Shown piece by piece: positions 1 through 64,000 of a stretch of 64,000 bases of DNA. A program made the translations under genes and the position numbers. The notes under the pieces are model-generated. The model worked only from the letters and a program-made list of their open reading frames with translations. It was not told where the DNA came from and made no database searches. Every line of letters starts with the position of its first letter. The stretch's first letter is position 1. Location of the stretch: assembly GCF_037975245.1 (NCBI RefSeq), contig NC_092576.1, positions 42,847,611 through 42,911,610 on the forward strand, written 5' to 3'. Source of the stretch: Apostichopus japonicus. Lineage: Eukaryota; Echinodermata; Holothuroidea; Aspidochirotida; Stichopodidae.

Positions 1-2335
1 CGTTTACAGTTTATATACGGTTTTTCAACACGATTTTTGGCCAACAAATCAAATCTGTAACTCAGTATCATTGGGGTCCCCATGGTAGCTGACGTCACCC
101 TCTATCACCCTATACCTTTAAACCTCGGGGGACGGTATCATTTAAGGTATTATTAACACCCAAACTCGACGCAAAGTCCCGTTTACAGTTTATATACGGT
201 TTTTCAACACGATTTTTGGCTAACAAATCAAATCTGTAACTCAGTATCATTGGGGTCCCCAAAGTAGCTGACGTCACCAGCTATCACCCCATACCAACAA
301 ACCTCGGGGGACGGTATCATATATGGTGTTATTAACACCCAAGCTCGACGAAAAGTATCATCTACAGTTTAAATACGGTTTTTCAACACGATTTTTGGCC
401 AACAAATCAAATCTGTAACTCAGTATCATTGGGGTCCCCATGGTAGCTGACGTCACCCTCTATCACCCCATGCCTTTAAACCTCGGGGGACGGTATCATT
501 TAAGGTGTTATTAACACCCAAACTCGACGCAAAGTCGCATTTACAGTTTATATACGGTTTTTCAACACGATTTTTGGCTAACAAATCAAATCTGTAACTC
601 AGTATCATTGGGGTCCCCATGGTAGCTGACGTCACCAGCTATCACCCCATACCAACAAACCTCGGGGGACGGTATCATTTATGGTGTTATTTACACCCAA
701 ACTCGACGCAAAGTCGCATTTACAGTTTATATACGGTTTTTCAACACGATTTTTTGCTAACAAATCAAATCTCTAACTCAGTATTATTTGGGTCCCCAAA
801 GTAGCTGACGTCACCCTCTATCACCCCATACCAACAAACCTCGGGGGACGGTATCATTTATGGTGTTATTAACACCCAAACTCGACGCAAAGTCGCATTT
901 ACAGTTTATATACGGTTTTTCAACACGATTTTTGGCCAACAAATCAAATCTGTAACTCAGTATCATTGGGGTCCCCAAAGTAGCTGACGTCACCATCTAT
1001 CACCCCATACCAGCAAACCTCGGGGGACGGTATCATTTAAGGTGTTATTAACACCCAAACTCGACGCAAAGTCGCATTTACAGTTTATATACGGTTTTTC
1101 AACACGATTTTTGGCTAACAAATCAAATCTTTAACTCAGTATCATTGGGGTCCCCATGGTAGCTGACGACACCCTCTATCACCCCATACCAACAAACCTC
1201 GGGGGACGGTATCATTTAAGGTGTTATTAACACCCAAACTCGACGAAAAGTATCATCTACAGTTTAAATACGGTTTTTCAACACGATTTTTGGCCAACAA
1301 ATCAAATCTGTAACTCAGTATCATTGGGGTCCCCATGGTAGCTGACGTCACCCTCTATCACCCCATGCCTTTAAACCTCGGGGGACGGTATCATTTAAGG
1401 TGTTATTAACACCCAAACTCGACGCAAAGTCGCATTTACAGTTTATATACGGTTTTTCAACACGATTTTTGGCTAACAAATCAAATCTGTAACTCAGTAT
1501 CATTGGGGTCCCCATGGTAGCTGACGTCACCAGCTATCACCCCATACCAACAAACCTCGGGGGACGGTATCATTTATGGTGTTATTTACACCCAAACTCG
1601 ACGCAAAGTCGCATTTACAGTTTATATACGGTTTTTCAACACGATTTTTTGCTAACAAATCAAATCTCTAACTCAGTATTATTTGGGTCCCCAAAGTAGC
1701 TGACGTCACCCTCTATCACCCCATACCAACAAACCTCGGGGGACGGTATCATTTATGGTGTTATTAACACCCAAACTCGACGCAAAGTCGCATTTACAGT
1801 TTATATACGGTTTTTCAACACGATTTTTGGCCAACAAATCAAATCTGTAACTCAGTATCATTGGGGTCCCCAAAGTAGCTGACGTCACCATCTATCACCC
1901 CATACCAGCAAACCTCGGGGGACGGTATCATTTAAGGTGTTATTAACACCCAAACTCGACGCAAAGTCGCATTTACAGTTTATATACGGTTTTTCAACAC
2001 GATTTTTGGCTAACAAATCAAATCTTTAACTCAGTATCATTGGGGTCCCCATGGTAGCTGACGACACCCTCTATCACCCCATACCAACAAACCTCGGGGG
2101 ACGGTATCATTTAAGGTGTTATTAACACCCAAACTCGACGCAAAGTCCAGTTTACAGTTTATATACGGTTTTTCAACACGATTTTTGGCTAACAAATCAA
2201 ATCTGTAACTCAGTATCATTGGGGTCCCCAAAGTAGCTGACGTCACCAGCTATCACCCCATACCAACAAACCTCGGGGGACGGTATCATTTAAGGTGTTA
2301 ACACCCAAACTCGAGGCAGAGTCTCATCTACCGTT
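1..2335. repeat. 179-bp satellite array with 895-bp higher-order unit
   Basis: Head-to-tail monomers of about 179 bp run from the window edge to about 2335, where the last copy degenerates, so the array continues to the left. Each monomer contains the palindrome GGGGTCCCC. Most contain the CRE-like octamer TGACGTCA, and all have a GGTGTTA...TAACACC inverted pair. The block from about 355 to 1245 recurs almost unchanged from about 1250 to 2140, an offset of 895 bp (five monomers), so the array has a higher-order structure from recent block duplication. Short open frames on both strands simply repeat with the monomer and are not genes. Confidence 0.95.
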
Positions 2336-2339
2336 AGTA

Positions 2340-2855
2340 TACGGTTTTTCAACACAGTTTTTGGCTTACAAATCAATCTTACTTTTGGAATTTGTCATTA
2401 AAATTAAAACCTGCAGGGTTCTCGCCCGCTTTTTTGTCAAACCGGGTGGTCTCAAGTGCCGATGATCAATTCGGATGCCAAAGGTATCCGCGCGATCGCG
2501 TAGCGTAGCGATCGCACTCTCGGCGTGTGGTCAAGGGGCAAAGTTCGTTGTGTGCAGTGTTCGATTTTTCCGGTATCGCATCGCAAAATGCGATCCAAAA
2601 CGACAAACTTGCGAGACGTTTCCAAATCAGCATCGCACTTTCTGCCGATTTGTGCGATACAAATTCCTAGTCAGATTTGGGAGCAAACACTCAAACCTTA
2701 ACTTACGAACTGTCGATCACAATGTAGAAGTCATAATTTATTGAGTTTATACTCAATGTACAACTTATTGACTTGACCGTATAGCGAAAAAAAACCTGAA
2801 AAAATAATATCCTACCATAGTTAAGTGTAAAGCAAATAGCCTAACCACCTCGGCG
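2340..2855. other. Intergenic, no gene seen
   Basis: Unique-looking DNA after the satellite. A CpG-rich patch near 2485-2520 contains the 8-bp palindrome GCGATCGC twice, close together. At 2416 there is a motif CAGGGTTCTCGCC that recurs inverted near 9525-9540 and may be a solitary transposon end. An 89-codon open frame crosses the patch but has no recognisable protein features. Confidence 0.4.
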
Positions 2856-2860
2856 GTTAC

Positions 2861-5800
2861 CAGGTGCGTATCCAGGGGGGGGGGCGTTGGGGGCGCGCGC
2901 CCCCCGGGTAAGAAAAAGAGGAGAGAAAAAAAAAGAGAAGAAAAAAGGAAAAAAAGAGGGGGAAAAAAGAGGAGGAGGAGAGGAAGGAAGGGAAAAGAAA
3001 AAGAAGAAAGAGAGAAAAAGGAGAAAAGGAGGGAGTTAAAGAAAAACGCCAAGACACCGGGAAGAGAAAGAGGAACAGTGACATCATTGCAGCGCTGGTC
3101 CCTATTATATACACAGGGTAAACAGTGAAGGATCAAGGCTTTCGGAAGAGGCGTGTGCCTCACCCTACCCCTTACACCGACAACTCAATTGTTGACGTTT
3201 CCATTTTTCTTCTCTCACTCATGATCTATATATTCTATATATGGTCTATCATAACGCGTGTGTGTGTATATACGCCTTAATCAATTGTAGAACGGTGCTA
3301 TGAAACCAACTGTGGCTGGTCTCGAACTCGACCGTGTCGTCGGGGAACATGACAATCTTCGGGAAGGGGGCGACCGCCCCCCCCCCCACCTTCAGCATAT
3401 TTTTTTTTTATGATATCGCTAGTAATTTCAAAATAGAAAGTGCTTAGATGCAACTTACAAGGCCTGGGAAGTGTCATTTCCAGCGATCTGGGAGGCATTT
3501 TCGGCCAAAATTTGCTTGTACGCTTCGCGCCAACTAATGGAGGAGCTACGCTTAGATAATTTGCCTACAGGCTTCGCCCTTTCCTTGGCAAATTCCTTGC
3601 TACGCGCCGGTTCGAATTTGTAAAGCAAACAGCAGATATCACATCATATCAGTGAGCATGAAAAGGATGAACAGCCTCAAAATTGTCCGACTTGCCCGAA
3701 AAAAATAACCAAAAATTCCAACATGTTAATGTCAATATCATATAAGCAAGCATCGGTTATTACATCAGATGCCATCGTGTACCTTACGGTCCGTGAAAGT
3801 TGCTCAGTATACCGCGGGATGCTAATGTAAACAACGAAATGTCTTATGTAGATGGAGAAAATCATCGAGGTCCAAGTATGTTAAAACTCTCTTTTACATT
3901 AGTAATGGCGAATTAGGGGCTGCAGCCCCACCCCCCCCCCCGCCTCCTACGCCTATGTGTGTATTGTTCGGTTTCGGAAATATCTGCTATATTTTCATTT
4001 CCTTCAACCAAGTTTTATAATAGCCGTTATAAGAGGTTTAAATATTTTGTACACCAAGAAATTAACTGTGTCTGAATTTTTGAAAATTTCTGACCCACAT
4101 TCTTCATCACACGTCCCTCTACTCGTGCAATATTGACCGGTCTGTTAGGGGTTCAAGGAGGTTTTTCCGAGGGCGGCGGAACCGGGGGCACAGGGGGCAC
4201 GTGCCCCCCCCCCCACTTTTCCTCAGGTTAAAAATGTGCCCTTTTTCTACATAAAAGTTTAGGTGTCTCAAGTTAGCAAGAGGCCAGGGAACCAGAATGA
4301 ACACTCGGGAAGGGCCGTTTCCGGCCATCTGAGGGGTTTGTAAAACCAAAAAAATTCTTGCACGCTCCGCGCCAACTGATGGTGGCGCTCCGCTCAGATA
4401 GTCGTGCATACAACTTTGCAAATCCTGGCTACGCCGCTGAATTTCTAATGAATTTCTGTGGGTCAAACTCAAAACTATTTTGAATGGAAAAAAATGGTTA
4501 AAGCAGCATGTTGCGTCCTCGACTATGATTTTTTTCAACCTCACTGACTCCACTATGCCATAACGACATACATAACTAGCTTATCTATTTATATTTTACT
4601 CCAAATGGTGGCATAAAAGTCGAAAAAAATTGCAACTTTCAACTCTGTTATTCTCCAAGATATTTTCCGTTGGGAACCCAATAAACCTCGCCCATAATAT
4701 GAATATTTAAACACTACGAACGTCATTGACAGATACGTAATATAACACCACGCTTGATTTCTGTACAGTCTATATGGCAGTTGTACCAGGGAGTTGCATA
4801 ACAACTCAGTGTTTACCTCCATGGTTGTACCAGCGCAAAGTCTTGAATCTATTTTTAGCAACGGCTCATAACTAAACCTGCATCTCTGATTGGTTGAATT
4901 CAAACTAGTGGGTTTGGAAACTGAATGCGATTAATTTTGTATGTGGAATACTCGCCAATTAACGTTTTTGGCAGGGAAAAACTTGGTTAATATCTTAATT
5001 TCCTGTTTTGTGATTTGATGTATGTAAAAAACTCGATGGACATGTCAAAAAAGTAGAAAACGGCGACCAAACGCAAAATGCTCATGAATAAACATACTAT
5101 TCACTGATTGGTGGAATTCAAACTAGTGGATTTGGAGATATGAAAACTTTGACGAGGACACTTTTACTCGTTATCGATATAAATCGTTAATTACTCGCTA
5201 ATTAACGCTCTTGGCAGGGTGAAACTTGGATGGTATCTTAGTTTGCTGTTTTATGATTGATACATGTAAAAAAATCAATGCACATGATAAAAAGGTGGAA
5301 AAAAGCGACCCAACGCAAAATGCTGCTTTAAGATATTAACAAGAAATAAATTATAATTCGGAAGATTCCTACATTAGCAACTAGCATGATTTCACCTCAT
5401 TTTGTCTCAAAAGAAAACTTGTTCCATGTTTCCTAATTTGCACATTGGATATTGCAGTGCTAGTATGCATATTTTCCTTGAGGGGGGGGGGGGGGGCGTT
5501 GATGGAGTGATGTGTATACGCAAATAAGATAAATACAATAAAGAGTTATAAATGGTACTAAATATAAGGCTGCATCAGTCCAATCGAATATCTGCAAAGT
5601 GCCCTTTGATGTCGGTGCCCCCCCCCCCCCAGATTAAAAGTGCTTCTGCCGCCCTTGGGTTTTTCTATATTGGTTGTCCATAGATGAAATTTTGTGCAAC
5701 ATTATGGGTATGTTTTGAATTGAGTTTAATCACGAGAAACGTGAATTTTCAAATTCTGAACAAATAATGGGCTTAAAACCTTGAAAAGTGGGGCTGACGG

Positions 5801-6121
5801 ATATTGTGGGCCGCGACGTAGAATCACCTACAAAAGCAATGATCCACAGGACATGCGATGAGGTCGAACATGATGTGTGACTGGTGACAAACTTCAAAAA
5901 GGTTATGGATGGAAAAAAAAAACTATTGGGAAAAACTTGGTTCTCAGGCAAAAAGTGTACATCTGGTTGGTCACTTTCAAGCCCGAAAAGTGCCGTTTCC
6001 GGTGATCTGGGTGGTATCAAAACCAGAAAATTTCTTGTACGCTGCGCGCCAACCGATGGTGGCGCTCCGCTTAGATAGTAATTCGCGCCCCCCGGGTTAG
6101 AAAATCCTGGATACGCGCCTG
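2861..6121. mobile_element. GC-ended DNA-transposon-like composite, probable 5-bp TSD
   Basis: The left end reads CAGGTGCGTATCCAGG and the right end is the inverse of CAGGCGCGTATCCAGG, 15 of 16 bases matching. The 5-bp sequence gttac directly flanks both ends (2856-2860 and 6122-6126). The interior has no transposase and contains three copies of a conserved motif (3517-3560, 4360-4402, 6036-6079), poly-C/G runs, and at least one solitary end (about 3904-3953, CCTCCTACGCCTATG). It is therefore probably a composite of several insertions. A hAT-type family with 5-bp duplication would fit. The interior boundaries are unresolved, and a 5-bp flank is weak on its own. Confidence 0.5.
2905..3045. repeat. 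Purine-rich low-complexity tract
   Basis: About 140 bp of almost pure G/A on the plus strand, directly after a GC-rich transposon end. The long minus-strand frames across it encode runs of F, S, L and P and are artefacts of base composition. Confidence 0.85.
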
Positions 6122-6126
6122 GTTAC

Positions 6127-6636
6127 GGATCTCACGTAACTAAAAGGTTCCCTGGCAACGTGCTAAAAAAATGTTAACAAACAGGTGTTATACAGGGGAT
6201 GAGCTCACAGTTTGTTGGGAAGGTACCTGGGCAAATTCGCCGCACATGTACCGTGGTACAGTAGTTGGGTATAGGGTTAAACACTGCAGTTGTAAAAATG
6301 ACGCATAGTGCACGCTATTCATTGTTAGGCAGTCTAGAAACGGGGCTTTGCTGAACGTTGTTTGTTTGATAATATCGGAAGTTTTGTAAGTTGCACTTTT
6401 TAAAGATTGAAAGACAGATTAAATCTCTTTTCATTTTATAACATAATACAGCTACTTTAACTTGTCATTTTAAAATTTTCATCAGTTTCGTGACAATTTA
6501 AATAAAAAAAGTTGTCAGTATTTTGCATCCTCAACTGCGAATTTTTTCATCGCCAGACATCGCAAAAAATGACAACAATTTTCGGGGGCTTTCGCCCCAA
6601 GGATCCCCACGAGGGGTTCTACCCCGTGACCCCACC
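6127..6636. other. Intergenic between two elements
   Basis: AT-rich with no credible gene. Near 6574-6590 there is a hairpin GGGGGCTTTCGCCCC followed by GC-rich sequence up to the next element, resembling the inner part of another transposon end. Confidence 0.4.
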
Positions 6637-6641
6637 ATAGC

Positions 6642-7981
6642 CAGGGGTGTATCTAGGGGGCGCAACAGGCGCGCCCCCCCCCTATTGGCCGTCACCAAAA
6701 AAAAAAAGTTTAGCAAAAAAAAAAAAAAAATTGATGACGACCTTTATGTGAGATGTCGGTGATCGCTCAACCCCCCCCCCCCCACCCTCCCGTTTGCTTT
6801 ATTTTGGGGTTGCCAAAAAAAGGTTCTGGCGAAGTTCGGCGGCATAATAGTTTTAGAAACATAGATGGTAATTGTGTTTGTATTATCACTATAAACACTA
6901 AGTGACATGCCATAGCCATACTGAATTGTGCATTTTGTGTCCATATTTACTGGAAATGTTGCTTATTATTAAGGTCGAAAAATGGATCACATATGGCCAT
7001 GGGCGGCGATCCTGGGTGGAGGGGGGATATATCCCCCCATGAAAATGGGTGGAGGGGATGTAATGCACCATATCCCCCACCCCCCCACCAAATGCCAGGG
7101 ATAAGAATATTTTCATGCCTACATTTATGCATCTTCGTTAATGTACGGCTCTTTTTTAGCTTCATTTCTCGCCTACCATAAACGCAGTGCGATCTTTTCA
7201 AATAAAGCGTCTTTATAAAGCAAAAATAGTTGACTGTAGGCTTCATTGGCCCTATAACAACAAAATGTATTATTGCGCCCACGGTATTGATATAGTACTT
7301 ATATGCACCCTCATAGTATTCATATTGGCCATATAGTAGGCCTACACACGTACATGTTCCCTCGAACAGCTGAGAATCTCATGTAACCAGGGTAATGCTT
7401 AATACACGTTTCACCTGGATGCCCTAGCAATCGGTACCTAGGAATGTAACTATGTGTAATTGTGTATTGCATGTGTATAGGCCTATAATAGCCTGCATGA
7501 GGCCATTTTCTTCATCGAATAATATAAAAGAGCTCTCGAACATTCTAACGTTGCGCCTGAAACAAGATTGACAGGGGCAATTTTCCCAAAATAACACCCG
7601 AAATTAAAAAAAAAGTATTTTGGATCCTGATTATGAGATATTTCGGACATGACATCCCTATTTTAAAGTTGGGTATATGTCGCTTGGAAACCTCGGGAAG
7701 TGCCGTTTCCGGCCATCTAGAGGGTTTGTTAATCCCAAAATTTTCTTGTTCGCTTCGCGCCAACTCATGGTGGCGCTACGCTTAGATAGTCAACAAGGTC
7801 ATATATCCCCCCCCCCACTCAAAGTACGGATCGCCGCGCATGCATACGACACCATTTTGCATTTCGGCCCTTCTTCGAAAGCAAAAATTGTACACCCCTC
7901 CCCTTAGACCCATCCCCCAGGACGGCGATCATTCATGCCTGGCGCTCCCCCCCCCATTGGAAAATCCTGGATACGCCCCCG
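6642..7981. mobile_element. GC-ended DNA-transposon-like element, 1.34 kb
   Basis: The left end CAGGGGTGTATCTAGG matches the inverted right end CGGGGGCGTATCCAGG at 13 of 16 positions. The 5-bp sequence atagc lies directly outside each end (6637-6641 and 7982-7986). Poly-A, poly-C and GC-rich runs follow the left end. The subterminal motif shared with other elements is at 7747-7790 in the same orientation. No transposase is visible, so it is non-autonomous. It belongs with the 2861-6121 element by end sequence. Confidence 0.5.
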
Positions 7982-7989
7982 ATAGCCCT

Positions 7990-10130
7990 AAGACGGGCCC
8001 CTGGACACCACGCCTTTATGCTCGCACGTTACGCATGCTAGGCAGGCGAACACCGGCGGGAAATCGGCAGTGTGTTCGCGGGAAATTGAACAAGGTGTTC
8101 CAACACTGCTGAACTGTGCAGTTACTGTATGCATCATGTTCAAGGTTTTCACGGAGGCCTTTGAGGAAATGAATGGTTAGTACAGTGTATATATGCTGCA
8201 CTAATGCTGTGTGTAGGCCAAGGTTCACGAAGGTCAATGGTTATATTCGCGCGCCGTAGACGTGTTTTTAGATGTTACGGAGAGTCAGGTTTCCATGGAT
8301 ATTAATCGAAAATGAATCTGAGTTTAACTGACGCTAAAGAAATGGATCGTCTTGGGCAGATTAACAAATCATTGCAAGTATAAATAAGTACAGGTAGCTC
8401 TGCTGTTAAAAAGAAAAGTCCAATATCGGTTTGCTGTTATCGGCAATTAGGCAAAATTTTACCGATACCGATATGCTGCCGATATTGCAAATATCGGCCG
8501 ATACCGATATTGAAAACGATTATCGTAGCAACACTAGTATAAATAATAATAAACAAACATTTTCTAGTTAATACATTGATCGCCAACATTTGGTCCGTTT
8601 TGTGGTAATTTCAAAACTGCTATTCAATATTGGGGAACTGCTATGCAACAAAAATATTGTATAGCAATTGTCAAAATTTGTTGCTATGCAATTTTTTGGC
8701 CATAAGTCGAACACTGGTTGTGTGGGTCCAAGGGGCTCAGCCCCCGGAAGCTCCGCGATTTTCGTCTTTTCTAAGTAGGCAAACTGCTTGAAATTGACTT
8801 TTTCGAGCTATGATTTATAAATGCTCAAATATTTTTCAATAACTTAGATAATAAAGACAAAATAAACTGGTCTTGGTGATTCTTCCAGCAGCCAAGCCAC
8901 TTGAAATTCGCGCTACTTTACAAAGCTATGATTTCTTAAATTTTCAAATGTATGGCATTAACCTGGACATTGCTGTTAGTTATACTCTACAGTATAAAGA
9001 AAAATAGTCAGCTGACCATTGACTAGAGTCAACATTACATAAACTGCTACATAAACTGAATGACTATTTATTTTTTTTGTGTGTGTCACGGTGATTCAGT
9101 TGTGACTTCATTTTTTTCCTGCCCTGGTTTAAGTTATGTACGATGTTTAAATACAAACATTCTGGCATCTCTCAGTACCCAGAAAACACAAACTTCGTTC
9201 GCAACCTTTTGCTGTGTAAAAGCAGGGATCGTTTGTGTCGCGATATCACTATACTGAAGCGCTTACGTGATACCTGGAATGTGTTATTTGCCGTGGTTGC
9301 AGTTGGGAATAGGAAGAGTGAACTGAAAAGTGTGAATATTTAGTCGATGGTTTTATTCACATTAAAAATGTCAAAATGTTTCAGTAGTACTTGCTAACGT
9401 TGATTATTTATAACAGCTATAAAACCAGGCACCCAACTTTCAAACAGCTAGGGCGCACAACTTTCGAACCGATCGGCGAGAGCCAAAATCAAATTCAAAC
9501 CTGGAGCCCCGCCCGGTTAAATCGGACTGGCGAGAACCCTGGCGTTATTACCTGGTTAATACATATTCAAAATTCATGAAGAGCAACTTCAGAACATGGA
9601 ACAAGAGTGATCATCACAACCTGGGATAAATAACCTTATCATGCATGGATACAAATGTACTAATTGAATTAGTGCTCCTGCTTTTGTATTTTTGATGGTG
9701 AGTGTATCTTATCAGATCTGTATTCAGCAGTTGTTAGATCTGTGGTAGAGAAACATTATCATTGGTTGAGTGCACTTTAAAGGGAACACGCATACACCCT
9801 TTGTTCATTATATGACTTTTGTAACTTATAAAATACAAGTTGATCCCTTCATATCCAATATATGTCTTCTGAAACATCACGAGGGTACCTTTGTTGGAAC
9901 ATAAAAGGAGATTGAAGAATTTAGCCGACGATAGAAAACAAGATTTAGGTAACTGCATGCCTGTTGATTATGCCCGAGTTGGTTAACGGTATAGTACGGA
10001 TTAAACCGATAGTGACTGAAACAAAAAACTTGAGGTTTCATCGTTTGTTGATTACACAGACTTGTGTAGGTACGTTTTGTTGACCTGGATTCAGGTCACT
10101 CTAAATGATACACCAATAGTTAAAAGTCGA
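7990..10130. other. Intergenic, no gene recognised
   Basis: AT-rich DNA with only short open frames. It holds a cluster of ATCGG-type motifs (separate entry), a GGGGCTCAGCCCCC hairpin near 8729 and, near 9525-9540, the inverse of a CAGGGTTCTCGCC end seen at 2416. Confidence 0.4.
8425..8525. repeat. Cluster of CCGATA/TATCGG motifs
   Basis: Within about 100 bp the pentamer ATCGG or its complement occurs repeatedly, and the 13-mer CCGATACCGATAT is present. Dense short subterminal repeats like this are a known feature of Ac-type hAT transposon ends, so this may be a remnant. No paired end was found. Confidence 0.4.
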
Positions 10131-10139
10131 AAGAGCTAT

Positions 10140-10560
10140 TTTTTAAATTTTCATTCCAGTGAAGTTAGAGCATGTGTACACATCAATGAAAGATGACCAA
10201 ACTTGATCATAGTGTCCTTGAGTAGTGGGTCATATGGGTGTTTAGTAAGTTTATGCCAAAGGTTATACAGAGGTCATCTGGGTTAATTGTGTGAACACAC
10301 TCAAAATGCTTCTCCTATATGGGTGATCAGACTGATCACCATGCTGGGTCATAGTGTTCACTTAATATGGAGACATAATTATGGTGAGTTCAAAATATGG
10401 ATGTCAAAGATCATCTACTTATCTTTTGCAGTAAGTTGTATGTAACTACCGAAGGTTCTTTTCGTGCAGTTTGCATTGGATTATGAAGAATGTTGGTCAT
10501 AGTGTTACTTGAACAGTAGTGGTAAGAATTTGGGGCCAACGGTCATCCGGGGCCCAAATT
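10140..10560. repeat. Degenerate tandem repeat, about 145 bp
   Basis: The phrase GGTCATAGTGTT or a close variant recurs at about 10205, 10355 and 10495 with similar flanking words, so this is an old tandem array of roughly 145-bp units. It resembles in style the AGGTCA-rich repeat at 30.9-31.8 kb. Confidence 0.45.
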
Positions 10561-10569
10561 TGCGATTTT

Positions 10570-12555
10570 GTGTACAACACTGTGATTTTCTTCAGCAATA
10601 AAAGTTTTTTTTAAAAGAAATATGACTAAATTTTTCAATAAACTTTCAATTTTTTATAGTTCAAGAAGGTAATCCATAATTAGTATACCCTGTAATTTGC
10701 TTAAAAAGTCATGGTCTTTTCTCTTCTTTTCTACTTAGATATTAATTTCATTACTTGTCGTTTGTTGCATGTCTATTGAAGAATTAGGTTCTTATCAGCT
10801 TACTGCTGAATGCCGGAAGATCTATGAAGATTCATGTGGAGTTTGTCTTTGTTTGTTTGTTGTGTGTATGTGTAACTAAACAAGTCAGTGCAACTTAAAA
10901 CTTCATGAAATGTACGTATAACTTAGGAAAGATATCAGCCCAGCTGCTCTTCACGTAGTTTTGGCCGTTATGCGTTTGATTGCAAAAACTGGTACACAAT
11001 CAAATCATCATCTTAACATTGTTGAAAATATGAAAATATCTCAACTACTTATACAGTAAGTAAACCTTGATTGAAAGCCATACTTGATATATTCATTCCC
11101 CTTATTATATACAAGAAACATATTGTATATGTGCTGTCAATGTTAAATGCCAGATATCGAGTCAATATATTAGGTTAATTTATGTATTTCGAATCATTAG
11201 CCGTTTATTCTTTTTTATTCACTTTAACCAGTCATTTATAAAATAAGTTTTTTAGGCACAATTTGAACAAGGAGGTCAGATACGTCATATCCTGTGACGG
11301 AATTGATGCTTTAACGCAAACGTATTTGAGAGAAATAACCAAAAACCATGGATTTGATCATCGTGTTTGCAACTCGGTGGTCCAACGTCTTAAAACAATT
11401 CACATGCTTATATGCAATTAGGTTGATTGAAGACAATTTGAGAAAAATGCCATGATAACATTTATCGCTAACCAATTTATATGATATGTTTTGTCTAAAC
11501 CAAATTTACAGTTGGATCATTGTCATTAGACTACCCATCACATGTTATCTCAAATTGGTTCTATGGATCCCATTTTAGGAAAATCGGGCCTGAACTTTCA
11601 CAATTTGCTTATACTGTCGACTTGATTTTGTTGTCTGTCAAATAAATCCATCTTTAGTTCACGGCGATTAATTCCTTTGGTATTTAAAAGGAATACAACA
11701 TCGCTAAGCCTTCTATTCTCCATTGCGGTTGCATATCGATAAACTTCTACACACATACTGAATGAAGTTTGGAGACATATTAACTATATTTTGACTAACT
11801 CTTGTAATACGGTGAAATGTGACTGTACACTGACACTACAATCTATTCCGAATTGGTCCGGATATACTGATCGGGGAAGTTTCTTGTTATTTCATTTCAA
11901 CGATACTATATGAGTAGGGTCATTTTAAGTTTACTTATAAGAGACTAGGAAACATTTGGGTAATTAAGGAAATATGACTTTTCACTTTTTCTCCAAGTAA
12001 AAGCTGAAAAATGAAAGATGTACGAGTGAATTCAACCATTTTACGTTGAAATGTGGTCTGTTAACCAAGGCCTGGCTTTTGCATTGTATAAGTACATGAA
12101 AAATATGACATTTGAAATATGTTGCGTATTTTCTCATTTATTTGCATGTAACATTTCTTATTTGTAAAATTCTGTAAATATACATTTATTCAAAAATGCA
12201 GGATAAATAGCCATTTAAATGGAATAATTTTACACAACAGTGTTACCTTGTTAATTCATAGTAAAACGAGCAGACATAAACATTTTATCTCTATTCTGGT
12301 GGATTAGATGTCTTAAAAGAGTTTGCTGTTACAGATACTAACAAATTAAGCAATTTAGCCATAACATTCACTGAATTTTGAATAAACCATCACTTACTAA
12401 CAAAAGCAAAGATTTTTATCAATCAAGTTGACAAAATATAGCAAAAATTTAATATATGATTACTTTTGGTATGATTTTCCCAAAGCGAACATAAAATGCA
12501 AGTATTTTTTGATAAATAGTCATTTTGGGGCAAAATGGATATATTGTACAATGTT
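10570..12555. other. Intergenic, one unrecognised short ORF
   Basis: AT-rich DNA lacking recognisable domains, except for the candidate exon described at 11242-11421. Confidence 0.4.
11242..11421 (+). CDS. Unrecognised possible terminal exon
   Basis: An open frame of 59 codons ending at TAG 11419-11421. It follows a T-rich tract ending in TTTTTTAG, a plausible splice acceptor. The translated stretch includes VISCDGIDALTQTYLREI and FDHRVCNSVVQRLKTI, which has more protein-like composition than nearby frames. I do not recognise the family and no partner exon is evident, so it could be a transposon remnant or chance. Confidence 0.2.
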   Translation, partial: NKFFRHNLNKEVRYVISCDGIDALTQTYLREITKNHGFDHRVCNSVVQRLKTIHMLICN

Positions 12556-12560
12556 TTTTG

Positions 12561-13612
12561 TATCTTTGGGGCGTTCCAATACACCCCAACCAGTTAAGTG
12601 TAGCAATACACCACTATGATAAATTGTATATATCTTTGGGGCGTACCAGTACGCCCCAACCAGTTAAGTGTAGAAATGCGCTTCTATGATAAATTGTATT
12701 TATCTTTGGGGCGTACCAGTACGCCCCAACCAGTTAAGTGTAGCAATACACCACTATGATTAATTACATATATCTTTGGGGCGTACCAGTACGCCCCAAC
12801 CAGTTAAGTGTAGAAATATACCTCTATGATAAATTGTATATATCTTTGGGGCGTACCAGTACGCCCCAACCAGTTAAGTGTAGCAATAGACCACTATGAT
12901 AAATTGTATATATCTTTGGGGCGTACCAGTACGCCCTAACCAGTTAAGTGTGGAAATGCACCACTATGATAAATTGTATTTATCTTTGGGGCGTACCAGT
13001 ACGCCCCAACCAGTTAAGTGTAGAAATATACCTCTATGATAAATTGTATATATCTTTGGGGCGTACCAGTACGCCCCGCCCCAACCAGTTAAGTGTAGCA
13101 ATAGACCACTATGATACATTGTATATATCTTTGGGGCGTACCAGTACGCCCCAACCAGTTAAGTGTAGCAATACACCACTATGATTAATTATATATATCT
13201 TTGGGGCGTACCAGTACGCCCCAACCAGTTAAGTGTAGAAATATACCTCAATGATAAATTGTATATATCTTTGGGGCGTACCAGTACGCCCCGCCCCAAC
13301 CAGTTAAATGTAGCAATAGACCACTATGATACATTGTATATATCTTTGGGGCGTACCAGTACGCCCCAACCAGTTAAGTGTAGCAATACACCACTATGAT
13401 TAATTATATATATCTTTGGGGCGTACCAGTACGCCCCAACCAGTTAAATGTTGAAATATACCACTATGATAAATTGTATATATCTTTGGGGCGTACCAGT
13501 ACGCCCCAACTAGTTTAGAGTAGAAATACACCCCTATGATAAATTGTATATATCTTTGGGGCGTACCAGTATGCCCCAACCAGTTAAGTGTAGCAATACA
13601 CCAAGAAAATTG
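12561..13612. repeat. 70-bp minisatellite with 20-bp palindrome per unit
   Basis: About 15 head-to-tail units of 70 bp. Units start near 12561, 12631, 12701 and so on to about 13553. Two units carry a 6-bp insertion that duplicates CGCCCC. Each unit contains GGGGCGTACCAGTACGCCCC, an inverted repeat with 9-bp arms and a CA centre, then AACCAGTTAAGTGTAG. Only the first unit has a damaged palindrome. Long open frames over the array are by-products of the repeat. Confidence 0.95.
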
Positions 13613-13714
13613 TGTGTGTTTCTCAAAACTACATATCTTCTTTTACACAAGTTGTTGCAAGAAAATAAGAGTACACACTGCCCAATCAATAGTATGTGTA
13701 AAACATAAGGTTTC

Positions 13715-13921
13715 CTAGTTATTCAGCTCAAATTCTTTATCTATAGCTGCATATCTTTCTTTCAAGTCACAGACTTCCCTCTTTGGAAGGCGATTTTTAT
13801 GGGTTAAATTAAAGTCCCAGAACATTAAGGAATGGAAAGAAACTGATGGTGTGTATGGCTGCTTATTTCTTCCTTGGCCACAGTCTAGCAGTTTCCAGTC
13901 TCCAGTCCAGGATCCCTTCAT
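13715..13921 (-). other. Possible 3' part of DUF7869-type relic
   Basis: A 68-codon minus-strand frame directly downstream of the 13946-14345 exon relic. It includes KGSWTGDWKLLDCGQGR and FHSLMFWDFNLTHKNRL. Its composition is protein-like and its position fits the C-terminal part of the same decayed gene, but I cannot match it to a specific domain segment. Confidence 0.25.
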
Positions 13922-13945
13922 CCAATGTAAAATAACCTCATCCTT

Positions 13946-14345
13946 TTAAATTTTAGTGACTTCTCCAAAGTATGGTCGTGTGCTTGAATCAATGAGGTTT
14001 ACGGCTGCTATATACCCAACTTTAATATAGTCAGATACTTCAATAACTTCTTTGGCAAAGTTATAACATTTATATATATCACCACTCTGAAGATCTTCAA
14101 CTCTAAAAGCAAGGAGCAGAAGGGCAGAAGGGCAGAAGGACAGAAGATAGCGGTTCTTATTCTCCCTGTAACAATTATCCATTTGCAAAAACAGATCCTT
14201 CCCAAGAGTATCCTTGTGCTTCACTAGTGTCCACAAATTGCATGTAATGGTCATGTTTGAATCATGTTGGATATGCTTCAGATCAGTCATAACATATACC
14301 TGTATGCAAACTTGTCACATGGACCTTTAGTGTGAATTAGGACAC
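13946..14345 (-). pseudogene. DUF7869-type gene relic, conserved core exon
   Basis: Minus-strand exon-like block with a good acceptor (TTTCTTTTCAG) just above 14345. The first part reads GVLIHTKGPCDKFAYR in one frame and the rest in another, including KHIQHDSNMTITCNLW and LFLQMDNCYRENKNRYL. The pattern GV..H, H(D)SN, then LQ.DNC.RENKNR is the hallmark of DUF7869-type proteins as I recall them, a family abundant in cnidarian, hemichordate and echinoderm genomes with no assigned activity. A frameshift near 14295 breaks the frame, so this is a decayed copy. It follows the block at 14889-15042 across an intron of about 540 bp. Family membership is from memory. Confidence 0.5.
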
Positions 14346-14889
14346 CTGAAAAGAAAGAGAAGAATGAATATATACTACTTCATTGACATGTATGATAAAG
14401 AGGTTGTTATTACTTGTTTTCTGCTATTAAATAAAGTTTGATAATTAACCTACTATGTGCTTTAACAAAAAAAACACAGTCACATAATATTTGATGGATA
14501 CTAAGGCCATTATCTTTATCAGAACAACAAATAAAGAACAGAATTGATTTGACCTCAACCAAAACAATAGGAACACTAGACTTCTTGTAACCTTAGGTGT
14601 CCATCCTTATACTACTTATGAAGATAATCAAACTTCCCCTCTTGAGACACTGTGTTGTAAAACAAGGCATCGTACAAACAAACACCCTGTATAAACACCC
14701 ACACACACATGCTGCTCACGCACATACATACTGTACTATACACCAACATGACATCACAATTTCATACTGTAGGATTACAATTTCTCGGAAACCAGAAAAC
14801 GTGATGTTTACACTTATAATGACATAAACACTTTCCGGTCACTTCATAATACCATGGAGGTAAAACAGACCTCCATGATAATACTGACC
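14345..14889. other. Intron-like gap within the DUF7869-type relic
   Basis: Sequence between a clear donor (CAG/GTCAGT on the minus strand at 14889) and the acceptor at 14345. It contains short CA/TA-rich stretches and no other feature. Confidence 0.4.
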
Positions 14890-15042
14890 TGTTATGTGGA
14901 TGTGGATGTTTTACATCCTTATCACTCTGGACAAAATGTGGCAGATCAGTCTTTGATTGGTCCATTCCATCGACTATAAGGGTATTCAGTTCCAAAGAAA
15001 CCTGGCACGCCTTAGTGCGGGCAAGATGTTACTGCTCTCCTT
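14889..15042 (-). pseudogene. DUF7869-type gene relic, DGMDQSK exon
   Basis: Minus-strand exon-like block ending in a consensus donor (AACAG/GTCAGT). It encodes LNTLIVDGMDQSKTDLPHF followed by VQSDKDVKHPHPHNR. The DGMDQ.KT..PHF motif is what I expect immediately upstream of the DNC.RENKNR core in DUF7869-type proteins. An in-frame TAA lies near the start of the block, unless an acceptor just before it is used. Joining this exon to the next does not keep the frame, which supports loss of function. Confidence 0.5.
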
Positions 15043-15352
15043 TTGACCTAGTAAAAATAGAACATATTATGATACAAAATAAACTCTTAACTGATACAGG
15101 GTTTACGATATCAGATAAGAAATATTGATTTGAGTTTTGATCCAATATCATTTGAGAAATAATGTAAATGATATATGGGTCAATCCATGCCAAATCAACA
15201 GATTTTTGGGTCGATTCCACGTCGACCCTCTTAGAATCGCCTGGAAATGATATGGTGTCTTGCCATATGTCTCAAAGGATGAAATTGGGCAAAAAAAAAA
15301 TTTGAAAACTTTTTCGTTGCTAGGTTACGACCCCGCCTACTGTAGCAACCAA

Positions 15353-16548
15353 CTTAAAGTGGCGAAAATGAGAGTTACATCAGCCCTACAGAAACATGCT
15401 TGCGAGGGCAAACAGTGGTAACATTGTATCTTCATTCAAGGAGACCACGTAAAACAACATTAGAAACTATTGAAATGTTATTTATTAAAAGGGTTCTGTC
15501 TAGTACTCTTTGACTCCCTCTCACCCCCCCCCCCCAACACCCTCCCCATAGTGCACTATGCAGATTTGTATGCATATATGTTACTGAATTTTAATACGGC
15601 AAAGAGACTGCATAAACATGCATTCAAGGTATACTGAATTATTTGGTAAGGTAATCTTCTGCTTCAAATTGTCTGTATGCATGTAACTCACCCCCTTCCA
15701 ACCAAAACCTCTACCCAACCCTATATCAGATTAGAATATGAATGTGAACCAGTGCATACATACAGTGTGCACTATATATGTGTGTATCATATGTGTATAT
15801 ATGTGTGGTCATTCCATTCAATACTGTGCATATTTCAGTATCATTTTAAATATTTGCAATTTAGTGTATGCTTTTGCTAATTCAATAATTAAGAGACTTT
15901 CAATAATTTCAAAGGAATGTTTAACCAGTACATAAATGTGCAGTGTGTACTGTACATGTTTTTGGACAGTGTTTGTTTAATAGTAATTGGTGTAGAATAA
16001 CACTGTACTGAACATGTACACACATATATAGTGCAAAGTGCATATTTCAATGTCTTTTTAAATATTTGCAATGTAGTGTATAATTCTTTTGCTAATTCAA
16101 TAAATTAAAAGACTTTCAATAATTTAAAAGGAATGTTTAACCAGTAAATACATGTACAGTGTGTATACTGTTCATTATCTTGGACAGTGTGTATTTAATA
16201 GTACTTGGTGTAAAATAACACTGTACTGAACATGTACACACATATATAGTGCACACTGTGGACCATACCAATAATTCAGTATACCTTGAATGCATGTTTA
16301 TGCAGTCTCTTTGCAGTAAAAGTCAGTCACATACTGTATGCATGTATTCAAATATGCATAGTGCACTATGGGGAGGGTGTGGGGGGGGTGGAGTCAAAGA
16401 GTATTAGACAGAACCCTTTTAATACATTTCAATAGTTCTTAATGTTGTTAGCATGATCTCCTTGAATGAAGATATAATGTTACCACTGTTTGCCCTCGCA
16501 AGCATGTTTCTGTAGGGCTGATATAACTCTCATATATGCCACTTTAAG
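15353..16548. repeat. 1.2-kb fold-back (long inverted repeat) element
   Basis: The left arm, about 15353-15653, is complementary in order to the right arm, about 16262-16548. Matching blocks include CTTAAAGTGGC / GCCACTTTAAG at the outer edges, the CAAACAGTGGTAACATT block, the GGGTTCTGTCTA block, CATAGTGCACTATG and GCATAAACATGC. Arms are about 290-300 bp with several indels. The roughly 600-bp centre is internally duplicated. No transposase or clear target-site duplication was found. It sits in what would be an intron of the DUF7869-type relic. Confidence 0.85.
15828..16255. repeat. 212-bp tandem duplication in fold-back centre
   Basis: Two adjacent copies (about 15828-16039 and 16040-16255) share long blocks, including GCTAATTCAATAA, AAAGGAATGTTTAACCAGTA, TAACACTGTACTGAACATGT and CACACATATATAGTGCA. 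They have diverged by small indels and substitutions. Confidence 0.85.
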
Positions 16549-16559
16549 CTGCTCTCCAG

Positions 16560-18790
16560 AGCATTAATAACTTATATAAAATATGATTTAGCACATTCTT
16601 TGCATCATAACTATACATATCTTACTAGTTTGTATTGAAAACCAAAAATAAAACTTCTAATTGTGACCAAATTTGACCTTGAAATGCCCAAAATAGCTGT
16701 TCACAGACATCGTTCGACATCTATGACCCTGGAAATGCAGTTTATTTGTAGTCCTTATGCTAGTGGACCACCCTCTTAATTGTTAAGCACCTGTATGCTA
16801 ATGCTAAGAAGTTGTTGTCATTTGAATTACTCAAATCAGCTTGTGCAAGCATTTTCATACATATGAACGAGGTGATTTTCGCAATTTTCGAGTCAGAAAT
16901 TTGAGTAGATAACACAAAATACACAACTTTTTTACTTGAGTTTCTAAAAATAGTGTCAATACGCTCCTGAAAAATGGTATTTAAAAAAAAAATTGAAATA
17001 TACCCACAGGCCCAAAATGGACCCCCCAATTAGGGCCAGAAGTGAGATTTCTTAAGTTTGAGGGCGCTGTTCATAAAACGTACCACCCACTTGACTTTTT
17101 TTTGCACTTTTCCCGTACAACTACTACTGGGCAAGGATCCTATGGAAATTAAAATTCAAACATGCCTTTGCTTGTGAATATAGAGCACACTCAGAGTAGG
17201 GCCAGAAAAGGCCCGGGCTATCTCATTTTCTGCCATTTTAATTACTTGTTACGAAAACTTGAGACCGATCCAATGACCTTTCTCTGAACTTTAGGGTTTA
17301 TCATCTTAGTTAGGGCTACTATATCCAATTTGTAGTTCAAGCAAGTTTTTGAAAGAGATAAGTGTTAACTAGGAGCATCACTGACACACCCACACATATA
17401 GAGGACTTGAAGGAATAGTCTTTCTATTGCTTTTGACTTCTGCAAGGATTCAAAAAGGAAAGCAGACATCAACTTTTAATTCTAAATTAGTAAAATATTT
17501 TGACTCACTTAAGATGATTAAGATGAACTTCTTGCAATTGTCGGCATTCTTCATTTTCCTTTCCACTCCTTGTTCTTTCCGCTACCTCTTTCAAGTACCA
17601 CTCACAGTAAACTCAGTCGTCTAGAAAAATATAATGTTGAAATACTTTAATTAAGCATTTAAAGTATAAGTTTTACTTCACACAATGGTGTAAAATTGAA
17701 CTGCTTAACCTAATCAAGAAAAAGTTATGTAGTGATTAGTGATAGAGTTTTATTGTGTCAATTTGAACCATGTTGTTTTCATGAATACCCATAGAATAAT
17801 GCAATGAGCATGTTGAAATTTTTTACTAATTATAACTGAAGTTAAGCATTCTTTTAGGTACTTTAGAGAATTCCTTTAAAGGAGTATAGGGTGTTGAGAG
17901 TAGCTAATTGAGAAAAGAACAAGTAAAGCTGTACAACATCTTCTCATGTTATTTATTAGACCAATTGATAGGGATGTTTGGAAATAAGACCCTAATCATT
18001 TTCCCAGACAGTTGAGGTAAATGTCCTCAAAGGTGGAAATTAAAACAATTAAAGAAGTTTGACCAAAGGTAAGCATTTTTCAATTTCTGGCATATTTGGG
18101 GGAACTTTCTGAAAATGTCACTATCTAAGGGAGTTGTTCATTGACATTTCAGCAGAAAGCACTTTTACTCCTGATTTGAGTGGAGGTTGCAATCAAACTT
18201 ACTGTATGTCACATGTTCTTTAGAACTACTTTAAATCAAAATTTTTGACAATAATTCTAATGTTTTTAAGGAATGATAATGCAGCTTTAGTGGTACACTA
18301 GCTGTGAGGTGTATTCTCTCCAGTATGTACAGTACAGTCTTTGTGCTTGCTGAAGCTGAAGCTAACAATAGAGACACATGAATTTTTCTGAAGAGATGTT
18401 TAATGGACTGCACATGTAGTTAACTAAACAGATTAAATGTCACTGGATTGTATGAAGTTAAAGCCTCCATAGTCAGCAAAGAAAAAAGGATGCAATGCCT
18501 GTGGTTTTGACACCCCGGGCTATAACCCACCAATTGTGATTGATCAGCAGACCATGTACAGTACTTGAAAGTTATCATTTGTAATGTACACAGCTATTGT
18601 TTGTGTGATAATTCTGGCAAAACAGTCTTACAACAGCACTTTCGACCTCACAAGTTTCAGTATACTTTATCAATGTCTTTATGCTAGTTAATCAATTTAA
18701 AGCTACTAGCTATGAGGAATTTGAAATTTTATTCCCCTTTTCCCATGCAATGTATGCAACAATAACTGTCATAAATCCATGCACATTCAC
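16560..18790. other. Intergenic or intronic, no gene recognised
   Basis: AT-rich DNA with only short open frames. It may be intron between parts of the minus-strand DUF7869-type relic. No repeat or RNA gene was recognised. Confidence 0.4.
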
Positions 18791-18802
18791 AAGATAAAAT
18801 AA

Positions 18803-19398
18803 TTAGGAATCTTGAACTCTTCTAAAGATTTCCATAAAGTATTCCTTGGAAATGATGCTTTGTTCACCAATGCCAATTTCTATCATTTCCTTCTTCATGC
18901 GTGCATGGAGAGAAGTCTTTGTGTATGACACTGGAAGGTGCACTTCTGTTTTGTGGGGCATGTAATCTCCAATATGTTCAAATAAACACCTCACCCAAGC
19001 TAGTGCAAATGGAGTTTTTGTTCTCATCCTTTTCTTGCCTTTATTGCCATGAATTGCATTTTTCTTGCCAACTTGAAATTATTTCAGACAATCTTTGAAT
19101 AACTTGCTACTAATACCAAAGAACATACAAAATGCTTTCTCACATACAATCTTCCCACAAATTACATAAATAGAACAAGATTTGTCTCAGGTGTGACATG
19201 ATCTTTCCTGATGAATCCAAATCTTGTCCTGAGTGAATTGCTTTAGCTCAGTTTCCCTCACTTCACTAACCTCTAGAAAAGACTGTTCTAGGTCATCGTA
19301 AGAAAGCGATTTGATACAGCTACCATCACAGCAATCAGATTGGAACATAGGCAGAGGATCAAATGCTTGATTGCGTCTCCTTCGTTTTATCTCACTCC
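18803..19398 (-). pseudogene. DUF7869-type gene relic, N-terminal exon
   Basis: The minus-strand block starts after a strong acceptor (TTTTTTTTTCACCAG, just above 19398) and stays in one frame for about 590 bp, interrupted only by a TGA near 19190 and a TAA near 19085. Readable segments in order are FDPLPMFQSDCCDGSC, LKQFTQDKIWIHQ, IYVICGKIVCEKAFCMFFGI, GNKGKKRMRTKTPFAL and VHLPVSYTKTSLHARMKK. The order of a CC..C motif, VC..AF...GIS, HG.KG and HLP matches the region upstream of DUF7869 as I recall it. One frame with two stops suggests a recently lost gene copy or a transposon-carried gene. Confidence 0.5.
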
Positions 19399-19399
19399 T

Positions 19400-21040
19400 G
19401 GTGAAAAAAAAAGGTTTTGATCACATGAAGAAATTGATGCAGAAAATTCTCTGGCAATACCAAAGCTACTGCTACTACTTCCATTTGAACTTATGTCAAG
19501 GTACAACCACAGCGAATCATTTGTTGTATCTGGAGAAATAGTACTGATGTTGTGACTCACAGTGACTGCCCCATTCAAACGACAGTGAAAGTTTTGTTTT
19601 AGTATGATTATTTAAAGTTGGTTCCTCTTCCAAATTTTCCATTTCATTATCCATGCTCACGTTCCTTTTAAGTGTATAAGGTAGGGATGTATTTCCCTTG
19701 CTTTTGTGTGGAGATGAGAAAAGAGTTGGCTCAATGTCCAATTTGTCAGGATCATCCTCTTTACATTCTGACAGAAAACTGGTAATTTGTTAAAATTTGT
19801 AAGGTTTCCTTCACACATTTTGTTTCCCATGTAAGTGGAGCACAATGACAAATGAGCACAACTAAATCTTCATTTACTCAGCTGCACACCACAATAATAT
19901 GAGCCATGAATGTGAAACAGTATCCAAAGGCATGCATTGAAAGAGTAAGTCCTCAGAGCATGACCACTGCTTAACAGTTTTACTCCCTTTCTGTGGTTAA
20001 CCCTGCTTTTGAAGACTGTATATATTCACTGTTGGTTGCTGCAGTATAGACTGCCTTACACTGTGATATGAACTGGCTAGGTGTCATATGATCCTTTATT
20101 GACACACTGTTTGACCACAACCAAAGGGACAAAGTTTTCAGGTTTTATTTCCACAATGGAGTTGCAATCAGGCAAGACAATATTGTTGTGATTGATTGCT
20201 TCTGAGGTTAGTATATACTTTATGCAGACTGTGTAGCCCTGTTATGAAATCTTGCACATCTGTGAGGTACTGTATGTGGATGTATGGAGGGAGAGGACTT
20301 CTCAAATGTCAGTATCAATGCTGCAATGTTGAAAAGTGAATTTTTAGTTGACAATATTTTGTCGAAATGGTAGTGTTCTACCAAACTTCAGTACAACTTG
20401 TAAAAAAGGACAAAACTCATTAACTTCAATAAAATAGCCTGACCTTCAATAATTTTCCTAGCCATTGGGACACAGTCCCTAGTTCCCACAATCACACATA
20501 GTGAGAGCAACAAATGTGAGTAAAAATCTGCACACTGGACCATGCAGGGACATATATATACCAAAACTGTTATTTATGTTTTTTTATTTTTTTCTTGGGG
20601 GGAGGGGCATGTTTGTAACTGGAAAAGCCTGAAATAAATTATAGCAATATGCACCATGTACAGTATGCAATAATGAAGTATATGAGCCTATTTGCTGCTA
20701 TAAAGATTAAATTTGAAAATTAGCACTTACCTAAGTTCTTAAATCTGTTCTTGGACTTGTGCTTTTATACAAGATCCAGATCAGATCCTCTGATTTTATC
20801 GGACGATCATCTCTCCACGGGGTAAACTGATGCATTGATCCAGTCGCATTTGCACTCGAGCCGTACTATGGATCTGATCCTTGCCCGGGCCGGTAAAAAA
20901 TTCGGATTGGAAATGTGTCATTCGCAGCCGGAAATCGCGTACTAGTAGTACATTTGGTCCAAAACTTTCGTTTTCAATGTTCATAGCCTAGGCTAGAGTG
21001 ACAATGCTACGTAAGATGCATAGGTCAGTTATGATTATTA
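19400..21040. other. Upstream region of the minus-strand relic
   Basis: Short minus-strand frames near 19387-19851 are Ser/Thr/Asn-rich and could be an N-terminal low-complexity exon of the same gene, but they overlap in different frames and cannot be assembled. The rest, up to the Harbinger fragment, shows nothing I recognise. Confidence 0.3.
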
Positions 21041-21047
21041 TGTTGTA

Positions 21048-21308
21048 TTGTATCGACGATGGTCAGGAATTCAGGATGCAAGCTTTTTACGAAAAACACC
21101 CGATTTCGAAGAAGAGTTGACGATAAAAATCGTGTCAGTATGGACGCTAGCAACAAGTGTAGAATTTAAAACGATAGGCTCAATATTCGGAGTTGCCCTG
21201 GGACAGGGAGTACAACGTATGTGTCATAACACACGCTGTTTTTGTGCGATTACACTTACAGTATCTACTGTACTACCAGGGAGTTGTAATGGGTTGCGGC
21301 ACAGCTGA
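21048..21308 (+). pseudogene. Harbinger-type transposase fragment
   Basis: An 86-codon frame contains VSVWTLATSVEFKTIGSIFGV. It resembles the helix-turn-helix part of PIF/Harbinger (HARBI1-like) transposases, whose usual pattern is (A)V.L..LAT..EYRTI..LFGV..ST. The downstream VQRMCHNTRC then fits the C.IVH..C segment with an indel. The DDE catalytic region is absent, so this is a short, non-functional remnant. Identification rests on remembered family patterns. Confidence 0.5.
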
Positions 21309-21373
21309 TCTGTCAATCACTTAAAACTAGTACGGGGTGGCCAAAGGTCATTTACGGTTAGCATAATAATAAT

Positions 21374-21880
21374 CAGGGTTACCAGCGACAAGTAACAAAA
21401 AAACGTTAGATTTGCCAAAATAAAACCCCAGAAAACGCTAGATAATCAGTTTCACTCACTTGTTATGTGTTGTTTTCAATAATTCGTTGACTGTTCGTTG
21501 CACTGATTCATATCATAGGCAGTCTAGTGATTATTTTAACAAGTTAAAACGGTTAATAGCAATCAGGAAATAATACAAGAAAATTAACTGTGGATTTTAC
21601 AAAAATACTGATTCAGTCCTAATGAAAAACCCAAGTATGAAAAACCCATTAATATTAAAGCAGTTCACGCGGTATTATAGTGTAAAAGCCACGGAAGCCA
21701 ATAAATATATTTTATTGGGTTGCCAAGTGGTAATTTGGTCTCAAAGTTTCAGAAAACAAAGTAATTATTTTGTGAATTACCGATTTGGTGCGATTTTTGA
21801 TAAAACGTATGCTGGAATCCTAGAAAGGTGAAAAAATACGCTAGATCTATTGTGTGAAAAGGCTAACGCTGGTAACCTTT
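21374..21880. mobile_element. 507-bp hAT-like non-autonomous element
   Basis: The left end CAGGGTTACCAGCG and the inverted right end AAAGGTTACCAGCG match at 12 of 14 positions. The flanks ataataat (21366-21373) and ataatagt (21881-21888) match at 7 of 8 positions, as expected for the 8-bp duplication made by hAT transposases. CAGGGTTACC-type ends are typical of that superfamily. A 69-codon frame inside has no transposase features. Confidence 0.65.
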
Positions 21881-21889
21881 ATAATAGTA

Positions 21890-23190
21890 CTGTAGTAGAC
21901 TTGTTTAGTTGTACTGTGTAAAAATATGCACTATGCGGAGTTCTCATCAGTATTACTTGTCAAACACACATGCATGCCTATAGTCTTATTTGTGTTAGGT
22001 TAGCCTTTCTGTAGAAGTATTCATTTGTGGTTTACATGGATACATTTGGAAAATGTCGCTTTCACTTGTTTGTAAACAGTAGCACGGTGGGGTATGGGGG
22101 CAGGGGCATGGAGATCTGCCCCACATCGATGCTAACCCCAGCTCCCAACGACTTTGCTGATCCTATATAAACAACGGTCGACCTGACCACCTCCCCCCCC
22201 CCCCTCCCCACCCAAAAAAATAGCTGCATGCTTGTAAGATAAATTATGGTATATTTTTTTTCAGCCAGCTTGTGATCATAACATTAAAATCACTTGCTAT
22301 AAAGAATATCATTATATCCCCACCCCCACCCCCGCCTCACCCATACACAAACACATACACATTTCTGTTGCGACAAGTCCATTACAATATAGTCCTAGCC
22401 TACGGCGCTCAACCCTCCGATTTTCTACAGCCATAGCTATTTTCACTTAATTAATCGCACTAACATTGACAATACATTTAAAGCCTCCTAATGTGGCAAA
22501 ATACATCAAACTTTCATGATAATTTTGGAAAACAGTAAAATGCTTGTGTCTAATTGATAGGGTTATTTTAATTTTGTTTGGAGCATAATTATACAAATTT
22601 ACCAATTTACTCTGTGCATTGTGATCAACTCCTAGCTGAATCATGTTACTATATAAAGGAAAATACCTAGTCTCCAACAAAAGAGGGAAAAAACATATTT
22701 TAGCAACAAGATGGAATAGAGGGCGTACTTTTTTGCGACGTGGAAAACACACATATCTCTGGATCTAAAGGTGTTACAAAATCCTCCTTTACATATGTCA
22801 TTGTCATTAACACAATTAAAAAGATGGGTAAAATTCAAGGTCATATGTATCAATTTGAGAAAAATATCATGTATACATTTTACAACCAAAATTGTTTATT
22901 CGCCGACTCTAGGCATATACTCTCATTTAGGATTTGTTCACATTCAGCACTTCTTATTGATTAATATTTTCGGAAATAAGATTGGAAACTGATATGCAGA
23001 AGTTATACACAAAATCTATCACATTTAGGGTTGAGGATCTCGCCACCACCTATAGTTAGTGATGTATTGAATTCGTATAGATTATGCCCGCACGTCATTG
23101 AGATTTAAATTTTGTAATTTTTGTGAAATAATATGTGATACGGAAAAACAGATGTACTTCGGGTTCTTCATCCATCATTACTGTCCTCTT
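21890..23190. other. Intergenic, no gene recognised
   Basis: Contains a poly-C run near 22190-22205 within pyrimidine-rich sequence and a CA-rich patch near 22320-22360. Short open frames on both strands lack recognisable features. Confidence 0.4.
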
Positions 23191-23194
23191 TCAT

Positions 23195-23536
23195 GTAGTA
23201 CAGGGGGGGGGGGGCACATCACTTACTTATGGAGGCACAATGTGTATTGTTTAATGCCGTCCTGGGGGAGGGGTGATAGGGGAGAGTTCTCCCTTCCACT
23301 TTGTGAATTTTGGATCAATTTTAAGGGTCCTCAGATGCAATCTGGTGCTATATTTAGCAACTTGAAGTAATTTTCGGGCTTGCATCTGTCCAATATTGAT
23401 GTTTTTAATTTAGGCAAATAAAGATTTTTGTCTGAGTATTTTTGTTAACACTACAACCGCATCTGAAGGGGAAGGGCACCTGGGGCACGATTTTTTTCAG
23501 GCCCCAGCCCCCCCCCCCCCCTTCGGCGACGCCACT
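23195..23536. mobile_element. Partial GC-ended element related to the 46974-47325 MITE
   Basis: The sequence from about 23255 shares ordered blocks with the 47-kb MITE: CCTGGGGGAGGGGT, then CTCAGATGCAAT and TGGTGC. It ends in poly-C followed by GCGACGCCACTG at 23536, the expected right-end type. A matching left end and target-site duplication were not found, so the left boundary is uncertain. Confidence 0.4.
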
Positions 23537-23539
23537 GAT

Positions 23540-24325
23540 GGGTACGTCAATGGTACTTAATGGTAACGGGTTTCTTACTATCATAGGAGGCACCCCATAC
23601 TATAGCCCATCTATCAAAACGGGAAAAAGACATTACGATTAACATATATACATAGACAACATATGTACTGCACGCAGCCGCGTACACTACACATATACAT
23701 ATTGGTTAGCATGCATGTGTGCCCACGCTTTATTGTGCCCACGCTTAGGCATTGTGCCCACGCTTGAGAAAGTATGACTGAAATATAGTAGTCTTCACAG
23801 AAACTGTTTGAAAATTAAGCGATTTAGAAGGCATTTAAACCCAATACAAACGAGTAGACCCTTTAGGAACTGCACTATTTAAGAAGCCTATATATTACAA
23901 ACTTTCTTGAATCCTCTTTCCGACCCCCCCCCCCGCCTCTTTATTTTTCAAAGGTGTTGCATACGGGGAAGTTTTGGTCTCCAGTTAGGTTCAAACCTTG
24001 TTATATGCAACTACAATAGGTTACTTCGAAGGCTTAAAGTTATGATGTATTGGCCCCATATATGCTACATATTAAAATATGGTCACCTTTGGGTAAAATT
24101 CTTAAACCGTTTGATTACCATCTAGGAGGAATTTTACCTCACTGGGAAATTCAGTCATCTATAGGTGCCTATGACATACCGATCTTGAGAGACATTTACA
24201 TATTGGTATACGTTGTCGTATGTATCCGTGTCGGTTTCTTGAAAAATATACGAACTCAGAAGTTCAATGGTAATGCAGGACACTGCGAGTTTCGCCCGTG
24301 TATTATTCGACGTGCCGTGTGTATA
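23540..24325. other. Intergenic, no gene recognised
   Basis: The phrase GTGCCCACGCTT occurs twice near 23720-23750, and TGTGCCCACGCTT again near 23755-23767, a tiny direct repeat. A poly-C run lies at about 23924. No credible gene. Confidence 0.4.
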
Positions 24326-24333
24326 CGTACACT

Positions 24334-25638
24334 CAGGGACGTCGCTAGAGGGGTGGGGGTGTCTCACACCCCACCCCCAATGTTTGTAAAACTGATGATA
24401 GTTGGAAAATTTGAGTGCGACAGTCCGAATTTCTGACTGTCTCACTCTAATTTTTCCGACTGTCGCACTCTAATTTCATATATTCTTGTAATTTGTGAGT
24501 GACCTACAATTTTCGGTCAAAATTGACCTTTAATCAGTCATATTTACCACGTTTTCCGTGTCACATTTAGAAATTGTATCTCGCGATCTTTATACTCCAC
24601 CATACAAAACTTCGTGTGATTTTGAATACTGTAAAAAAAAATGCCTAATAAAACTACTGTACAAATACGATAAAAACGCTCAATGCTTATCTACGGAAGC
24701 TTTAAAGTGCCATCAACATGAGAAAAACTTTGCCCCATAGGGTGAAATTTTTCAGTAAATTGTTTAGATAACAAGATAAAATCTTTAAAAAATAAGAAAA
24801 AAAATGTTGGATTGCTTAGTTGCTTTAACTGAGCAATTGAACAATTTTCTACAAAATGATTAATTGACAACTTATCATATCTCGTGAATTGGACATTTTG
24901 CTGCAAAATGTTCAGTTGTTCACTTCATTCCATCTGAGCAATGAAAAATTTTCTGCAAAATGTTTAATTGACAACATATCTTATCTCGTCAATTGAACAT
25001 TTTTTGGCAAAATGTTCAATTGTTCACTTTATTCCAATGGAGCAATTGAAAAATTTCTGCAAAATGTTTAATTGATAACTTATTGTATCAGTCGTCAACT
25101 CAACATTTTTCTGCAAAATGTTTAAGTGTTCATTTCATTCCAAATGCTCAGTTGGAATGATGTGAACAATTGAAATTGTTTTCATGCAAGTGATAAATAG
25201 CCCCCCCCCCCCCAAGAAAATAATATTAAGCGCGCTAGGAAAAAGCACTGTATTTTGTCGAATATAATTTGTTGAAAAAAGGTTTTCCCCTTTGTAACAT
25301 TAACATAGCTTTTGTAGTTAGTAGTCTATGTAGCCTATCAAGCAGATAACTCAACTCATTTGCTTACCCGCTTAACCAGAGTGATTAATAAGTTTGTGAA
25401 GTGAGGGCCAGTGCTACAAATGTACCGCAAAAAAATTCGGAACAAAATTGCAGTCGCGAAAGATGGGATGTCTGACTAACACTGACCGTATCGTTCACGA
25501 GTAGTGCGGGTTGGGGGGGGGGGGGGGTTCAAGTCAGCAGTCGGAATTTTCTGGCTCCAAAACCCATCCAGTTGGAATTTCAGCCACTGCATTCCCTCCC
25601 CCCCCCCCCCCCAACTTCAGGCCTTAGCTACGTCCCTG
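24334..25638. mobile_element. 1,305-bp hAT-like non-autonomous element
   Basis: The left end starts CAGGGACGTCGCTAG and the inverted right end CAGGGACGTAGCTAA. Both are directly flanked by the perfect 8-bp repeat cgtacact (24326-24333 and 25639-25646). The interior has poly-C runs near both ends and a block of roughly 105-bp tandem repeats, but no transposase. It must depend on an enzyme supplied elsewhere. Confidence 0.85.
24815..25165. repeat. 105-bp tandem repeats inside the 1,305-bp element
   Basis: Three to four diverged units share GAGCAATTGAA, TCTGCAAAATGTTTAATTGA, CTCGTCAATTGAACATTTT and TTGTTCACTTCATTCCA, spaced roughly 100-110 bp apart. They resemble subterminal repeat blocks seen in some non-autonomous DNA elements. 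Confidence 0.75.
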
Positions 25639-25892
25639 CGTACACTCACTTTAAAATTGCAAGGGACAACCTAAATACTATACAACCCTGTTGAATACTA
25701 AAAATATCCTAGTGGGAATGTGTGATAGTGAGTAATGATGTAAAATTTGTTGTACACATAGGTTAACGTTTCATTTATCTGTTCTTCAGGAATCACACAA
25801 TAACAGAAATTCAATGATATTTAACGGTAACGGGTCTAAGACTATAGTCAACTATCCCCATTCCCTCTTTTGTGGTATGTTATTTACATTTT

Positions 25893-26255
25893 CTATTGTG
25901 TACTTTGCAAAGAGGGCAATTATGTAGGTGAACAGGCTCCCGGTTCCGCTTACGTTTTAGTAATCACAAATAGTATATTTCGTGATAATTTGATCAGATT
26001 CCCCGTTTCCGAACATTTCAATCTTCATAGACATTCTCTCAAAAACTAAAAATGTATTTTAATTACCTCGAACTTCAAATTCGCTACTGAACGTAAACGT
26101 AAAGAAATCGATTGGATCTTTCGTATTAAGTCACCGGCCTCGACAAAGACTTGGGACCCCTTAAGTGCCTTAACAACTATCAGTTCTACAAACATGTTAT
26201 CCGTTCTTTGCTCATTCATCCGCTTCCTGTATAGTCATGGTTTATTTGGTTTTTA
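25893..26255 (+). pseudogene. Penelope-like element GIY-YIG endonuclease relic
   Basis: The plus-strand translation gives YCVLCKEGNYVGE, then after a frame change TGSRFRLRFSNHK, then back to DNLIRFPVSEHFNLHRHSL, and later RKEIDWIFRIKS. The order C..C...YVGET, RFR.R...HK, PV.EHFN...H, (R)..E..WI matches the GIY-YIG endonuclease that follows the reverse transcriptase in Penelope-like retroelements. At least two frameshifts and later divergence mean it is dead. The reverse transcriptase is not seen upstream, where the hAT-like element ends at 25638. About 400 bp downstream the text GAAGAAGAGCTAGTTTTGCTCG recalls Penelope 3' ends. Confidence 0.65.
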
Positions 26256-26470
26256 ATTCCATCAATGCAACTTACACTTATCTAGCGTCAAACTTTCATT
26301 GTGCTAGTATATTTTGTACTTTTCATTCGACTGCCAAGTATTGCCAACGAAGGCCCCAAGGGGACCGAAATTCTAATATATTTTCTAAAACTTTACTCCT
26401 TATTTGTCAATTATGAGTCATCTTATTTCTCTGGTTTTCTATAATAATAATAATAATAATAATATATATA

Positions 26471-26540
26471 TTATTTTAATCCGACGGACAATTACGACGG
26501 AATCGGATTAAAATAATCCGACGCGGATTAAAATAATCCG
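26471..26540. repeat. Short inverted repeat TTATTTTAATCCGA
   Basis: TTATTTTAATCCGA at 26471-26484 is inverted at 26503-26516, and the arm core CGGATTAAAATAATCCG, itself nearly palindromic, recurs at 26524-26540. A TAA microsatellite directly precedes it. Confidence 0.85.
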
Positions 26541-26740
26541 AATTTCTAAAACTTCTGCTCAATTCAGCAGAAATCAGTAAGTCGCTTTGCCTTTACAACT
26601 TTGCCGACATCTTCTCTATAAAATAGTTTCAATTCCTGCTACTCCTTGTCACTTTCGGTGATCATGCACTGAAGAAGAGCTAGTTTTGCTCGAAAGCTCT
26701 GCAAAAACCAAACATTGGCTGTTTTACTTCCAATCACTTA

Positions 26741-26906
<166 letters not shown>

Positions 26907-26914
26907 TGCAGCCT

Positions 26915-29715
26915 TATTTTTAATGAAATGCATCATATATTTTTTTAATGCAGCTTCTTTGTTATTCCCATCCATCCATACCTATACACGTACATGCATT
27001 GCATACATACATACACTCACGCATGCACACATGCATACACCATGGAGGGAAAACTGTTTTTACCTCCAATTTACCTGTTTTTTTTTTACCTGTTTTTGAC
27101 CTCCATGCATACACATACTGGTAGGTATATAAATGATCCTATTCCCCAAACACACTGTTTTCATTATTTACAAACTATAGTTCTAATTAAAGGCTAAGGC
27201 CATGGCATGTCGTCAACTTAAAAAACGTTAACCTTCATTTCCTGTGTGAGAGAACGCAACGTGATAGGAATGATTACGTAATATAATCTTTCATCGGCCC
27301 TCTCGATGTTGACCGCAAACGTGGAGATGTTCAACCAGACTTTGTTGTCTTTTTTCTACCACAAACATCCGCACTATTATTTGATATCGTAAATTTTCAC
27401 TGTGGTAGTTGCATACACATACGTATACGTTTGTTAGACCAGGGAGTTGTTCAGACCACCAACGTATTTATACCCTGACAAGGTTAGACTGCTCATGCAC
27501 GGATGCACCAAACGCAAAATCGTAGAGCCGAAGTTGCGAAAAAGTTCGAAACGCCTAAATAATAATTTTATAAAATGACGAGACCAAGAAATTGGTGTGT
27601 GGCAGAGGAAGACTTATGATTTTTCTTTTTTTCGGACTTGTCCGGACTCTACTTTTGGAACCAAAGAGCCCTTGTCACCAATTACATGAAGATTCGAAAT
27701 ATACCGCTGATCCCAAACAGCATTAAGGTGAGGAAAATTTTTGGACTTATTTCCGTATAATGAAATATATTTTGTGTTAAGAATAACCAAGTGGAGTTTT
27801 TGTTTCTTGCATGTATATGGGTATGCTTTTAAAATAAATTGAAAGTGCATAGCCAATCGCCCCAAATCATAGCACGCTAAAATTGCTAGGCGTTTTCAAA
27901 AAGTACTTTCCTGGAAGCATTCACTCTCCATTTGTTCTCAAATATTCTAAATGAACACCCAAAGCCATTCTTACCAAGGAAGTGATACTTCCCATGTTCG
28001 TACACTACTTGCAAGTACAACTTTCTCAGACAAATTATTCCATAACCCTCTGAGAATAAAAAGGAGTTTTGACAAATATATGGTACTTATAACTTCTGGT
28101 GTTTAAGACATTGATCTCTGGTAATTCTACTTGGCAAACCTGAAAAGGTCAGTGAAGGATAAAATGTCTAAACCATACCATTCTTGAAAACCCGAATCAA
28201 GTCACCGCGTAATTAACCGACCTATAACCTCCATTGTGGTGGGTTAACTGTCAGAATGCACATTATCAGTGTTTTTTATCTTCATACAGAACTGACATCA
28301 ACAGTGAATACTATTGTTCTCTGACTCGAGTCAAAGGACGCTTGAACCGCAGTGTGCTAATGTAACTGCCAAGCGTAACTTATTTGTGATTGCAGGTGTC
28401 CAACCGCAGTGTAGACAAGCAATTAACGATATACCTTGAATTCGAACTTCTTCATGATCTGTCGTCATATTTTGTGTATTACTATTTTTAAGTTGTTCAT
28501 GCAAACACATAATGGACACCCTATACATTGCTCTAGACTGACTTTGACGAAAAACCGTCCGTGTCATGTAGTGTGGCTTGTCTACAACCCAAACTGATTA
28601 GAAAAGATATTTCAATCAATTCTGACTTGATTGTGAGTGAAAAAATGCTACTTGAAGCAAGTGCAATAACAAGCAAAGCTGACAGCCATTTAACAAGTCA
28701 ACGAGTGACACTCCTGACGGTTTCTACTACTACAATCTGTTTCTGTGATATTTTCCGACGAACAAGAAAACGGCGACCACAGTCGCGTAGTAACATACAA
28801 GTGCTACCTCCTTAAGCTTATATTATGTACGTACGTGAATTTGACATAAAACTTGAGGGTCAAAGGTGAACAAGTGAAGTACACTACATGATGTGAGTTA
28901 GTATTAAACGTTAGGCCTACTTCAAGTTGATTCAATGACTAGGATATACCGGCATTTTAAATTTATTATTCCTCTCGACAATTTACGGTACAATTAAAGG
29001 CAGGAGCCCAGGAAGTTATTGACCAAGCGATTTTGCCAATTTTTTGACAAGTTCGGTTCGTTGTAATACGCCTCAAATAGAACTTAGAAGAAAAGGGGCC
29101 TCTACGGGCTCTAACTTAGGCCCTAGGTAGCGTGCACACTATTTCTATACTGAAGTCTGTGTAGGCTAGGTCACAACATCAAAGGTGAGTCCTAATTCGA
29201 TTGATGCTTCACGTTCCTTAACCTTCAGCTTTCATTTAAAAAAAAACGTGTCTTTGTTGTTTGCACCTACAAATCTGTTAAAATTTCGTAGAAAATAACA
29301 TTGTCACGTCCAACTCCAACTCCAACCTAGCAAGAGCTAGGCCCTAAGCCTATTTAATCAGTGAAGCCAGGATAGTGTTAACATATCAAAATTGTTAAAA
29401 CGTGAAGTGCTCCTAAATCCTAATTTCGTTCCTGTTGTCGGCTACTCCAAAATCCTAAAAGTTTATTGCAACTATATAATTAGTTTTGAATCAATATAAT
29501 ATAGTAACAAGGAATATTATTGCTTCAGAGACTGACATGCACCAGTGCAGTAAAATGTTTACAGTCTTCAATTTCATGGGGGTGAAAGCCTCATGTGTAC
29601 CCCTTCTCCCCTCTGGGTCAGACATTGGGCCAAGATTGGGGTTGAGATATTGGAGTCCAAGGACACTAGCATATTATCATATTCAGGTTTACTAACTGCT
29701 CTTTTCCACTTTAAA
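26915..29715. other. Intergenic, no gene recognised
   Basis: AT-rich DNA with scattered short open frames (for example minus 27614-27865 and plus 28561-28815) in which I recognise no domain. A CA-rich stretch follows the (TA)n. GTAGACAAGC at 28409 and its inverse near 28576 form a weak inverted pair. Confidence 0.35.
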
Positions 29716-29719
29716 ACAG

Positions 29720-29862
29720 ACCTTCAACATCAGGAAGTAAAGAGAAAAGAAAGGCTCAGCACAAGTTACATGTGCTTCACAAATAGAGGAAGAGTAATAA
29801 GGATCAGCCAGTTGTCAGCCCTTTAGAATTCATCAAGAAGGAAGTTAATGCAGCATTCTTAG
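29720..29862 (+). pseudogene. ParB-like gene relic, exon A
   Basis: A 143-bp block lies between an acceptor (TTTAAAACAG) and a donor (TTCTTAG/GTGAGA). It encodes PSTSGSKEKRKAQHKLHVLH, one in-frame TAG, then SPLEFIKKEVNAAFL. Splicing to the next exon keeps the frame exactly (the split codon becomes Gly), which argues that these are genuine former exons. The Ser/Lys-rich start looks like a linker ahead of the ParB-like region. Confidence 0.45.
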
Positions 29863-30654
29863 GTGAGAACCCTTAGAAGCTGTCAGGTACGGTAGCAGTA
29901 CAATATACTGCCTCAGGAATTGGAACTGTTGTGGTTTTAGAACAGGGGGCCCCTACTAGCCAGATTGAGCATGCCAGACAATCTAATCTGGCCCACCAAA
30001 AAACAAAGGGAAAAAAAAACCCAACCCTTTTGGTTCACCAATTTACTGGACAAAAAAAAAAATTGAAGAGAATTTGAGTAAGCGTTAATTTTCAACACGA
30101 AAAAACATTGATAAAAGTTTGTCCTAGATGCTAAAACAATCATCTTCCATTTTCAGCAATCTATTTTTGGCCTTTTGTTAGTCAAAATTTCCTCCTGTGG
30201 CTACCATGGTGGGCCCGCATACTGTATGAGTAATATTCAGCAACCCACAACTAAAAGGACAGTAGGCAGCTGTTAAATTCATTTTACATCAGTTTCTGTG
30301 CAGTGTCCTTCATACTGAGCCATCTGTATGCCTCCTACTGCATGCCCATTAAGAACTGCCTCAACTGCTGACTTTTCACCAGAAATTTACAACATCAATA
30401 GAAGTATCAGTTTTTATTTGAGTGTTATCGGGGAGGGGTCAGAACCCCATTAATAATGTGTTCATTAATTGAACATTGCTTTTCAACATACTTTAACACT
30501 CATTATAGTCACTGTGTACATTTGGTTTGAATAGTATTTTTAGCTTTACAAAGTTTACGGAAAACATTTTGCATACCAACATGTATGGCATTTCCCTGTC
30601 AGTTGATGTTAGCTTTGCAGAAATTTACTTACCATCGTTTTTACTTCTCCACAG

Positions 30655-30829
30655 GTGTTGCAAATATTGACATAGAAAATCTGGAAGTTGGTCGGAAGTT
30701 GAGAGAAGTGAATGTGTAATTTCTCACCAAACTAAAAGAGGCTATGTTAGAATTTAACAACCACAATATCAACCACTGACTGTTATAGCAACAACTTTGG
30801 AAAACTTGGAGAATTTTTCAGAACCCACG
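30655..30829 (+). pseudogene. ParB-like gene relic, exon B
   Basis: A 175-bp block between an acceptor (CTTCTCCACAG) and a donor (CCCACG/GTGAGT). It starts VANIDIENLEVGRKLREVNV, then a TAA, then FLTKLKEAMLEFNNHNI. After a frame change it reads LTVIATTLENLENFSEPT. The flow 'vgr.lR.vn...v..Lk.ami.....pltVi' is that of the first part of a ParB/sulfiredoxin-like domain. One nonsense codon plus a frameshift make it non-functional as it stands. The end frame of this exon matches the next exon exactly. Confidence 0.5.
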
Positions 30830-30929
30830 GTGAGTAATCAGCACTTGATTATAAAGTGATTTTTATAATGGAGTGCTTCATAATTGTTTATCAAAAACCA
30901 TGCAGCAGTGACTGCTTGTGTGTGCATAT

Positions 30930-31800
30930 GTGAGAGAGAGATGCCTTAGCTCAAATTTTGAAAACTTTGATAATTCAACAAGTGCAATATGCATGAAGTT
31001 CATACTTGGTAGAAAGCTACCCCTTAGCAAATTCTCAGCTGCAATTGTTATTTAATTGCCAGTGGTCAACAGTTATAAACCCCATAAATGACCTTACTGA
31101 AGTAAAGGTTAAGTGAAATTAGTATGCTTATCCCTCAATCGAGTGCTTACCACTTGCTGTTACTTAGTTTGCAAAAATTGTTTGAGGTCCACACCACCTA
31201 AAAATCTGAAACTTTGTTAACAGGTTATCTCACCATGTACAGCTTACATATAGTTCACACTTTGAACAATTAGAAGAATGTATTCGGTATCTACCACCTT
31301 AGTAAATTCTTCACTGTTATTGCTTTGGGAGGGGCCAAAGGTCATATGAGATAACCAATGGTCTAAACCTGAAAACTCTGTGAATGAGCTAAGTCAAAGA
31401 ATAAAGCTACATAGAATGTCAAATTTGTTCCTCTGATTGAATACTTGCCATCTATAATGTTAACTTTTTTGAGGTCAAATGTCATTTGAGGTACATTTTA
31501 GTTAAATTCTGAAAACATATCTCACTAAGTACAGCTTGCATGAAGTTAATGCTCAGTATGAAGACACTCTTAGTAAATACTCAGCTGATAGTGTGTTGGG
31601 AGAAGTCAAGGTCATTTGAGGTCACTAGTGGTCAACAACTGACAACTTTTCTAGCTGAAGAAGTGAAGTTTTGGTAAATTTCAAATTTGATAGGAATTAA
31701 GCATTTGTCTTCTTTTTTTTTGGCTGTTTCGGTCAACGTCACTCAAGGTCAGTTAATTTCAGTCTGAAAAACTTCTTGAACATGGTACCTCACCATGCAC
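30930..31800. repeat. Degenerate AGGTCA-rich tandem repeat in an intron
   Basis: Diverged units of roughly 130-160 bp repeat phrases such as AGGTCATTTGAGGTCA, CATGAAGTTCAT, and TAAATTCTCAGCTG. AGGTCA half-sites, as bound by nuclear receptors, occur several times as direct repeats. That makes them possible binding sites, but they are more simply the consensus of an old minisatellite. It lies between two exons of the ParB-like relic. Confidence 0.6.
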
Positions 31801-32192
31801 ATGGCAATATTAGCCCTAGACAAGAAGAACAACATGAACAGATCTTTTACTTGACATGTGGATTCCTACATACATCATAATATTAAAAACCTTTGAAAAC
31901 ATGATAACTCAGGGTTGTCCACACCATATCTTTGAGTACACATTTAGTTCTCCTTTGCTAATAGTTGCAAGAGATTTTTTTTCCATTTCACTGTGGATCC
32001 CATGTACTCAGTAGAACTCTCCCCTCCAATGCCCTACAATAACAATAGGCAAAGGAATCACTAAGCCCTGTGGCTTTCTGTTTGCATGTCAATTACACCT
32101 GATCTTTGAGGACAAAAGTCTGACATTACGCTACTTTGACTTAAGTTACTGATATATTCATTTTCACATTTTGTAACAAATTTTTCTTTCAG

Positions 32193-32303
32193 GCAAATGG
32201 ATACCATTATGAAGTTATTGGTGGCATCCACAATCTGACAGCCTGTAAGGAGCTGAGAGAGAGAAATCCAGACAAGAATGTAAAGATACAAACCTTTGGT
32301 TAG
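32193..32303 (+). pseudogene. ParB-like gene relic, exon C with G-G-x-H motif
   Basis: Following TTTTTCTTTCAG, the block encodes ANGYHYEVIGGIHNLTACKE, then LRERNPDKNVKIQTFG, ending at TAG 32301-32303. A GTTAGC donor-like site lies at 32299. The Y.VI.G.HR..A...L pattern is the signature of ParB/sulfiredoxin-like domains; here N replaces the usual R after H. I recall similar uncharacterised ParB-like proteins in marine invertebrates, some presumably transposon-linked. No ligand or activity can be assigned. Confidence 0.55.
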
Positions 32304-32309
32304 CAAACA

Positions 32310-33755
32310 AGCACATCAAAATAGGGGAAACCAGGCATCAGATGAGCATTGAGGTAAAGGTGACTACTATGAATTTTGTTTTTATAGAAGAATTTTTGCC
32401 GAGCAGTTATTCATCTCATTCCTCCATATTGTATATTCAGGTTGCAATGACCTATGCATTAAGACATTGAAAGTGTGTATGGAAAGTCCTTGTCTACACA
32501 TAACACATAACTTTGTGTTGTGCACACAGAATCGCTCTCTTACAGTATGTGAATTTTCAAATAATTGTTATCTAATCACTCTCATAGGAAGGATTAGGTA
32601 CAATATTGTAGTTCCTTTGCAAGTTGGACCATTAACAGTATTACGCAACAGTTGCCATGGTAGTGGTTAGTTTTCCCAATAGGGGTCATTCATTGTGGGG
32701 TATTGCATGGTCACCGGAAGTGTTTGACTGAGGGAGGGGTAAAAGTTGTCTGTGTGGGGTGTCCAATTTTATGTCAAACAGTCCTCTTCAATGACTGGGT
32801 TGATTTTCTTAAAACTTGGTATGAAGGTGTTTTAGGGTTAAAGTCTATGTCTAGCAGACCCCCCCCCCCCCCCCAGAAACATAGGTCAAATGTCACATCA
32901 AATTAAATTCAATGTTTTAATTCAATATTACTCCAAGGGGACACATTACATTCAAATGGAATCTTCACTTGTATAATGGGAACAACATGTAGGCTACTAA
33001 TACAGGCAGAAATGTGACCTCTGTCATAGTATTACTCAGATTGTAGAGGACAGCAGAGTGATAGCACTGCAATCATATGACAGTATAGTTCTGCAAACTT
33101 ATCATATCAAAAAACATTTGCAGTCTTTGTTCATTTGTTTTTTTACTATCAATGCAACAGATAAAAAATAAATAAAATGGTTAGACTGTCAGTGTAGAAT
33201 AAAGTTTTATTTCTCTCTTTTTTTCTGAAGATGACACAGAAATGCTCACACTGAGTCTGTTTGGTCTGGCCATTGCGTTCAAGAGGAAAACCATTGCAAG
33301 GAAACTTTGATGGGATGATGGCACAGAACTTAATGTGACTATTGTTGCTAGGGATGATCCTAGATCACAGAGGATGAAAAAAAAGTTTATAGCACTGATT
33401 AAAAGAAGCGTATTGATTTTGGTGAAGGTCAAAGGTCATTTGGGGACAACAGGGAGGTTAATTGTCTTGTAGGGTATATGTGTTCAGGAAGTGGCAACAC
33501 TGAAACAGCCACATGGTCTTCTACTCTGCAAATCCTAAAATGCTTGTTTTAAGTGTGTGTGAAATAAAAAAGGGGGGGGAGGGGGGGTAAGGTTACAGTG
33601 ACTTTCTCTTATTATTGTATTTTTTTGGTGAAAAATTATTAGTAGGGGTATCAGTATGCCCATTAGAGCAATCTGAGAGTCTGAATAGTACATCCTTCAG
33701 AACTGCATTGTAAGCCACTTATTGTTGTTATTAATGATGTAATTTCTTATTGCTA
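32310..33755. other. Intergenic, no gene recognised
   Basis: Contains a poly-C run near 32861-32874 and a G-rich run near 33571-33588. A plus-strand frame after TTTTTTTCTGAAG near 33231 (DTEMLTLSLFGLAIAFKRK) might be a further exon of the ParB-like relic, but a stop follows soon and I cannot support it. Confidence 0.3.
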
Positions 33756-33759
33756 ACTG

Positions 33760-34880
33760 ACACTCCGAGCAGTAGGGGGTGTATCGGTACGGACTTCAGA
33801 ACTGCATTCTTAGCCACCTAATGGTGTTATTATGTTATTTCAGAACTAATGGTGTAACTTCTTGGTGCTAAATGACACTCCAACCATTAGCGGGGCGTTT
33901 TGGTACACCTCTCAGAACTGTTTTGCAAGCCACTAAATTTTGTTACTTCTTGGTGCTAAATGACACTCCAACCAGTAGCGGGGCGTATTGGTACGCCCCT
34001 AATGGTGTTAGTTCTTGGTGCTAAATGACACTCCAACCAGTAGCGGGGCGTATTGGTACGCCCCTTAGAACTGTATTGCAAGCCACTAAATTTTGTAACT
34101 TCTTGTTGCTAAATGACACTCCAACCAGTAGTGGGGCGTATTGGTACGCCCCTCAGAACTGTATTGCAAGCCACTAAATGTTGTTACTTCTTGGTGCTAA
34201 ATGACACTCCAACCAGTAGCGGGGCGTATTGGTACGCCCCTTAGAACTGTATTGCAAGCCACTAAATTTTGTTACTTCTTGGTGCTAAATGACACTCCAA
34301 CCAGTAGCGGGGCGTATTGGTACGCCCCTTAGAACTGTATTGCAAGCCACTAAATTTTGTTACTTCTTGGTGCTAAATGACACTCCAACCAGTAGCGGGG
34401 CGTATTGGTACGCCCCTTAATGGTGTTAGTTCTTGGTGCTAAATGACACTCCAACCAGTAGCGGGGCGTATTGGTACGCCCCTCAGAACTGTATTGCAAG
34501 CCACTAAATGTTGTTACTTCTTGGTGCTAAATGACACTCCAACCAGTAGCAGGGCGTATTGGTACGCCCCTTAATGGTGTTAGTTCTTGGTGCTAAATGA
34601 CACTCCAACCTGTAGCGGGGCGTATTGGTACGCCCCTTAGAACTGTATTGCAAGCCACTAAATTTTGTAACTTCTTGTTGCTAAATGACACTCCAACCAG
34701 TAGTGGGGCGTTTTGGTACGCCCCTCAGAACTGTATTGCAAGCCACTAAATGTTGTTACTTCTTGGTGCTAAATGACACTCCAACCAGTAGCGGGGCGTA
34801 TTGGTACGCCCCTCAGAACTGTATTGTAAGCCATTAATGGTGTTTCTTCTTGGTGCTAAATGACACTCCCTTGCAGTTGT
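33760..34880. repeat. 88-bp minisatellite with palindrome per unit
   Basis: About 14 units. Palindrome starts are at 33892, 33980, 34045, 34133, 34221, 34309, 34397, 34463, 34551, 34617, 34705 and 34793, with degenerate copies at each edge. Most steps are 88 bp and three are 65-66 bp, where a block of about 22 bp (AGAACTGTATTGCAAGCCAC) is missing. Each unit has GGGGCGTATTGGTACGCCCC, with 8-bp arms and a TTGG loop, preceded by CACTCCAACCAGTAGC. The palindrome is nearly the same as in the 70-bp array at 12.6-13.6 kb. Confidence 0.95.
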
Positions 34881-34889
34881 GGGGTGTAT

Positions 34890-37685
34890 TTGTTTCACTG
34901 ATTCACTTTTGTACAGGGACAAGAGGTATTTTTCTTCCTTTATTCATGTAAGAAATTAACCTACTAAATTTCAGTTTATGGTCATGTAGATAAAATATAA
35001 CATGAAATACATAAGTTGGTACAAACAAAGAATAATTTTCTGATTGTGTTATTTTTTGTCTCAAATTTATGTATCTGCAGTATGATTACAATGCATTTGC
35101 CTTTTTAACTCACATTTTGAAGGTTTAAAGACAATGACAGTCATAGCGTAGATTTTTCCCTTATATATACCATATTTTTATACCCGAGTGCAAACGTCAT
35201 TAAAAGCAATATAATTTCTGGTAAATTTATCAATGTTGAACAAAAAGTTTTTTTTTTCTTGGATAAAAGTCAGGTTTAAATAGTTCCTAGAAACCCTAAA
35301 TGTTTCCTAGCCTCTTTTAGGAAAAAATGAAATACCGATGATAGATAACTGAGCCAATCGTACAAATACCAATACAAGAATAACTCAAAGAAAAGCTTTC
35401 TGATTGCGTAGGTCATTATAAATAGCAAATTAACACAGGATCGTATGCAGCGGTTTAAAAATAAAGGAGCAGAAAGAGATTTGTTTCGCAGGTCTTACGA
35501 AAATAAATTTCAGTTATTTTTTCGGTACTACGGTAGCTTACGTAGGACACTAGAAATTTCGCTATTTCATACCGAAAATTCATAATTTGATGTAAAAAAT
35601 CCTCTAATTGTCAACTGTTTTTTCTTAAAGTAGCACTATGTCCTTCCGAACTAAGAAGTTATCTATCGAAATGAGAACATAATTTTGTTTCAATATTCTA
35701 AAAGTTCCATCCGCTGTTTTGTTTCAAGCCATTTTCATTTTCTTTTCTTTCGTAAAAAGTCGATTACTTCATTGAAATGTTAACGTTGCTTGTCGGAAAT
35801 TCTTTAAATTCGAAATTTCAACTATGTTTCTATTATGACCATAACATTACTATTTTTGGTTTATTATTGAAATTGTTAAATTTACGACAAAAGTTCCTTG
35901 TAGACTCATTTATTAACTGTTGAACTTTATCTTCTTTTATTATCTGTTTAATGTCTTAACTGTTATATTATGTCGAAATTTTACATTGGAGCGCACCGTG
36001 ATGGTCTTGTCGAGTACCATTAACTTGTACTTAACTTGTGTTGTCAGCATTGTTGTATTGTCATTTTATTTGACTTAACTTCATTTTTGTTCCTCTTTAA
36101 TATACAGGTTTAACAGTAAACATTAAAAAAAATACAAAGGAAGGACGTGGCTTAGAAAACCTTGCAAGGCTTAACGAGTAGTGCCACTCCTCAAGCAAAG
36201 GAAATATATCGAAGGACAAAACAAAATATAATATTTAATGTGATAATAATTCAATATTTCGTCATCCTAAAGATACAACTGTTGAATATAGACAATACAG
36301 CTAACAGTAAAAGGAAGTACGGTTGTTACTACTGTGTTTCTTCAAAGTGTTATATTTATTATTACAGCGTGGATATTGCTGTATTCGTTCATTTACTGTT
36401 TAATCTTATTCGCCTCTTACAGTTGTGTGGGATCCTGAAAGTGATAAGAGTTTTCAATACTATGATCTTGATCTCAGCTCTGGTCGTTGGCTGGTGAGTA
36501 GTCTAAGTATTACTTCGTCAGGTCTGTTATATTTTGTTGTTCTATTTACGTCATGATATTGTAATTACTACTGATCGCATCAATCCCCGGAATGGTGAAA
36601 AACTTAAGGGCGGTATGTATGCATGACGTCACAACTAATTTATGAAGTAAAGTAGACATGAGGTAAATACATTATACAACAACAATTACGGAGATAATAA
36701 TGACTCTGAAACAAAGGATTATATAGCCCCTCCACAGCATCATCAAGATGCACATTTCGGTAAATCACATGAAGATACTAACGGCTACGGTGAAATCATT
36801 TTCCTTTCTCAAATTTAAAATACATTAAAAGTGAAATTGTCTCAGTGTTTGATCGTTGATTGTAAATTGGCTGAAATATGACGGATGATGAACTAGATCA
36901 ACATAGCATGATTGCAGGGAACTTCTCAACACTGTATTAAAATGGCCTCCATAGTTCGTGTGGGTTTAGGTGGATGGGATCATATGGAACTTATATTGTT
37001 ACTTTGATGTAATACATTTGTTTCATGAAATCTCATTGGAAGCGAATGTAATACATCAGTGAATAGACACCAAGTGGATACTTATAAATAAGGCGATTCC
37101 TACTAAATAGCAAATGAACACGCCAGCTTATATTAATAAATAGTTACTATTTAAACCAAGAACAGGTTAAAATATTACATTGATTAATAAACTCCTAATG
37201 AGGTAGTTAAGTAGTTAATTGATTACATAAGACCCCATGGAAGAAATGTGAAAGTAATGCGATGGGTAATAATTAAAACATGAACATGCCAGATTCAAGA
37301 TAAAGATTAATTACTAACCACTCCGTGAACAGGTCGAGCGAAGCAATACATAAGTTACCAAGCAGCCCTTGGAAATGCCCGCCCCCCCCCCCCCCTCCCG
37401 TTTATGATCGACAGTCCGGTGAAAATTATTCAGTCGGGAGAATTTGCATTTCGCCGGGGAAGGATATATAGGTCCACTACTAAGGGTGTTTTCTCTACCA
37501 CAGCGACCAATCCCCCCCCCCCCCCCCTTGCCTTCCTCTTCGACCTCACACAGCGTATATAGCAACATAAGTAATATAGCAACACAGAATGCAACATTGT
37601 TCGTCTTGTTTACATTGTCGGGGGTTGTCTCAGCATGCACCGAATAGTTACAATTAATGTAGAAAGACATTTATCAAAATATTAA
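34890..37685. other. Intergenic, no gene recognised
   Basis: AT-rich. An open frame at 36162-36497 (111 codons, plus strand) is Ile/Tyr/Leu-rich with no domain I recognise and is probably chance. Poly-C runs lie at about 37380-37394 and 37512-37527. Confidence 0.35.
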
Positions 37686-37689
37686 ATTA

Positions 37690-38490
37690 GTGAATTAAAT
37701 GAGTAGTTAACACATATATTAACACATGCAAAGAGTGGTTTAAAGTGATATACTGAACAAATAATCCTAAACATACAATGGATGGATTGGAGGGATGTAG
37801 TCATCAAATATTACTAAACATTTAATGGATCGAAAAAAGAAACTGGATGTAGTCAACACATATAACTACACATATATGCAATGGGTGGACGTTGTCACCA
37901 AATATTACTAAACATATAATGGATTGAAAAAAAAAAAGGATTGCAATCAACAAATATTACTAAACATGCATTGGATGGATGAAAGGGATGTAGTCAACAA
38001 ATATTACTAAATATGCATAGGATAATTAAAGTAATGCAGTCAACTAATAGTACTAAACATATAATGAATTGAAAAAAAGACGTAGTCAACAAATATCACT
38101 AAACATGCATCGCATGGATTAACGGGATGTAGTCAACAAATATTATTAAACAAGCATTACATAGGTTTAAGGGATGCAGTCAACAAATATTACTAAACAT
38201 ACAATGGACAGATTAACGGGATGTAGTCAACAAATATTACTAAACATGCATGGGAAGGATTAAAGGGATGTAGTCACAAATAATACTAAACATACAATTG
38301 ATTAAACAAAAAGGAATGTAGTCAACAAATGAAACTAAACATACAATGGGCGGATTTAAGGAATGTAGTCAACAAATATTACTTTAAAAATCATTGGATG
38401 AATGAAAGGGATGTCAATAAATACTACTGAACATGTAATGGACGGATTAAGATGAAGTAGTTAACACATGTTACCACACATGCAATAAGT
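37690..38490. repeat. 47-bp minisatellite
   Basis: About 15 diverged units carry GATGTAGTCAACAAATATTA, CTAAACATGCAATGGATGG and a variable A-rich joint. The phrase GTCAACAAATATT steps by 45-49 bp between about 37948 and 38369. It has no coding content. Confidence 0.85.
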
Positions 38491-38593
38491 GGATTTAAAT
38501 GATGATATTCAAAATATGTTTAACTACAGTACAGTGTGATGGAAGCTTGGTTTGTTCCATTCCATTTAGCTCGAGTTCAGGATCAGCGGATTT

Positions 38594-38896
38594 CTAACAA
38601 AGTAACAATATGGTACAGAACTTAAGCTGTACAGAGTTTTTTACCGCGAGGTTTAAATGTGACAGAAATACAAACAGTAAGGAATACATTTCAAGTTCGA
38701 AGCGGAAAAGTGGTCCATGGAGTCCACAGTCCCAGGGGCGATTTTTTCCCAGCGCGGTAAAGGCCAAGATTAGCATATCTCGCTCCCATTGACTGGGGTC
38801 CGTATACATTAGATTCATTACAATATCAACTAGCAGTTGCTGTACTGAATCTCTCATCATATACCACATTTCTCGAGGCCACTTTGCTACACTCAC
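38594..38896 (-). CDS. Unrecognised possible exon
   Basis: A 100-codon minus-strand frame without an ATG at its start. It follows a T-rich stretch ending in TTGTTGTGAG (possible acceptor). Segments such as VAKWPREMWYMMRDSVQQLL and QWERDMLILAFTALGKNR look more protein-like than random AT-rich frames. No family recognised and no partner exon found. Confidence 0.2.
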   Translation of the reverse strand: MSVAKWPREMWYMMRDSVQQLLVDIVMNLMYTDPSQWERDMLILAFTALGKNRPWDCGLHGPLFRFELEMYSLLFVFLSHLNLAVKNSVQLKFCTILLLC

Positions 38897-38990
38897 AACA
38901 AAAAAGAAAACAGTCCACCAAGAGAATATGCAATGGTACGCGTTTGAGTAGAGTTAATGTAGTTGTCGGTACTATGCCACGGGTGAAGAG

Positions 38991-40075
38991 CAGGCGCGGC
39001 GGAACGGAAAAATTATTGGGGGGGCTAATGTGTGGAGACTATCTAAGCGGAGCGCCACCATCGGTTGGCGCGGAGCGTACAAGAAAATTTTGGGTTTTTT
39101 CAAACCTCCAGATGGCCGGAAACGGCACTTCCCGAGTGTTTTATGCTGCGAATACCTGGCCCTAAAATATGGGTCTCAAGCCTGCAATTTCTCAGATTGC
39201 ACGTAAAGTCTGTAAAAACATTGTAATTTGTATATTCGATGGTGTTTTAAGAGAGTAGCTATTACTCGTAGTGTACTCGCAAAGACGTTTTTGAGTGTAG
39301 TAAGGGCAGTGGCGGGGCTAGGGGTATTGGACGGGGGGGGCAAGAATGGTCTGTAGGGGCGCTTTCGACACTATCTAAGCGGAGCGCCACCACAGGTTGG
39401 CGCGGAGCGTACAGAAAATTTTTGAGTAAAGATACTCCCGAGATTGCAGGAAATGACCCTTTCCGGGGCCTTGCTAATTTGCAGATAAACGGAGAATAAA
39501 TAGGTGTCGTCGCCATTTTGTCGGAAAATACACCGACAGAATATGACAAATGTCAATAGGTATATGAGAGCGCAATAAAATAGTCAAAAATCGCGAATAA
39601 GTAAAAAGTAGTGAAAAGCTGAAAAGGGCGCCAGCAGTCCATTTGAGTCCGTCAGGGGGGGGGGGCATCCGCCCCTGACTGTATATATGGACGCTCGATC
39701 CGCCACTAAGTAAGGGGATGTTGGAGAACTGGCTGAAATGAGGCAAGTCATTGGCCTAAGACGAAGTTGTGTTACGCTTACCGGTACTCACACTCACTGT
39801 TTCCACTTTTCACGGGGCGTGAAGACGCGGTTGGGATGACAATGTGGTCTATAGCCAGGGGACGGTCCGAGGGTCCCCCAGCAATTACTAAAATTATTAC
39901 ACCTATAGAGTATACGTGTGCATCGGACAGATCGACAAGTATGCATTGAAAAATGGGCAGATGTACGTTTCGGAGCCTTGGTAAATATTGGGGGGGCTAA
40001 TCAAGCATTTGCCCCCTCAACTTTTTTATTGGGGGGGCTGAGCCCCCCCAAGCCCCCCCGGTTCCGCCGCCACTG
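38991..40075. mobile_element. hAT-like MITE carrying a nested MITE
   Basis: The left end CAGGCGCGGCGGAACGG pairs with the inverted right end (CCGGTTCCGCCGCCACTG read on the plus strand), about 14 of 17 positions. The flanks are a perfect 8-bp repeat gtgaagag (38983-38990 and 40076-40083). Subtracting the younger insertion at 39307-39708 and one duplicated octamer leaves about 675 bp. The shared subterminal motif is at 39039-39081, in minus orientation. No transposase is present. Confidence 0.9.
39307..39708 (-). mobile_element. 402-bp hAT-like MITE nested in a MITE
   Basis: Starts CAGTGGCGGGGC and ends GATCCGCCACTA, flanked by the perfect 8-bp repeat agtaaggg (39299-39306 and 39709-39716). 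It is the inverted equivalent of the 380-bp element at 45374-45753, sharing nearly its whole length, including the subterminal motif (39370-39412) and GACATTTGTCA. It is inserted inside the 38991-40075 element and is therefore the younger of the two. Confidence 0.92.
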
Positions 40076-40089
40076 GTGAAGAGGGTCTG

Positions 40090-41060
40090 TGGTTATGTAT
40101 CGCACAACTATGTTGCTGTAAATTTAAAGAAGTTTAATGAAACCGAAACAGTTTGAAGATGATACCACCAAATCACCATGTAATATAAACGTAAGACAAT
40201 TTCTGTGTTCAATAACTATAATCCACAGTGGCATTGGCACTACTAGATAAAAGGCCTATATCTTTCGTAATATATTATCTGAAAACCGTGCGACAGGGTT
40301 ATAATAAACCGTTTCAAAGAGTCATAATTTTGAAAATCAAATCAATGTCTATGCTCAAAACTAAGAGTCTATCAGTTTCAAGTTTAAAAGCATCTCAAGT
40401 AAATAGTCAACCATAAACGGTCAAGCTGTCCAATGTTTTGAAGCAGTTTTGAAGAAATTAAACGCCTGGTACTTATCTGCTTACATTGCCATCGCAGTAC
40501 TGTACTGCAAGTTCTACCATCACTTCGAAGCTTCACCCTTGTCAAAAACTAACTTTAAGTTTATTCGATTTATTGGCTTTCAGTTTTGGATCATCAACTT
40601 AAGTAATCCTTACCTTCAAAGAAGGACAGTCATCGACAATAAGATGTGTACACTCACAGTCCATGGTCGCAGTATTATTCTTTACGAACTTATGGATGTA
40701 AATGCACACAAATAAGTCCGCGCAAAAGCAGAGAAAAAAACAACATTTAAACACATTTTTAACAAAGTTGTCTCAAGACAGTCGCCAGTTCATACAGTAC
40801 GTGTATACGAATCACGATCCACTACGTACACGTGTATGTTTATGTACATACACACACGCATAGCGTAAGCAAGAACGCATCAAAAGTGCAAGGCCCAGGC
40901 AATGTGAAGAGAGGCATGCAAACTAAGGCATCTACCGCTCTGCGAAAATAATCTCGCGTCCCGGGACCCTGCGTCATTTCGGGTATTTCCCGGAAAAAAA
41001 AATGTAGTTTGCCGGGCAAGTATGGTATGTGGACAGTGCAAACACGAGGGCAAGGAACGA
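40090..41060. other. Intergenic, no gene recognised
   Basis: AT-rich DNA with small frames (for example plus 40449-40715, 88 codons) that show no recognisable domain. Confidence 0.35.
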
Positions 41061-41061
41061 A

Positions 41062-41330
41062 AACTGATGTATGTATGTATGTATGTATATGTGATCTTCC
41101 CGCAAGCAGGAACTCGCGAAAGAAGCCATGGAGGCTTATAGACTCGCAAGCTGACCGAAGCCAATCTCTCGGCACACATCCATTTAACGTCCATGTCGGG
41201 AAGTTGTTATTGAACAACACCCTTGCCAGACGACACACATTGCTGTCGGCGGGGAATCGAACCGGGGATCTCATGACTGGGAGACTGATAAATATACTTG
41301 AGATGCTGTACTAGTAACGATTAAGTGATT
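41062..41330 (-). mobile_element. tRNA-derived SINE
   Basis: Read on the minus strand, a tRNA-like head contains the B-box GGTTCGATTCC (41253-41263 on the plus strand) in the context GATCCCCGGTTCGATTCCCC, preceded by an eroded A-box region. A body with ACTTCCCGACATGGACG and CAGGAACTCGCGAAAG segments follows, and then a (ACAT)n-type tail at about 41067-41090. Its 3' part recurs at 48465-48525. It is not a functional tRNA gene because no cloverleaf can be formed. Confidence 0.6.
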
Positions 41331-41604
41331 GGAACAGAGAGAAGTAGTTTAAGATGGCCAAGTGACAGTAGCACACATATATAAGTAATCATTTCATAAG
41401 CCTGGATTAAGTTCATGGTAGGAAACATATGTTACAAGCCTTCAAAAATGTATAGTATAAAGGGAAGTAACAGTCACTGTGGTAAAGTGATGAAGTATCA
41501 GTATACTACATAACAGAAATGTTGAGACTAGTTGAGACTAGTGGAACACTAGCAGTTGTAACTCAGAGTTTCACGCGTTGAACAATCATCAGACAATTGT
41601 GTTG

Positions 41605-41680
<76 letters not shown>
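41605..41680. repeat. (TA)n microsatellite
   Basis: About 76 bp of uninterrupted TA dinucleotides. Confidence 0.97.
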
Positions 41681-41682
<2 letters not shown>

Positions 41683-41689
41683 CAATCCA

Positions 41690-43915
41690 ACCAAGCACTC
41701 GATACATGAAGGTACTTTCAAAAATAAACATATATCAATATTCACTTATCTTTTGAGTGATTAAAAACAATTATCAAACAGATATAATTAATCATACAGC
41801 AGAAATGTAATATTAATATATTCCCTACTTAATATTATGCTAATCTTTGATGGTGAGGATTAAATGTATAGATGTGAAAATAAAAACAGGACTTAAATAT
41901 TATTTTAATATTGTAATTGCAACTCGTTTTAATCCACATTAAAACACATATTATGATTACCCCACTCCCATTTCACACTCAACCACCCACCAAATGTAAA
42001 TGACTATCGGCCTAATGCATAAGCAATTTGGTTACATAAGTTTTCTTCTTGTTCGTCCAATAGAAATGTGGTTGATCCTGTTTGATTAATTCAGCAAGCA
42101 CTTGTTCCTGAAGACAACTTGTCATGATCCTCCTGCTTCTGGAAATGCTCGCGATCTCAGTAAATATTCAGAGCCATAAACCAAGGAAGGGGACGAAATT
42201 CCAAACTATGTACAGTGGCGACATACTACAGGAGGTGTAGAGTCCTAAATAACCATCGTATTGTCATCAGTAAATGCTAACCCAAGCCCCCTATCTCTTC
42301 TCTCGAATTGACCCTTTCTAACTTAACCGAACTTGACAGCCCTGTACATACCCTAGAACTGCACATCCTTACCTCTCCTCTGGAGCATGACCACCCTACC
42401 TAATCCCCTCCCTACGTGTTCTCTCTAACATAGCCCCCCTACATATAGACTCGGACTGGCCTCGCTGTATAATCGTGTTCTTGGTGGTATGGTTGTCATA
42501 CACTACTCAGTTCATAGAACACTGCTTGCTCGATTTTTTAACAAAACGAAATGGGAGAGTGTGGGGAAACTCTAAAGGGAATTCGGATCGATGTATATAT
42601 AATTGTGACGTGAGTAACAACATTGGCTATCGTCCTCTGTAAATATTTTATTTTGCTGTCATCATCTTGCTGTTTCCATACATTGTGTAAATATATGTTT
42701 ACATTTCTTGTTCATGGGAATGCTATATATCATTTGTTGCATTGAAATCACAGTAATTGGTTTTTAGGACCTAGGGTTTATGCTGAGATGTTGAAATATC
42801 TTTATTCTGTTCAAGAATTATTTTCTTATATCACTTCATCGGTGTTTCTTCTGCCGATTATAGATAAGTAAATATTGATGCCAGAATGACATGCTTATCA
42901 ATCAGTTTTACTGAAAATTTGACGAAAAAATACACGGAAAAAAATCATCAAATTGTTTTGATGAATCGCATTAAAAATAAAGTTGTGATGAATTCGGCTG
43001 CCTCAGTTTTTATATGCCCCATTGGGACATGTATGTACAGTTTGAAGAAAACAAATGTTACGTAACACTGTAGATAACGGTATGGTTTGTGGTAGTAGTA
43101 GAAAGACAGGCCATTTACGTTTCCAAGGTGTAATTGTTGGTGTCACTTAAGTACAACCACCATCCATCATGAACCAGGAATCTTGAGAAAGAACAATGAT
43201 CTAACAGTATTTATGGAGTTTACCTCCCTGGCAGTAATTTAGAGGTGTATGTTGTCATAGTGAATATAGTAAATCCAAAACGAGAAGTGCAGAGTGAGTG
43301 GTTATTGACGGTGTCAGTCAGTGAATGGTGAGTGAGTGGAGAGTATATAATTACGTCAACGATAAGTCCAAAGTGACTCACTTACGTCTGTTCATCTCCT
43401 GGCAAAGTAGAGTACGTTATAATTTAAAACAAAATGAATATCGAAAACTTGGCGCAAAATCTGGAAAGTAATGTCGAAAAGATTTAAAGTGGAATATGGA
43501 TTTCGAAGGATACGGGTGCTGTAATATGTAATGTTTGTTTTTCTTATTATACTATACAATTAAGTAAGTTTAAAAATGACAAATTTCATGATAAATATAG
43601 TAGGGAGTATCCATTTCTTTATCTTGCTATTCATGAAATATAATTTTTAAGAGAACAAATTAATGACCATTTTTAACATAAAATTTTACATCGTTGTATG
43701 TATTTTCTATAGTTCGTTAAGAAATGCAAATGTTGAGAGGGTTTATTGGTTCCAAGTGCTTCTTTAAAATAACCATTCTTTGTTGCGTAGAAACATTTTA
43801 GAGCAATGATTTTGTACCAAATCGTTACATTTAAATTTTACTTACCTTTGCCTGGTTTCCTAGAACCACTGATTAAAAGCATACATGATCGGTTTGTCAT
43901 ATTTATAGATTATGA
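41690..43915. other. Intergenic, no gene recognised
   Basis: AT-rich DNA without open frames of 60 codons or more and without recognised repeats. Confidence 0.4.
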
Positions 43916-43917
43916 AG

Positions 43918-44460
43918 TATAACACGTATACTCCGATTGGTGGAAAGTGAACATGTGACGGTTAGATTTGCAAACTATGCAAAACGAAGATCTTTCATTG
44001 AACATCAAATACAAAGAAAGTAAATCATCTGTGAATGTATTTGTCTACTTTGTTTTTTCATCTCTAACTCGTCGTCTCATGTGATACCATTTTAAAATAA
44101 CGCCCTACTAGACCGGAGTTAAAGGTACGAAGCTCCCTTAATTGATATACCCTTGCAGAATTGTTATCTACGGATGTACGAACGTGCCTACACGAGCGGG
44201 GATACATTTCTGCGAAACAGGACACAGGACTCAAATATGCTCAAGGTATGTTTGACAGAATCGTGATGGGCCCTGTCAATAGCCATATTGGACGGAAGGA
44301 ACAGTTTAACCCTCCTTAAGTTAAGTCTAAAATGCAAAATGTAAGAGCAGCACTTAGCAACAAGCCAGACACTAGTATCAATAATAAGTCGTTAAGCGTA
44401 CACTCACTCGTGAAACAAGCCTACTCCCCATCCCACTCCGTGACAATAAGCCTATTCACT
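43918..44460 (+). repeat. Dispersed duplicate, copy 1 of a 0.55-0.65-kb segment
   Basis: Shares an ordered series of blocks with 60120-60765 in the same orientation: GATTGGTGGAAA.TGAACAT, CATCTGTGAA, GACCGGAGTTAAAG.TAC, CAGAATTGTT, GCCATATTGGAC, TTAAGTTAAGTCTAAAATG and AGCAGCACT. The two are diverged by many indels. Neither contains an evident coding frame. This is either an old interspersed repeat or a duplicated promoter-like segment. Confidence 0.7.
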
Positions 44461-44464
44461 GTTA

Positions 44465-45017
44465 GATCACTTGGTCCCACCTTTGAAGGCCTAAACTGTA
44501 AATAATAAATTATTTCACTTTACCATGGTGATTGTCACTACACTTTATAATAATATAATTTGAAGGCCTTTAACCTGTGTTTACTACATTAATGATAATC
44601 ATAATAAACAACATTTAAAAAAGCACTTAATACAGAAGTTTCTATGTGATTAAAAAGGGAACATAGTTACAAACATTCCGAAGAAAAAAGAACCGTTTTA
44701 AGCTGTCTTTTGAGAATTTCAAGCTTGGAGGAATGATATTGAAACTTAATCCAGGTTTATATAATGATTATTATGTATGTGTACTGCAATCATTTGACCA
44801 TTTGCCAGATGACCTAACTAGACCTTATTAGTAAACTAAATCGTTACTAATACAGTATTTCAAGTACTACAGCAGTTTTAGTTCCTTGCCCTCGTTTTTG
44901 CACTGCCCATATACTATACTACTATACTTACCCGGCCAATCCAAGTTTTCTCGGGTAATACCCATAGTCACCTAGGGCCTCGGCACTGTAAACTCCATGA
45001 ACCCCCTTCCGCTTCGA
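44465..45017. other. Intergenic, no gene recognised
   Basis: AT-rich, nothing recognised before the element beginning at 45026. Confidence 0.4.
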
Positions 45018-45079
45018 ACCTTACCCATAGGCGTAGGAGGCGGGGGGCTGGGGGGCTGCAGCCCCCCAACCAATTTTTT

Positions 45080-45373
45080 TGGTGAAAATTCGGGCAATAT
45101 GCTTAGAATTTTTCGGGCACCTACTGGAAGAATAATAATTTGCAATGTGTTTTTCAATATTTTGGTGAAAATTCGGCAATATGCTGAGAATTATTCGGGC
45201 ATCTACTGAAGGAATAATAATTTGCAATGTGTTTTTCAATATTTTGGTGAAAATTCGTGCAATATGCTGAGGATTTTTTCTGGCACCTACTGAAAGAATA
45301 ATAATTTGCATTTTTTTCCAATTTTTTTTGGTGAACATTTGGGCAATATGCTGAGAATTTTGCGTGCACCTAC
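45080..45373. repeat. 82-bp tandem repeats inside the MITE
   Basis: Four units start near 45082, 45163, 45246 and 45331 with GGTGAAAATTCGGGCAATA, GCTGAGAATT, CGGGCACCTACTGAA and AATAATTTGCA. The array is cut by the MITE at 45374 and resumes at 45754 with the end of the last unit. A related single unit occurs at about 55255-55320. Confidence 0.9.
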
Positions 45374-45753
45374 CAGTGGCGGAGCGTCCATGCAGTCAAA
45401 GGGGCAGATGCCCCCCTGACGGACTCAAATGGACTGCTGGCGCCCTTTCAGCTTTTTACCACTTTTTACTTATTCGCGATTATTGACTTTTTTATTGCGC
45501 TCTCAAATATACCTATTGACATTTGTCACATTTTGTTGGTGCAATTTTCTGACAAATGGCGATGACACCTATTTATTCTTCGTTTATCTGCAAATTAGCA
45601 ATCCCCGGCGATCTAGGGAGTAACTTTACGCAAAAAAATTCCTGTACGCTCCGCGCCAACCTGTGGTGGCGCTCCGCTTAGATAGTGTCAAAAGCGCCCC
45701 TACAGACCATTCTCACCCCTCCCCCTGACCAATACCCCCTAGCTCCGCCACTG
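45374..45753 (+). mobile_element. 380-bp hAT-like MITE nested in a MITE
   Basis: Starts CAGTGGCGGAGC and ends GCTCCGCCACTG, a perfect 12-bp terminal inverted repeat. Flanking octamers gcacctac (45366-45373) and gcacctag (45754-45761) match at 7 of 8. It carries the subterminal motif at 45643-45686 and is the same family as 39307-39708 in opposite orientation. Its near-perfect ends suggest a fairly young insertion. Confidence 0.92.
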
Positions 45754-46069
45754 GCACCTAGTGAAAGATGACGAATTTGCAATGTGTTTTTCAATGGTTA
45801 AACTTATATTATTATTATTATTATTATCATTATTGTTGTAACGACTTCCCCAATAATTCTAACCAATATGGAAGGGTAATAACACGGAAAATGATTTTAT
45901 GTTATTGGCAGGCTATGTAATAACTGATGGATGCCTATTTGATATGCACATTGACATGTGGAACGCGCGCGGAGCGCGCGAAAAAATTTTGGGTATATTT
46001 TTCGGGCAAGTCGTTACAGCCCCCCCCCCCCCCCAAATCAAATGAGGCTCCTACGCCTATGACCTTACC

Positions 46070-46960
46070 TACCACCCCCCTTTTTTTCTCATTGCTGTTT
46101 GTATATCAAATATTAGCTAATGTACACACAGATACTGGTAATAATGTAGACACAGACACAGTATGTTATAATGGCTATTATCTATAATTCGTATGTTACT
46201 TTTCTTGCTCTTCCTTGGAAATGCATATATATTGTTTGATTTGTGTCAGTAAAGTTGATTCCCATCTGAGAGTTGTACTCATTAACAGACGACAACTTGG
46301 AAATTGTCGAAAGACTAAACAAATCCTGCTGAAGAAACCCTGGTTCATATTCATATCATTATTAGGTGTAGTCATACATATATTGGTCATTTTTCAAAAG
46401 TTGTCAGTAAATTCTAAATAGCTTTTTAATCTCACTCTAGCTTTTTATTTCTCATAGCTAGTTATGATGATAAAGATCAATAAAGGGCACATGTTAAATT
46501 GTATATACAACGAGTTATCTGAGATACAATGAAACTGAGCAAACCATCACCACATCTGGATGTTCTAATGACCTTATATGATAAGTGTCTTGTTCTTTTA
46601 AGGAAATTGCAACTACTGACTGCACCTTAATCATTTAAAATGTATGAAGTGTTAAGTCTACAGAGTGAAACTAATATTGGGATACAGTTAAAACATCGAT
46701 TAAACTGCTTTTGTAAATATAGGATAAATATTTTGTAAGAAAAACTATAACAGGTTTTAGCATCTTTACGTTAAAGTGTTACAAGGACCACATTACTGTT
46801 CACGTTTAGAAATGTTTTTTTTTCTGTCAATATATTTGGAAGAAAAACGATATAATAACAGTCAAAAAGCCTTTTTGTAATAACTTGAATGCTCAGTTCT
46901 TTTAACTTGAATAAGCTGAGGTAACTTGCTTCAGGGACATTTCTGTGTTGTTTTAACCAG
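46070..46960. other. Intergenic, no gene recognised
   Basis: AT-rich between two MITE insertions. Small frames at 46196-46421 on both strands lack recognisable features. Confidence 0.4.
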
Positions 46961-46973
46961 TCATCGTTTAGTT

Positions 46974-47325
46974 CAGTGGCGTAGGAAGGTACTTTTGAGT
47001 GGGGGGCTGAAGACTGATGGCCGGCCTGGGGGAGGGGTCACACCCTCCCCTTTGGAATTTGTTTGCATTTCCAGGTGGCCTCAGATTCAATTTGGTGCAA
47101 TATAGCACACTTCAACACCCACTCCATTTTGTAAAGAATTTTGCATTTTCACCTGGCCTTAGATGCAATTTGGTGCTTCAAATGAGACTTTTTTTCTCAT
47201 TTGGAAATGAAAAAGGGGTTTTCTGACTTGCGGAGCGGGGGGCGGAACGATACTTCCACCCCCCCCATATTTTTCACAGGGGGCTGGTGCCCCCCCAGCC
47301 CCCCCCCCCGGTTCCTACGCCCTTG
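46974..47325. mobile_element. 352-bp hAT-like MITE
   Basis: The left end CAGTGGCGTAGGAAGG and the inverted right end CAAGGGCGTAGGAACC match at 13 of 16. They are flanked by the perfect 8-bp repeat gtttagtt (46966-46973 and 47326-47333). G-rich sequence follows the left end and C-rich precedes the right. Internal blocks CTCAGATTCAATTTGGTGC and CTTAGATGCAATTTGGTGC form a diverged direct repeat. Related to the partial copy near 23.2-23.5 kb. Confidence 0.88.
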
Positions 47326-47601
47326 GTTTAGTTAATCGTATTAGAACCATTTGGGTAGTAATAACTGAATTAAAAGTCTGTGAGGTAGACTTTTAAGTTT
47401 CATTCCTTCAACAAGTCTCAATCTATTGTCATAACTTGTCATGTCTAGTATTTCGTTGCAATAATTTCTTGCTACCTATACATACAATTTTCTAGTCGTG
47501 AACATTTTATCCATTTTAAATTAAAATGACTTGAAATGAGATTAGTTGAATGAACTTTAAAATGTCTCTGCAGCAAGTTACCTCGAATTGTTCAAGTTAT
47601 C

Positions 47602-47820
47602 TCAACTCATTGGGTGTAACAGTGTAAGGTACAAATCATCAGCAGTTACTCGATGTTGTGGCGTTTCGTTTCCTGTCCAGTCCTTCGCATAACTTTGAAT
47701 CTGTGTTTCTTGAAGTACTATGAAGCAGAGATTGCGCCGGTTGATTACAGTTTGTGCAAGCTGATTAACTTGCCTTGAATGTTGTTCATGTAAGCTGACA
47801 TCTAGTCTTGTTAAAACCAT
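47602..47820 (-). CDS. Unrecognised short ORF
   Basis: A 72-codon ATG-initiated minus-strand frame (MVLTRLDVSLHEQHSRQVNQ and so on, through DWTGNETPQHRVTADDLY). Its composition is more even than in other frames of this AT-rich region. No domain recognised, no clear splice sites seen, and it may be chance. Confidence 0.18.
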   Translation of the reverse strand: MVLTRLDVSLHEQHSRQVNQLAQTVINRRNLCFIVLQETQIQSYAKDWTGNETPQHRVTADDLYLTLLHPMS

Positions 47821-47829
47821 AGTATAAAC

Positions 47830-50800
47830 AGCCTACTTGTGAACCTTTCTTTTTCACCAAACTGTTTTCCCGTATATTATTTGCACATAGCAAACGTTGT
47901 GTAAAAATAACACAACCATGTGCAAAAAAAACAAATTACACTTGAGTTGTGTAAAGCTTACTGCGCTTATGTGTAGAAGTATCTCAAGAACGTGTCAAAA
48001 CAGGTTACATAACACTTCTGTAAAGGTTGCACTCTAATGTGACAAGCTCGACACAACTCAGGTGTCATTTCGTTTTACCTCTATTTGAGTTATTTCTACA
48101 CGTTTCCTAATGGGTTAGTAAAACACGTTGTCAAAGAAAATGTCATACCTTGAAAGCCTTAGGGTTACTTTTCTATGCTACAATATGTAATTCAACTCAG
48201 AGATGACCTCAGAATATATTTATGCAACCAAAGAGTCTGTTGCTATAACCATTCAATTAGGTTACATAAGAGACTCTCTTTCAAAATAGCGGATAGTTAG
48301 AAACTGTAAAATGTAAGGGTGCACCTACTCCAAGATTGAGTTCCTGTCAGAAATCAAAATAAATAATAGGTCTAGAAGCGAGTCCTGTTGCATCCCTTGT
48401 AAAAAAAAGAAAGAACTAGCATGTTGCATGATTTAGGTGATTAAGCCTACAAGGTGTGTATGTATATATATATGTTAGATCCTCCAAGCAGGAACTCTCA
48501 AAGAAGCCTCATTTGCTTACCAAAGCAATGCCAAATTGTTCATAACACATGCTTCAAATTGTTATTGCCTTCTGAAAGATTTAACGACTAGTTCAAATAT
48601 TTATTTCAGGTACTCCCATCTAGATTTGCTCACTCCAGAACTTTATTGCTCGTTTTTTTTCCCCAATACGTCATATAGTGTGTTATCCTTTGTAGGAAGC
48701 AGTGAACTTAAATCTTGTTGAAACTGGAAATAAGGAGTGAATTACACTAACAATACTAACACATTTGGATTATTGGTAATAATCAAATGTTAAACTAACA
48801 TTATGACAATGTTCCAAGGTAAACTTTGATCTCAGCCACTTTTCTTTATATGACATATCAATTTGTGCTGCTAAGTTCAAGTTACAACACTACTATATAC
48901 AAATCAATGTATGTTTTATCTTGTGGAGTGTAAGTCTATGTTGCTGTTCATTAAATTTAGTCACCTTTCTCTGTATATTTTACTTGTAAATTACTATACT
49001 TGTAGGTTAGTGTACATAATCTACGTAGGCTAGACAGAGAAAAGAAATATTATAAGCTAAACACATACACAATTTGAACGGCTTATCGGTGATCAACTTC
49101 ACACGTATTATAGGCCTTCTCATTTTACGAGTGAAGTGTCGGATGTGCTAGGTCGCCAGGGTATTTAGACGTTTATTATCATTTTTACACCTTCACTGCA
49201 CTATACTCCTTACTAGTTACTTTTAGGCTTAGGTTAGTACGAGTCCTAAGCTAGGCCCTAACTTGTCTAGGTACGATTTGCATAACTTTGCAGACCCGTT
49301 CTTCTAATTTGCTATTGACGAGTCATCCATTTTATTTCGTTGTAAACTTGATCGTTACATTTTCGTGTCGAAATGTAGGCTTTTTCTCGCGATCAGTTGA
49401 AGTAATATCTTATAAGCGTCGTGTTTCTGTTTGAAAATATACTACTTATATCATTATACTGTACGTAGCCTACGTACATTGTACGTGAATATTGTGCGTT
49501 GGTGTAGGCGGTCCCGCTTAAAATGGTTATTGACCAGAGTGCTTACATTGGTAGCTATCTCCAGAAATAACAATAATATTTTCTGCAAAATGTACACAAT
49601 TATTCAGTCAATTAATTAAATTTAGTATTTAGATATTTAATTTGATATAAAAAATATATATTTATAGCTAGTTAATATACTATTTTTTTTGTTACAAGAT
49701 TCTTGCTTTCTATTCTTTGGACGCCCGAGCTACATATTTGTTGTTTTCCTGTTACACAGTGCTGTGTAGTTGAGAACTTACACAAGTGTTGTGCACAAAC
49801 TTTTTTAGAGTGCGATGATCGATCAATTCTGTGATTATTCATAATATTGCAGCTCGACAATTACATAATTCTAACACTACCCAATATAATTGCGGAAACA
49901 CACAGTAACCCTACTTACGAAAAGTTACCTGCAGTTAATCTGGTTGAGGTCTGTCGTTTGTTCGTGCACGAAGCTTTAATTGTAAATGTAACCGTTTATT
50001 TTACACTGACCTCGTGTAGGTCACGCATTCCGACCATGTGCCATATGATAAAGGATTGAATACCTCTCTAGGTATCATTGAAATAAAAGTACGTGAAAGT
50101 GTAAATACATATGTGAACTACCATGCTCGGTTAGAAGACATTATTAAAACAGGAAGCTTCCACTCACGTTTCAGGTGACAGAATGTTAATTGTAACGAAA
50201 AATCACATGACCGCGTGACACATCCCCCTTCTTTATAAATATACGGTATATTTTATATGGAAGTTTACGAAACTTATTCACTGTGATATATTTAACATCC
50301 AGTTAAAATTATGAAATACACCTACTCAAAAAGTCAGCGCCGTGATATTAACGTTGTAATAGGGATACATATTCATGTATCCACGATGGGGGGGGGGGGG
50401 TGCAGAAGTAATCTTCTTCCCTTCATTGTAAGTTAAACTAAAGGATACAATACAAGGTAGTACAGTTGGATCATTAGTCGCAATTCTGTATTAGCGAAGG
50501 TAGCTTGATGTAATTTGAGGCAGAATGTAGCAGTTTTGACATAGAAAGTCAACTTTTAAAGGATGGGTCTATAAATAGGTTTGGTCATCAATTTAACAAT
50601 TTCAATGATTAACAATGATTTACATGATATTATTTTACAGTCATAATAAAAAAAAAGGCTCAAATTTTGAGAGCAAGACTTTCCAAATAACATCGTCAAA
50701 ATTTCGATAAATTATAAGTCGAATTGTTGGGAAGGAAGTTGACATTGCAGGGAGAAAGTTACATTGTCTTGAAACAAAGCACCGGGTGGAACTTCAGGCT

Positions 50801-51050
50801 TAAACATATGTGATATTGCACAATACTTTAAAAAACATAGTAACAAGCTCACATGTCGACGGATAACTTCTTATTTGAAATATGAGGCATTTAACTGAAA
50901 TTTGAAGATTACAATTTTGAGTTTTCGGAATAGAATAGCGACATTTCTAGTGTCACAATTAAGCCACCGTAGCATAAAAAGCACTGAAATTTAGTTTAAT
51001 ACACCTGCAAACCAAATCGCTTTCTGCCTTCTTATGCTTAAATCGCTGTT
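47830..51050. other. Intergenic, no gene recognised
   Basis: Long AT-rich stretch with scattered frames under 75 codons. It holds a SINE tail fragment near 48465-48525 and a poly-G run at about 50388-50400. Confidence 0.4.
48455..48525 (-). mobile_element. SINE 3' fragment
   Basis: A TA/GT-rich tail is followed by GATCCTCCAAGCAGGAACTC and AAAGAAGCCTC. It matches, in order, the tail-proximal part of the SINE at 41062-41330, also in minus orientation. The tRNA-like head is missing. Confidence 0.55.
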
Positions 51051-51052
51051 TT

Positions 51053-51357
<305 letters not shown>

Positions 51358-51359
51358 AA

Positions 51360-53010
51360 TCATTATACAGAAATATTTCTTTCTTTAAATAGTGTTGGAT
51401 TGTAACCTGTTGCAAAATGCACTATACCCTGTAGTATACAGCAGCAACAAATAAATTATATCTCCTAACTTTTCTGACAAAGTAATATCTGTTCATGTTT
51501 AGTGCAACATGCAATGACACACGGTGATAGGACGGCCTCAGTTCGAATGGAAAACCGGTGAACGGCTCCCTTAGTTTGATTGAAACAAAAACGTAATCAC
51601 ATACCACAACAAAATAGTTTCAACTGTAAACAACATGAATCATGATAAGTCATTAATCGATTCATCAATAATAACTTTTACCATTTACTGCCGGAGATCT
51701 CAGTGTCGATAGAGATGGTTCGACGGGTATTGATGAGGGCAACATACAATCAGTTATAATCAGAGAAAGAATAGAATGAGTCATTTGCCATTACATATTT
51801 CTTTCATTGTTCATACTTTGGATACATTATAAAGATTTACCCATAGAACGCATTACATCAATTGGTCTCTCTTCATCTGTTACAACCTCACATATCAACG
51901 TTGTAGTTAGGATCAGGCATACACCGGCTACGGATATGTTTGAAGAAAAAAAAAACTAAAACGGTATTTTGAAAATGATGAAAGCTTTTCCTTAAAGGTC
52001 AAAGGTTTAAATCCAAATCCAAAAGTCTAAAGACAGGTTCCATTATGACGTCGAGCCTTCAATTGGAAACTGGTTATAAATGATTACAGTGGGTAAACAA
52101 TGAATAGAAAAGTTTAAGTACGCAATGTTTCATTGTTTTTAACCCGCCCAATCTCCACCCCCCCCCCCCCCCCAAACTTTCCTAAACAACCCGTTCCGTT
52201 TATTGTTGCGTGCTCAGAAACGGCACCATATAATATTCCTGTTCAAACAGACAGATACATCTCATGTAACCAGACATGTGTTCCAACTCTAGCTGAAGAA
52301 AGAAAGGTTAAAAATGTAAATCATGCAAGATTTGCTCTTACATTATCCATTAGTTTAGTTTTGTTTAACAGTTATTGAAAATAACCGATCATTTTCAACA
52401 TGCCTTATTTAAAAAGATTTGTTTCCTAATTATCAGGACTCTTGAAGGGAAGGAGGTCGTAACTACATGGGTGTGGGAATGGAGAATATAGGAGAAACGG
52501 TTTATCTTCTTCAGAAATCCAACTATGTTTTATGAATCGTCATAGAAAATGGATCGCAACATTGTTTTTGTCTTCCATTTCGTTTGAATATAATTGTAAC
52601 TTGCCGATATAATTGTCGGTGAGTTTAGTTAATCTCATGACGCACGTACAGACCCACGAATATGCAAACAACAACTTAAGCTAGACATGATACTTCATTA
52701 CTATTTATAATATCATTAATATTTCGTTAAGATATTAACATAAAAATGGTCTACTATATTTTCAAACCGGTTAACTTAATATGATACATTTATAATATAA
52801 ATATCGTTAGCTTAAATGAACAGTATAATTAAATGTTGCTTTTAGTGTTATTCGGACCCAAATAACATTTGTGCATAATTGAAGACGTGATGGTATATTT
52901 CCTGATAATAATTTAATAATTGCCGTATATTTTATGTCGCAAGTTTAATGTGCAAAAGTAATGTTCTCTGGTATACATGTGAAATATTGAAGCTTTGCTT
53001 CATGTCTTCG
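51360..53010. other. Intergenic, no gene recognised
   Basis: AT-rich. A poly-C run lies at about 52158-52173. No protein or RNA feature recognised. Confidence 0.4.
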
Positions 53011-53014
53011 ATTC

Positions 53015-53020
53015 TTTATT
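53015..53020 (-). promoter_or_regulatory. Candidate polyadenylation signal of the NXPE-type gene
   Basis: AATAAA on the minus strand, about 257 bp downstream of the stop codon at 53277. The position suits a short 3' UTR, but AATAAA is common by chance in DNA this AT-rich. Confidence 0.4.
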
Positions 53021-53276
53021 AGATTATGGATTATGATTTCTAATAACTTCATAAAGAGCGCCACCAATTTATATACTTATTTATATCACAGTATAAGCAT
53101 TGTTTCATTCGTCTCGCTCCTTTTCTCTACACCCCCCCCCCCCACAACACCTCCCACACCCTAACTCTTCCAGTACCAATTCCATTTTTCGTTGAGTGGT
53201 CACAGTTCTCAGTAGTGTCCAACCTCAAGATTCTAGACTCGTATATACATCACGATCTTACTACAGACGCCTTGGT

Positions 53277-54898
53277 TCAGAGAAGATTTATGTTACATTT
53301 TCTGACATTGACTGAACCTGACTGAGTATCTAACGTATCAATGGGTTCGGTCCTCATGCATTCCGCAGGACACAATGTACCGTCCCAAACAAGAAACTTG
53401 GCTTTCGAAGTTTTGCGTATACCTTCAGATGAAATGTAACATTTTAAATCTGGATTAACTTTAATGTGAAAGGGGAGTAAAGACGCCGGACAGTCCTGAC
53501 AAACTGTTATTTTTCTAGGAAATGTTATTTTCGATTCATCTGTCTTTAACCAAGCTTCTTTTCCCTCTGGCGCTATTACCTTCCCAAATAATATCTGAGC
53601 TATCATTGCTGTGGGATTTCCGCAGACTCTCATCTCACCGTTAAATTCGTTGCACCATTTATGCCAGTGATTTGATTTCATTATCAGTGGACTTGATTCG
53701 GTGTTGTGTCTCATTCCTGATCCTAATCCGAACCCGTCGATCAATTGGACACGACCGTCTAAGGATAAAAATTCCTCCGCCAGTTGGTAACTTTTTTCAA
53801 GACCATCTTTAGTGTACAGCATTCTGTCTTTGCATTTGAAGTTATAGAGAGGATACATAGTACCAGACCAAGATGATGGGATGGCCTTTAATAGTAATTC
53901 CAATTGCACAACTGTTCTGATAGGTACTACCAAAATATCTGGCAATGGATCTGCAGCGAAAAGGTACTCTCGTAAAAACCTAAGACCGTCACCAAAAAAA
54001 TCGTAACTTCCCAATTTTGCTACCTTCTCGTCGTGGCAAATAACATCAGATTTTCCATCATCAGTGATATTCATAAAATGGTCATTTTCAATCCGAAAGT
54101 CCTGATAAACGAGTTGTAAGTTTCCAACTTTAACTTGCGCATAACCCCAGCATTTAGCGAAATCAGAATCACTTAAATTATATTTTTCTTCTTTAGTGAG
54201 TAGTACATCAACCAGAGAGAAGAATATCCCACGCTCGACTGAGGAACCCAAAATTACAATTTTCTTTGGAGAGGGAGATTCCGCTGCCATTGCAAGGTCA
54301 TCTGTTGTAAAGACGTCAAAAGTGCACCAATCCAACTGGAAGACCCATCCGCTACGTAGAACCCCTCGTTTTTTGCTGGCCAAGTTGCGAGTTATCCATT
54401 TGCCACCCAGCCACGACGGTCGGGTTAGTGGCACAGCGTGACAAGAAGGCAACTTGTCGGCCGTTCTGCCAATTTCCATTGCATCAGCGGGATCTCCGGC
54501 CTCGACGACAAGATTAAATGGACTGCCGGGTAGCTGTAACTGTACAACATGATCAAACTCCTCTATGAAGAGATTATACACACCTGGCAATGTAGGTACA
54601 ACTGTAAAGTTCACTATAGTCCTGTCATCAGAATATTCTGTTTGATTTGCCACAAAGATATGATTCTCTCCAACAGCTAAAACACTATAGCCATTTACCT
54701 TTGATACGTTTTTCCCAATTTCAACCGAAAAGTTAACCATTTGACCAACTTTCACTTTATTCAAAGGGATTGGACGAACTCGGCTTTGACTCTCCGGAAG
54801 ACTTTCAGCAACTAAATGACGATCACGTAAAATAGAACCATTTGAATATTGTTTGAATTCATGAAATGCAGACACAACTTGTTGTATTTCTTCTTTTT
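53277..54898 (-). CDS. NXPE-family protein, exon 2 (main coding exon)
   Basis: This large exon encodes the last 540 residues of a protein of about 617 aa. An Ig/filamin-like N-terminal domain (about residues 120-215, ending PGSPFNLVVEAGDPADA) is followed by an SGNH/PC-esterase-like domain. Its first motif, KIVILGSSVERGIF, is near residue 295 and the NHWHKWCNE segment near 490, with a Cys-rich tail (ITVCQDCP, LCPAECM) at the end. This is the NXPE (FAM55) layout. The family's usual GDS is GSS here, so the nucleophile Ser is kept but Asp is lost. Some NXPE/PC-esterase relatives act as glycan O-acetyltransferases in the secretory pathway; activity here is unproven. The acceptor TTTTTTTCAG at 54899 joins exon 1 in frame. 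There are no internal stops and the gene looks intact. Several Asn-x-Ser/Thr sites fit a luminal protein. Confidence 0.88.
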
Positions 54899-56522
54899 CT
54901 GAAAAAAAGAAGAAGAAAAGAACAGATTACTGTATCGTGATAAAAAAAAATCATTACTCGATATCGTTTCTTTCTTTATATTCAACTTGAAGAGGTAATA
55001 CTTACATTTGTAGATGAGAAGATACTGGAGTCTATTAGGTGATGAGAGCGCTATGAACGACAAGTCACAAATTATCTTCAAAATTGAACAAACTGTATGT
55101 AGGCTACAGTATATGGATGGTAGGTTATCGATACAAATGGTATACATATAATAACACAATATCAGTTTATTAACTAGTTCAAGGCTACATTACCATATGT
55201 GTAGGGGGCGAGGATGCGGTTATATCCCCGTGCTTCACCTAGCAGGATATTTTATAAACATGCGGGCAATATGTTGATATTGTTTCGGGCACCGCTAAAG
55301 ATAATAAACTGTTATACTCACGCTATAATGATGTAGTTTTTTGCAAAACTTAGGTAATTAAACAAACGTCCTTAACTTGCTTCCTTTTTGGTTTTGATTT
55401 TTAGGTAACTAAGCAACAAGTTAATTACAGAGAAGTTCTAGTTATAACGTAAGACCGGTGTGGGTTTGATCTGTTTGCTGTACGAAATAGCGATACAATG
55501 GTTGCCGTTCTGAAATTTATTTGAAAGAAGCTCTCTCAGGCGTTTAAACTTTAAAGAGTGCTACACGATAAATATGGTCAAAGTTCAAATGTTGTGGATA
55601 GCTTAGTCAGTACGACTGCCTTGTTCTACTCAAACATTTCTGTTGGATTTATGACCTGTGCTCGCTAAAGAATACTCTCCTTTCTCCCAAGAGCAGTCAA
55701 GTGTTTGACACTCTTGTAGTTAAATATACCCACCCTACCCCGACAGCGCACTTGAGTAGGCTTAAGACTGTAACAAAGAAAGAGATCCCAATGGACTTTC
55801 CTCATTTTAACACGATCACATTTTTAACACCACAAATGGTAAAAACAACACAAATAATAAAAATGTATAGACTGAGAGCAGCCTTGACAAACTCCCTTAG
55901 AAATTTTGAAGGATGGAGAAGAAAAACCATTATTAATAACACAAGCTGAGGAGCTAGAATAAAACTTTCGAATCCATCCAATGAAACTATCCTTAAAATT
56001 TAAAAAAAAAAAGTGTAAGCAATCAATAAATAAAGTTCCACTCAAGACGGTCAAACGTCCTTTCAAAATCTAATAAAAATAAGGAAGACATTGGTAAATA
56101 TAATCGTAGAAAGACTATGATGGTGATCGGAGGGCGGGGAGGGTGAAGAAAAGGTTAAGGCAAGGCAGATGACATATTTACTGACAGTAACATATAAATT
56201 GTTACACATTTGGAGATATTACACCGTCGTAGTAAGTTAAGAGAAAGTCACATGATCTAACGCCCTAGCAATCAATAGGCGCGTGTGCAATCACAATGCG
56301 ATCACAAATAAATTATACAGCAAAACTCTTAGTACTCCTTAGGCGATCACAAGAAATAAGTTCTGAGGATTACTACAGGTAAAGATTTGTTGACAAAGGA
56401 AATTGCATATTTAACAAATACATGGACTGCCGTTGTACAGCCTTTTACCTAAAGATGAAAGTGCGTAAGATTCTTTACTTCAACGGAGAATCAGTCTTAA
56501 CGAGGAAACTTTAAACCCTTAC
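54899..56522 (-). other. Intron of the NXPE-type gene (1.62 kb)
   Basis: Bounded by GT (CCG/GTAAGG) and AG. It includes a relic unit of the 82-bp repeat seen in the 45-kb MITE (about 55200-55320), short frames without meaning, and otherwise unique AT-rich sequence. Confidence 0.75.
55200..55320. repeat. Relic unit of MITE tandem repeat in intron
   Basis: GCGGGCAATATGTTGATATT then TCGGGCACCGCTAAAGATAA follows the order of the 82-bp unit in the 45026-46061 MITE. GC-rich sequence just upstream (GTAGGGGGCGAGGATGCGG) may be a decayed element end. No duplication was found. Confidence 0.5.
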
Positions 56523-56754
56523 CGGTCTGTGCATACGCACGATAGTTAGCTTCTTTATATGGCACAGTACCTTCCAATTTTCTAATCCAGTGTAGTATAG
56601 GCTTCGAAGATCCATTGAGTTGCGAGTAGTTCAATGGCTGGTCATATCCTTCGCCGGAGAATAGTCCCAAATAAATCATATATGAGCATATTAATATGGA
56701 AAGAAAGAAAGTGGAGTTATCTCTTAACTTCTTAGCTGATAAACGTTCCCCCAT
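56523..56754 (-). CDS. NXPE-family protein, exon 1 (N-terminal anchor)
   Basis: The ATG at 56754 opens 77 codons plus one base. A short basic N-terminus (MGERLSAKKLRDN) precedes a hydrophobic stretch, STFFLSILICSYMIYLGLF, of about 19 residues, the form of a type II signal anchor. A luminal stem follows (GYDQPLNYSQLNGSS, with candidate N-glycosylation sites). The donor CCG/GTAAGG leaves phase 1, and exon 2 begins with two bases that complete a Glu codon, giving ...AYAQT-EKEEIQQ. This exact phase match and the expected Golgi-type topology support the join. Further 5' non-coding exons cannot be excluded. Confidence 0.8.
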
Positions 56755-56759
56755 TTCTC

Positions 56760-57100
56760 CTGTGTTCCTGCGGGTAACTATAATGTTGCAGTGATCTGTT
56801 TCAATACATACCCTCTCTCCACCTCTTTCTCTCTATATCCACCTATCTCTCTGTCGGTTACGGTATTCGTTTTACTCAGTGAACCTGATCAAAACCAACA
56901 TCCAATTGTGTTACTTTTTTTCTTCGCAAAACATCGAAATACGCATACGTGTACCATCCACGCGCATACTACTATTTTCTTTTATATTGTTTGGGGGAAA
57001 ACACACCCACGAGGCCGCGAATGTACGTAAAACGAACGCTAGTGTTTAGAGGTTGTCCTAGAACGAAACAAATATAGACTATAGGCTACTGCAGTATTGT
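56760..57100. other. Upstream region of the NXPE-type gene
   Basis: Pyrimidine-rich on the plus strand near 56810-56870. No clear TATA box or initiator can be assigned. Its promoter role for the minus-strand gene is inferred from position only. Confidence 0.35.
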
Positions 57101-57104
57101 GGCA

Positions 57105-58230
57105 TTGATTCATTTATTTGTTTAATCGCCAATTGTGTACAATGGGAAAGGAAGTCTCCTATACAGTCTTAAAAAGACTTAACAAAGTATGAGACTCCCT
57201 GGAAGAAAACAAAATTTACAAATATAAATAGTACAGTATAATGGTAAGGATTAAATATACAGTAATAATAACCTAATGATGCTGGGATGGATAGTAGGCC
57301 CTAATGGATACGTGAATAGATTATATAATACTAGTAAGAGTTAATAAATTCCTTTTTCAAATGTCTGGTTAATGTGGGTTTTGAAGGTATAGACTTCAAC
57401 TTTGTTGATAGATCATTCCAAAGTTGTATTCCTCTATTAAGAAGACCGAATTTCCCTATGTTACTATGGTAAACATTGCAATGAGCGTTGTCGGTTTGTC
57501 GTGTGTGATGGTTATGTAAGACTATGTTACTACATATAAAGTCATTAAAAGTGACTGGCAGTAATCCATTCCATGCTTTGTAAGGAAGGTTAGAAACCTT
57601 GACTGTTATATTATCACCAAGTTTTAATAAATTTAGGGACTTAAATATTCCACTAGTATGTTTAAGTCGTGGGGCATTAGCAATATGACTTATAGCCCTC
57701 GTTTGGAGAATATTTAGGCGGTCAAGGTTAACATTGTATGTACCACACCAAATAGTTGTACTGTAGGATAGGTGATGCAGAACTAATGTTTGGTAAAGCA
57801 TTCTAAGGACATACTGTGGGAGGGGAAATTTCAGCTTAGATAATATACCAGTATTTTTAGCTACAACATACATACTAACGAAATATGGTTATTTCCAAGA
57901 AAGTTAGCTATTAATATTAACATCGAGAAACTAAGTATCAGTTACACATTTAATTATTTTACCGTCCATCGTAATATCATTATCCCAACGAATTGCTCTT
58001 CTACTACTAAAAACAAAATACTTAGTCTTATCAATATTAATACTTAATTTGATTGCTGCAAATCAATCACAGAACTTATCTAGTTCACAAGAAAACAGTA
58101 CTCTCAGAGTGAATATACGTTCTTCGAGTGAAAGAAAAGGTTGGTGTAATCGGCAAATTAGACTGTATGAGCGATGTTGGAGACATGGCACATATCATTA
58201 ACGTATATAATAAATAACAAAGGACCTAAA
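57105..58230 (-). mobile_element. 5'-truncated LINE (Jockey/CR1/L2-type) relic
   Basis: On the minus strand, starting near 58230, the translation shows LGPLLFIIYVNDM (reverse transcriptase motif region), then FADYTNLFF, a decayed form of the catalytic YADD box, then KLSINIDKTKYFVFSS-like sequence. An open block of 180 codons (57331-57873) follows with LVLHHLSYSTTIWCGTYN and LQTRAISHI, the post-RT thumb segment of Jockey-superfamily LINEs. Several in-frame stops lie upstream of 57873. The 3' region to about 57105 has a short TAAATGAATCA-like end. The element is dead and lacks the endonuclease. Exact clade is uncertain. Confidence 0.8.
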
Positions 58231-58239
58231 ATATATGAT

Positions 58240-59160
58240 TAAGTAGTCACGTGTTTCTTTGTTATGCTAGGAATTCTTTTTAGTTCGTTTTCAAGCAGAG
58301 AGTTATTGTGTTTATGAAGTTCATTTCCTTTATAGGAGATAAATGGCCCGTATGTACCTCCGTTGTAATATATGGCAGGACTACGCTAGTATGCCTCTTA
58401 CAACTTATACAGTTACAAAACAAACGTTTCTTTCTTTCTTTCTTTCCTGTTCGTATGTTTGCATATCAGTCTTTCTGTTTGTTGTTGGGTTTTTTTCTAT
58501 GTGTGTGTGTGTTAGAGCGTTTGTTTTTCTTTCTGACCGAGGACTTGAACAAAAGAATTCCAGGTCCTCGGTTGTGATTTCTAAAGAATAACCACGTCCT
58601 CGGAAGAATTTCTATTGTATGTTGTATTGTTAAGGTTAGGGTACGTGGATTTGAACAATGGAAAATACAATGGGGTCCTCGGTTGGAATGTAAAACCAAC
58701 ATGTGTGTTTGTGTGTGTGTGTTTGGTCTCATCGGGTTGGATATATTTATCCTGAATTAGAATATGAAATCACTTCTCGGTGAAGAGGAATTTTAATTTC
58801 TCACGATGCTACGAACTGTGGGGATAAATCTACAGATATGTTTTGTTTTTGGTTTCAAGTGGAAGGAATTTCAATTTCAACTACAATAAAACCAGAACTA
58901 CTTGTTTATGTTTGTTGGTTTTGTTTTTACTATTTATGTTATCTTATTCGAAACAAACAGATGCTAAAAAGCACCAAAGCTTTGATATGTTTCGACAATT
59001 TCTAATTCGTAGCAAAAGTCAATCAGAGAAATCCAAGTCATCTTTTCATCGCAAGGACTGATGTCAACTTTTTCGTAAGAGCTGAGAATCGCCAATACGC
59101 ATGAGCATGTGATGAGACAAGGGCCGGATATAGACAACCAAGAAGAGTTTATATTCATGG
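58240..59160. other. Intergenic, weak small ORF
   Basis: The phrase GTCCTCGGTTG occurs at about 58565 and 58676 with related words between. Two short GT microsatellites are at about 58500 and 58700. An open frame at 58843-59061 (72 codons, plus) has a hydrophobic core (TCLCLLVLFLLFMLSY) followed by a Lys/Ser-rich tail, a form seen in small secreted precursors. I cannot support it as a gene beyond that. Confidence 0.25.
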
Positions 59161-59164
59161 TGAT

Positions 59165-60044
59165 TTATTCCAATAAATAGGTGACCAGAACTTCGGTTGT
59201 TAAAATGATAGATAATGAGAATGTTGGTTCGGTATCTAGGGCGTACATCGTCGTCATCAATGCAGCTGCTCTTATTATACTAGCAGACAGCACTATGAAA
59301 AGATTGAACCCAGCAGACGGGGAAATGAAAACAGTTTGTTTGGTTAAAATTGAAATAGCCCCACCGATTAGAAAATGTATCGCTTGAGTATCGTATGAGT
59401 ACCAGTAGATAATGGGTTTTACCATTATTTAAGCATTTTTAGCTTAATGTGTAGAGACCAAAATTCCACTACCAAAGGCGATATAGAAACCGGTTCTATT
59501 TCCTTCAGTCGTCCAATGAGAAAGGATGAATGAAGGTTGCAATGTTAAGATGACACCTAAAATAGCACTTAAACATCACTAAAATTACCATCGGTTTGAA
59601 TCTAAAATTTAAATAGGTGAAAGTTAGTAGGCTGAATGTCATTACTTCACTGCTGTAAAGCATAGGGCAAACATTACCTGGTGACCATTTTAAAATGGCC
59701 AGGTTCTCAAAATACAAAGAAACAAACATTAGAACTCCAGCGACGGTTGGCATGACAACGAATGTTCTGTGGACCAATCGGAAGGATTCTTTCCGAGTCA
59801 TGAAGAAATAATTTAATAAAGAGAAACTAAAAAAGCAAAATCCCGTCAAACAGGTTAATTGCAGTGGCGGGATTACTCCTGTTGACTGTTTGGCAAGAAT
59901 ATTAACAATTGCGTTCAATAACATAGCAATAATTGCTAGCACTTTTCCACTCTCGAAATCGGTCCCATCTCCAACACATAGGTGGTGCTGGAAAACGCTT
60001 CGTTGAAGATTCGAGCTTCCTGTATTCGAGTCTTGCTTTCATCG
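59165..60044 (-). pseudogene. EamA/SLC35G-type transporter pseudogene
   Basis: On the minus strand, from about 60044, an open block reads through FESGKVLAIIAMLLNAIVNI, LAKQSTGVIPPLQLTCLTGF, several hydrophobic segments and LENLAILKWSPGNVCPMLYS. After frame changes come FYIAFGSGILVSTH and then FLIGGAISILTKQTV to VLVTYLLE near 59165. Repeated 20-residue membrane helices, the Asn/Lys spacing in the first helix and the SP(G)..P.LYSSE.. segment suit EamA-fold drug/metabolite transporters of the SLC35G kind. The usual protein has ten helices. Here at least one frameshift and stops near 59430-59505 split it, and no ATG starts the first block. Substrate unknown. Confidence 0.55.
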
Positions 60045-60119
60045 GTCTAGATTAACAAAGGAAAAGATGCGTGAATATCATTTTCTTGGCCAGTTGTCAT
60101 AAGTAGAGATTAAAGATCC

Positions 60120-60765
60120 AAATTAATATACCGCTCCTCTGATTGGTGGAAAATGAACATATGATGGGGATACATGTATACTTTTCATTTACCGACGACG
60201 ATGTTTCATTGTACGTCAAGCAATGAATTAGAATAAAAGTAAAGTATATCATCTGTGAAGTTATCGTTTACTTGATTTAAACCTTTTTTTTCTGTGTTTT
60301 CAATTCAATTCCAGTTCGATACCGCCAAACTTTAACATTTTGCGTTACTGGACCGGAGTTAAAGTTACAAAGCTCTCTGATAGACCCTTTCAGAATTGTT
60401 CTCTATACGTGTGTACGAAAGTGCATAACTAAGCCGGGATACATCACTTCGAAACAGGTGATGAGAGTAATGGACGATTCATGTAACACGGCTAGGTGGG
60501 GAATCAAATGTGCCGTGACAAGGTATGTGTAACGGGAACTTAATATGTATGTGTGACGGGAACTTGATATGTCTTGTCAAAAGCCATATTGGACAGAAAA
60601 AAGAACCCGTGTACTTGTCTTTAAGTTAAGTCTAAAATGAAAAATGTAGAGCAGCACTCAACAACAATCCAGATACTAGCATCAATTAGAGGTTGTTAAG
60701 GGAACATTCACACATGAAACAAGATACCCCCCCCCCCCCCTCCTCAAGTTCTGTGACACTACTAG
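60120..60765 (+). repeat. Dispersed duplicate, copy 2 of a 0.55-0.65-kb segment
   Basis: The counterpart of 43918-44460 in the same orientation, with matching blocks in the same order and extra sequence, including a short internal repeat of TGT..GACGGGAACTT near 60525-60570. It ends near a poly-C run at 60727. It lies directly upstream of the SLC35G-type pseudogene. Confidence 0.7.
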
Positions 60766-60769
60766 GTCG

Positions 60770-62135
60770 ACCTCGTCCTGTTTCTATTTCGTGCCGTATG
60801 TGTGGATTACTTCTTCCTTTACTTAATTCTATGTGTATTTTGTTCCCTGTCCTTTCATTGTCACTAAATAATATAACAATATTCGAATTGCTTAAAACAA
60901 ATAAAGTAGTACTCATTGCCTACGGACTGAAATTATAACACAACAATTCATGTTCATACAACTTTTGTTACAAACACGATCATTATGAACAATTACATGC
61001 AAATACGATTCGATCTTAAATGAAAATGTTGATGAATTGGAAATAGATAAATCTAAACAAACCGTATAGTACCGTATAATACCGTGCATTGATTAACTCT
61101 GTATAAATGTTAACGTAATATGATTCCAGACCTATCCAGATACACAACATGTAACGTTTTGAATAAACATATAACTGTCTCCAGGGTGTGGTTAAAAGTT
61201 AACTAAACACATGCATGGATGAGTGCGTGGTTTAGCAGTTATCGCCGTTTTAGAGCACAGGTGCAAGGGATATGTTGCGTCCTGTGGGTAAATTATCTGC
61301 CGTCCGGGAGGTTTCGTTTTTTAATAAGGGGCCAGTGGAACTACTGAACAATATCGCAGCATTTTGTATCCAACTTTAACAATTAACAATGAATTTACTG
61401 AAAGGCCTAACGCAGAAACATGAGCAATTGATATCCCACATTAAAGGATGATATTGACTGTAGATGCCCTGACACATGTTAGAAATTGGGGATAGGAAAA
61501 GGGTAAGGGAGGGGGATGGGGCTGAGTTAGAACATAATGCTGATAAAAGTGCTGCCTATGGCGGATCCTCTCCGCCATGAAAAACATTTGCCCTGCAAAT
61601 GATTGAAGCTTACTCCCCCAACTTCACACGGTTAATCCATACTACACGCCCCCCCCCCCCCCCCGCCACCCCATCTCCGCTTGTTGGGCAATCCGCTGTA
61701 AATTCTAACTATCCTAACTATCTTTACCTGAAGTCAGCTTGCATAGTTTGATCGAACCGTATGTAACATAACTGATGTAGTTCCAATTAATTTGATTTCT
61801 ATGAAACAAGACGTTCGTATGGGGTCAACTCTAGGGGACTCTGTACAGTAACCAGAATTATAGACAGTGAGACAATTACTCTCCTTAAACAGTGAATATT
61901 CAAGCTCAGTATTGGTGATACGTGTATGATCCGCCCGCTGGCAGGTGTGTTCGAATATTCCCTCAACGGACGTATTGCTATAGCATCTGTGTATCTCCGC
62001 TCGCCCTCATAGCGGGAGCTGACTGTACCTTTGACCTCGATAAACAACCATGGAAAAATACGTTGTGTTTCCAAGAAGTCTGGAGTCAATTGAAGTGTAA
62101 TGTTGCCTCAAAACTGTGGGGAAATTATGAAGTGC
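60770..62135. other. Intergenic upstream of the HYR-domain gene
   Basis: Contains a SINE-like patch near 61210-61290, a hairpin ATGGCGGA/TCCGCCAT at about 61558-61578, a poly-C run at about 61648-61664 and, near 61945, TGTTCGAATATTCCCT, which resembles a B-box. No gene recognised. Confidence 0.35.
61210..61290 (+). mobile_element. Possible tRNA-derived SINE head
   Basis: GTGGTTTAGCAGTTATCGCC resembles an RNA polymerase III A-box region, followed at a suitable distance by an eroded second part (GTGCAAGGGATATGTTGCGT). No intact B-box is present. A short relic at most. Confidence 0.3.
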
Positions 62136-62182
62136 CGTTATTTTAAAAATTTACTGACTTCGAAGCAGCTGTAGTCTCCAAG

Positions 62183-62240
62183 ATGAAGTTACACGGTCTC
62201 TTAATCACCGTTTGTATTTTGGTTTGTGTGTCTCCGACTG
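62183..62240 (+). CDS. HYR-domain secreted protein, exon 1 (signal peptide)
   Basis: The ATG at 62183 encodes MKLHGLLITVCILVCVSPT, a classical secretory signal peptide: one Lys, a hydrophobic core and a small-residue end. The donor ACTG/GTAAGTG at 62240 leaves phase 1. A TATTTTAAAAATTTA stretch at 62140-62154 is TATA-like but very close to the ATG, so promoter use is uncertain. Confidence 0.7.
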
Positions 62241-62751
62241 GTAAGTGACATAATGTTTTGTTTTACTCTTTCGAAAGTTTAATCTGAATGTCATTTTATT
62301 AAAGAAAGGTTCATGTATACAATTTTCTTTCCATGTCGTTTTATGCCAAACTAGCAATTTTACGAGACATTTTAGTTCAGTTCAATGAATTTACCCATTG
62401 TCGTTATCGCTATTGCAGTACATCTATTTTGTATTAACTTTGAATTTAACACCTTAAATAACTGCACACACATAATACACAACAGCTGCACACACATAAT
62501 AACGTAGGTTCTTATCAGTTTGATTTAACATAATCATGAATGATAATTCTTCTTGAAGGTACCATGTGAGTACTCCTGTGTACTTCTATAGATAGTGGCT
62601 GTTTCAATGTAGCTTGTTCTTCTCTGCCTAATACTTCACCCTGCCATAAGTGGCTGGAACAGTTTTTGTGAGTCTTGCACAGTTAAGTCTTTACAATACC
62701 AAGTATAGTCTTTTACTAGGCTTGTTTTATTTGTTTTTTGTTTTTTTTCAG
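62241..62751 (+). other. Intron 1 of the HYR-domain gene
   Basis: GTAAGTG to TTTTTTTTCAG. It contains a direct repeat of GCACACACATAATA near 62465-62500 and no other feature. Confidence 0.7.
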
Positions 62752-62805
62752 ATGGTTGGCGTAGACGAAGAAGACGCAGATCTCCTGCGCCGGCACCACC
62801 GGCAG
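62752..62805 (+). CDS. HYR-domain secreted protein, exon 2 (Arg-rich linker)
   Basis: A 54-bp exon between TTTTTTTTCAG and CAG/GTGAGTG, phase 1 at both ends. It encodes DGWRRRRRRRSPAPAPPA: an unbroken run of seven Arg directly after the signal peptide, then a Pro/Ala linker. The run contains R-x-R-R-type sites that a furin-like proprotein convertase could cut, which would remove a short propeptide. It could equally bind acidic glycans. Both ideas are inference. Confidence 0.7.
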
Positions 62806-63438
62806 GTGAGTGAAACTTAACTGCTTGGATCGAAATTATCGTCACCATATTGACGATATGAGAATAAACTCAGGCCTGTAAGCAGAACTGAGTTGTGACT
62901 TGAATTACTAAGAATTTAAAAAGGGGCACAATATGCATGTCCTCTGACCTGCAAAGTAAAGCACCATGTTGCATCTATACTAGCACCCAATGATTTACCA
63001 AGCCTTTTCAGACGGGAATGGGGGTTTTCCATCCACCTTTACTCCTCCTCTGGTCTGCATGACGTCTTAGACAACTTCCGTTCCTCCATCAGTGCATGGT
63101 TGATAACCCCCCACCCCCCCCCCCCGTCGCAAGGAAATAGAAAAAAGTATCTGTTTTGGTCTAACTCCTGTCAATTTAATGTCGAACTTTATTTCCTATT
63201 GGCTATATCCACCTGCACCCAGTTCACGTGTTAAATTTACATTTAGTCACATGTGCTGGTAATTACGCGCGGCTGTCATAACGAAGTATAACCTCTCCAC
63301 CTTCCAGTTCATTTCTGGTCTAGTGCGACCTAACTCATTTAATTCAATTTCATTGAATCATCGCAGGATTAACGCAACCGTCTTATATTAACTTTAACTA
63401 TGTTAAGGTGCTTAAAAACAACATTTATTTCTGTACAG
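62806..63438 (+). other. Intron 2 of the HYR-domain gene
   Basis: GTGAGTG to TATTTCTGTACAG. Contains a poly-C run near 63107-63125. Nothing else recognised. Confidence 0.7.
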
Positions 63439-63559
63439 ATACCACACCCCCTACATTTACTAACTGTCGATCACACTGGACTGTTCCCATAACAACCACA
63501 TCAACAGTGGTCACTTGGACTGAGCCAACCGCCACGGATGATCGTCCAATAAGAATGCA
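63439..63559 (+). CDS. HYR-domain secreted protein, exon 3 (first half of HYR)
   Basis: A 121-bp exon from CTGTACAG to ATGCA/GTGAGTG. It enters in phase 1 and leaves in phase 2. It encodes DTTPPTFTNCRSHWTVPI, then TTTSTVVTWTEPTATDDRPI. P.F.NC....TV......VTW.EPTATD is the first half of a hyalin repeat (HYR) domain, an Ig-like fold used in extracellular adhesion proteins and strongly expanded in echinoderms (for example hyalin). The rest of the domain and gene lie beyond the window. Confidence 0.75.
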
Positions 63560-64000
63560 GTGAGTGAAGAAAACACTTTTATACCTGTATATTTATTTCT
63601 TTAATACTAAATATCCACAATGAAAGTGTATATCATACAGTCTGGCATTTTCTTAATTCTCTGTATTTTGTCCATCGCAAGTTGCCCTGAATTCAAGGAT
63701 TTGCTTGTGGCACATCTAACTGGCGAACTACTGTAACTTGATCGATGGCACATGTAAAATGCGATAAGTGATGCAATCAAATCAACTTGCTGACATATGT
63801 TAAGTGAGTAAGTGAGTCATATTGTTTGTTATGTCTCAAACAGGAAATTGCAAAATTGCCATAAAAGATACAAATTAAAATATAAACAGACGGAAAGACC
63901 AGAAACAAATAACTATTATCAAATTAAAAACGATAATATCAAACAACTAAAATCATTAATTAGAAATAGGCCAAACTAGAATTAAATATGGTAAAATACT
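63560..64000 (+). other. Start of intron 3 of the HYR-domain gene
   Basis: AT-rich sequence after a consensus donor. No further exon before the window ends. Confidence 0.6.

Follow-up and report, generated by a model that had tools for sequence, protein, structure and literature searches.

Two otherwise unlike minisatellites sharing a palindromic box at the outer ends of CpG-depleted segments in Apostichopus japonicus

Two minisatellites in a 64-kb window of the Apostichopus japonicus genome (the window being the whole stretch of DNA analysed, 64,000 nucleotides) are built around nearly the same 20-bp palindromic box. The spacers that join the box copies show no significant likeness between the two arrays, the edge copies are decayed, and each array lies at the outer end of one CpG-depleted segment. 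The explanation that we favor, tentatively and at somewhat less than even probability, is that a palindromic putative protein site was shared by two gene 3' ends and was amplified there by ordinary repeat turnover.

The two arrays and their common box

The first array, A1 (12561..13612, with the minus strand as its presumed sense), extends from 12561 to 13603 or 13612 and comprises 15 copies, namely 14 full units (12 of 70 bp and 2 of 75 bp, the latter with a GCCCC insertion) and one partial unit. On the minus strand its box reads GGGGCGTACTGGTACGCCCC, a palindrome with 9-bp arms flanking CA, or 11-bp arms if the outer TT/AA are counted. The second array, A2 (33640..34893, the start being approximate, with the plus strand as its presumed sense), carries the box GGGGCGTATTGGTACGCCCC on the plus strand, with 8-bp arms flanking TTGG. 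It holds 12 clean copies (eight units of 88 bp, one of 87 bp, and three of 65/66 bp) and three decayed ones near 33645, 33778, and 34870, with decayed units at both array ends. The initial annotation had described a perfect hairpin in both arrays, with the palindrome in every unit of A1. A palindrome is indeed present in both arrays, but its exact form is found only in 12 of 15 A1 copies (for example 12638..12657, minus strand) and 9 of the 12 clean A2 copies (for example 33980..33999, plus strand), and the central CA and TTGG interrupt the arms. A weaker second hairpin in A1 units, AGTGTAGCAATACACC, differs from the box core by two mismatches or fewer in 5 of 15 units and is a candidate arrived at post hoc.

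Compared on opposite strands of the window, which is the presumed sense for both arrays, the two boxes are identical at 19 of 20 positions (17 of 20 when compared on the same strand). The best 20-mer identity between A1 and A2 units is likewise 19, whereas shuffles reached at most 17 (none of 1500 shuffled unit pairs attained 19), and identical arms would arise by chance in 0.3% of cases with arm composition held the same. That both arrays are real and their boxes nearly identical, as had been claimed, is thus borne out. At up to three mismatches the box has 50 matches across the 64 kb, where none would be expected; all lie inside A1 and A2. A plus-strand series of loops differing by single transitions (CCAG, TCAG, TCGG, TTGG, read from edge copies) was considered as an ancestral path and discarded, since the opposite-strand comparison needs one change only.

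The rest of the units shows no significant likeness in 12 settings covering both orientations and several gap costs (p 0.09-0.92), in agreement with the original statement that unit sequence and length otherwise differ. A diverged continuation of one array into the other was looked for and not found, and on the same alignments A1 and A2 were rejected as one satellite family with homologous whole units. The word AACCAGT, previously noted beside both palindromes, is shared and gives the best same-strand local score between units (14), but 340 of 1000 shuffles reach that score and the word occurs at seven other sites in the window; as evidence for relatedness it is weak. Beyond the window, a literature text search for the box and its core on both strands gave no paper, and nothing listed by topical searches names the box. 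It occurs in six prokaryote contigs at one site each and in one viral contig, where in the surrounding 601 bases it is a single palindrome and not repeated; by rough estimate both results are near chance.

CpG depletion and the placement of the arrays

CpG observed/expected is 0.83-0.89 elsewhere in the window, against 0.23 in segment 1 (12101..20800, arrays masked) and 0.14 in segment 2 (29501..35100), which we take to be the bodies of a minus-strand and a plus-strand transcription unit, respectively. Changing the bin size (two values) and the transition rate (three values) moves the borders by 250 bp at most; at the other bin size those of segment 1 shift by at most 100 bp and the left border of segment 2 becomes 29251. 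Each inner end is marked by a CpG-rich stretch that would represent the first exon or promoter side (20751..21250, minus strand, 28 CpG per 500 bp; 28751..29250, plus strand, 21 CpG per 500 bp). Likewise, a strong splice donor points into each segment, AG/GTAAGT at 20725..20732 on the minus strand (intron start 20730) and AG/GTGAGT at 29183..29190 on the plus strand (intron start 29185). The CpG-poor segments, the inner CpG-rich stretches, and the inward donors lead us to infer a pair of divergent methylated genes, each terminating within an array or immediately ahead of it, as well as their direction and methylation as the cause of the CpG loss.

Several further features bear on this interpretation, in both directions. 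The inward donors are two of the five AGGTRAGT sites on both window strands, which favors it, but five such sites are no excess over a shuffle mean of 3.4, and with the pattern [AC]AGGTRAG segment 1 lacks a minus-strand site and has a single plus-strand one, at 18069, opposite to the presumed direction. A DUF7869 piece at 13949..14314 (Pfam, E 3.3e-17) lies on the minus strand, as expected for the first unit, but runs into an in-frame stop, beyond which the frame is open again at 13718-13945; it is probably a decayed copy. Further points against the interpretation are the gradual distal border of segment 1 and, in segment 2, a Pfam comparison of 13 of the 28 plus-strand frames of at least 38 aa, none of which reached the cut-off. 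Segment 1 has two minus-strand AATAAA signals at its distal end (12137 and 12185, spanning 12137..12190), and about 100 bp beyond the distal end of segment 2 there is a plus-strand ATTAAA (35199..35204) that is a candidate poly-A signal only. A plus-strand AATAAA at 33563 precedes A2, and A2 may therefore fall outside the transcript.

That each array occupies the outer end of a segment went unremarked in the initial annotation. Random placement puts both arrays at distal segment ends in 0.05% of draws, close to any segment end in 1.4%, and merely within segments in 3.0%, in tests that were all formed post hoc. The arrays occupy the presumed downstream ends in two of two cases, a post hoc tally in which direction is itself presumed and one donor pattern in segment 1 is contrary. 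Apart from the arrays, the segments share no DNA similarity better than E 0.18; on this basis, and with a best E of 0.010 at the protein level among the matches listed, duplicated genes were rejected as the source of the box.

The CpG pattern in this window fits the mosaic gene-body methylation of invertebrates, which passages of PMC4378273 describe as rising past the start site, filling the gene body, and dropping after the gene end. Unlike in those passages, which draw no link to tandem arrays, the gene-like ends here carry arrays.

Variation among copies

The earlier suggestion that selection maintains the hairpin is not supported by the distribution of changes. Variation in A2 affects the palindrome at 5 of 240 positions and the rest of the unit at 29 of 748 (Fisher p 0.22), and among five edge units of A2 identity is retained at 74 of 93 palindrome positions, versus 257 of 307 positions elsewhere in the unit. 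Within the arrays the palindrome thus erodes at the rate of its surroundings, an outcome that the initial annotation had itself named as decisive against its proposal. The palindrome does appear quieter in A1 (4 of 280 versus 42 of 700, p 0.001), but the 23 positions neighbouring it are about as quiet (7 of 322), and the variation is concentrated in one 27-bp block (35 of 378). Further, ten stem changes in 3 of 15 A1 and 3 of 12 A2 copies (the three decayed A2 copies left out) include none with a change at the partner position. Copy-by-copy selection for the hairpin was rejected on these grounds, and the finding that edge copies lose the box no more slowly than other unit sequence counts against strong selection on individual copies. 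The CpGs of the box are nonetheless retained at 28 of 30 sites in A1 and 23 of 24 in A2 despite the depletion of their segments, which favors a protein site, although the retained sites may reflect young interior copies alone.

Possible origins and functions of the box

According to the explanation that we favor, one and the same palindromic box, the short sequence GGGGCGTAYTGGTACGCCCC when read in the presumed sense, would already have stood near the 3' ends of two divergent germline-methylated transcription units, and each array would be a separate minisatellite grown around it. Most likely, a sequence-specific DNA-binding protein would recognize the box in its duplex form as a symmetric dimer, and the box would act at unit ends as a boundary, termination, or regulatory site. 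Unequal exchange and slippage would multiply whatever sequence adjoins the box, and amplification of this kind would yield unrelated spacers, homogenised interior copies, and decaying edge copies.

The alternative that comes nearest to this, possible but doubtful in our estimate, is that a mobile element family or duplicated segment (for example a Helentron-type element with tandem repeats) carried box and arrays, the box being shared by descent. Satellite-like arrays within such elements have been described (passages of PMC7492417 and PMC5139131), about 340 bp separate A1 from the DUF7869 piece, and a 39-bp stretch with 79% identity occurs downstream of both arrays in the same presumed sense (11922..11960, minus strand, about 600 bp from A1; 35295..35333, plus strand, about 400 bp from A2). 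No shuffle out of 150 and none of 120 other same-size window pairs reached its match score, although it was the best of about 12 flank comparisons. Such a match could reflect common descent no less than a shared site, and its statistics led us to raise the probability of the mobile-element account slightly and to lower that of the favored one slightly. When A1 and A2 were considered as the ends of one 22-kb element, with outer and inner flanks compared, only this outer match stood out; its two members are inverted relative to each other along the window, the arrangement expected of element ends, but they are short and lie 400-600 bp outside the arrays. Other similarities between flanks involve short, AT-rich stretches, namely one of 28 bp, equalled in 2 of 150 shuffles, and an inverted pair of 21 bp on either side of A1 (7658-7678 and 14010-14030), equalled in 2 of 100. 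A search for perfect pairs of at least 10 bp between left flanks of 700 bp and right flanks of 250 bp gave a single 10-bp pair at A1 and none at A2, with no sub-terminal inverted repeats of 11-12 bp. Nor was a palindrome with perfect arms of at least 7 found in the plus-strand right flanks (13604-13860 and 34870-35140). One palindrome of that kind is present in the left flank of A1, at 12521-12537. A check of the window for isolated single box copies with transposon ends, as the initial annotation had advised, yielded neither an isolated copy outside A1 and A2 nor Helentron-type ends. Its interpretation is supported in part: the 19 of 20 identity, unmatched in 1500 shuffles, backs a common origin or a common binding site for the box.

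The closest described systems resemble the arrays in some respects only. Passages of PMC4595182 describe Helitron-linked satellites in Caenorhabditis that are built on a palindromic decamer, AGAANNTTCT, and are related across species as multiples of it, which lends the mobile-element account support; as here, tandem repeats of differing length have one short palindrome in common. By our own identification that decamer fits a transcription-factor site. HSF-1 binding at Helitron repeats is reported in PMC6765114. Unlike in the passages of PMC4595182, the A1/A2 box is of unrelated sequence, no Helitron end was found, and A1 and A2 are located where CpG-poor segments end. Similarly, in the relevant parts of PMC5139131 the bivalve BIV160/Cg170 satellite group has diverged monomers with common short motifs, and the array junctions of phBglII400 fall in a palindrome, but the monomers there constitute one family whereas A1 and A2 share the box only. 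The Pacific oyster Cg_HINE, as portrayed in portions of PMC7492417, also has short satellite-like arrays, dispersed through the genome; its flanking sub-terminal repeats and right-flank palindrome were not found around A1 and A2.

Whether hairpin-prone DNA itself drives tandem duplication, with the arrays as by-products and the likeness of the boxes due to chance or one local duplication, was also considered, and we judge it unlikely. Palindromes have been proposed as aids to satellite growth (passages of PMC4595182), and an inverted repeat at p <0.05, uncorrected, is found in three of the six window minisatellites with at least three copies, including an unrelated one at 24827-25143; in the same test the seven rows with the A2 box span p 0.010 to 0.100. 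The amplification process raised in the initial annotation thereby gains mild support, but the other three minisatellites have no significant inverted repeat, and the occurrence of the same letters twice, with the shuffle results and arm probability given above, is left unexplained.

An action of the repeats in RNA, as 3' UTR structures that would bind protein, be edited, or retain the transcript in the nucleus, appears less probable still. Both boxes stand in the presumed sense orientation, and single units mostly fold better than shuffles (in A1, three plus-strand units gave z -4.0 to -4.2 and one minus-strand unit -2.2; in A2, z was -1.7 for the plus strand and -3.75 for the minus strand). 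The same z-scores, however, indicate better folding on the presumed antisense strand for both arrays, and in whole arrays folded in the presumed sense, 25 of the 27 box hairpins have a mean pair probability below 0.4, presumably as copies pair with each other in the model. Rfam returned no match at gathering score (13 and 1 matches in permissive mode, including microRNA and U1 models, far below gathering scores). The lack of partner-matched changes in the box and the poly-A-like signal ahead of A2 likewise tell against a role in RNA.

To our knowledge, what fixes the borders of methylated gene bodies in mosaically methylated animals is an open question. A broader proposal, which we offer as speculation of low probability, is that arrays of this palindromic, CpG-containing box mark methylated units of this genome at their downstream ends and would act through a symmetric DNA-binding protein in boundary formation or termination, blocking the spread of transcription and methylation, with the box reused in unrelated minisatellites gene after gene. 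If only repeat turnover holds, the locus would still be a clear case of two otherwise unlike minisatellites with one common 20-bp box. If the protein-site explanation is true, minisatellites of this kind would reuse a protein site and not be inert, and the box would be a defined sequence on which boundary or termination activity at gene ends could be assayed.

A palindrome shared by two minisatellites

Array A1, a minisatellite at 12561-13612, comprises 14 units, of which 12 measure 70 bp and two are lengthened to 75 bp by an inserted GCCCC, plus an incomplete one. In array A2, at about 33640-34893, the 12 clean units measure 88 bp (eight), 87 bp (one) and 65 or 66 bp (three). That the two are built on nearly the same 20-bp palindrome (the box), as the initial annotation held, stands: the boxes differ by one central mismatch when opposite window strands are compared (three on the same strand), and in the presumed sense, minus for A1 and plus for A2, both read GGGGCGTAYTGGTACGCCCC. 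Its presence in every unit must be qualified: 12 of the 15 copies in A1 and 9 of the 12 clean ones in A2 match it exactly, and three further copies, at the A2 edges, are decayed. All 50 box matches with up to 3 mismatches in the 64-kb window lie within these arrays, against an expectation of none. The best 20-mer identity between an A1 and an A2 unit is 19, compared with a maximum of 17 in 1500 paired shuffles, and even with a hairpin of the same arm composition granted to both units, identical arms arise in 0.3%. A text search of the literature for the box strings gave no match. AACCAGT, singled out earlier as a companion of the box, loses its distinction: it gives the best same-strand local score, yet about one third of shuffles match that score, and it occurs seven more times in the window.

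The remaining unit sequence does differ, as first described: with the box removed, no significant alignment was obtained (local and global, either strand, 12 settings, p 0.09-0.92), and profile searches with each array as query recover the other mainly through the box. Judged by these tests, A1 and A2 units do not appear to constitute one family. Satellites with common short motifs or palindromes and a different remainder are described in PMC5139131 and PMC4595182.

Selection keeping the hairpin, by contrast with these claims, is not visible. Variation in A1 is lower in the palindrome (4/280) than in the rest of the unit (42/700, p 0.001). The 23 positions next to it, however, show similarly low variation (7/322), most changes falling in one 27-bp block (35/378). 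No significant difference separates the A2 palindrome from the rest of its unit (5/240 versus 29/748, p 0.22), and across five units at the A2 edges, of which two belong to the clean set of 12, 74/93 aligned positions are retained in the palindrome and 257/307 in the rest. The first A1 unit carries three changes within the box, and none of the 10 listed box changes is matched at the partner position. Five of the 15 A1 units (12597-12612 and four others) also contain a weaker second hairpin, AGTGTAGCAATACACC, that departs from the box core at no more than two positions; the 70-bp unit could be an ancient dimer.

CpG-poor segments and the position of the arrays

A two-state CpG model, run on the window with the arrays masked, delimits segment 1 (12101-20800, o/e 0.23), with A1 at its left end, and segment 2 (29501-35100, o/e 0.14), with A2 at its right end; the remaining window has o/e 0.83-0.89. 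Borders are stable within 250 bp when the bin size (two values) and the transition rate (three values) are varied, and the inner ones are sharp, at CpG-rich stretches opposite the arrays (28 CpG in 500 bp for segment 1, 21 for segment 2). Strong splice donors (AGGTRAGT) at 20730 (minus) and 29185 (plus) point into segments 1 and 2, respectively; the whole window holds five on both strands, no excess over shuffles (mean 3.4), so only their location is informative. A second donor pattern, [AC]AGGTRAG, occurs in segment 2 at plus-strand 29185 only, and in segment 1 once on the plus strand (18069) but never on the minus strand, which counts against the direction assumed there.

Segment 1 contains, on the minus strand, a DUF7869 piece (13949-14314, Pfam E 3.3e-17) with a stop codon behind it in the same frame, hence probably a degenerate copy, as well as AATAAA poly-A-like signals at 12137 and 12185. 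Pieces resembling one decayed DUF7869 gene span 13718-19869 (minus), Pfam confirming 13949-14314 only, and include an 8-bp tandem repeat at 14111-14146. For segment 2, comparison of 13 of 28 plus-strand frames of at least 38 aa with Pfam gave no coding match above cut-off. Given that plus-strand signals lie both before A2 (AATAAA, 33563) and after it (ATTAAA, 35199; AATAAA, 35460), the array could be inside or outside the transcript. Two divergent transcription units, gene models and sense orientation included, are predicted, with one array at the downstream end of each. When two such arrays are placed at random, 0.05% of draws have them at the distal ends of different segments, 1.4% have both close to any segment end and 3.0% have both inside segments, figures to be discounted as the tests were devised after the pattern had been noticed.

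The two CpGs of each box are retained at 28/30 sites in A1 and 23/24 in clean A2 copies, in contrast to the surrounding segment (o/e 0.23 on the A1 side, 0.14 on the A2 side). CpG is hit by 3 of the 10 listed box changes, and decayed A2 edge copies have lost most box CpGs. Such retention would fit either young, homogenised copies or shielding by a bound protein. PMC4378273 describes gene-body methylation dropping past gene ends.

Other repeats and open frames

A 179-bp satellite (13.3 copies, 93% matches) occupies the window's very start, 3-2376. A dispersed repeat of ~100 bp, perhaps a short interspersed element, occurs in both orientations at 3466, 4304, 5988, 7692, 39035, 39370 and 45605, and is overlapped by a 400-bp inverted pair (39307-39707/45375-45753). 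Another inverted pair (15350-15652/16262-16551, 85%) encloses a 218-bp tandem duplication, 15826-16253, in which AACCAGT is present. Among minus-strand open frames, one of 532 aa (53277-54875), for which Pfam, NCBIfam and PDB comparisons gave no match at the cut-offs applied, is reminiscent of NXPE-type proteins, and one of 180 aa (57331-57873), without a Pfam or NCBIfam match, looks like a non-LTR reverse transcriptase tail.

Origin of the shared box

The reading tentatively preferred, at less than even chances, is that a palindromic, putative protein site at two predicted gene ends was incorporated into two minisatellites. Rather unlikely, though nearest to it, is descent by way of a mobile element or a duplicated segment. 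Outside the arrays, segments 1 and 2 yield DNA matches no better than E 0.18. In the flanks, 35295-35333 and the opposite strand of 11922-11960 match over 39 bp (79%, E 1e-4; core of 19 bp with one mismatch), a score reached by 0/150 shuffles and 0/120 other same-size window pairs, although roughly twelve flank comparisons were made and this was the top one. Both stretches fall outside the CpG-poor segments, ~600 bp downstream of A1 and ~400 bp downstream of A2 in the presumed sense, and may be either another site common to the two loci or a remnant of shared ancestry. A 28-bp flank match was equalled in 2/150 shuffles and a 21-bp inverted pair around A1 in 2/100. After the flank-match test, descent gained slightly and the protein-site reading lost slightly, the two remaining alternatives each slipping by a hair. 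Helentron-type elements containing arrays, and Helitron repeats carrying HSF-1 sites, are described in PMC7492417 and PMC6765114, respectively.

Hairpin-aided amplification, also proposed initially, draws some support from a third, unrelated minisatellite likewise built on an inverted repeat (24827-25143; 52/104-bp units; arms such as CAATTGAACATTTT/AAAATGTTCAATTG, different from the box) and from inverted repeats at p <0.05, uncorrected, in 3 of 6 minisatellites of at least 3 copies; it leaves the same letters in two arrays unexplained and is improbable. More doubtful still is an RNA-level role of the repeats: single units fold well as RNA, with a better z-score on the presumed antisense strand, and in full arrays read in the presumed sense the mean pair probability is at least 0.4 for only 2 of the 27 box hairpins, presumably because copies pair among themselves. 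Under the preferred protein-site reading, a palindromic site at two gene ends would have become part of two minisatellites, and their growth would require nothing unusual.
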